From the NCBI GenBank assembly GCA_903834845.1, contig CAILKW010000556.1, positions 1-34,832 on the forward strand: DNA of 34,832 bases, read 5' to 3'. Of the stretch, positions 1 through 34,832 are shown one piece after another; within the stretch, counting starts at the first letter, position 1, and each line of letters begins with the position of its first letter. Made by a program: the position numbers and the translations under genes. The notes beneath the pieces were generated by a model. The model was given only the letters and a program-made list of their open reading frames with translations, was not told the origin of the DNA and searched no databases. Source of the stretch: an uncultured Bacteroidia bacterium. GTDB lineage: Bacteria > Bacteroidota > Bacteroidia > Bacteroidales > Prolixibacteraceae.

Positions 1-474
1 CAAATCTTCAGGCATCCATTCCAAACGTTTTTTCCATTGAAACCGAGGCTGAATATCTTTTATTGTGTAACCGGTGTATTCAAATGAGTTTGGCTCACTT
101 TTAAGATTGTCTAACCATTCCGGCAATAGGTAACTATGAGTCGGTTGACCAATCAGACCACCAATGTTAAACTTATGACCATCAATAGTTATTTTTGCTT
201 CGGGCCGAACAGATCGTAAATAATTTTGTGATGTTACAAGGTTTTTTATACCGATAGTTGCCAGATTAGGTGCAATCCTGAAACTTCGTTCAATCAAACC
301 ATTAGAAAGAAGTATTTCCTTTCCGCCATCCGATTGCGTAACCGTGCCAATGTAGCTTTTACCATTAATGACCCAGTCATTATTCTGCATATTATCGCCA
401 GTAATGTATCTGCATGAGTCAAACATGCAAACACCAATAATTGCAGACACTAAACTAAATTTTCTTGCTTTCAT
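1..474 (-). CDS. Clan GH-D-like putative glycosidase, N-terminal part (cut by window edge)
   Basis: The gene starts at an ATG at 474 and runs off the left end of the window, so only the first 158 residues are visible. The N-terminus is a short basic stretch and a hydrophobic segment ending near a cysteine (FDSC, about residue 21), which fits a secreted or lipid-anchored protein. The visible part is clearly a paralog of the complete protein at 14415-16580. Both contain LxNGLxxRxFRIxPN, then RxxxPEAxITIDxxKxxIGGL-x-GQ, then a W(L/I)D(S/N)LK segment. The complete relative has a TIM-barrel-like core, so a secreted alpha-glycosidase-like role is inferred. The catalytic part lies outside the window and nothing can be said about active-site residues. 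It is the last gene of the leftward hydrolase run seen here. Confidence 0.8.
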   Translation of the reverse strand, partial: MKARKFSLVSAIIGVCMFDSCRYITGDNMQNNDWVINGKSYIGTVTQSDGGKEILLSNGLIERSFRIAPNLATIGIKNLVTSQNYLRSVRPEAKITIDGHKFNIGGLIGQPTHSYLLPEWLDNLKSEPNSFEYTGYTIKDIQPRFQWKKRLEWMPEDL

Positions 475-832
475 GAATTCAGTTTTATTATATAACTTTT
501 GAAATTAAAATACATTTACATGGCAACCTAATGGTTTTCCAGTCCCGCTGCTCAACAGAGTTTTCATAAAACCTACAGGTGACTCCATGTTGAATTTCCA
601 GTTCTCGATCCGGCAGATCACTTGTTCACTGACGCCATCGATTAATATTTCATTTTTTGCAGCTGGGTTTTTGATGCTCCTTTGAATAGCAGTATCAGGA
701 TAAGTAAGAAATAATAATCTGATAAATAGTATATTACTTAGATATTGGTTGTTTATACCCATATTTCTGCCTTAATAAATCTTGTATTTTATAATGTTAT
801 TTAATGTTTTATTCCACTGTAAGATTCCTTCA
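475..832. other. 358-bp gap between hydrolase genes
   Basis: Apart from the doubtful 85-codon frame at 505-762, I see no gene, RNA or clear hairpin terminator here. The sequence is AT-rich compared with the GC-rich gene at 833-2926. It would contain any promoter for the partial gene at 1-474, but I could not find a convincing Bacteroidota TAnnTTTG element. Confidence 0.5.
505..762 (-). CDS. Doubtful small ORF, unknown function (possible gene remnant)
   Basis: An 85-codon frame with an ATG start lies in the gap between the two flanking hydrolase genes. The first 20 residues are moderately hydrophobic but are not a convincing signal peptide. The C-terminal half (IENWKFNMESPVGFMKTLL, ending in GKPLGCHVNVF) looks protein-like rather than random. 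I do not recognise a family. It could be a real small gene, the C-terminal remnant of a decayed larger gene, or a chance open frame. The orientation matches the neighbours. Confidence 0.25.
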   Translation of the reverse strand: MGINNQYLSNILFIRLLFLTYPDTAIQRSIKNPAAKNEILIDGVSEQVICRIENWKFNMESPVGFMKTLLSSGTGKPLGCHVNVF

Positions 833-2926
833 TTATTGATTCCCTTTTCGAAACCGAACCATGCCACATCCACGCACGAGGGGGACAGTGAGTTCCAACC
901 CGTCGTTTTTGAACCGTGCGGTTAACGGGACAGGTTTTTCAATTCCGGGAAGGATAACCTCACATCTGGCGGTCTTTAGGCCAGGAACGTTACAGACACG
1001 AACGATGGCAGTCCCGGCTTTACCAGCTAAGGTCACCGGCATCACGTAACCATCTGGCACCTCGAACAAATTTACCTTTGCAGAGTCGCTCGCTACGCAG
1101 TGCGGTGTAAGTACCCATTTCTTGCCGCGCATAGCATCCAGGAGTGATCCATAATCAAGAAACATCTTGTCGGCTAGGGGAGAAGGGCGGAGGCAGTGGT
1201 TGTTGTTCGGAAAGGGTGCGGTCGGGAAAACGCCCAGGTAAAGACAGCGTTGAAAATAGGCATCATTGATTTCGCCGTCTCCTGAGGTCCAGATCATCAC
1301 TGGTTTTCGCAGCCCTTGAAGCGCAGAGTAGTTGATATAGCTATCCGAGGCCCATTCCGCGTAGATTCCATCAACTTGTCGGAGCGTTTCAAGGCGAACC
1401 GAGCAATTGTTGGCGAAGATAACCTTGCCTGCCTCGTGCATCAGGGGGCCCAGCTTGCTCATCAAGTCCATCCAAGACATGAACAAGGAACGAGCGGGCC
1501 TACCGTCCACCCAACTGATGCCATCGTCAGCGTTGGTATTGTAGGTGCCGATCCAGTCGTTCCGGTCAATGCCGATACCGTAGGAGTCAGGCAGTTTCTC
1601 GATGTGGCGGCGTGCCTGTTCCAGCAGATGCCGCTGGTAGGCTGGGTCACCGGGATCAACGATCAGCGCGCCGTAGCAGTTCGACCTAAGCGGTTGGTCG
1701 CCCTTCATTATCACGGCTGAGCGGCGGTCGCTCTGAAACAGATAGTCATGCGGGTTTTTCCAAAGATCGTCATCGTTCTTGGCCTGACGTGGAGGTGGCG
1801 GAAACTGCATGTTGCGGCCATATTCGGTGACATTGAAATAGTTCAGGACATAAAAACCATTGGTACGCATCCAACGTCCGTAATCGTTAAGGGTCTGGTA
1901 GCTGGTCCAGCCTGGCTTGCCCGGTGTCCTCTCGTCAGGGGCACGATCCCAGCGGGCCTGCATGTTGGCCATCGGCGGCAGAAACTGTCCCATATAGGGA
2001 AAATCCTCACTGCACTTCCAGTTGATGCGAAACGCCATCTTCCGCAGTTTCTCCACATCGAATTGTTCCTCGCTGCCTGAATAGGCAGCGCACCCGGCCA
2101 TCGTGTCGGCAGCCGGATTTGGCGGATCGAAATACACTGAATATCGCTTGACCATCCAACCAAGTCCTGCCCTGCAATCAGCAGGATGGGCCACCAGATC
2201 CATCGCGAAACTAACTCCGCGGCCTTCTCCAAGACGATATTTTGTTCTGGAGAACGTAATTGCACCCTGTTTAGATACCATTAATTTCAGATCGAGCATC
2301 GTATCTTCCGGCGACTGCACAATAGTAAGTGCCGAGTCAACATCCGGTTCGGCCATGGTTGCAAGCGGAATACAGAACCAAACCGGAGCCTTGCCAAGTA
2401 CCTGACTAAAATGAGTAAACTGATACGACCAACTCCGGTTGGTAAAAGGCCTCCACACCAATGGATCCTGCCAGGTGCCGGTCGTATCGTCGGGATCGCC
2501 CCATGAAGTCCAAAACCGGCTTTCCTCTGTGGCCGGATAATTCAGTTGTGTGGTTATGGCTGTCGTCCATGGCTTGTCGTTGCTGATGATTTGCACTTCC
2601 CAGCGAACGCTGTTACTGGTTGGCGTAAATCGCTCTGTAAGAGATGCCTGATGGCCTTGCACGTCTGTCAACTTTCTGGTGAACGAATATCCACCTCCAT
2701 CCAGTGTTTTCACTACCACCGGGCCTGCTTTATGACAACCGTCGAGCCATGTTTGACCAGTTACCTTCGCCACCGAACAACCTGCAATGAGCCCTTGTTC
2801 ATCGAGCGTCACCGACAAGCCCGGAGACTTCACATAATAGTTAAGAGGCATCTTCGGCTTGGCGATGACGATGAAAGCAGCGGCGAAAAGACAGGTAAGA
2901 GTAACGATGAGGTTCTTCGTGTTCAT
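833..2926 (-). CDS. Secreted TIM-barrel-like protein, IDR-DW family paralog 1 (putative glycoside hydrolase)
   Basis: The start at 2926 places the signal peptide (MNTKNLIVTLTCLFAAAF) at the N-terminus; an upstream ATG at 2971 would add 15 polar residues. The 697-residue protein has a beta-rich N-terminal region (about 25-250), a barrel-like core (about 280-610) and a C-terminal beta domain ending in RGCGM. Core motifs shared with the proteins at 9739-11943 and 17750-19951 are FPYMGQFLPP (about 309-318), NVTEYG (365-370), GIGIDRNDW (450-458), VDGIYAE (518-524) and GKKWVLTPH. By analogy with clan GH-D, D454 in IDR could be a nucleophile and E524 an acid/base; this is inference. I cannot place it in a named GH family. 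It is visibly more GC-rich than both paralogs (a sampled line at 1501-1560 is 55% GC), suggesting separate acquisition. Next to two GH29 fucosidase genes. Confidence 0.8.
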   Translation of the reverse strand: MNTKNLIVTLTCLFAAAFIVIAKPKMPLNYYVKSPGLSVTLDEQGLIAGCSVAKVTGQTWLDGCHKAGPVVVKTLDGGGYSFTRKLTDVQGHQASLTERFTPTSNSVRWEVQIISNDKPWTTAITTQLNYPATEESRFWTSWGDPDDTTGTWQDPLVWRPFTNRSWSYQFTHFSQVLGKAPVWFCIPLATMAEPDVDSALTIVQSPEDTMLDLKLMVSKQGAITFSRTKYRLGEGRGVSFAMDLVAHPADCRAGLGWMVKRYSVYFDPPNPAADTMAGCAAYSGSEEQFDVEKLRKMAFRINWKCSEDFPYMGQFLPPMANMQARWDRAPDERTPGKPGWTSYQTLNDYGRWMRTNGFYVLNYFNVTEYGRNMQFPPPPRQAKNDDDLWKNPHDYLFQSDRRSAVIMKGDQPLRSNCYGALIVDPGDPAYQRHLLEQARRHIEKLPDSYGIGIDRNDWIGTYNTNADDGISWVDGRPARSLFMSWMDLMSKLGPLMHEAGKVIFANNCSVRLETLRQVDGIYAEWASDSYINYSALQGLRKPVMIWTSGDGEINDAYFQRCLYLGVFPTAPFPNNNHCLRPSPLADKMFLDYGSLLDAMRGKKWVLTPHCVASDSAKVNLFEVPDGYVMPVTLAGKAGTAIVRVCNVPGLKTARCEVILPGIEKPVPLTARFKNDGLELTVPLVRGCGMVRFRKGNQ

Positions 2927-3003
2927 TATGTTCAAACTGATATTGACGGGAATTTGCTCATGCTCATTCATATTATTGAATTAGTATATTTCTTTTTTTC
3001 TTT

Positions 3004-4485
3004 TCATTGTTTATTTTTTGTTGTGAATTTAATTGCCCATGCGTGATCACAGGGCGGACTGGAACGAGCGCTGGCAGGGAAAACTATGGTCGTCTGCCCG
3101 TTTTGGGTTTCACCAGCCGACAATTCACCGGCAAATCCAAGCAATGTGATTTTGCAGGCTTTGGCGTTGAGTTCCGCCGGGATCACGAACTTCACCGGCA
3201 TCCCGGCACTGTCGTCCTTTGCAAGTACGATGGCGTACACCGTGCTGTCGCGTTTGACGGTAAAGACGCAGTCGCCTTTCTCATAGGGTACTATGGGACG
3301 TGTGTTGTAAATGGCTTCGCCGTTGATTTTAAGCCAAGCACCCATTTCGTTAAGACGATCAAAGACAATAGGATCAAATACACCATTTCCATCGGGGCCA
3401 ATGCCGATGAGGTAATTGCCGTTGCGTGCAACAATACGGCAAAGGTTGCGGATCAGTGTGCCTGTACTTTTGAATTGGTCGTTCGGCTTGTAGGGCCAAG
3501 CTGTACCCATTGTCATGCAGGTCTCCCAGGGGTAGGGTAAGAAATGGTCGGGGATCTCGCCCTCGGGGGTGATGTAATTCTCGTTCACGCCGCTCACGGT
3601 TCGATCCACTACGATGAGGCCGGGCTGATGTAAGCGTGCCATCGCCACCATACCATTCATGTCGATGTCGTTGTCAGGCGGACGCACCGAACCGCCGTCG
3701 AGCCAGAGGACATCCTGAGGACCGTAGTCGGTCATGAGTTCCCCGATTTGTTTCCAGGTGAACTCTTTGAACTGCTTCCACTGCCCGGGGCGCTCACTCG
3801 GTTTGTAATTGGGACCCTGACCGCTTCCTGGCTGGAGGTCCGGAGTCCAGTAGTTAGGATTGTTCCAATCGGACTTTGAAAAATAGATGCCGGTACTCAT
3901 TCCCTCCTGCCGGAAGGCGTTACTCATTTCCCTGATCACATCTGACTGCTTGTTTGTGTGAAACGGACAACGTATCGAAGTGATCTTGTATTCGGTAGTC
4001 GGCGTGTTCCACAAGCAAAAACCATCGTGGTGCTTCGCCATGGAAAAAACATACTTCACACCAGCTTCCCTGAAAGCGGAGGCCCACTGTCTGGGGTTGA
4101 ACTTTACCGGATTGAAGGTAGTGATCAGGTTCTCATAGGCTTTCACATAAGCGCGATCATCGAGCATATCGTATCCTGGTGGCCGCTTGTTCCAAGGATG
4201 CTCTGTTGTGACCAGGCTCCACGATTCGACGATTCCCCACTGACTATAAGTGCCCCATGTGATAAGCAACCCAAGCTTCCGGTCCTGCCACTCCTGCAAT
4301 TTCTTCAACACCGCAGGGTCTTCCGGTGGTGTCCATTCTTTACTCGCTGTATAAGCTCCGAAGACACCGGTTCCATCTTGTCCCGATGTTGATTGATCAG
4401 GCTTGTTATTTGTTTTGTTTTGATAGCATCCATAAAGGAAGAACCCTAACATTATAAAGATTAAAACTATCTTATTCATAGTCAT
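3004..4485 (-). CDS. GH29 alpha-L-fucosidase, lipoprotein
   Basis: Predicted to remove terminal alpha-L-fucose from glycans outside the cell or in the periplasm. The N-terminus has a hydrophobic stretch ending in a lipobox (LYGC, Cys20), so the enzyme is likely lipid-anchored; the ATG at 4479 (residue 3) is an equally good start. The GH29 catalytic barrel covers about residues 45-385. Family motifs are AKHHDGF (150-156), VLWLDGG with the expected nucleophile Asp263, and PWET at 320-323, the conserved region following the nucleophile. A C-terminal beta domain of about 100 residues follows. Length (493) is normal for a bacterial GH29. The stop is 77 bp upstream of the next gene's start at 2926, and the upstream GH29 gene ends 13 bp before this start, so co-transcription is likely. 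Its GC content is higher than that of the neighbouring fucosidase gene. Confidence 0.93.
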   Translation of the reverse strand: MTMNKIVLIFIMLGFFLYGCYQNKTNNKPDQSTSGQDGTGVFGAYTASKEWTPPEDPAVLKKLQEWQDRKLGLLITWGTYSQWGIVESWSLVTTEHPWNKRPPGYDMLDDRAYVKAYENLITTFNPVKFNPRQWASAFREAGVKYVFSMAKHHDGFCLWNTPTTEYKITSIRCPFHTNKQSDVIREMSNAFRQEGMSTGIYFSKSDWNNPNYWTPDLQPGSGQGPNYKPSERPGQWKQFKEFTWKQIGELMTDYGPQDVLWLDGGSVRPPDNDIDMNGMVAMARLHQPGLIVVDRTVSGVNENYITPEGEIPDHFLPYPWETCMTMGTAWPYKPNDQFKSTGTLIRNLCRIVARNGNYLIGIGPDGNGVFDPIVFDRLNEMGAWLKINGEAIYNTRPIVPYEKGDCVFTVKRDSTVYAIVLAKDDSAGMPVKFVIPAELNAKACKITLLGFAGELSAGETQNGQTTIVFPASARSSPPCDHAWAIKFTTKNKQ

Positions 4486-4498
4486 ATATTTAAATAAT

Positions 4499-5854
4499 TT
4501 AATAACAAGAAAGAGTTCTGATTAGCGGTGTCCCGTCAGATTTCATAACCTGGAGTCTGATTGCCGAGAACATACCATCTTTGATTACCTCAATTCTTTT
4601 GTGACCGATACTGGAACCGTTAGAAATCAACTGCCAGTTACCTTCGGTCATTCCCGAGAGTTTGTATTCCAGAATCCGTTCCCCCTTTGCGATATCTTCC
4701 ATAATGACCACGTATGAAACCAATTTTGGGGATTTAAATTTTACTGTAAATTCATTACCTGAGCCATCCGTTTTTCCCAGCAGATCCGAAAAGTTCTTCC
4801 TGATCAGTTGACCGAAATCTTTTAAACGCTGAACATCTGCATTGGGTACCAATCCCCTGTTATCCACCACAAGCCCCAGCAGCATATTTGTGTTCCTTCC
4901 TACGCTTTTACAATATTTATCCATAAGTTCATTCAGAGGCCGCAACTGGTCATCTTGGTTTTTATGCCAGAACCAGCCGCCCTGAAAAGAAGAGTTTAAA
5001 CGCAGCGGAAAATCTGCCTCCCCTGGGCACCAGAACAAACCTTCGGGATTACCGTTAAGGCCTTTGATTTCAATAACGCCTGATGCTGAAGTTGTTGAAT
5101 CAGCTCTTGACCAGCAGGGATAAGGAGCCACACCTTCTTCATTACCCACCCACCTTATGTTGTTTTCATAACCGTAAGGACCTTGGAAAGCAATGGCTTC
5201 AGTCTGGTATTTTTTCAGCATCCCCAGAAAATCTATTCCGCCTTTTTCCGGTGGCAACACTCCTCCGTCGAACCAAACTTCCATCAAATCACCATATTCG
5301 GACCAAAGCTCAGTCTGCTGAATTTTAACTTTTTCATTGTATTTTTTTTGTTCTTCAGGATCCCCAGAGACAACTTTTCCCGGATTGTCTGCTTTCAGGT
5401 ATCCATTGGCAGTTGTGCTGGCATAAATACCTGGTTTAAGACGGTATTTCTTACATGAAGCAACGAAATCTTTAACAATATCGCCTTGCCCGTTTCTCCA
5501 AGGTGTGTTTTTTACACTGTAAGGATGAGCTTTTGTAGGCCATAAACTAAAACCGCTGCAATGTTTGGCTACGAGTACCGCGTATGTTGCTCCGGCCGCC
5601 TTGGCTGCACTTATCCATTGATCCGTGTCGAGTTCTTTGGGATTAAAAATTGATAAATCGGGATAGTAATTCCAATCCTTCCGGAAATCGTATCCTGGTT
5701 CATAAACAAGGATATCAAAGCATATCAGCACTCCAATTTCCGAATCGGCCCAGTCTAAATGAGCCTTGGTTGGGAGTACCCCCCGGGTGTCCTGTGCCGA
5801 AGCGACAGCTATCAGACCCCAAATCCAAACAAATACATTAATGATTACTCTCAT
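4499..5854 (-). CDS. GH29 alpha-L-fucosidase (subfamily-B-like)
   Basis: Secreted exo-fucosidase. I chose the ATG at 5854 because it puts a clean signal peptide (MRVIINVFVWIWGLIAVASA) first; the ATG at 5884 adds ten residues. The catalytic barrel shows VAKHCSGF (95-102), the counterpart of the usual KHHDGF, and MEVWFDGG with the nucleophile Asp196. CPGEADFPLR contains Glu279, in the position and context (followed by GGWFWH) where GH29-B enzymes carry the acid/base. Those enzymes often prefer alpha-1,3/1,4 fucosyl linkages, so a linkage preference different from its neighbour is inferred. The C-terminal 100 residues form a small beta-sandwich-like domain. Length is 451 residues. It sits 13 bp upstream of the second GH29 gene and is likely in the same operon. 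Confidence 0.92.
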   Translation of the reverse strand: MRVIINVFVWIWGLIAVASAQDTRGVLPTKAHLDWADSEIGVLICFDILVYEPGYDFRKDWNYYPDLSIFNPKELDTDQWISAAKAAGATYAVLVAKHCSGFSLWPTKAHPYSVKNTPWRNGQGDIVKDFVASCKKYRLKPGIYASTTANGYLKADNPGKVVSGDPEEQKKYNEKVKIQQTELWSEYGDLMEVWFDGGVLPPEKGGIDFLGMLKKYQTEAIAFQGPYGYENNIRWVGNEEGVAPYPCWSRADSTTSASGVIEIKGLNGNPEGLFWCPGEADFPLRLNSSFQGGWFWHKNQDDQLRPLNELMDKYCKSVGRNTNMLLGLVVDNRGLVPNADVQRLKDFGQLIRKNFSDLLGKTDGSGNEFTVKFKSPKLVSYVVIMEDIAKGERILEYKLSGMTEGNWQLISNGSSIGHKRIEVIKDGMFSAIRLQVMKSDGTPLIRTLSCY

Positions 5855-5967
5855 TTTAAGCAATTTATAATAAAGATAAGACATGAAATAGTGCTGTAGA
5901 ACATTAACCGGAAGTTTTTCATATTTATCGATGAATAACTGTTTAAAAAAGATTTGCTCCTTACTGG

Positions 5968-7272
5968 TTACTTTGTTTTCAAAAGTTTATTCCCAACAGC
6001 CTTAATCTGTTCAAAGTGGTGAGGCAGAATTTCTCCTTTGGAATCAGTTACGACTTCAAGGCATAATACACCACCATTTGATATGATCTTTTGGGTCTTT
6101 GAAACAAGTGTATCTGTTTCAAACTGTTGTCCGTGGCCACCCCATTTTTCTCCCAGATAAGTAAACAGGAACCATTGTACTCCATCCTTAACCCATCTGC
6201 CTTCGGGTAACTCATCAATAGTCTTTTTTTCTCCGGAACTATAATCACAATAGGGTGTATTTACCTGTATCTTCCCAAACCCATAATTGTAGGTCACTAT
6301 ACTGTTTTTATTCCCTGCTTTGGCAGCAATGGTATGTGTACTTATGTTATGTTTGAGCAACATATCCATTCGTGTACTTCTGATGGCATTCCAAGCATAT
6401 AATCCATCAAACCACCAGCCTTTAACACCATTGCCATATCTCAAACTCCATTCTCTGATCATATCTTCCAGAATAGGCTGATTAAATTGACTTGTCGCTG
6501 AATCTTTACCATTCCCGTAAACATATTTGAATTTCACAGACACAAGTTTGTTTCCTACAGGAGGATTACTCGGCAGGTATAATATCAAAGGAATGTTGTA
6601 CTTTTTCAGCTCCTCCATCAAATCCATGGGCAAATCACGATTTGAGCACAAGTCCCCGGGTTTTATGCCAACGATCCTGTCAAAAGAAGCGTTCGGAGAA
6701 CAGTAATAACCTGAGTTTTGCCCAAGGGTAAACATGACATAACCCGCCCCTGCTTCTTTAGCCTGACGAGCAAATTTATCAACATCAAAGCTGTTTACCG
6801 CATCGTTCCACTCTTTTGAACCTCCGTTAGGGACAATGGCCTCCTTTAAGTAGTGTACCATGATGCCGTAACCGGCATCTTTAAACCAATCAGTGTTGGG
6901 ATTTCCTTTGTATTCAACAGGTTTGGAGGATATAACAGAAACGGCCTTTTTTTTATTCGTACCTTTAATACCATATCTTACTTCACATTTCAGGTATTTA
7001 CCGACATAAGAAGTAAGTAAAACTATCTCTTTTGTGTATATACCATCAAGTATTTCCCATTTTCCCTCCCGTGAAGGGGCCAAATACCAGGAATATTCGA
7101 TAATCTCAGTATCACCCGGAAAATCAGCATGAATACTGACAAGATTTTTGGCAAATAATTCTCCTTCAAAGGATATTTTCATTGCATTGAGCATCTGGCT
7201 GGAGAAGACTGCCACTAAAAAAAGGAAAAGAACATAATAGTTTATCGGTCGTTTGAAGAATGTTGTTTTCAT
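5968..7272 (-). CDS. Divergent GH29-like protein with N-terminal beta domain
   Basis: Secreted protein of 434 residues with a signal peptide (about 1-30). Residues 31-120 look like an immunoglobulin-like beta domain (SWYLAPSREGKWE, then GKYLKCEVRY). The barrel begins near NTDWFKDAGYGIMVHY (126-141), typical of GH29 entry strands, and continues with FDVDKFARQAKEAGAGYVMF. The expected KHHDGF motif is replaced by GQNSGYYCSPN (184-194). GVKGWWFDG (282-290) supplies a candidate nucleophile Asp289. I can see no obvious acid/base. Fucosidase activity is therefore uncertain; altered specificity or a non-catalytic role is possible. The gene lies directly upstream of the two canonical GH29 genes with a gap of about 113 bp. 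Confidence 0.78.
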   Translation of the reverse strand: MKTTFFKRPINYYVLFLFLVAVFSSQMLNAMKISFEGELFAKNLVSIHADFPGDTEIIEYSWYLAPSREGKWEILDGIYTKEIVLLTSYVGKYLKCEVRYGIKGTNKKKAVSVISSKPVEYKGNPNTDWFKDAGYGIMVHYLKEAIVPNGGSKEWNDAVNSFDVDKFARQAKEAGAGYVMFTLGQNSGYYCSPNASFDRIVGIKPGDLCSNRDLPMDLMEELKKYNIPLILYLPSNPPVGNKLVSVKFKYVYGNGKDSATSQFNQPILEDMIREWSLRYGNGVKGWWFDGLYAWNAIRSTRMDMLLKHNISTHTIAAKAGNKNSIVTYNYGFGKIQVNTPYCDYSSGEKKTIDELPEGRWVKDGVQWFLFTYLGEKWGGHGQQFETDTLVSKTQKIISNGGVLCLEVVTDSKGEILPHHFEQIKAVGNKLLKTK

Positions 7273-7307
7273 TTATGAAAGTTTTTTAAGTTGTTTAAAT
7301 ATATTAT

Positions 7308-9728
7308 CTATTTATATTTTACTTCCCAATACGCCTCTTTACTGTCTTTGCGTTCTAATACCACTATTGCAAAATCCTTTCCTGCCGGGTGGGATTCCAT
7401 TCTTACGCTGGCCCCGGACGAAATCACTCTGATATTTTTTCGTCCATTGTTAGCCACAATAATCCGAAACGGTTCACCGCCGATGATTTTTGCAATACCT
7501 GAGAGTTTCTTTCCCACTAAATCCCACTTCACATCAGCCAGTTCAACCCATCCTTGAAGGAGGTGCCGGTTGGTTGACAGAACCTGTGGATTGTTCTCAA
7601 CTTTTCGAACTGAAAGCATAGCAGAATGTAAAGGTTCAAGCTCCCGCGCTACTACATCCTTTCCCGACATTTTTCCAAGATAAGTATCGTTCCAAAAGTC
7701 GTAGATGTAATAAAATACCTTGGGATCGAGTCCGAGTGCTCCTTCCGTCACCCTGTCGCCACAAAGAGCAAAGGATATTTTTGATTTTATTTCTCCGGTA
7801 TTGAAAAAAGCCACCTGATGCCATTCCGGTGTTAATTCCAGATCATAAACCTGAGGGTCCTTTACACCTGTGAATGCATCGATTGGACGTGCAGTAAACG
7901 GTTCCCGGTATGCGGGATAGATTCGTGAGAAGTCATGAACAATATCAAGTGTAAACAGTGAGAATGAGGTTGCCAGGTCGATACGCCCACTTGTTAAAAA
8001 AATCATAGTTAGCATAGATTGCCGGAGTTCTTTTGTGGAGTTGTGCACCGTTTTGGTGTCAGGGAAATAATTGAACACGGTACGGTTCTTATACCATCGG
8101 AGTCCGCCGAGTGTTACCATTGCAGGGACAAAAGTATTGGCATCTGTCCAGTTGCGTTGTGTGTCAACCAGTCCGGCGGTTAAATCCAGACAGGGACGGC
8201 CTGATTCACCCAGGTTACGTTCATCAAGGAATGCCTCTGAGCCCAATCCTTCACGACAAAGCCGGAAAGTTTCACGATAAGCGAATGCTGAGGTGGCATA
8301 GCGGTTTTCAAAACCGCCCTCCGGCCTCCAGCCTGTTTCCGGATAATCAAACTTGATCCCCCTGATGCCCTCACTGCGCAAACGCTTCCACATGGAAAGG
8401 GTGCGTTTCTGAAATTCAGGGTCAGTGTAATCATAAGTGACAAGCGGTTGATGATGATTGTGTTGAACTGCCAGCCTGCTGATATCGTTAAAAAGCATGT
8501 GACCCGGGAATGTCCGCGCATAATCATTCGAGGGCAATCCTACCTGAAAATAGGTGTAAGGAATTCCGTTACGATCGCTGATGGCCTTGCTCCATTTGGC
8601 AAAGGTCTCATACGGAGGAACCAGATGGCCATATTTTTCCCAATGCTCGTCATCCCACCATCCCTGTTCGGTGTTGCCCTGATCTTTATAGCAATAGGTG
8701 TCAGGTTCCAGCCGGATCGCCACTTTTGTGTACTTTGTAAATCCGCATTTATTGGCAGCTTCAAGTTCGTCCACGAGAAGCTTTGAATTATTAATATTAG
8801 GCAACTTGCTCATTGCACCCACAGACCAGCCGCAAAGCACCGGGAAATCATAGACATTGGGACGGGCATTATTTGCAACGCGCATTGCCCGTCCGTATTT
8901 CTCCATTGCTTCAAAAGGATCGGCAGTGATCACATCAAGATAAAAGTTGTCTTCCGACCAGTAAGTCTCTCCGGGATCAATGAGACGGCCAACAGGGTCT
9001 TCAGCGCGAAAGGATACAACAAAATTATCCTTGCTCCCTCTAACCGGGCGTATCACAGACCATTTGCCGAAATCCCTGTATGTAAGTCCACCCCATACCA
9101 TTGTGCAACGGTTGCCATCAACAAGAGCAGTCCACATCAAACTATTCGCTGATTGGTATTCCTGATCAGAAACCGGTATTACATGCTGAGCCTCCGCGCC
9201 TGCGGCACCATTTAAAGTCATGGCTTTTTCTATCCGGCAGCCCATATACAAAACGGCTCCGGATAATGGCTCGGTTTTCATCAATCGCAATGAAATATCG
9301 CGATTGTTTTTCATGCCGAATCCCATAACGATCGCACCGTTATTTTCATAAATTTTGTAACTGTACAGATAAACCGGAATTGCAGGATTGCCGGGGCACT
9401 CCCAATATAACAGTACCCTTATGCCGCTTCCAAAAGAATCAGTTACCTGTTCCCGAGTATGGTTGATTTTCCATTCCTTCATTTGTTGGTTGCGCATCGG
9501 TACCGGAACCCAGCCATTTCCACTCATAAAAGCGTCAGTCAGCACAACTTTTCCGTTGGCAACATCGGAAATACGATAGGTACATTTTCCAAAATCAAAA
9601 CTTATGGCAACCTTGTCATTCGATAAAGATAGTATATCTCCCTGCTCCTCAATTTTTATGTCGGCACGACATGGAAATAAACTAAAGGCCAGTATGCCTA
9701 AAAGTACAATGGTGGATTTTCTTATCAT
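7308..9728 (-). CDS. GH36/melibiase-like alpha-galactosidase-type enzyme
   Basis: Secreted protein of 806 residues with a signal peptide (MIRKSTIVLLGILAFSLF). The N-terminal 290 residues are beta-rich and resemble the supersandwich domain of clan GH-D enzymes. The barrel carries GIRGIKFDYPETGW with candidate nucleophile Asp461. TQRNWTDAN follows, where Arg525 and Asp529 have the R-x-x-x-D spacing seen around the GH27/GH36 acid/base. The C-terminal 110 residues (after HSAMLSVRK) are clearly related to the C-terminus of the protein at 12001-14343, sharing a xSTxRHxxQG-like segment followed by a KW-containing strand. Hydrolysis of alpha-galactosyl or a related alpha-linked sugar is inferred. The family is probably GH36 or an unnamed relative. 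The stop of the upstream gene is 10 bp away, suggesting one operon. Confidence 0.82.
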   Translation of the reverse strand: MIRKSTIVLLGILAFSLFPCRADIKIEEQGDILSLSNDKVAISFDFGKCTYRISDVANGKVVLTDAFMSGNGWVPVPMRNQQMKEWKINHTREQVTDSFGSGIRVLLYWECPGNPAIPVYLYSYKIYENNGAIVMGFGMKNNRDISLRLMKTEPLSGAVLYMGCRIEKAMTLNGAAGAEAQHVIPVSDQEYQSANSLMWTALVDGNRCTMVWGGLTYRDFGKWSVIRPVRGSKDNFVVSFRAEDPVGRLIDPGETYWSEDNFYLDVITADPFEAMEKYGRAMRVANNARPNVYDFPVLCGWSVGAMSKLPNINNSKLLVDELEAANKCGFTKYTKVAIRLEPDTYCYKDQGNTEQGWWDDEHWEKYGHLVPPYETFAKWSKAISDRNGIPYTYFQVGLPSNDYARTFPGHMLFNDISRLAVQHNHHQPLVTYDYTDPEFQKRTLSMWKRLRSEGIRGIKFDYPETGWRPEGGFENRYATSAFAYRETFRLCREGLGSEAFLDERNLGESGRPCLDLTAGLVDTQRNWTDANTFVPAMVTLGGLRWYKNRTVFNYFPDTKTVHNSTKELRQSMLTMIFLTSGRIDLATSFSLFTLDIVHDFSRIYPAYREPFTARPIDAFTGVKDPQVYDLELTPEWHQVAFFNTGEIKSKISFALCGDRVTEGALGLDPKVFYYIYDFWNDTYLGKMSGKDVVARELEPLHSAMLSVRKVENNPQVLSTNRHLLQGWVELADVKWDLVGKKLSGIAKIIGGEPFRIIVANNGRKNIRVISSGASVRMESHPAGKDFAIVVLERKDSKEAYWEVKYK

Positions 9729-9738
9729 AGTATTTTAC

Positions 9739-11943
9739 TTATTTTTTAGAAATCCTGATCATTGCGCATCCCCTAATCAGAGGCACAACAATTTCAGCAA
9801 CCTCATTTTTTATTCTTGATTGTACTAATAGTGGCTGTTTTACCCCTGGATGGAGCACCTCCACTTTGATTTTACCGGACAGAAAAGGCACATTCCTTAT
9901 CTGTACTTTCACTTTATCGGATTTACCCAGGGTAATGGGTGCAGCCCAACCACCTTCAACCTCAAACAAATTGGCCTGGGCTTCATCTCCGGAAACCTGA
10001 ATACAGTGAGGTTCCAATACCCACTTTTTCCCCTTCAAGGCAGCCATCATCAATCCGTAATCCACCCATGGTTGACGTCCTTCGGCAGGTTCCCAACGCA
10101 CACCATGATCGTTCTCGGGATAAGGACACATCGTAAACAATCCGAGATGTAATCTTCTCTGAAAGTAGTTGTCCTCCTTACCTTTTGGCAAACGATTATC
10201 ACGCCATATCACAGTTGGCTTATTCATTCCCAGTACGGCAATACCATTCATCCCTCCGTTTTCATCATCGGTTTCACAGAGGAATCCATCAACATATTTC
10301 ATAAGCTCAAGCCGCTTAACAATAGGACTGACAAATATCGCTTTCCCGGAGTTTCTCATTAAAGGGCCGATCCTGTCCATCAGGTGTATCCAGGACCAGA
10401 CCAGTGAACGTGCCGGTTTCCCGTCAAACCACGAGGCTCTGTCATCCCGTTCCACATTATAAAGCCGCAGCCAGTCCATCCGGTCGATACATATACCGGA
10501 AGAATGAGGTAAGCTATCAATGTGCCGCTGTGCCTGTTCCAACAAATAGTCCCTGTAAACCGGCTCTCCCGGGTCCATTGCAACACTCTGCTCCCATGTG
10601 TAATAGAGGCCTCCCGGTTTGGTTTTTGACCAGTCCGGCGGCCACTTCACCCCTTCAAGAGGCAGGTTAACAGGTACCCTCATAATGGCAGCAGCTAACC
10701 TTGAATATAGGAATTCGTTCGGATTTCTCCAGTCAGCATCTTTCCAAACGTTGTGTTCAGTTTCCGAAAGTTCCGTTCCCGGCGGATATTGAATTCCTTG
10801 TCCAAATTCAGTAGTATTGAAATATTCAAGCACCTTAAATCCCGACTTGTCCATTTCTTCACTGTTCTTATCCATATCCTTCATGGAGATCGTTCCATTG
10901 TCGGATCCCATCTTTTGAGACAGATATCTCAACCTCGGCCATTCTTCATTCAAAGCAACCGGAGGAAGGAACATGCCTGGATATGGAAAGTTAACGCTGG
11001 CCCTCCAGTTAAAGGCAAATGCCATGCTTTTAAGCTCCTCTGCATCTATTTTACCTCTATAACTTGAGTAAACAGCCGTTCCTGAAAGCGATCCCAGATT
11101 TGGGTTCGGTGAATTAAAGAAAGGTTCGAACTTCTTGTTCATCCAGCCAAGTCCTGCTCGCCAGTCATCCGCATGTTCCGTAAGAAAAAGTGTCAGTCTT
11201 ATCGTATTCTCCTTTGAAATCCGATGGCGGTAAAAAACAAAACTGGCGGAGCCTTTCTCTTCAATGACCAACTCCATATCCAAAAGTAACCTTTCCGGAC
11301 TTGCTGCAAGTGTGAGTCCTCCAATTTTTGATTCCAGCAGGGTGAACAACGGCAGGGATATATAGTTCTCTCCTCTCGGACGTTGTCCCCAGGAATACCA
11401 GGGAAAAAGTGTCCTGTCGGTCTTGAATCTTGGAGCTCCATAGGTATAAACCGTTGACACTATTTTTGAAGGCCGCAGTGGATCTCCCAGCATATCTTCC
11501 GAATCAGCGGGTTTATCCCAAGCAGCCCAGAAAGTTTTAACGGGAGTTCTGTTATCCGTTACATCGAAACCAAGAGTTGCAGTAATAGGTACCGACCATG
11601 GCAAATCGCTTTCGCCCGTAATTTCAATCTCCCAACGGATGCCATTATCCTCCGGTATGAACTCCTCATGGATATTACAGCTCTCACCATTAACAGCCTT
11701 CACTTTTCGTTGCACAATGATCTTTACATCATTCTCCCGGGTGATTTTTGCTTCCTCTGACATTGCTCCCTCAATGGAGGTCATCAAATACCATTTGCCT
11801 AACGGACCACTGCCTTCAACTTTACCATTATCAGCGACATTTATTTTTTTTATTTCAGTCGCTTGCAACGTGAAAGCGCACAGCAAAAACAAAAAAATTG
11901 GAACAAATCTGTTAGTTTCGGCTTTAAAATAAGTATTGTTCAT
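9739..11943 (-). CDS. Secreted TIM-barrel-like protein, IDR-DW family paralog 2 (putative glycoside hydrolase)
   Basis: Two ATG starts are possible, at 11985 and 11943. The latter (734 residues) is closer to the hydrophobic signal segment FVPIFLFLLCAFTLQA, although the region before it is longer than usual. Organisation matches its two paralogs: beta-rich N-terminal region, barrel-like core, and C-terminal domain ending RGCAMIRISKK. Diagnostic motifs are FPYPGMFLPP (about 319-328), NTTEFG, LLEQAQRHIDSLP, GICIDRMDWLRLYN with Asp487, VDGFLCE with Glu557, and GKKWVLEPH. The conserved acidic pair is a plausible catalytic pair, inferred from position only. Sequence identity to the other two copies is modest outside these motifs, so the copies probably differ in substrate or linkage. 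It lies between two GH36-type genes with short gaps and is likely co-transcribed with them. Confidence 0.8.
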   Translation of the reverse strand: MNNTYFKAETNRFVPIFLFLLCAFTLQATEIKKINVADNGKVEGSGPLGKWYLMTSIEGAMSEEAKITRENDVKIIVQRKVKAVNGESCNIHEEFIPEDNGIRWEIEITGESDLPWSVPITATLGFDVTDNRTPVKTFWAAWDKPADSEDMLGDPLRPSKIVSTVYTYGAPRFKTDRTLFPWYSWGQRPRGENYISLPLFTLLESKIGGLTLAASPERLLLDMELVIEEKGSASFVFYRHRISKENTIRLTLFLTEHADDWRAGLGWMNKKFEPFFNSPNPNLGSLSGTAVYSSYRGKIDAEELKSMAFAFNWRASVNFPYPGMFLPPVALNEEWPRLRYLSQKMGSDNGTISMKDMDKNSEEMDKSGFKVLEYFNTTEFGQGIQYPPGTELSETEHNVWKDADWRNPNEFLYSRLAAAIMRVPVNLPLEGVKWPPDWSKTKPGGLYYTWEQSVAMDPGEPVYRDYLLEQAQRHIDSLPHSSGICIDRMDWLRLYNVERDDRASWFDGKPARSLVWSWIHLMDRIGPLMRNSGKAIFVSPIVKRLELMKYVDGFLCETDDENGGMNGIAVLGMNKPTVIWRDNRLPKGKEDNYFQRRLHLGLFTMCPYPENDHGVRWEPAEGRQPWVDYGLMMAALKGKKWVLEPHCIQVSGDEAQANLFEVEGGWAAPITLGKSDKVKVQIRNVPFLSGKIKVEVLHPGVKQPLLVQSRIKNEVAEIVVPLIRGCAMIRISKK

Positions 11944-12000
11944 ATAACCTAATATTTTTAATAGAAGTGATCCCTTTTTATTCATGACAAGTGAAAAAAA

Positions 12001-14343
12001 TTACTCCGATTTTCGAAACATAACTGACCAATCAATCATGCAATTGGAAGGTGAAAGGAATACAATGCGCGACAAATTTTGCTCATTATAGACTTTGACT
12101 GTAACGCCTGCTTTTTGGCCGGTCTCACTAACCGTTGCTTCCACCGACTTCCACCCGGATTTCCCTTTGCCTGAATCACCTGTATAAATCCGTAATTCAT
12201 AGGGATCATCTTTAACAACCAGACTGGTACCACTCCAAACCTTATCCGGGACATTCCATTTCAACATTTTGATATCCACAGCTCCCTGCGTTACATGCCT
12301 CGATGTGCCCAACAACAAAGGGCGATTTCCAGTCTTTTGAAGCGAGATGATTTCAGAGTGACGTCCAAGTAAAGTCCGAGAGATTTTATTCACAAACAGC
12401 CCAACCATCTTATTTTCCCAAAATTCAAATCCGGCGTAGTTGGCCTTTGGATCAAGGCCAAGGCTTTTCAAAGTCACGTCAAGTGTGACCTCCTTATCCT
12501 CCCAGTTAAATAATCCAATAACTGTAAAGGGTTCTCCGTCTATTACATAGTCTAATTTCCATATCCGTGCAGGATCGTTCTCCAAAAAGTCAATCGGGCG
12601 CACACTGGTCAATTGATGATTGGGCATTGTCCGGCGTAGGAGTTCTATTCGCTCGTCGGAATAATCCGGAGACCAGTCTGTTTGATTGTTCAACATACCA
12701 GTAAGTGCCACCCATCCGGCATAGCAACGGACTTCATTCAGAGGCCACGAATTTCTTGCATATATGGCATCCGGGTCGTTCCACCACACGCGGCCGTTCA
12801 AAAAATAGAGAACCGCACTGCTTCGCAAAGCACCGACCAAGCTTGTCCTTTGTGAAGCATTGCCCCAACGCACCACATTGTCAGGCCCAACGCGCATTGC
12901 ATCTGCCAGCCCCAGGGTCATTGCCAGTGAACGCTCGTTCTGGGGAACAGCGCATCCAAGGATAAAGGTTTTCTCTCCTGCCGCTTCACGGACGGCTTTC
13001 AGCCCAGCGCGGCCTGCCTGCATATTTGACTGGTTCTTATCCATAAACACAACGTCCCCGTAATTATCCTCCACATATTCATGATGGGTATAGGTTTGGT
13101 CAGAGGCCATACCTATGTGAAGACCATCGAGTTTGAGGTAAGAATAACCCCATTCTTTGACCGCCAACCCGATTATTTTCCTGACATACTCGAGTGCGTC
13201 TGGCCTAGTAAGGTCAAGAGCTGTTCCTGACCATTTTACTTCATAAGGCGTACCGTCAGGTTTCAAGGCAACCAGTTGCTTACGGTCAGACAAAATCTTA
13301 TCGTTGTGATTGATGGCAAAAGGCAGTATCCACAATCCCGGCATCAGTCCGATCTCTGAAATCCGGTCTGCAACAGGTTTCATTCCCCCCGGATAAGGTC
13401 CGATGGGATTGACCTTGGTGAAATCCTTTGCGGGGCCATTTGATTTAGACCCATTTTGCCAGAGATCATCAATCTGTACAAAGCCATAGCCATAATTGCC
13501 AAACTTTTCTTTCGAGAACTTAGCCAGTTCAATTACCGCCTTTTCATTCAGCGCACCACCGTATTTCTCGGCATACCAGGACATGAAACCTGTTGGGCAG
13601 GGTTTAAGCCGGACTTCCTGAAGGCGGGCGATCTCACTACCGTAGGCCTCCAGTCCCTCACGTATATCGCCGGCGTAGCCCACGACCCACCAGTCACCAC
13701 CGAAAGGTTCCAGCCCGGGCGGTACAACGGTGCCGTATTCGTTGATCAGGGTCATCACCATCCGGCCTTTGTCAAGGTGGGTACGCACCACAGGACTGGA
13801 TGACTCAATCCTGGCCAGTCCGGCAATGACTCCGGCATTTGTCACCGGATCTGCAACTGCCGTAAAAAGATGCTGCCCGGGATTATTGACAGGATCGAAC
13901 AACCCTGCCGGGCTCAATCCTTTTAAACTGGTATGCGCGAAACTCTCCGTCAGTTTGATTTCAAGTGCCACAACCCTCCGGTAAGGAGGAACAGTTTCTC
14001 TTAGCCGTGGGTCGCGTCTTACGAACACGAAAGGAGATCCTTCGCGGACAAATATTCTGTTTTCCCCAGGACCGATCTTTAGCATCTGCCCTGGGCCAAA
14101 GGACGATTTCACATGTTCCACCTCACAAGTTGCAGCTCCGGGCTCTGAAAACTTCCCTGTGGCAAACACGCGTCCGGCGCACATAAAACTCAACTCACCG
14201 CTGTCAGTATAGAAACGCGCTGAGATAACACCTGCTGAGATGGTGACCGTGCCCTTTTTTCTGAAGGTTCCGCACGTCACCAGAACCAATGATGCCAGCA
14301 ACACGGCTGTCAATACAACTACAAATACCCTGATTCTTACCAT
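12001..14343 (-). CDS. GH36-type alpha-galactosidase, probable lipoprotein
   Basis: Predicted to cleave terminal alpha-D-galactose from an oligosaccharide. The ATG at 14343 gives a hydrophobic leader ending LVLVTC (Cys24), a lipobox-like sequence suggesting lipid anchoring. After a beta-rich N-terminal domain (about 30-245) the barrel shows the clan GH-D landmarks: GFVQIDDLWQ (about 288-296), ALDLTRPDALEYV, and YSYLKLDGL with nucleophile Asp406. ADAMRVGPDN follows, where Arg484 and Asp488 fit the R-x-x-x-D acid/base motif. A C-terminal beta domain ending the barrel is followed by a module of about 100 residues starting SRHVTQGAVDIK that is shared with the protein at 7308-9728. Total length is 780 residues, longer than compact GH27 enzymes because of that module. 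The gene is richer in GC than the adjacent gene at 14415-16580. Confidence 0.88.
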   Translation of the reverse strand: MVRIRVFVVVLTAVLLASLVLVTCGTFRKKGTVTISAGVISARFYTDSGELSFMCAGRVFATGKFSEPGAATCEVEHVKSSFGPGQMLKIGPGENRIFVREGSPFVFVRRDPRLRETVPPYRRVVALEIKLTESFAHTSLKGLSPAGLFDPVNNPGQHLFTAVADPVTNAGVIAGLARIESSSPVVRTHLDKGRMVMTLINEYGTVVPPGLEPFGGDWWVVGYAGDIREGLEAYGSEIARLQEVRLKPCPTGFMSWYAEKYGGALNEKAVIELAKFSKEKFGNYGYGFVQIDDLWQNGSKSNGPAKDFTKVNPIGPYPGGMKPVADRISEIGLMPGLWILPFAINHNDKILSDRKQLVALKPDGTPYEVKWSGTALDLTRPDALEYVRKIIGLAVKEWGYSYLKLDGLHIGMASDQTYTHHEYVEDNYGDVVFMDKNQSNMQAGRAGLKAVREAAGEKTFILGCAVPQNERSLAMTLGLADAMRVGPDNVVRWGNASQRTSLVGALRSSAVLYFLNGRVWWNDPDAIYARNSWPLNEVRCYAGWVALTGMLNNQTDWSPDYSDERIELLRRTMPNHQLTSVRPIDFLENDPARIWKLDYVIDGEPFTVIGLFNWEDKEVTLDVTLKSLGLDPKANYAGFEFWENKMVGLFVNKISRTLLGRHSEIISLQKTGNRPLLLGTSRHVTQGAVDIKMLKWNVPDKVWSGTSLVVKDDPYELRIYTGDSGKGKSGWKSVEATVSETGQKAGVTVKVYNEQNLSRIVFLSPSNCMIDWSVMFRKSE

Positions 14344-14414
14344 GCGAATTTTTATTAGTTAAACAGCTACTCTTTATCTATTTATCTTGTTACGTAAAGA
14401 TCTTATTTGATATC

Positions 14415-16580
14415 TTATTCTATAACAAACCAGGAATAAGACTCCGCCGGAATTGTCACAGGTACCTCAATTTCATATTTTCTGCTGAGCTCATATTCCT
14501 TTGATTGTCCTTCTTTTTCACGAACCCGGGCTGATTTGGTCAAACCTGTATAATACAATGGAATACTGATATTTCTTGAAATATCTTCCTTTAGAGGATT
14601 AAATACCATTATAATTCCTTTGTTTTTGAGTTTATGATTTACCATCATCCAGCCATCCCAATCTCTTCCGTAGGGACGACGAAGGTGTATCAGATCTCCA
14701 TTGAGCAGGTCACGGTATTTCTTGTACCAGGCAATTGTATTCACTACCAGTTCTTTTGTTTCCGGGGTATCATACAAACGGAACCCCCGGTAACAAGCCT
14801 GTACACCGGAACCGTAATGCTGGATCATAAAGTGCTCATAATCATTTAAATGTTTGGAAAGCGGCTCAATTGTAGCATCTTCGCGACCTCCGGAATAAGT
14901 GGTCAGCGGAACAAAACCCCAGTTCATAGAGGGAGTTTTTTCCCAGAGTGCATCAAAAATATTTTGCCGGTTAAGAATTTTTTGTTGCTCTCTTGACAAC
15001 CTGTAATTACCTTCGCTGTAACCGATGCATATCTTATTGGTGCCATCGGCAAGGTACCAATCCGGAGCATTTACATAAACACCATGTTCACTGCACCAAT
15101 GATACAGGTCTTTTTGCATTTCCAATTGTTTCCATTGACTGTCATCCAGATCATTATGCCCTGGATGGGTTTTGGAAGCACAAATGTCTCCGGCATAGGG
15201 ACCATCATGTTCAAAAATATCAAAGCCGGTGGCTTCCATAAAATGTTCCAATTTCTTTTTATATTCAATACCCCATTTACTTCCAAAGCAGGGGGCATTA
15301 CCATAAAGTGCCCCTCCCGGTTTCCCGGAAACGGGATCTATAACATCTGTTTGGTCATCAATCCTCCTGGAACTGAACAATGAATAACCACCGATCCCGA
15401 TATTTTTTGAATGGGCATAATCAGCCAACTCTTTCCATTTTTTTATATTTCCCTCGCTGTCATCTTCCATTCGGAGATGGCTGCCAAAGCTCACGATCAC
15501 AGCTTCATATCCGGTTTCAAAACATTGGTCAATCGCAGTCCTGACCTGCTCATCATTTCTGCTAACCAAGTGCATGAAAACCGGGTTTTCGTTGGTCCAT
15601 GGCATCAATGTTTTATACATCCTCCGTATCATTAAACCTCTTCTTTCCCGATCGTAACTATCTGTAAGTAACTCGTATGTATGTAAGGATGTGAATTTTT
15701 CGTTTATTTTAAGAATTACACCCGGTCCAACCTTAGGAAATATTTCGAGCTTATTGGGATAATTGCTGCTTTGCGATTTATACTCCTTATCAAAGGACCA
15801 GTGTGTTGAGAAATCACTGAATTCAAATGTCATAGAGTTATTATAGGCATAGTTTGTCTCACAATATATTCCGTGATATGGCTTATATTTAGATGGATCA
15901 CCCACTCTGGTCAGCTGTTCTTCAGGTACTGAAAGGATTTCATGCACAACCTGGCTAATTTTAACATTTTGTTCTCTCTCAGAAGTAATAGTCAGCCATT
16001 TCCTGATTGCGGGGATACCATCATATATTTCATAATTAACCTGAACCTCAATGCCTTCAATTTTTTTATTGATTCCTTTATAATGAAAAGTAATCCCTTT
16101 ACCTATTGGCATTTGATTATTGGAAGACCAAAAATGTGGTTTATACTTAAAAAAATGTTGTACCGAATTTATTTCATAAGATTGAAAGGCAAAGTCTTGA
16201 TTGGTGTTCTTCAAAGAATCAATCCATTCCTGTTTCAGATAAGCCCTTTCTTTCTGACCACTTAATCCGCCAATTTTATATTTTTGGTCATCAATGGTAA
16301 TTTCGGCTTCGGGCTCAACAGCCCTGATCAATTGTTCACCAGTGGCAAGATTGCAATAATCGATGCAGGCAACATTAGGTATTATCCTGAAAGCCCGCCT
16401 GACAAGACCATTCTCAAGAACAATATTCTTATTATCGGGGGATTCCGATATTTTTGAGATAAAACCTTTTGATTGAATTAGCCAATCAGAAATTGAAGTT
16501 TCTTTCAATCTATTTTCATACATATTGGAACATAACAAGACCAATATTCCGCAAAAAATAAAAACTATATTTTTTTTCAT
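14415..16580 (-). CDS. Clan GH-D-like putative alpha-glycosidase (complete copy)
   Basis: The ATG at 16580 gives 721 residues beginning MKKNIVFIFCGILVLLCSN, a signal peptide or lipoprotein leader; the frame is open to a TTG at 16610 that I reject. Residues 40-300 are beta-rich, including the LENGLVRRAFRIIPN and PEAEITIDDQKYKIGGL motifs shared with the truncated gene at 1-474. The barrel includes GYEAVIVSFGSHLRMED, GIGGYSLFSSRR and GFDIFEHDGPYAGD, in which Asp459 is the candidate nucleophile. YRLSREQ (about 526-532) may hold the acid/base as R-x-x-x-E. Fold-level resemblance to GH36/GH27 is inferred; no exact family is claimed. The AT-rich base composition contrasts with the upstream gene's neighbours at 12001-14343. 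A short gap of 37 bp separates it from the propeller enzyme gene upstream. Confidence 0.75.
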   Translation of the reverse strand: MKKNIVFIFCGILVLLCSNMYENRLKETSISDWLIQSKGFISKISESPDNKNIVLENGLVRRAFRIIPNVACIDYCNLATGEQLIRAVEPEAEITIDDQKYKIGGLSGQKERAYLKQEWIDSLKNTNQDFAFQSYEINSVQHFFKYKPHFWSSNNQMPIGKGITFHYKGINKKIEGIEVQVNYEIYDGIPAIRKWLTITSEREQNVKISQVVHEILSVPEEQLTRVGDPSKYKPYHGIYCETNYAYNNSMTFEFSDFSTHWSFDKEYKSQSSNYPNKLEIFPKVGPGVILKINEKFTSLHTYELLTDSYDRERRGLMIRRMYKTLMPWTNENPVFMHLVSRNDEQVRTAIDQCFETGYEAVIVSFGSHLRMEDDSEGNIKKWKELADYAHSKNIGIGGYSLFSSRRIDDQTDVIDPVSGKPGGALYGNAPCFGSKWGIEYKKKLEHFMEATGFDIFEHDGPYAGDICASKTHPGHNDLDDSQWKQLEMQKDLYHWCSEHGVYVNAPDWYLADGTNKICIGYSEGNYRLSREQQKILNRQNIFDALWEKTPSMNWGFVPLTTYSGGREDATIEPLSKHLNDYEHFMIQHYGSGVQACYRGFRLYDTPETKELVVNTIAWYKKYRDLLNGDLIHLRRPYGRDWDGWMMVNHKLKNKGIIMVFNPLKEDISRNISIPLYYTGLTKSARVREKEGQSKEYELSRKYEIEVPVTIPAESYSWFVIE

Positions 16581-16617
16581 CGTTAAAAATTTTAAATCGT
16601 TATCTTCCAACAGCAGA

Positions 16618-17631
16618 TCATTTGGCTAACCGGAAAGAGTCGGCAGTCCACTCTATAGGTGTAAATTTAAGCTTAGTATGCCCATCAAGTCCAGTAACAC
16701 CGGTCATATACCACTGACCCTTAAATTCTATAATCTCATGCGCAAAACCGGTGCCATCATCTTCGGCATAATAAAATGTTCCCTTTCCTTCATCATGAGG
16801 TTTCGGAAACGTATAAATACCAGACTTAAACGGGTATGTTATAATTGGCGGAAAATTTAACGGATCATCAGATACAGAATAACCTCCGTTCATGAATATG
16901 ATCCATTTTCCTGATAACGGATGTCTCATAACGAACGGACTCTCTCCGGGATTCATGCCGGTTTTGCCAACTTTGAGATCTGATTCATCAAGTGCCATTC
17001 CGGCTTCTGACCAGTGAAAAAGATCTTTGCCTTCATACACAGCAACAGCATTAGATCTAGCAGTAAACAACAACCACCGGTCATGATCCTCATCTTTTAC
17101 TACACACGGATCAGAACCTTTAGGAGTCAGACCGTCTTTTGCAAACGCTTCAGGTTTCTCCCAGGTTACGAGATCCCTGCTCACAGCCAACCCAATTCCC
17201 TGACGGAAGCCCTCAAAATTGCGCGGATTTTTGCTTTTAAAGTCCCACCCCGAATAGTACATATAATATTTGTCATTGTATTGTACCATACATGGTGCAA
17301 GACCGCTCATTATCCTGTCAAAATAACCTTCGTGTTTGCCCGATGGCACCGCTGTACCAATATGTTTCCAATGCATAAGATCTTTACTTACCATGTACTC
17401 GGCACTTTCTTCTGAGCCTTCGTAATGCCACATGGTGCCAACCGATCCGAGAGGTGCAAAAAGATGCCACTTCCCCTTTTTAAAAATCAAGCAATGGTCT
17501 TTCATGTACATTCCCGGGGGGGCATACAGACCTCCGCCAATGTCTTTTTTCCAATCATTAGTCTGACTAAAACAGCTTAAAAGGATACCAAAAAATATTT
17601 GAAAAAAAAGGGAAAATTTAACTGCTTTCAT
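16618..17631 (-). CDS. GH32/GH43-like five-bladed beta-propeller glycosidase
   Basis: Secreted protein of 337 residues. I chose the ATG at 17631 because the signal peptide MKAVKFSLFFQIFFGILL then starts the protein; the ATG at 17679 would add 16 residues. Three acidic landmarks occur in the order and spacing of clan GH-F/GH-J propellers: MKDHCLIFKKGKWHLF with Asp45, GSDPCVVKDEDHDRWLLF with Asp174, and GESPFVM with Glu230. Repeated blade-like strands (SKDLMHWKHIG, SRDLVTWEKPE, GKDLFHWSEAG) support the propeller fold. Activity on arabinose, xylose, fructose or galactose residues cannot be separated from sequence alone. It lies within the hydrolase run, 37 bp upstream of the clan-D-like gene and about 118 bp downstream of the IDR-DW paralog 3. 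Confidence 0.82.
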   Translation of the reverse strand: MKAVKFSLFFQIFFGILLSCFSQTNDWKKDIGGGLYAPPGMYMKDHCLIFKKGKWHLFAPLGSVGTMWHYEGSEESAEYMVSKDLMHWKHIGTAVPSGKHEGYFDRIMSGLAPCMVQYNDKYYMYYSGWDFKSKNPRNFEGFRQGIGLAVSRDLVTWEKPEAFAKDGLTPKGSDPCVVKDEDHDRWLLFTARSNAVAVYEGKDLFHWSEAGMALDESDLKVGKTGMNPGESPFVMRHPLSGKWIIFMNGGYSVSDDPLNFPPIITYPFKSGIYTFPKPHDEGKGTFYYAEDDGTGFAHEIIEFKGQWYMTGVTGLDGHTKLKFTPIEWTADSFRLAK

Positions 17632-17749
17632 AATGTTGATTTTTAAAATTTCAATTAATAAAGCCATACAAGTGTTCATTTATTGAAAAACATATTTTCA
17701 AATAATTCTATTTAAGATAAGCTATTCCACAAATTTTTTTCAACCATTT

Positions 17750-19951
17750 CTATTCTTCTCTTAAAACAATCATTGAGCATCCTCTTTTAACAGGTGAATC
17801 AATTATTAACTTATCACTTTCAATCCAATTTTTAACTTTAATTTCATTCTCATTGCCAGGTAAAATTGCAGTTATATTGAATGATTTTTTTCCTAACACT
17901 GATTTTTTAACCCCTATCTGAACATTTTTGTCATCCTCTGCGAAAACTACCGGGATCGCATATCCCTCAAATGTTTTAAATATATTGGCTTTAGCAGTTG
18001 CACTAATTGCTTCTATTGCATGAGGCTCAAGAACCCATTTCTTTCCTTTCAATTGCTTTAATAAAGGACCATAATCCAAATAGAGCTGATCAATCCATTC
18101 ACTTGGCCGCAGTGAATGGTCATTGGCAGGAAATGGTGCCATTGGAAATACTCCCATATACAAATATTTTTGCATTGCTTTGTCGGGATTTGGTTTAAAC
18201 TGATTTTCATCGCCAATCCAACCAAGCACCGGTTTTTTAATCCCCAGTAATCCAACAGTATTTAAGGGACTGCCGGAATAGGTAAATTCGTCAAAAATCC
18301 CATCAACAAGTTTTAACTGTTCAAGCCGTTTGACATGATTGTTAACAAAAATAACTTTGTTCTGATTATGAAAAACCGGTCCAAGCTTTTCCATCAAATC
18401 CATCCATGAAACATATAATGACCGGACCGCCTGGTTTCCCAGCCAACTAACTCCATCATCCCTGCGATGATTATACATGCGTAGCCAATCCATTCGGTCA
18501 ATACAAATTCCTGAAGCATCAGGAATCAGTTCATTATGTCTTTTAGCCTGGTTTAATAAGAATTGCTGATAAACGGGTTCCCCCGGATCCAGAACAATAC
18601 CATTACCCCAAGTCCAGAAAGGTTTGTCAGGTTCTGTCTGACCATAGTGAACGCTCTTAAATCCTTTTTGTGCCGTAGGTGTAAATAAAATTGCTTCAGA
18701 CAAATTAGTAAACAGAAAACCATTGGCATCTTTCCATAATTCTGAAGGATCCTCCGACTTTAGAGGAGGTGCCGGATATTTTATATCTGCACCAAATTCG
18801 GTAACATTAAAATAGCTCAACACATAAAAACCTTTTTTTTTCATTTGTCCCGCGTATTCCTGGAACCTGGGCAATGAAATCTCACTATCAGCCTTATTCC
18901 TTATGTAGCCCCTCCACTTAACAGAATCTGCAACAGGAGGCAGGAACATACCCATATATGGGAAATCGTGACTTGCTTTCCAGTTAACGGCAAATGCCAT
19001 TTTCGAGAGTTTTTCAGTACTAAAATCCATCCAGTTTCTTGAATACGCCCCGGTTCCTGCAATAGAATCGGCAATGGCTACATTTGGCTCAAAATACTGA
19101 GGGTAATTATTATATATTGCCCCTAAGGAAGCACGCCAATCTGCTTCATGAACAACGATATCCATATTAAAACGAATACTACGCCCACCTCCAAACCGAT
19201 GATTCAGATGTGTCAGCTTTACAATTCCAGTTTTTGTTGTTCCAAGATACATATCTAACAATAAATCTTCCGGAGACTGTATTAAGCTAATTCCTAAATC
19301 ATTCTTTGGTTCCATAATGGAAATCATCGGGATACAAAACAAGTCGCCCTGAAAAGGGCAAAATGCAGTTATAGGATTATCGTAGGTGTAATAAGGAGCA
19401 CCATAATAATAGATGTCATCACGAAATGGTATGCTTAATAAGGGATCCAACCAATTACTTCGATCTCCAGAATCACTTTTGACCATTGCATTCGCAATCT
19501 CTTTCTCATTAATTTTTTTATTAGTTGTATTACCATTTGGGCTTCCCCAGGCCGTCCAAAACCGGGTGTCACGATCAGCAGGATAATCTAAAATAATATT
19601 AATCGGTGTACTCCAAAAGGCTCCATTGTCAATAATTTCAACTTCCCATTTGATTCCCCCCGGCGTAGTATAAAATCTTTCAATTAAAGTCAATTGAGTA
19701 TCCCCTTTTAACAGTTGCTTTCTGAATTCAAGACCACCTTTCCTGATTTTTTCAGATTCTACTTTTATAACCTTAAATCCTTCTAAATCTACAAAACTGG
19801 AAACTTTTCGTTCAATTTTCCCAATCTTTAATTTCTCAATATTACCGCTGTCTGAAAATGAAGCATTAAGCTTTGATGATCTTACTGTATTGCCTACACA
19901 TGAAATAAACATGGCTGCAATCAACAACATAAATACAACTTTTCGTTTCAT
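17750..19951 (-). CDS. TIM-barrel-like lipoprotein, IDR-DW family paralog 3 (putative glycoside hydrolase)
   Basis: The ATG at 19951 starts a leader ending MFISC, so Cys18 is a lipobox cysteine and this copy is probably surface or outer-membrane anchored, unlike the other two copies. The 733-residue protein keeps all family landmarks: a beta-rich N-terminal region with FWTAWGSPNG, SPEDLLLDMYL, then FPYMGMFLPP (330-339), NVTEFG (382-387), GICIDRMDWLRMYN with Asp485, VDGIFDE with Glu555, DYGPLLKQLKGKKWVLEPH and a terminal RGCSMIVL. Aspartate of IDR and the glutamate after VDG are invariant in the three copies and are the best catalytic candidates. No named family can be given. The gene is distinctly AT-rich (a sampled line at 18661-18720 is about 32% GC), unlike paralog 1. 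It follows the GH36 gene by a 176-bp gap. Confidence 0.8.
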   Translation of the reverse strand: MKRKVVFMLLIAAMFISCVGNTVRSSKLNASFSDSGNIEKLKIGKIERKVSSFVDLEGFKVIKVESEKIRKGGLEFRKQLLKGDTQLTLIERFYTTPGGIKWEVEIIDNGAFWSTPINIILDYPADRDTRFWTAWGSPNGNTTNKKINEKEIANAMVKSDSGDRSNWLDPLLSIPFRDDIYYYGAPYYTYDNPITAFCPFQGDLFCIPMISIMEPKNDLGISLIQSPEDLLLDMYLGTTKTGIVKLTHLNHRFGGGRSIRFNMDIVVHEADWRASLGAIYNNYPQYFEPNVAIADSIAGTGAYSRNWMDFSTEKLSKMAFAVNWKASHDFPYMGMFLPPVADSVKWRGYIRNKADSEISLPRFQEYAGQMKKKGFYVLSYFNVTEFGADIKYPAPPLKSEDPSELWKDANGFLFTNLSEAILFTPTAQKGFKSVHYGQTEPDKPFWTWGNGIVLDPGEPVYQQFLLNQAKRHNELIPDASGICIDRMDWLRMYNHRRDDGVSWLGNQAVRSLYVSWMDLMEKLGPVFHNQNKVIFVNNHVKRLEQLKLVDGIFDEFTYSGSPLNTVGLLGIKKPVLGWIGDENQFKPNPDKAMQKYLYMGVFPMAPFPANDHSLRPSEWIDQLYLDYGPLLKQLKGKKWVLEPHAIEAISATAKANIFKTFEGYAIPVVFAEDDKNVQIGVKKSVLGKKSFNITAILPGNENEIKVKNWIESDKLIIDSPVKRGCSMIVLREE

Positions 19952-20127
19952 AATTATATGATTTAATGTGGTTAATGATAAAATATACCGTTAAGACAAC
20001 CTCGCTCATTTTAAGATTTCCCGATTTTTACTCAGGATGATAAGCCTAAAATCCTGACGAGGAAGCATTACAAGCACCAGAAAGCATAATAAATGGCACC
20101 TAATCCAGTTGGTTGGGAAGGTTATTC
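19952..20127. other. 176-bp intergenic gap with a small inverted repeat
   Basis: The gap holds a perfect 7-bp inverted repeat (tcaggat at 20032-20038 and atcctga at 20051-20057, loop 12). No T-tract follows on the transcribed strand, so it is not a convincing intrinsic terminator. Shorter complementary arms (cctcg, cgagg) flank it. Nothing else is recognised. Confidence 0.4.
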
Positions 20128-22230
20128 TCAATTTTTAACGAGACGGATGATTCTCAAGCTTTCACCGGGTTGGCTGAAAACGGTTATCTTATCTTTGCTC
20201 AGGGTGATGTGTTCATTGCCGTACGAATCGAGCTTGGCAGTATATCTTGCCAGAGAGGGAATGCGTACATCGCGGAGAAGCACAGTGACATCCTTTGCAG
20301 TATCCGACCAATTGTAGATACCAATCGCATAATTGTTTTCGTCGTAAGCAACTGCAAGAGCTTCGGGGAACCCCCCCTGATTCAGAAAGACGCGCATCGC
20401 AGCAGGCACTTTAGGACCCTGACTGTTCCAATACAGGAGAACAACGCCTTTAGACCGTTCGTCCCACTGTCGTGAAAAGTCGGAAGTCAGAAACGCTGTT
20501 CCTATCAATCCCTGAGTTGCCGTGAGCAGGTGGGACTGTTCGAAGTTCAATCCGGTATGTTCGGCGCGCATGGCGAAAACATCAGGGTCGGCCTGAAACC
20601 ACACTCCATTCACGTGGGTTCGGAGAATCATTTCAGCTATATTCCGCCGCAACTGAGCCGGGTTTGAACCTATGTCGCCTCCGATACGGGCAATGTCGGC
20701 AATCCCTATTGAGTAGCGGTATGTCCCACCGATACAGGCATTGATCAGAGCATCCTCGCCTAAAGCTTCGCGGAAAAGCTGCCACTGTGACCGCAGTGTC
20801 TCAAAGGTCGTCTTGCTACGGTCAAACTTCACTCGGTTGTCGCTGACGGTGTAGGCGAAATCAATCTTGAAGTAGCGCCAGCCCTGTGAATATAACGACT
20901 GAAGGATAGAGGAAATAAATTTCCTGGCTTCCGGATGATCAGGATCGAGAAAGTAGGTTTCCTTGTATTTGCTTTCCTTTGGGCCGAAACGCCCCCAGTT
21001 ATGAAAGCGGATGCAAGGTTGGCCTTCTGCATCGCGCTGAAGCCAATCAGGGTGCTCCCTTGCAATAGAATGACCGGAATGAATGGCAGTTGGTGCTACC
21101 CAGATACCAGGTATGAAACCAGCTGCTCTCATCTCCTCCGGCATCTTCGGCAACTCCGTTTTCCACTCGCCTCGCCCGCTCCAATCGCCGGGCCAGACTT
21201 GGAATCCGTCATCAATCTGGATCGTTTTCCCGCCGGGTGGTGCCGGATAGGATGCATATTCCGAAATCGCTTTCCGAATGTCTGAAGGTTGGACGGCAGG
21301 TCCGAGTTGATACCAGGAACAATAACCTACAAGAGGAGGTCCTACCCTGGCAGGTCCGGACACTTTTGCGCATAGTCCGATCCATTGGCGAAATTCATCC
21401 TGAGGATCACCGAAAGAAATCACTGCCTCCTCCAGAATCCGCTTCGCGGAAGGCTTTAGAAGTATTGCATCAAGTATGACAGCAAGGTAAAATGGTGTAA
21501 CCGGTTCCGCGGTTCGGATACCGAGTTCACCGAACGCACTCCCCGGCCCGGTAAAACCAAAGAAAAAACCAGGGGTATTCCAGTCCATAGCGAGCATGCC
21601 CGAGTCGCCTGAAATGGCAGTATTGGGTTTTGAATGAACCGGCTCAGGCAGACGAGGCCATATTACTGAACCCCATCCTTTCTCGCAGGCATCTTTGGGC
21701 GAAAGCAAAGTTTCGTCGGGGCGCACGATACGTCCGGGTAACTCGAATTGCCGCAATGAAAGCAGATTAAACACACGATCAGACACCAGGCCGTCGAGAT
21801 AGTGAAAGCGCGCGATCTCGATGCCATAAGAAGAGGTATTTACCAAACGGCCAGACACCATGCAGCGATTTGACAAATTGCGTTCAATTCGAATCGTGGC
21901 GATTGCGTGACGAAAGACCGCTTGCATCTCAAGCAAGTTATCAGTTTGCTTATTTATCTCATAGCCGATGAATTCTTCCTCCCATTCGCGTACCCCGTCT
22001 ATTCTGCTGGCCAGATAGGCTCTGCAATTATACAGCCTGGGGCCGCCATCTATGGAAATCTCTATATGTCCTTTGCCATCCAAACCAATGTGGATTGGAA
22101 AAGGGTTTTTGCCAGTCAGAAGGTCGGGTTTTCCAGAAATTGATTTGCTTTCACCGATTGTCGGTTTAAAAGGTAAGAGCAATCCAATGCCTGCAAATGT
22201 TGAACTTTGAATAAAAATACGTCGTTCCAT
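20128..22230 (-). CDS. GH36-type alpha-galactosidase with Tat-like leader
   Basis: A 700-residue enzyme predicted to release alpha-galactose. The N-terminus, MERRIFIQSSTFAGIGLLLP, carries a twin-arginine-like RRxFI motif before a hydrophobic stretch, so folded export by Tat is plausible. A beta-supersandwich-like N-terminal domain (about 30-290) precedes the barrel. Landmarks are GYCSWYQLGP (302-311), KTIQIDDGFQVWPGDW (335-350), FIPGIWVAP (372-380), and WRYFKIDFAY with nucleophile Asp457. ADIARIGGDIG contains Arg515 and acid/base candidate Asp519. A short C-terminal beta domain follows. It has the classical GH36 order and is the most typical of the GH36-type enzymes here. It is the first gene after the SusC/SusD pair, beyond a terminator-like hairpin, and its GC content is higher than susD's. 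Raffinose-synthase-like GH36 relatives are an alternative. Confidence 0.87.
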   Translation of the reverse strand: MERRIFIQSSTFAGIGLLLPFKPTIGESKSISGKPDLLTGKNPFPIHIGLDGKGHIEISIDGGPRLYNCRAYLASRIDGVREWEEEFIGYEINKQTDNLLEMQAVFRHAIATIRIERNLSNRCMVSGRLVNTSSYGIEIARFHYLDGLVSDRVFNLLSLRQFELPGRIVRPDETLLSPKDACEKGWGSVIWPRLPEPVHSKPNTAISGDSGMLAMDWNTPGFFFGFTGPGSAFGELGIRTAEPVTPFYLAVILDAILLKPSAKRILEEAVISFGDPQDEFRQWIGLCAKVSGPARVGPPLVGYCSWYQLGPAVQPSDIRKAISEYASYPAPPGGKTIQIDDGFQVWPGDWSGRGEWKTELPKMPEEMRAAGFIPGIWVAPTAIHSGHSIAREHPDWLQRDAEGQPCIRFHNWGRFGPKESKYKETYFLDPDHPEARKFISSILQSLYSQGWRYFKIDFAYTVSDNRVKFDRSKTTFETLRSQWQLFREALGEDALINACIGGTYRYSIGIADIARIGGDIGSNPAQLRRNIAEMILRTHVNGVWFQADPDVFAMRAEHTGLNFEQSHLLTATQGLIGTAFLTSDFSRQWDERSKGVVLLYWNSQGPKVPAAMRVFLNQGGFPEALAVAYDENNYAIGIYNWSDTAKDVTVLLRDVRIPSLARYTAKLDSYGNEHITLSKDKITVFSQPGESLRIIRLVKN

Positions 22231-22265
22231 TTGATTATGCTACCTCATTGATTACAAGCTTATAA

Positions 22266-22332
22266 TAAAAAAGAAGAGGCTGCCTTATAAGTAATCTTTA
22301 TGGTTATAACCACTTTTAAAACAACCTCTTCT
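22266..22332 (-). terminator. Terminator-like hairpin after the SusC/SusD pair
   Basis: On the minus-strand transcript an 11-bp stem forms between the arms at 22322-22332 and 22272-22282 (agaagaggttg pairing with cagcctcttct, one G-U pair). It is followed by a run of at least six T. The loop is long, about 39 nt, and contains the palindrome ggttataacc, which could form an inner hairpin. It lies 13 bp downstream of the susD stop. It could end or attenuate transcription into the hydrolase genes, giving higher transporter than enzyme expression. Confidence 0.65.
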
Positions 22333-22345
22333 GAAGAATCTTAAT

Positions 22346-24094
22346 TTATTTCAAAGGATCAAATTTTCCTCCCCAAGTATTGTTTTGCTCCATTTTACTA
22401 TTGCGTTCCAAAATAGCTGCAGGAATACCAAAGAAGGAATATTGATCTTCCGGAAGCATTGCAATTTGCCCAACATCCAGACTGACGGTAACTTTAAATT
22501 GGTTGAAGATCACATTGATATTTTCCAGTCCAATCGGGCGATTGGCTGTGGTTCCCATCCATTCGATCCACAATCCATGCCTGCCGCCACCCGGAAGACT
22601 TTCCATCCTTGACTTATAGATTCGCCATCTGCGTAGGTCCCAGAAACGTTTGGTTTCAAACGCAAATTCAACAAAACGTTCATCCATAATCGCCTGTCTG
22701 ATTTCATCCTTGGTGATGGCCTTAATTCCGTATTTACCATCAACTCCGGGAATTATTCCTGCTCTTGCTCGAATCTGAGATAGAATTTGCAGTGCTTCAT
22801 CCGGTTTATTGATTTCATTGGCTGCTTCCGCCAAGTTCATGATAACCTCAGCATAGCGGATCTCAATCCAGTCGATCTGGCCATCGAGTTTATTCACCAC
22901 ATCGAGGTTCGGGTCTATCATTTTTGGGCTGTAAAAGCTTGAACGCGATTCATAGCCTTCAAAAAAATCAGCACGCATCTCTTTTCCGTTGACGCCGGTG
23001 GTAGCCTTCCCGTCTTTATCATACCAGTAAGTCCACATATTTGACTTTTCCACAACCATAGGCCTAATATAAGGAGGGGCACCATTATAAGCTATGGTAT
23101 AATAAAACCTGTCATCACGATTTTGATGAAAAAGAGTATAATCATTGACCTTCGGATTCCATTTGGAGCCATCTTTCATTGGGAAAGCTTCTGCCAGTTC
23201 TCCTGATGGCATATTGCCACCGGCAGCACCTGATATACTATACTTCAGTGGCTGAATGCCTACCTGGAAATATCCGTTGGTTGCTTCAGGATAGGAATAT
23301 CTCCTTACCATGATCACCTCTTTGCTCATTTCTGATGTCCAAAGTTGACTGTAATTTTCCAGGAGACCTTTGCCCAATCCCGTCAGATAGGTGACGGCCG
23401 TTTTATTGTTATCATAGGCAGCCTGCCACAACTGGGCAGTATTGCTGCGGTTAAACTGCGGACTTGCCTGGAACAACATCACCCGGCCTTTGAATGCCAT
23501 AACAACTCCTTTATCGATACGGGCATTGCCACTTGGATTGGGTAGCAATGGTATGGCATCATCCAGATCCTTGATGATTTGAGTAAAACAAGCCGATGTG
23601 GAGGTCCGTGGAAGGAAAATTGCAGCATCATCGCCGACCGCTGCTGGTTTGAGTATCATCGGAACACCACCATAAGCCTTGACCATCCGGAAATAGGCCC
23701 AGGCACGCCAGAACAGGGTTTCACCTTTTAATCTGTTCTTAATACCAGCATCAAAAGTGGCAGCGTCAATTCCTTCTAAAAACATATTTATATTCCGGAT
23801 TCCAGTGTAAGAATAGTCACTATAAGAATCCATAGTTATCGTTCCCCTGAGGTAAGTGCTCGGTAAAGTAGTACCCCATGTCATCATGCATTCATCAGTA
23901 TTTGCTCCTTCGCTCGAATTCAGAGCCGGCATATAAGTCGCATAAATATTATTGACAAAAGCTTCTGCCACACCCGGGATTGTATATAGATCCCCTGTCG
24001 ATATTGCTGCAAGGTTTTCTTTGTCAATGGGGTTACACCCGGCAGTAATCAGTATTAAAAAAATACTTCCAATTAAATATTTTAATTTATTCAT
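22346..24094 (-). CDS. SusD/RagB-family outer-membrane glycan-binding lipoprotein
   Basis: Surface lipoprotein that works with the SusC-type channel to capture oligosaccharides. The leader ends ILITAGC, with Cys20 as the lipid-anchor site. The 582-residue length is typical. The N-terminal half is helical and TPR-like, with SusD-family segments such as FWRAWAYFRMVKAYGGVPMI (about 130-150) and NARIDKGVVMAFKGRVML. The C-terminal SusD/RagB part includes IRYAEVIMNLAEAANE and the family signature ERFVEFAFETKRFWDLRRW. The glycan-binding loops differ too much among homologs to infer the ligand. The susC gene ends 24 bp upstream, so the two genes are almost certainly co-transcribed. Confidence 0.97.
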   Translation of the reverse strand: MNKLKYLIGSIFLILITAGCNPIDKENLAAISTGDLYTIPGVAEAFVNNIYATYMPALNSSEGANTDECMMTWGTTLPSTYLRGTITMDSYSDYSYTGIRNINMFLEGIDAATFDAGIKNRLKGETLFWRAWAYFRMVKAYGGVPMILKPAAVGDDAAIFLPRTSTSACFTQIIKDLDDAIPLLPNPSGNARIDKGVVMAFKGRVMLFQASPQFNRSNTAQLWQAAYDNNKTAVTYLTGLGKGLLENYSQLWTSEMSKEVIMVRRYSYPEATNGYFQVGIQPLKYSISGAAGGNMPSGELAEAFPMKDGSKWNPKVNDYTLFHQNRDDRFYYTIAYNGAPPYIRPMVVEKSNMWTYWYDKDGKATTGVNGKEMRADFFEGYESRSSFYSPKMIDPNLDVVNKLDGQIDWIEIRYAEVIMNLAEAANEINKPDEALQILSQIRARAGIIPGVDGKYGIKAITKDEIRQAIMDERFVEFAFETKRFWDLRRWRIYKSRMESLPGGGRHGLWIEWMGTTANRPIGLENINVIFNQFKVTVSLDVGQIAMLPEDQYSFFGIPAAILERNSKMEQNNTWGGKFDPLK

Positions 24095-24118
24095 TGCGCT
24101 TAGATTAAATAATTTATT

Positions 24119-27100
24119 CTAAATTGTAACATTTAGTCCAAAAGTAAAAGCTTTCATGGTAGGATAGGAACTCATTGATTGAATTAATGGATCGTACCAT
24201 GTAAATTTAGACACTGTAAATAAATTAGTCCCTGAAAACGTGAAAGTAAGATTTGAAAGATTTAATCTTGAAATAATACTTTTTGGAACTGAATACGAAA
24301 GGACAACGTATCCCAATCGTAAATAATTACCATTCTTTAGCCAGAAGGTTGATTCCCTAGAGTCAGAGTTCGGCCCTCCCGGTCTTGGCCAGCTGCCATC
24401 AATATTTTCCTCAGACCAAGAGTCGAGCCATACTGTCGGCTGTCTGGCATCATAAAAGGCCCTGTGATATGCATAGTCGTCATCGTACATTTTAGAAACA
24501 CCCAATACACCCTGGAAAAAGATATCCACGCCAAAACCTTTCCAGTCTCCTTTCAAGTCAAGACCGTAAACATAGGGGGGAAGGTAATGTTTGCCTTTTA
24601 TGATCTGCCTGTCGTAATCATCGATTTTCCCATCAGGCACACCTTCTGTCAGTCCGCTGACATCTTCAAAATTAATATGCCCGATCGTTAGTTTATTTCC
24701 ATAAACAGTATATCCGGCGGGAAGTGCATCGATTTCGGCCTGGGTCCTAACTATACCTTTTGAAACCAAGCATGCCACCATGTCGGTACTCCTCCCATTT
24801 GGATTATTTACATCACGAACGTTTTGAGGTATATCCCTTGCTATCACCGTATTTTTGGAATACGAAAAGTTTCCTTTTACCTCATAGTTGAAATCCCCTT
24901 TATGACCATTGTAACCGAGTTCAACTTCAAAACCTTGTCCGTCAACAACCCCATAATTTTCAGGAGGCATAGTCCCCCCGAAATCAGCAGGCAGCGAAAC
25001 AACACGGCTGTCCAATATGTCATAGTTGTGGCGTTTGAAATATTCCAGGTTGAAAATAACTCCATCGAGAAAGCGTGAGTCGAGACCAATATTGAATTCA
25101 CTTGTTTTTTCCCAAGTCAGTTTCTCATTGACAATGCCACCGTATGCCACGCGTGGAGCCATCACGGTTCCTATCATGAAGTTACCACTGGCATTGTATG
25201 ATTCAGCCCATTTCCAGCCCCCGACAACGTCGTTACCTGCCAGTCCATAGGTTCCCCGAAGTTTCAGGAAGTCAACAGAAGCCATATTGAAGAATGATTC
25301 CTTAGATACCACCCATCCCAATGAAACCGAAGGGAAGTACCCCCATCTGTAATCAGGTGCAAACAACATGGAACCGTCGCGTCGCACAGTAGCGTTCATG
25401 AAGTATTTATCACCATACTGGTACGATAATCTTCCGATATACGACATGCGTCCGTATTCATATTCCGTTCCATTTACTTCAGAATCAGCGCGACCACCTG
25501 AAGTGGCCCAGAACTGATCCTTTTGAAACAACGGGAAATTCTCCCTTAGAGCATAAAAATAGTCATTTACACCTTCACTTATTTCAACGTTAAGCATTGC
25601 ACCAATGGTATGTTTTCCAAAACTTTTTGAATAATCTGCGGCAAAGTTTAATTGATACTCAGGGGTTATCAGATGATTTTTTACAAGACGTTCTTTACTT
25701 GGATATGAGGATAGTGTTGAGCTTAATACATTATTAGTATAAATAAACCCATGTTCTCCTTTTTGTTCAACATTGTAAAGCGTCATCTTTTTTTCATAAT
25801 GTTTAATATCCCTGATAAATAATTGAGGACTAAAAGTTCCTGAAATGAATAAACCGTCTATGAATGGCACTTTGTATTTTAAACCCATTATTGTATTAAT
25901 ATTATATTCAAGACGGGTGTTGATTCCACCTTCTTCAACAAAACCCATTGCATTTCCAATCCAGCCTGGATTAATCAGCTTTCCATCAGATGTTCTGGCT
26001 GGCGCATGAGGCTGTAAGTATTGAATCCGAGACCAAAATTTGCCAAAAGTATCATCTTCTTCAAAATTAGCAATATTATCTTCCTGCATAATGAATCTTG
26101 TTTTTGTAGATTGGTGGTATGAAATATTCATAAAACCACTAAGATTCTTTGAGAAATCCGCATTGATGTTTGAACGAAAATTATACTTTTTGTAATCGGC
26201 ATTTTTAACAAAAGCTGTTTGATCTTGTGAATTACCACTAATGAAATATCTAATTCTATCATTTCCCCCTGACGCGGTAATAGAGTGTTTTCTTGAGGTA
26301 GGATTACTGTAAATATCATCGAACAGGGAGCGGGCAGGATCATTCTCATTAAAAAAGGCTACCTCTGTTGGGCCATATTTTGCCTCTTGCCCAATACTTA
26401 CTCTTGAATAGTTTGCCAATCTAACCATGTCTTTTGCACCGACATATTTAGGCAGATTGGTAGGCCTGTCAAAGTTGTACATGTAACTATAGCTCAACTT
26501 GAACTTGCCAGCGACCCCTGTATTGGTTGAAACAAGAATAACACCATTACTTCCGCGGGCTCCATAAACAGCAGCCGAAGCAGCATCTTTAAGTACAGTA
26601 AAACTTTTAACCTCGGTTGCATCAAGTGCGTCAAAGTTTTGTTTACTCGATATTATTCCATCAATAACATATAAAGGGCTGGTACCGGTAGTTTTCCATG
26701 TATTGACCGAACGAACAATAATGTTTGCCGCATAACCTGGTGCTCCGGAAGCCTGGTTTACAGTAACTCCACTTATACGGCCTGCAAGGGCATTCGTAAG
26801 TATTGTTACCGGGATGTCCTGCACCCGATTGGCCTCCAAGATAGCAATAGCACCCGTCACAGAAGTTTTTTTCTGAGTACCATAACCAATTGCAACCACC
26901 TCATCTATTGCTATTACATCCGGTTCCAATGTTATTTCGAATGAAGTTTTGTTTCCTATTGCCACATTTTGGCTATTCATTCCGATAAACGAAAAAGTTA
27001 GTGTCTTTGCACTTTCCGGAACATTGATGGTAAATGCTCCATCAGCATTTGTAACAACACCTGTGGTTGTACCTTGAACAACAACAGAAGCACCTGGAAC

Positions 27101-27535
27101 TGTGAGACCATTGCTGTCTTTAACTTTCCCAGAAAGTTTTCTTGTCTGTTGCTGTTCGGTTAACATTTTACTCGAAAAAAGAACAATCTGCCTGTCAATC
27201 ACAGTGTAAGCAATGTCTGTACTTACGAATAGCTTGTCGAGAACCTGATAAATTTTCTCGTTTTCTGCCTTAATATCAACTTTTCGTTCAACATCTACAA
27301 TTTTACTGTTAAACATGAAGAAAAATTCAGATTGATTCTGGATTTCTGATAAGACCGCTTTTACGGTTTGATTCGATAAATTGAGGTTGATTCTGGCATT
27401 TTGCGAATAGGTATCTACCGCAAATAACTGTGCTACACTTAAAATCATGATAAATAATATCATCCTCATAACTAAAAAAACTTTGCTGACCCTATTTTTT
27501 ATAAAAGGTCGATTGGTGAATAGTTTTAATTTCAT
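24119..27535 (-). CDS. SusC/RagA-family TonB-dependent glycan transporter with STN domain
   Basis: Outer-membrane TonB-dependent transporter of 1138 residues that imports the oligosaccharide bound by the SusD-like partner. A long leader ends near FAVDTYSQ (about 38-45); the true start could be the internal ATG at residue 23 or 25. Residues 48-120 form an STN domain, followed by a carboxypeptidase-D-like beta domain (about 132-205, GKVKDSNGLTVPGASVVVQG). The plug (about 208-340) has VVAIGYGTQKKTSVTGAI, LAGRISGVTVNQASG, LYVIDG and AAVYGARGSNGVILVST. The remainder is the beta-barrel. STN-bearing SusC proteins are known to signal to FecR-type anti-sigma factors, and one is encoded directly upstream, so this protein is likely both transporter and sensor. 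It is adjacent to susD (24-bp gap). Confidence 0.97.
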   Translation of the reverse strand: MKLKLFTNRPFIKNRVSKVFLVMRMILFIMILSVAQLFAVDTYSQNARINLNLSNQTVKAVLSEIQNQSEFFFMFNSKIVDVERKVDIKAENEKIYQVLDKLFVSTDIAYTVIDRQIVLFSSKMLTEQQQTRKLSGKVKDSNGLTVPGASVVVQGTTTGVVTNADGAFTINVPESAKTLTFSFIGMNSQNVAIGNKTSFEITLEPDVIAIDEVVAIGYGTQKKTSVTGAIAILEANRVQDIPVTILTNALAGRISGVTVNQASGAPGYAANIIVRSVNTWKTTGTSPLYVIDGIISSKQNFDALDATEVKSFTVLKDAASAAVYGARGSNGVILVSTNTGVAGKFKLSYSYMYNFDRPTNLPKYVGAKDMVRLANYSRVSIGQEAKYGPTEVAFFNENDPARSLFDDIYSNPTSRKHSITASGGNDRIRYFISGNSQDQTAFVKNADYKKYNFRSNINADFSKNLSGFMNISYHQSTKTRFIMQEDNIANFEEDDTFGKFWSRIQYLQPHAPARTSDGKLINPGWIGNAMGFVEEGGINTRLEYNINTIMGLKYKVPFIDGLFISGTFSPQLFIRDIKHYEKKMTLYNVEQKGEHGFIYTNNVLSSTLSSYPSKERLVKNHLITPEYQLNFAADYSKSFGKHTIGAMLNVEISEGVNDYFYALRENFPLFQKDQFWATSGGRADSEVNGTEYEYGRMSYIGRLSYQYGDKYFMNATVRRDGSMLFAPDYRWGYFPSVSLGWVVSKESFFNMASVDFLKLRGTYGLAGNDVVGGWKWAESYNASGNFMIGTVMAPRVAYGGIVNEKLTWEKTSEFNIGLDSRFLDGVIFNLEYFKRHNYDILDSRVVSLPADFGGTMPPENYGVVDGQGFEVELGYNGHKGDFNYEVKGNFSYSKNTVIARDIPQNVRDVNNPNGRSTDMVACLVSKGIVRTQAEIDALPAGYTVYGNKLTIGHINFEDVSGLTEGVPDGKIDDYDRQIIKGKHYLPPYVYGLDLKGDWKGFGVDIFFQGVLGVSKMYDDDYAYHRAFYDARQPTVWLDSWSEENIDGSWPRPGGPNSDSRESTFWLKNGNYLRLGYVVLSYSVPKSIISRLNLSNLTFTFSGTNLFTVSKFTWYDPLIQSMSSYPTMKAFTFGLNVTI

Positions 27536-27574
27536 AATTTTGCAATGTTTGATTTACACTAAAATAAATTGAAA

Positions 27575-27599
27575 CTTTTCGATCATCTATGATGAAAAG
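27575..27599. promoter_or_regulatory. Near-palindromic inverted repeat upstream of susC
   Basis: The 25-bp sequence reads cttttcgatcatctatgatgaaaag. Its arms pair almost perfectly (cttttc-atcat with atgat-gaaaag), with one unmatched base. It lies 40 bp upstream of the susC start codon, so it could be an operator or a leader hairpin. No function is demonstrated. Confidence 0.35.
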
Positions 27600-27609
27600 G
27601 TTTGTGATT

Positions 27610-27639
27610 TTCAAGGGGATGCGACAACAGCCCCTTGAA
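27610..27639. promoter_or_regulatory. Perfect 9-bp hairpin between fecR and susC
   Basis: The arms ttcaagggg (27610-27618) and ccccttgaa (27631-27639) are exactly complementary, with a 12-nt loop. It is downstream of the anti-sigma gene stop and upstream of susC. No T-tract follows on the transcribed strand. It could be a factor-dependent terminator, an mRNA-end stabiliser or a regulatory leader structure. Confidence 0.5.
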
Positions 27640-27679
27640 TTTCAACATTAGTTAGAATAGATTTTTCTCCATAGGCAAT

Positions 27680-28789
27680 TCATTTTCGTTTTGTTATTAC
27701 TATTTTCCTTTTCGTGTAAGAGTTATCCGGCAATCGTTCACGTTCTGTGATACTATATTTTATGGGTGCCGAAATCTTTAACAATTCAAGTATTTGCGAC
27801 AATGTTTCATCCCTGTATGTGGCAGTATAGACATATTCTTTTAGCTCAACACTTTGGAGTACTATTTCTACATTAAACCATCTGTTTAGTTTTCGTACCA
27901 CCTCATCCATTTTATCATCCCTGAAGATCAATATTCCCTCTTTCCATGAAGTATATTTTTCAACATCTACTTTGCTAACAGACATATCGTTGAGAGTATT
28001 GTCAAAAACCACAAGTTGTCCGGGTTTTATCTCCCTAATTGTTTTATTATCTTCGTAACATCCCGAAAACAATCGAACGCTTCCTGACTCCAGGATTAGT
28101 TCGGTATAGGTTTCATCAGGATAATTAATTACATTAAACCGAGTTCCTTTAACTGCAATATTCATCTTACCCGCCTTAACAATAAACGGATGTAAAGAAT
28201 CTTTGGAAACATCGAAGAACGCCTCCCCTGTTAACTCAACCTGACGAGAATTATGGGTAAATGGCATTGAATATTTAAAAACAGAACCTGAACTCAACCA
28301 AACATGCGAACTGTCGGGAAGTAGGAAGTCGGTTTGCATACCTACAGGTGTTTTAACTGTTTGCCATACGACCTGATTAGTTTCAACAGAATTAGTCCTG
28401 AATGTTCTTGTTGTCAGATAAATTGAATAAACGAGCAATGGAAGTATCAGCACTGCTGCAACTTTTGAGAAAATGGTTAAAAACTTCATTACCGAATATT
28501 TTCTTGAAATTTCCTCTTCCTGTAGTCTTATCCTGTGATGCAGGCGATCAAGAATCCGATCCATTATAATCTGGATTTCAATCGTATTTAATTCGTATTT
28601 GAGGTTGTTGTTATTGCTGCTATTTATGTTTTTCCATTCAGTATTTGCCTCATCAATAAGAGAAATATCGTTTCCTGAATCTTCCAAAACAGACACAATC
28701 TCCTGAGCTTCATCATTCGAGCATGTTCCATCAAGGTACTTTCTAAAAAGAAATGAATTTCTATTATGTTCGTTTCCTGATACTGACAT
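27680..28789 (-). CDS. FecR-family anti-sigma factor
   Basis: Inner-membrane regulator that holds the ECF sigma factor and receives the SusC STN signal from the periplasm. I chose the ATG at 28789, giving 369 residues beginning MSVSGNEHNRNSFLFRKYLDG; the frame is open upstream to a TTG at 28861 that lacks support. The cytoplasmic N-terminal part (1-100) is polar and helical. A single membrane segment follows (about 103-124, LTIFSKVAAVLILPLLVYSIYL). The periplasmic FecR domain covers about 143-240, including TPVGMQTDFLLPDSS, ELTGEAFFDV and VKGTRFNV. A DUF4974-like C-terminal domain (about 286-355) contains DDKMDEVVRKLNRWFNVEI. The length is typical. It lies between the sigma gene and susC, as in many PULs. 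Confidence 0.95.
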   Translation of the reverse strand: MSVSGNEHNRNSFLFRKYLDGTCSNDEAQEIVSVLEDSGNDISLIDEANTEWKNINSSNNNNLKYELNTIEIQIIMDRILDRLHHRIRLQEEEISRKYSVMKFLTIFSKVAAVLILPLLVYSIYLTTRTFRTNSVETNQVVWQTVKTPVGMQTDFLLPDSSHVWLSSGSVFKYSMPFTHNSRQVELTGEAFFDVSKDSLHPFIVKAGKMNIAVKGTRFNVINYPDETYTELILESGSVRLFSGCYEDNKTIREIKPGQLVVFDNTLNDMSVSKVDVEKYTSWKEGILIFRDDKMDEVVRKLNRWFNVEIVLQSVELKEYVYTATYRDETLSQILELLKISAPIKYSITERERLPDNSYTKRKIVITKRK

Positions 28790-28890
28790 TTTTAAATATT
28801 CTTTACTTGTAAATCTGAGAAAATCTATTAATCTTCCCAAACTATATATACTACGTAACAAGATGTGGATACCCCCCTGTCGTAACGAGA

Positions 28891-28908
28891 AAAAAAATCG
28901 ATTTTTTT
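28891..28908. promoter_or_regulatory. 18-bp A7-TCGA-T7 palindrome
   Basis: Seven A, the tetramer tcga, and seven T form a perfect palindrome about 100 bp upstream of the fecR start. It could be a protein-binding site or a weak bidirectional terminator-like structure. It might also be simple AT-rich intergenic sequence. Confidence 0.3.
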
Positions 28909-28984
28909 ATTTATCAGATGACTAACTACAGATGATAGTTCGGCTGTCATTTGCAAACAGAGAATTGTGGATGAGGATGTATTT

Positions 28985-29103
28985 TTTTTGTCGCGCAAAG
29001 ACGCAAAGAAACGAAAAGATTTGTTTTTCACCCTTTGCGGACTTGGCGGGCTTGGCGTGAAATATTTTTGTCGTGCAAAGACGCAAAGAAACGAAAAGAT
29101 TTG
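28985..29103. repeat. Two 39-bp direct repeats in the sigma-fecR gap
   Basis: Copies at 28985-29023 and 29065-29103 differ at one position (c versus t at the tenth base) and are 80 bp apart start to start. The core is cgcaaagacgcaaag followed by aaacgaaaagatttg. The 41-bp spacer contains the related string ctttgcggacttggcgggcttggcgtg. On the minus strand the repeat reads as LCVFAR- or FASLR-like peptides in chance frames. This resembles, from memory, a widespread class of dispersed non-coding repeats in bacterial genomes. Only two copies are present, so it is not a CRISPR. Confidence 0.75.
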
Positions 29104-29145
29104 ATATTTTTTTCTGGCAGAATAAAAACCTATAAAACAACATGT

Positions 29146-29715
29146 TCAAATAAACAATGCTGCATACAGAAGTATAATCATGGAATCTTTTCCCAAACGA
29201 CTTTTTATGAAATTCATTGAATAATTAATACTGTTTTCAACTGTTTTGACAGATATGTTCAATTTTTCAGCAATTTCGTTGTATGATAGATGATTGACCC
29301 TGCTCAATTGATAAATCTCATGTTTTCGAGGTGGTAATTCTTTTACTATTAACTCAACATGCTCCAAAAGATCACCAAATTCAATGACTTCTTCCAGATT
29401 GTAATTGACAGTTGATTTGGACAGGATTATTTCTCTGTATTTTTTTTCCTTCAACCGTTCCCTAAGCAGATCAACAGAAACATGGTATGCTACAGTAAAC
29501 AAAAAAGATTTAAATGTATATTGACTGTCAATGCTTTTGCGTTTCTCCCATATTTTTAAAAACGTATTTTGAACAACCTCTTCTGCATCTTCTTTCGATT
29601 TAAGAATATAGAACGCAAAGCAATAGAGTCTAAGACAATACGCTTCGTACAACTGATCGAACGCGCTGGCCATTCCTTCTTTAAAATCTTCAACTATTTC
29701 TCTTTCAGTTCTCAT
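29146..29715 (-). CDS. ECF-type RNA polymerase sigma factor
   Basis: A 189-residue sigma-70 family protein of the extracytoplasmic-function class, predicted to direct transcription of the locus when released by the FecR anti-sigma factor. Region 2 spans about residues 20-90 and includes FDQLYEAYCLRLYCFAFYI, EDAEEVVQNTFLKIW and FTVAYHVSVDLLRE. Region 4 spans about 122-178 with ELPPRKHEIYQLSRVNHLSYNEIAEKL, a helix-turn-helix, and ISVKTVENSI. The last 12 residues (SMIILLYAALFI) are unusually hydrophobic for this family, but similar hydrophobic tails occur in Bacteroidota ECF proteins. It is separated from its likely partner gene by a 356-bp gap with repeats. The binding site is not recognisable here. 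Confidence 0.95.
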   Translation of the reverse strand: MRTEREIVEDFKEGMASAFDQLYEAYCLRLYCFAFYILKSKEDAEEVVQNTFLKIWEKRKSIDSQYTFKSFLFTVAYHVSVDLLRERLKEKKYREIILSKSTVNYNLEEVIEFGDLLEHVELIVKELPPRKHEIYQLSRVNHLSYNEIAEKLNISVKTVENSINYSMNFIKSRLGKDSMIILLYAALFI

Positions 29716-29816
29716 CTATGTTTTGTTTGGTGCGTTTTAAAGGTTTGCCTAATATATTTGACCAATATACTTTTAAAATAAGTAAATATAAAATGTTTAT
29801 CAAGGGGAAGAAAATT

Positions 29817-32117
29817 TTATTTTGCCGACAATTCAATTACACCATTTTGAGGAAAGTCAATGGCAAGTACGACTCCATCTGTTTTAACAGAGCCATTCCA
29901 GCTCATTTTTTTTGTGTAAGACTGCTTTCCGAAAGGATTTTTCATTTTGTAAATACCTCCTTTTTCTGATACAATCTTAACCTTGAGTACCTCACCCCCC
30001 TTTTGTTGAGCCGAAACAAGAAATGCACCTTCAGTCCTTAGAGTACTAAAAGCTACATCTTTCCAACTACCGGGAACAGCAGGGAAAATAATAGTAATTC
30101 CGGTATGACTTTGGATAAGCATATCCTGAACACCTGAAGCAAAAGCGAAGTTTCCTTCAAGTGTAAAAGGTCTGTATTTCATTTTAGAATATCCTTTGTT
30201 GTATTGTTCTCCGTTGACATGAAAACTGTTAGGAAGGCAAAAATTCTCGGAAAAAATGCGCAATGTTTCGGCAGCCTTCTCTCCCATAAAAGCACGTGCA
30301 TAAAGATTGCCAAGCCAGCTGTAAGAGTAACCACACCACCAGTCAGGACCAATTTTTTCTAATTTCTCAAGTGTTGACTTGATGATTTGCCGGTCTTTTT
30401 CTCCTTTAGACCAATCAGTCAATCCGAGTGGATGCCAACCTACGAGGTGCGAAAAATGGCGATGCGATACAGTATATGGATAACCTGGAGCGAAGGCAAA
30501 TCCACCTGCACTATCCAAAGCGAATGAAGGCCACTCATTCAAAATTGATTTCCACTTTTCTGACTCTTCGGTCTTTCCCAATTCCTTAGCGAGTTCTGAA
30601 GTTTTTTGATATGTCCAGCGGATAAAGGCCAGATCAAAATTGGTTGTTTGTGAAAACCAAGCTTTAATGGAGTTATCATTTATTTCGGGACTCGAACTGA
30701 TGGGCAGTTTACGCATCCCTTTTTCATCTTTCACAGAAATTTCATTCAGAAATATGGCCACATCCATTAACCAGGGATAAGCTTTTTCGCGAAGGAATTT
30801 TTCATCTTTTGTATAGACCCAGTGAAGATAAAAATGCTGAGCCAGCCAACAGCCCACAGTAGGCCCAAACGAATACTGAATCCAGCCTCCCATAGGTTCA
30901 CCCGTTAGAGTCGAAACACCGGGAACATTCATACCGGAGGTTCCGAAGTAGGTTTTGGTATATTTCTTAAAAGTTTCGCGGTATTTCCAGAGCCAGTTTA
31001 GGAATCCTTCTTCGAGGTCAAGGTGGTTTGCAGAATAAGCAGGCCAATAGCTCAACTGGGTATTAAGATCATGGTGGAAATCGCCTTTCCAGGGTGGTAA
31101 TTTCCCGTTGTCAGCAGTCCAAACCGCTTGAAGTGAAATGGGTGGAGCATCAGAACGGGCAGCCGAACCAAATTTGTATTGTTCGAGATACCATTGTTTT
31201 TCAAGTACAGTATCAGGCAAACTGATTGAAGATTTGCCCCAAAAATCTTTCCACCATTCTGAATGTGATTGAAGTGCAGAATCAAATTTCGTATTTTCCA
31301 ATAATTCGGATACCAGAATACCCGCTGTTTTCTGCCCTGCTTTTCCTGAAAAAGAGGAAGTAATTGTCCAAACCCCGATAAGGGAACCTTCTGAATATTT
31401 CCAGGCTACTGCTACTTCGTATTCAAATCCGTTCCAACCTTTCTGTGTATAAACCAGTTTGTTGGGTGCTTTAACGACTTTTCCCTGCACGTACCCGAGG
31501 CGTTGCAAATCCTGACCTGTTACGGGACTATCTGAAGTACTGCCACCTTCTTTTTTATACAGGGGAGGAATCAATATAGGGACAAAATCTTTAGAAACCT
31601 GCTTAAACCTAAACCACCCGGATTGCTGAGAAGCATGAACATAAGTCTGCATTGATATACCGCTTTTCCATAAGGTTTCGCAAAGTGCATTGTTCAAAGA
31701 CAGTTTTATTTGAACAACATCTCCCAGACTTTTTGTATCGAATTCAAGTGCAGCACCGGGAATTTTTGATGGTGCAGGCGACTGATCATAAGGAGCATCG
31801 AACATATTCTGAACAATTTTGTAATTGTTGTTTTTTACCTGTTGCTGCACCCATTTAAAACTGAATTCAGGTTTTGATAAATTTTCCATTGGCCGCAAAT
31901 CCCACAAATCTGCACGGTCTAAAGAAAAACGAAGGTTGTTGCCTTTTTGCCAGACCAACGCGCCTATCATTCCGTTTCCAAGAGGAATTGCCTCGTCCCA
32001 TGTTGAAGCAAGCCGTGGAAATTTCAGGTTATAATTCGGGACAGACGATTCTGCTTTTAAAGGTGTTACGACCTGAAGAACCAATAAAAGAAACACTATA
32101 AGTTTAAATTTTTTCAT
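29817..32117 (-). CDS. GH95-family alpha-L-fucosidase/alpha-L-galactosidase-like enzyme with altered active site
   Basis: Secreted protein of 766 residues with a signal peptide (about 1-22). It has the GH95 plan: an N-terminal beta domain with WDEAIPLGNGMIGALVW (40-56) and LDRADLWDLRP, then an (alpha/alpha)6 barrel and a C-terminal beta domain with FPAVPGSWKDVAFSTLRTEG. Barrel landmarks are DLNTQLSYWP (350-359), SSSPE with Glu478 as the general acid, HRHFSHL (552-558), and LEGNFAFASGVQDML (653-667). In the Bifidobacterium 1,2-alpha-L-fucosidase AfcA the first motif is N-x-N and the last is DGN; here they are D-L-N and E-G-N, so residues 350 and 654 differ at positions that position the catalytic water. 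Mechanism or substrate may differ from classic fucosidases. It follows the DUF5107 gene by 47 bp. Confidence 0.82.
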   Translation of the reverse strand: MKKFKLIVFLLLVLQVVTPLKAESSVPNYNLKFPRLASTWDEAIPLGNGMIGALVWQKGNNLRFSLDRADLWDLRPMENLSKPEFSFKWVQQQVKNNNYKIVQNMFDAPYDQSPAPSKIPGAALEFDTKSLGDVVQIKLSLNNALCETLWKSGISMQTYVHASQQSGWFRFKQVSKDFVPILIPPLYKKEGGSTSDSPVTGQDLQRLGYVQGKVVKAPNKLVYTQKGWNGFEYEVAVAWKYSEGSLIGVWTITSSFSGKAGQKTAGILVSELLENTKFDSALQSHSEWWKDFWGKSSISLPDTVLEKQWYLEQYKFGSAARSDAPPISLQAVWTADNGKLPPWKGDFHHDLNTQLSYWPAYSANHLDLEEGFLNWLWKYRETFKKYTKTYFGTSGMNVPGVSTLTGEPMGGWIQYSFGPTVGCWLAQHFYLHWVYTKDEKFLREKAYPWLMDVAIFLNEISVKDEKGMRKLPISSSPEINDNSIKAWFSQTTNFDLAFIRWTYQKTSELAKELGKTEESEKWKSILNEWPSFALDSAGGFAFAPGYPYTVSHRHFSHLVGWHPLGLTDWSKGEKDRQIIKSTLEKLEKIGPDWWCGYSYSWLGNLYARAFMGEKAAETLRIFSENFCLPNSFHVNGEQYNKGYSKMKYRPFTLEGNFAFASGVQDMLIQSHTGITIIFPAVPGSWKDVAFSTLRTEGAFLVSAQQKGGEVLKVKIVSEKGGIYKMKNPFGKQSYTKKMSWNGSVKTDGVVLAIDFPQNGVIELSAK

Positions 32118-32164
32118 AATCTTGTAAATTTATGGGACGTTTTTCATTATAACTTTGATAAGAA

Positions 32165-34832
32165 TCAGATTTTGAGCAATTCATTGAACATCCTGCAAAG
32201 AAAATGGAAGCTTTGATCATTTTTATCTCCCGTTTTGACAATAGTTTTAGCCTGTTCAAAGTCACCGGAATAAACGGCATTACACCACTGAACACTTTTT
32301 GAAGAAGGATTTTTTTCACGCAATGTTTTCATTATCTGATCACCATCGGTTTTATTTCCTGATTCTTTTAGTAACCATGCAGTCAAAAAGTCGTTAGCAT
32401 CAGATGATAAATTTTGCTGTACTGCTTTTTCAGTGATTTTAGTCTGAAATTCCTGAATTCTCCCTTTGTCTTTAAGTTTTTTATAACACTGCAGTGCGAT
32501 AAAATCTTCAAATCGTTCATCTACCAAATATGGCTTTCCAACACCCAGATTTGCAGGCCATTGCCTTGCCAGATCAATGCTTTCAAGAGCCTTCCGGTAT
32601 TTTTGAGCCTTCAGAAAGTCAAGTGCATTGCCAATGTTGGCATTTCTCCAGACAATCCTCCCATCGGTGGCTCCTTCATTTGGTAACACTTTTATTTTTT
32701 GAAGTAAACCGACACAAGCTGAATATTTTTGGTTCATTTCCAACATTTTAGCATGGTGAAGACCGAGGTAATAGTTTAGAGGATTTTTCATATAAAAGTT
32801 CCCTGATAATTCTTCAGCTTTCAGCATATTACCTTTTTCGTGATAAAATTTGGAGGCAAACAATCCGGCCCGCCAATCGTTCCCCGCAAGGGATAATGAC
32901 TTATCAACATCTGCCTGAGCTTGTTGACTTTCGACATCGGAAAGGCGGGAACGCGCAATGTAAAACGGATAAAAATCGGGTTTATCTTTGCAACTCATCC
33001 ACAGATTCTTACCCTTTTCATCAGCACCTGCATTCAGATAAATTAATCCGGTATAATATTTTACTTTCCAGTCATCCGACACCGATTGCGCCCATTCCAT
33101 CGGTTTGAGAGTTTCTATCCTGAAAGGAAATACAAGCAGAGGATTTTGCTCAAGAGCCTTTACTAATAGCGCCGAAGCGACTTGCTCTTTGCCTGTAAGG
33201 TGGTTCAGATAACCTTCCCAAAGTAAGACAACAGGATGATTCTGAGGTGCAGATTCAAGACTTTTCAAAGCATCGGTAAACTGTCCGTTGCGGAAATACC
33301 ACATTGCATATTCAAGGTAAGTTTCATGGGGTTGCTCACTTGTAATGTATTTTTGAATATTTGATTTGTTTTCGGAAGAAGGATCAGCAAGAAATCTTTC
33401 AAAACGGATAAAATGATTCAATGGATCTTTAGCTTCCAATTTTGCCAATTCCATATTTGCCTCAGTAAACATCCCGAGTTTTCGTAGAGAGAATAATTTC
33501 AACTCAATGGCATCTGATCCCATAAGGTTAAAATTAAGACTTTTATCAGCATAAATAAGAGCTTTACTGTAATCACCCTGTTGAAGAAAGACCGAAGCAA
33601 GGGCATTGTAGGCAGCACTTCGCTGTGAAATACCTGCTGAGGCAATCGAAAAACCATCAATAGCCGAAGTGGTATCCCCCAGAGCAAGTCCTGTCATTCC
33701 GTAAATCATATTTGCATCGGCATCATAAGTATCTATTGAAAGTGCTTTTAACGAATAATCCATTGCAGCGCGGTATTCCATTTTCCTGTATGAAAGGTTG
33801 GCCATACCTGTCAAAGCAGGTACAAACCAGGGTTCAACTTCCAACGATTTAAGGTACTCTACCTCAGCAGGTTTATACAATCGCTGACGTTCCTGTTCTT
33901 TCCCTTTAAGATAATGACCATAAGCTGTTTGCCAGTTAAAATCTGCCGGAGTCTCAACAGGGCGTTTTAACAGGTATTTTTCGCGATTGGCATCGAAAAG
34001 CATTTTATTTCCCATCCAGATAGTCAGGCTATTATAACTCCCCTTATATTTGAAAGAGCCGGTTGCAACCTGCATAGGATTGGAATGAACTTCTTTTGTA
34101 AAAACAGTTTCATTACCATTTCTGACCTCCAATTTTCCATCGGTTTTTTCATTGGGGCATAACCACACATTGAATGTTTCGCCTTGCTGCTGAAGATTTA
34201 CTGATCCTGAAGGAATGGCATATTTCAGCCCTTGTGTTTCCTTTACAGGAAACCAATATTCTGTCCATTCATCGGTTGACCCGGAAGCGAATCCCCGGTT
34301 TTTGAATGGAGTATTACTGCTCTCGCCTGCAGCCTGATTAAATAACCTTCCGGACTGTATTTCAGTGTATTGCCCGTCAGTATCGGTAAGCAGCTTTTCC
34401 CAAATCATCCCCTGATCTGACAATCCCCATATCCAGACTTTTTTTCCAGGCTTCTCGTCATAAGCGGAATAATGAACAAAGCCGAAATTGTCATTATGCC
34501 AGTAAGCACCATAAAAGCCTGTTGCTTCACCAAATACATGGTACGATTTGTATCCTTCGAAATTATTGTTCTCGTAAAAATTCAGTTTGCGCCCTTTTTC
34601 ATCGGTTGGCCAGGGGAAATGTTTCCCGTCGTGCCCGAGATGGTAATTTCCCGGAAAGGAATATTCAAGGTTTCCGGCAGTTTTTATTCCAAGGTTCATC
34701 CAGTGGTAATAGGATTGTTCAAGCTTTGTAGGATTGTCCCAAACTGAGCGAGTGGTGAAATAGGCTTTGTCTTTTTGCAAGTTTACCTCCACACTCCACC
34801 GGGTGCGCGATGGAAGATCAATAGCTCCGACA
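32165..34832 (-). CDS. DUF5107/TPR-repeat protein (N-terminus outside window)
   Basis: The frame is open to the right edge of the window, so the true start lies beyond 34832. A GTG at 34792 is internal, because residues upstream of it (AIDLPSRTRWSVEV) continue the domain. The visible 888 residues begin with a beta-rich domain containing WDNPTKLEQSYYHWMN, LGHDGKHFPWP, GFVHYSAYDEKPGKKVW and EWTEYWFPV, which fits the DUF5107 family of large Bacteroidota proteins. After KGKEQERQRLYKPAEVEYL it changes to helical tetratricopeptide repeats through most of the C-terminal half. Such proteins are commonly found next to glycoside hydrolases; their biochemical role is not established here. It shares the leftward orientation and lies 47 bp upstream of the GH95-like gene, so the two probably form an operon. 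Confidence 0.8.
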   Translation of the reverse strand, partial: VGAIDLPSRTRWSVEVNLQKDKAYFTTRSVWDNPTKLEQSYYHWMNLGIKTAGNLEYSFPGNYHLGHDGKHFPWPTDEKGRKLNFYENNNFEGYKSYHVFGEATGFYGAYWHNDNFGFVHYSAYDEKPGKKVWIWGLSDQGMIWEKLLTDTDGQYTEIQSGRLFNQAAGESSNTPFKNRGFASGSTDEWTEYWFPVKETQGLKYAIPSGSVNLQQQGETFNVWLCPNEKTDGKLEVRNGNETVFTKEVHSNPMQVATGSFKYKGSYNSLTIWMGNKMLFDANREKYLLKRPVETPADFNWQTAYGHYLKGKEQERQRLYKPAEVEYLKSLEVEPWFVPALTGMANLSYRKMEYRAAMDYSLKALSIDTYDADANMIYGMTGLALGDTTSAIDGFSIASAGISQRSAAYNALASVFLQQGDYSKALIYADKSLNFNLMGSDAIELKLFSLRKLGMFTEANMELAKLEAKDPLNHFIRFERFLADPSSENKSNIQKYITSEQPHETYLEYAMWYFRNGQFTDALKSLESAPQNHPVVLLWEGYLNHLTGKEQVASALLVKALEQNPLLVFPFRIETLKPMEWAQSVSDDWKVKYYTGLIYLNAGADEKGKNLWMSCKDKPDFYPFYIARSRLSDVESQQAQADVDKSLSLAGNDWRAGLFASKFYHEKGNMLKAEELSGNFYMKNPLNYYLGLHHAKMLEMNQKYSACVGLLQKIKVLPNEGATDGRIVWRNANIGNALDFLKAQKYRKALESIDLARQWPANLGVGKPYLVDERFEDFIALQCYKKLKDKGRIQEFQTKITEKAVQQNLSSDANDFLTAWLLKESGNKTDGDQIMKTLREKNPSSKSVQWCNAVYSGDFEQAKTIVKTGDKNDQSFHFLCRMFNELLKI

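Follow-up and report, generated by a model that had tools for sequence, protein, structure and literature searches.

A family of putative exported alpha-glycosidases absent from Pfam and NCBIfam, with three diverged copies in one Bacteroidota PUL

Results

Gene content of the locus

The window, by which we mean the whole 34,832-nucleotide stretch of DNA analysed here (contig C556), is a PUL that contains an ECF sigma factor, FecR, SusC, SusD, three GH29, one GH95, one GH43/GH32N-like and three GH36-like genes together with three copies of the protein family described below (P0001, P0002 and P0003). Its features are listed here by coordinates and strand.

1..474 (-): N-terminal portion of another X14415-type gene, truncated at the contig end
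833..2971 (-): family copy 1, P0001, 712 aa; start possibly at 2926; candidate nucleophile D469, candidate acid/base E539
3004..4485 (-): GH29 alpha-L-fucosidase (Pfam PF01120, 289 bits)
4499..5884 (-): GH29 alpha-L-fucosidase-like protein (Pfam PF01120, 116 bits)
5968..7272 (-): divergent GH29-like protein (Pfam PF01120, 60 bits)
7308..9728 (-): GH36-like protein without a Pfam match, linked to GH36 via its similarity to 12001..14343
9739..11985 (-): family copy 2, P0002, 748 aa; start possibly at 11943; candidate residues D501 and E571
12001..14343 (-): GH36-like protein; Melibiase just below the Pfam cut-off
14415..16610 (-): X14415, without a convincing family model; weak Pfam matches
16618..17679 (-): GH43/GH32N-type protein (Pfam PF04616, 57 bits)
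17750..19951 (-): family copy 3, P0003, 733 aa; putative lipoprotein; candidate residues D485 and E555
20128..22230 (-): GH36-like protein; Melibiase below the Pfam cut-off
22346..24094 (-): SusD
24119..27535 (-): SusC-type TonB-dependent receptor
27680..28861 (-): FecR anti-sigma factor
29146..29715 (-): ECF sigma factor
29817..32117 (-): GH95 (Pfam PF22124, 182 bits)

The first-pass annotation had placed the three copies among GH29, GH36 and GH43-like genes and Pfam agrees, with three GH29 matches that exceed the cut-off, one GH43/GH32N-like match and two Melibiase matches below the cut-off. The GH36-like protein at 7308..9728 resembles that at 12001..14343 (BLASTP E 7.8e-17), and its GIKFD sequence is compatible with a K-x-D motif. 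GH95 is a family of alpha-L-fucosidases. A search of a plasmid collection gave no match.

X14415 (731 aa) is a candidate for a second unnamed family. Its best Pfam match is weak (E 0.016), profile comparison with GH36 gave 0.25–0.7%, which does not identify it as GH36, and homologs occur in 12 of 296 genomes of the phylum and 17 of 41 relatives. The product of 1..474 shares 43% identity with it over 120 aa. Another contig of the source genome, C671 (L170), opens at positions 1–555 (+) with the C-terminal portion of a gene of this type; further along it carries genes for a sugar permease of the MFS type, a GH29 paralog and a further X14415 homolog, as well as a fourth copy of the family (C671:12837-15089). 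The two contigs may be neighbours, which would place four copies in one locus. We considered X14415 as a general partner of the family and rejected this, as it adjoins the family only in the source genome; in congeners that have both, the genes are on different contigs or 40 kb apart. The source genome assembly comprises 8.2 Mb in 851 contigs with a contamination estimate of 6.09%.

Three diverged copies with an ordered set of motifs

The three proteins had been described as diverged paralogs with an ordered motif set, and we identified all seven motifs in the same order in all three ORFs. In P0001, P0002 and P0003, respectively, FPYxGxFLPP reads FPYMGQFLPP, FPYPGMFLPP and FPYMGMFLPP; NxTE(Y/F)G reads NVTEYG, NTTEFG and NVTEFG; GIxIDRxDW reads GIGIDRNDW, GICIDRMDW and GICIDRMDW; DD-x-x-SW reads DDGISW, DDRASW and DDGVSW; and VDG-x-x-x-E reads VDGIYAE, VDGFLCE and VDGIFDE. 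The last two motifs are GKKWVL(T/E)PH and RGC(G/A/S)M in all three. Pairwise BLASTP E-values among the copies are 4.9e-166, 5.6e-142 and 1.5e-125 and therefore reflect homology rather than chance, and the two other copies show 36 and 41% identity to P0001 in a MAFFT alignment. The boundaries given earlier stand for 17750..19951; the other two ORFs (833-2971 and 9739-11985) run slightly longer, to 2971 and 11985, and the previously annotated starts (2926 and 11943) correspond to Met codons located further downstream in the same frame. The N terminus of P0001 is signal-peptide-like. P0003 carries a lipobox-like FISC at Cys18, recognised by eye rather than by SignalP, in line with the suggestion that one copy is a lipoprotein, which we regard as putative.

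The family in sequence libraries

Searches with P0001–P0003 gave no Pfam match up to E 10 and, in NCBIfam, one match at noise level (E 0.25). Sequence searches of the PDB with P0001 and with a three-row profile returned noise, and no PDB chain matched a 73-row family profile at E<=10. When 56 of the 73 rows were compared with Pfam, five families were matched, by one member each and all weakly (E<=0.1), the best being GHL15, a hypothetical glycosyl hydrolase model (E 0.0018). The GH101 (PF12905) and GH129 (PF11308) models did not match the window copies at E<=10, nor are they among the five families listed for the 56 members at E<=0.1. PF11308 gave zero matches in 99 genomes and controls, hence no GH129 profile was available for comparison. 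The family is not named in the titles and abstract openings found in the literature. The statement that no named GH family carries this signature thus holds for Pfam, NCBIfam and PDB sequences, libraries that exclude dbCAN and CAZy. Our best reading is an unclassified family in the GH36/GH31/GH101 superfamily, its novelty resting on Pfam, NCBIfam and the PDB and a CAZy check pending.

Distribution and conservation

Related stretches of DNA were retrieved with two short peptides, and the best 80 of 93 were analysed. By record title, a few of which read only “bacterium”, these 80 loci span about ten phyla: Verrucomicrobia, Planctomycetes, Armatimonadetes, Bacteroidetes, Acidobacteria, Hydrogenedentes, Sumerlaeota, Aerophobetes, Bacillota (Paenibacillus) and Chloroflexota (Anaerolineae). 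In a sample of the phylum the family was present in 4 of 296 genomes, the source genome included, with up to three candidates scored per genome; among close relatives it was present in 8 of 41, namely the source genome and 7 of the 17 other genomes of its genus. Three copies within 19 kb are therefore unusual.

The 73-row alignment combines the three window copies with 70 of the 80 loci. Those left out are near-duplicates as judged from the listing (L022, L033, L048 and L077), truncated (L025, L062, L063 and L071) or split in two frames (L079 and L082). Invariant residues (P0001 numbering throughout) include Asp439, Asp469, Asp482, Glu539, Arg526, Asn478, Asn547, Asn590 and His592, among others. 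Both D469 and E539 are kept in 73 of 73 rows; the two retrieval peptides inflate their own conservation, and the Asp and Glu sites are not among them. Later additions were the ten dropped loci, eleven congener and phylum loci, a second L019 copy and the first L015 domain; of the eleven, L100, L106 and L107 appear to duplicate the records of L052, L049 and L048. Wherever an added copy extends over the site, it has Asp469 and Glu539, the Glu of L063 being read by eye. IDN replaces IDR in three rows of the alignment and in two added rows, so Arg470 is not strictly invariant. The residues N317, W318, N380, N478, R526, W561, N590 and H592, which lie in or after barrel strands, are conserved in 71–73 of 73 rows. 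The position two residues before Asp469 is occupied by Cys (67 rows), Ala (5) or Gly (1) and never by Lys.

Predicted fold and catalytic positions

AlphaFold models of P0001 (minus 37 aa; pLDDT 93.7, pTM 0.93) and P0002 (minus 41 aa; pLDDT 90.0, pTM 0.92) both show a (beta/alpha)8 barrel flanked by beta-rich domains at the N and C termini, consistent with the TIM-barrel-like family named in the first-pass annotation. The barrel strands of P0001, as read, span residues 294–298, 314–319, 374–380 and 465–469 (strands 1–4) and 517–520, 535–538, 558–560 and 582–584 (strands 5–8). DSSP assigns D469 of P0001 and D501 of P0002 as the last residue of strand 4, and E539 and E571 as the first residue after strand 6. 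The Asp of IDR had been placed where clan GH-D enzymes carry the nucleophile and the Glu of VDG-x-x-x-E near strand 6; in both models carboxylates stand at these two strand ends. Based on the strand positions, we infer that D469 and E539 face one pocket. The most likely activity is that of a retaining alpha-glycosidase in which Asp469 serves as nucleophile and Glu539 as acid/base.

The Foldseek search against the PDB identified the GH36-type alpha-galactosaminidase FpGalNase of Flavonifractor plautii (PDB 8x1b, 9ayu, 9awt) as the top match for both models (P0001, E 3.6e-21, TM 0.62; P0002, E 1.4e-17, TM 0.58). The best 50 of 1067 matches for P0001 and the best 50 of 905 for P0002, which we assign from titles and presumed family membership, are GH36, GH31, GH101, GH129 or GH66 enzymes; the title of one entry, 8a1a, does not name its scaffold. 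This comparison of two copies points to the fold of the GH36/GH31/GH101 superfamily.

Comparison with GH36, GH31 and GH101 enzymes

The shared fold is accompanied by little similarity at the profile level. With hhalign, the 73-row profile reached 3.8% against GH36 (E 0.011) and 0.2% against GH31, neither significant, and single family copies reached 0.15–0.4% against GH36, whereas GH36 against GH31 gave 88.7%. Two of the GH36-like window proteins served as positive controls as single sequences against the six-row GH36 set (12001–14343, 97.3%; 20128–22230, 96.1%), whereas 7308–9728 gave only 0.4% in that test; with cleaned five-row sets, all three reached 98.4–99.0%. A weak, non-significant profile alignment places GIxID469 on GIKFD of 7308–9728, in agreement with the strand position. 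The N-terminal beta domain, barrel and C-terminal beta domain follow the GH36/clan GH-D layout, but sequence and profile similarity is not significant, the K-x-D motif is represented by its Asp in 73 of 73 rows and by its Lys in none, and the carboxylate after strand 6 is Glu in 73 of 73 rows where GH36 enzymes have Asp. Membership of GH36 by sequence was therefore rejected, on the missing Lys and the hhalign value of 3.8%.

FpGalNase has the same domain layout as the family, with 9–11% identity in the Foldseek alignment. Its D463 and D532, which we read as nucleophile and acid/base, are 69 residues apart, compared with 70 for D469 and E539. Its K461-x-D463 has no counterpart in the family, which has C/A/G-x-D469; its D346-D347 contrasts with N317-W318 (71 and 73 of 73 rows) on strand 2, a placement that follows strand order; and its D532 contrasts with Glu539. 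The FpGalNase variants D463A, C513A and D532A are nearly inactive according to the excerpted text of PMC11762096, which gives K461, D346, D347 and D463 as conserved with GH36 and lists D532 as not conserved with the GH36 alpha-galactosidase compared. Because of this last entry in the same excerpts (PMC11762096), the equivalence of the two acid/base positions is uncertain.

The GH36 alpha-galactosidases AgaA (4fnu) and SpAga (6phw) share the fold and the Asp at the end of strand 4 with the family but differ in their pocket motifs and, as noted, in profile. The GH31 enzyme YihQ (5oht, 5aee) shares the fold (TM 0.50–0.53), and GH101 and GH129 enzymes (5a55; NagBb, 5wzn; ZgGH129, 8rzk) share the barrel (TM 0.38–0.52) without a Pfam match. 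We take D764 of SpGH101 to be its nucleophile and E796 its acid/base, so a Glu acid/base has precedent. PDB titles for SpGH101 name D764N and E796Q variants, and no direct statement on GH101 catalytic residues was found in the excerpts of PMC8106489. The family probably works like a GH36/GH101-type enzyme.

Gene neighbourhoods and domain fusions in relatives

When single window proteins were used as phmmer queries, 14 of the 80 loci had a GH29 gene close to the family gene; a profile partly built from its own hits raised this to 15, the additional locus being L044 (49.9 bits). In L030, a single ORF of 1342 residues (5487–9512, +) joins a family domain with GH29 and includes a DUF4440-like tail. 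Proteins of five loci (L008, L015, L017, L034 and L055) end in NPCBM with chitobiase-C/Fn3-associated domains. The 1833-residue ORF of L015 (7454–12952, +) has two complete tandem family domains, together with a chitobiase-C-like linker and an NPCBM domain at its C terminus. In congeners, a GH29 gene lies directly downstream of the family gene in 4 of 7 loci, which is probably one inherited arrangement. The congener locus L103, which has a family copy, encodes a FucP-type fucose permease; two genes from this permease, one ORF (3094–6213, -) combines GH29 and GH95 domains. In another locus, L102, a DUF4838 protein (11118–13328, +) adjoins the family gene and is divergently transcribed, and L104 and L105 have an ORF of the same size (738 codons) at the position matching the DUF4838 gene.

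The association with GH29 is partly inherited synteny: four congeners share an arrangement, and L013, L022 and L028 are related. GH29 is also abundant, with 17–36 hits per genome in 8 of 8 genomes, and its link to the family is therefore only suggestive. Of the 271 nearest neighbour ORFs, 251 were scanned with Pfam in sets of 86, 90 and 75, the remainder being 12 ORFs longer than 1200 aa and 8 short ORFs of 2–224 aa; the scanned ORFs include spurious ones from high-GC contigs, and the tallies cover the best 25 of 109–117 families. Alpha_L_fucos is the commonest family listed in the first set (5 of 86); in the second (2 of 90) it ties with GH92 and GH2 behind beta-helix (5) and sulfatase (4) families; in the third, alpha/beta hydrolases and AraC regulators lead and Alpha_L_fucos is not among the 25 families listed. 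Some copies adjoin non-glycan genes, such as the carboxyltransferase next to the family gene in L100.

Relationships among the copies

A quick maximum-likelihood tree of 84 rows (83 different; SH-aLRT support only, arbitrary root) placed P0001 in a 12-row clade (support 99) of Verrucomicrobiota, Acidobacteriota, Planctomycetota and Armatimonadota with one Bacteroidota row and one row of an unnamed phylum. P0003 falls in a four-row clade (98) with Zobellia and Agaribacillus, and the C671 copy in a four-row clade (100) with Rikenellaceae. P0002 is the most divergent copy, with an end branch of 2.46 and an unsure placement. The copies sit apart in the family tree and are therefore old branches brought together; recent tandem duplication, which we considered, is not supported by these separate clades. 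P0002 departs from nine near-invariant positions (e.g., D323N, N521S and P596W) and keeps all candidate catalytic residues. Different specificities among the copies are plausible, and stepwise attack on related linkages, as proposed in the first-pass annotation, can be hypothesised.

Discussion

We propose, at a probability of about 0.8, that P0001, P0002 and P0003 are exported alpha-glycosidases with a retaining mechanism, from a family undescribed in Pfam, NCBIfam and the PDB and structurally part of the GH36/GH31/GH101 superfamily (“GH-D-like”). The proposal draws on homology, conservation, fold, strand positions and gene context. In the predicted mechanism, attack of Asp469, at the end of strand 4, on the anomeric carbon would yield a glycosyl-enzyme intermediate; Glu539, which directly follows strand 6, would serve first as acid and then as base, with retention of configuration as the expected outcome. 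N317, W318, N380, N478, R526, W561, N590 and H592 would line the -1 subsite. Acting in exo mode alongside the three GH29 enzymes, the GH95 enzyme and the three GH36-like proteins of this PUL, the copies would probably cleave different alpha-linked caps or branches off a glycan that contains L-fucose. The nature of this glycan is much the weaker part of the proposal, and we assign it to fucose-containing glycans tentatively, at somewhat under even odds.

An established CAZy family that Pfam and NCBIfam lack, either a divergent GH36 subgroup or a recent GH number, would account for the match of fold and catalytic positions to GH36-type enzymes, and the GH36-like protein 7308–9728 shows that such a protein can likewise fail both Pfam and the single-sequence comparison (0.4%). 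We nevertheless consider this explanation unlikely, as the 73-row profile matches no PDB chain at E<=10 and stays at 3.8% with GH36, compared with 97% and 96% for 12001–14343 and 20128–22230 alone, and the residue at -2 to the Asp is never Lys. Non-hydrolytic use of the fold, as a transglycosylase, in a lyase-type reaction or as a carbohydrate-binding scaffold, appears distinctly improbable: the Asp/Glu pair is invariant at both catalytic positions across about ten phyla, and a scaffold needs neither residue. It would nonetheless be compatible with the many invariant residues besides this pair and with the transglucosylase and the cycloalternan-forming and -degrading enzymes of the superfamily that Foldseek also lists. 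GH31 itself includes lyases.

A substrate without L-fucose, e.g., an alpha-galactoside, alpha-GalNAc or a glucuronide, comes just short of an even chance. The GH29 link would then reflect general GH29 enrichment, as the counts in all eight genomes allow, and the nearest fold is that of a galactosaminidase. NPCBM (CBM51) domains bind galactose and blood-group A/B structures. The absence of Alpha_L_fucos from the 25 families listed for the third neighbour set also agrees with such a substrate, whereas its lead in the first set, its tie with GH92 and GH2 in the second and the single family–GH29 fusion ORF argue for fucose. Taken at its fullest, the alpha-glycosidase reading describes an unclassified GH family that occurs in about ten phyla and combines an Asp/Glu pair in a GH36-type barrel with a new -1 subsite (neither K-x-D nor DD) and an uncharacterised specificity, and of which at least three and perhaps four diverged versions would serve in this PUL to strip different caps from a fucose-rich glycan; we hold this fuller description to be evenly poised.

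Given the candidate catalytic pair, two point mutations in each enzyme would put the proposal to a direct test, and the three diverged copies in one PUL form a natural comparison of specificity. If the proposal is correct, a conserved family in Verrucomicrobia, Planctomycetes, Armatimonadetes, Acidobacteria, Bacteroidetes and others would be invisible to Pfam and NCBIfam annotation, and its substrate could account for part of the breakdown of fucose-rich glycans from algae, plants or microbes.
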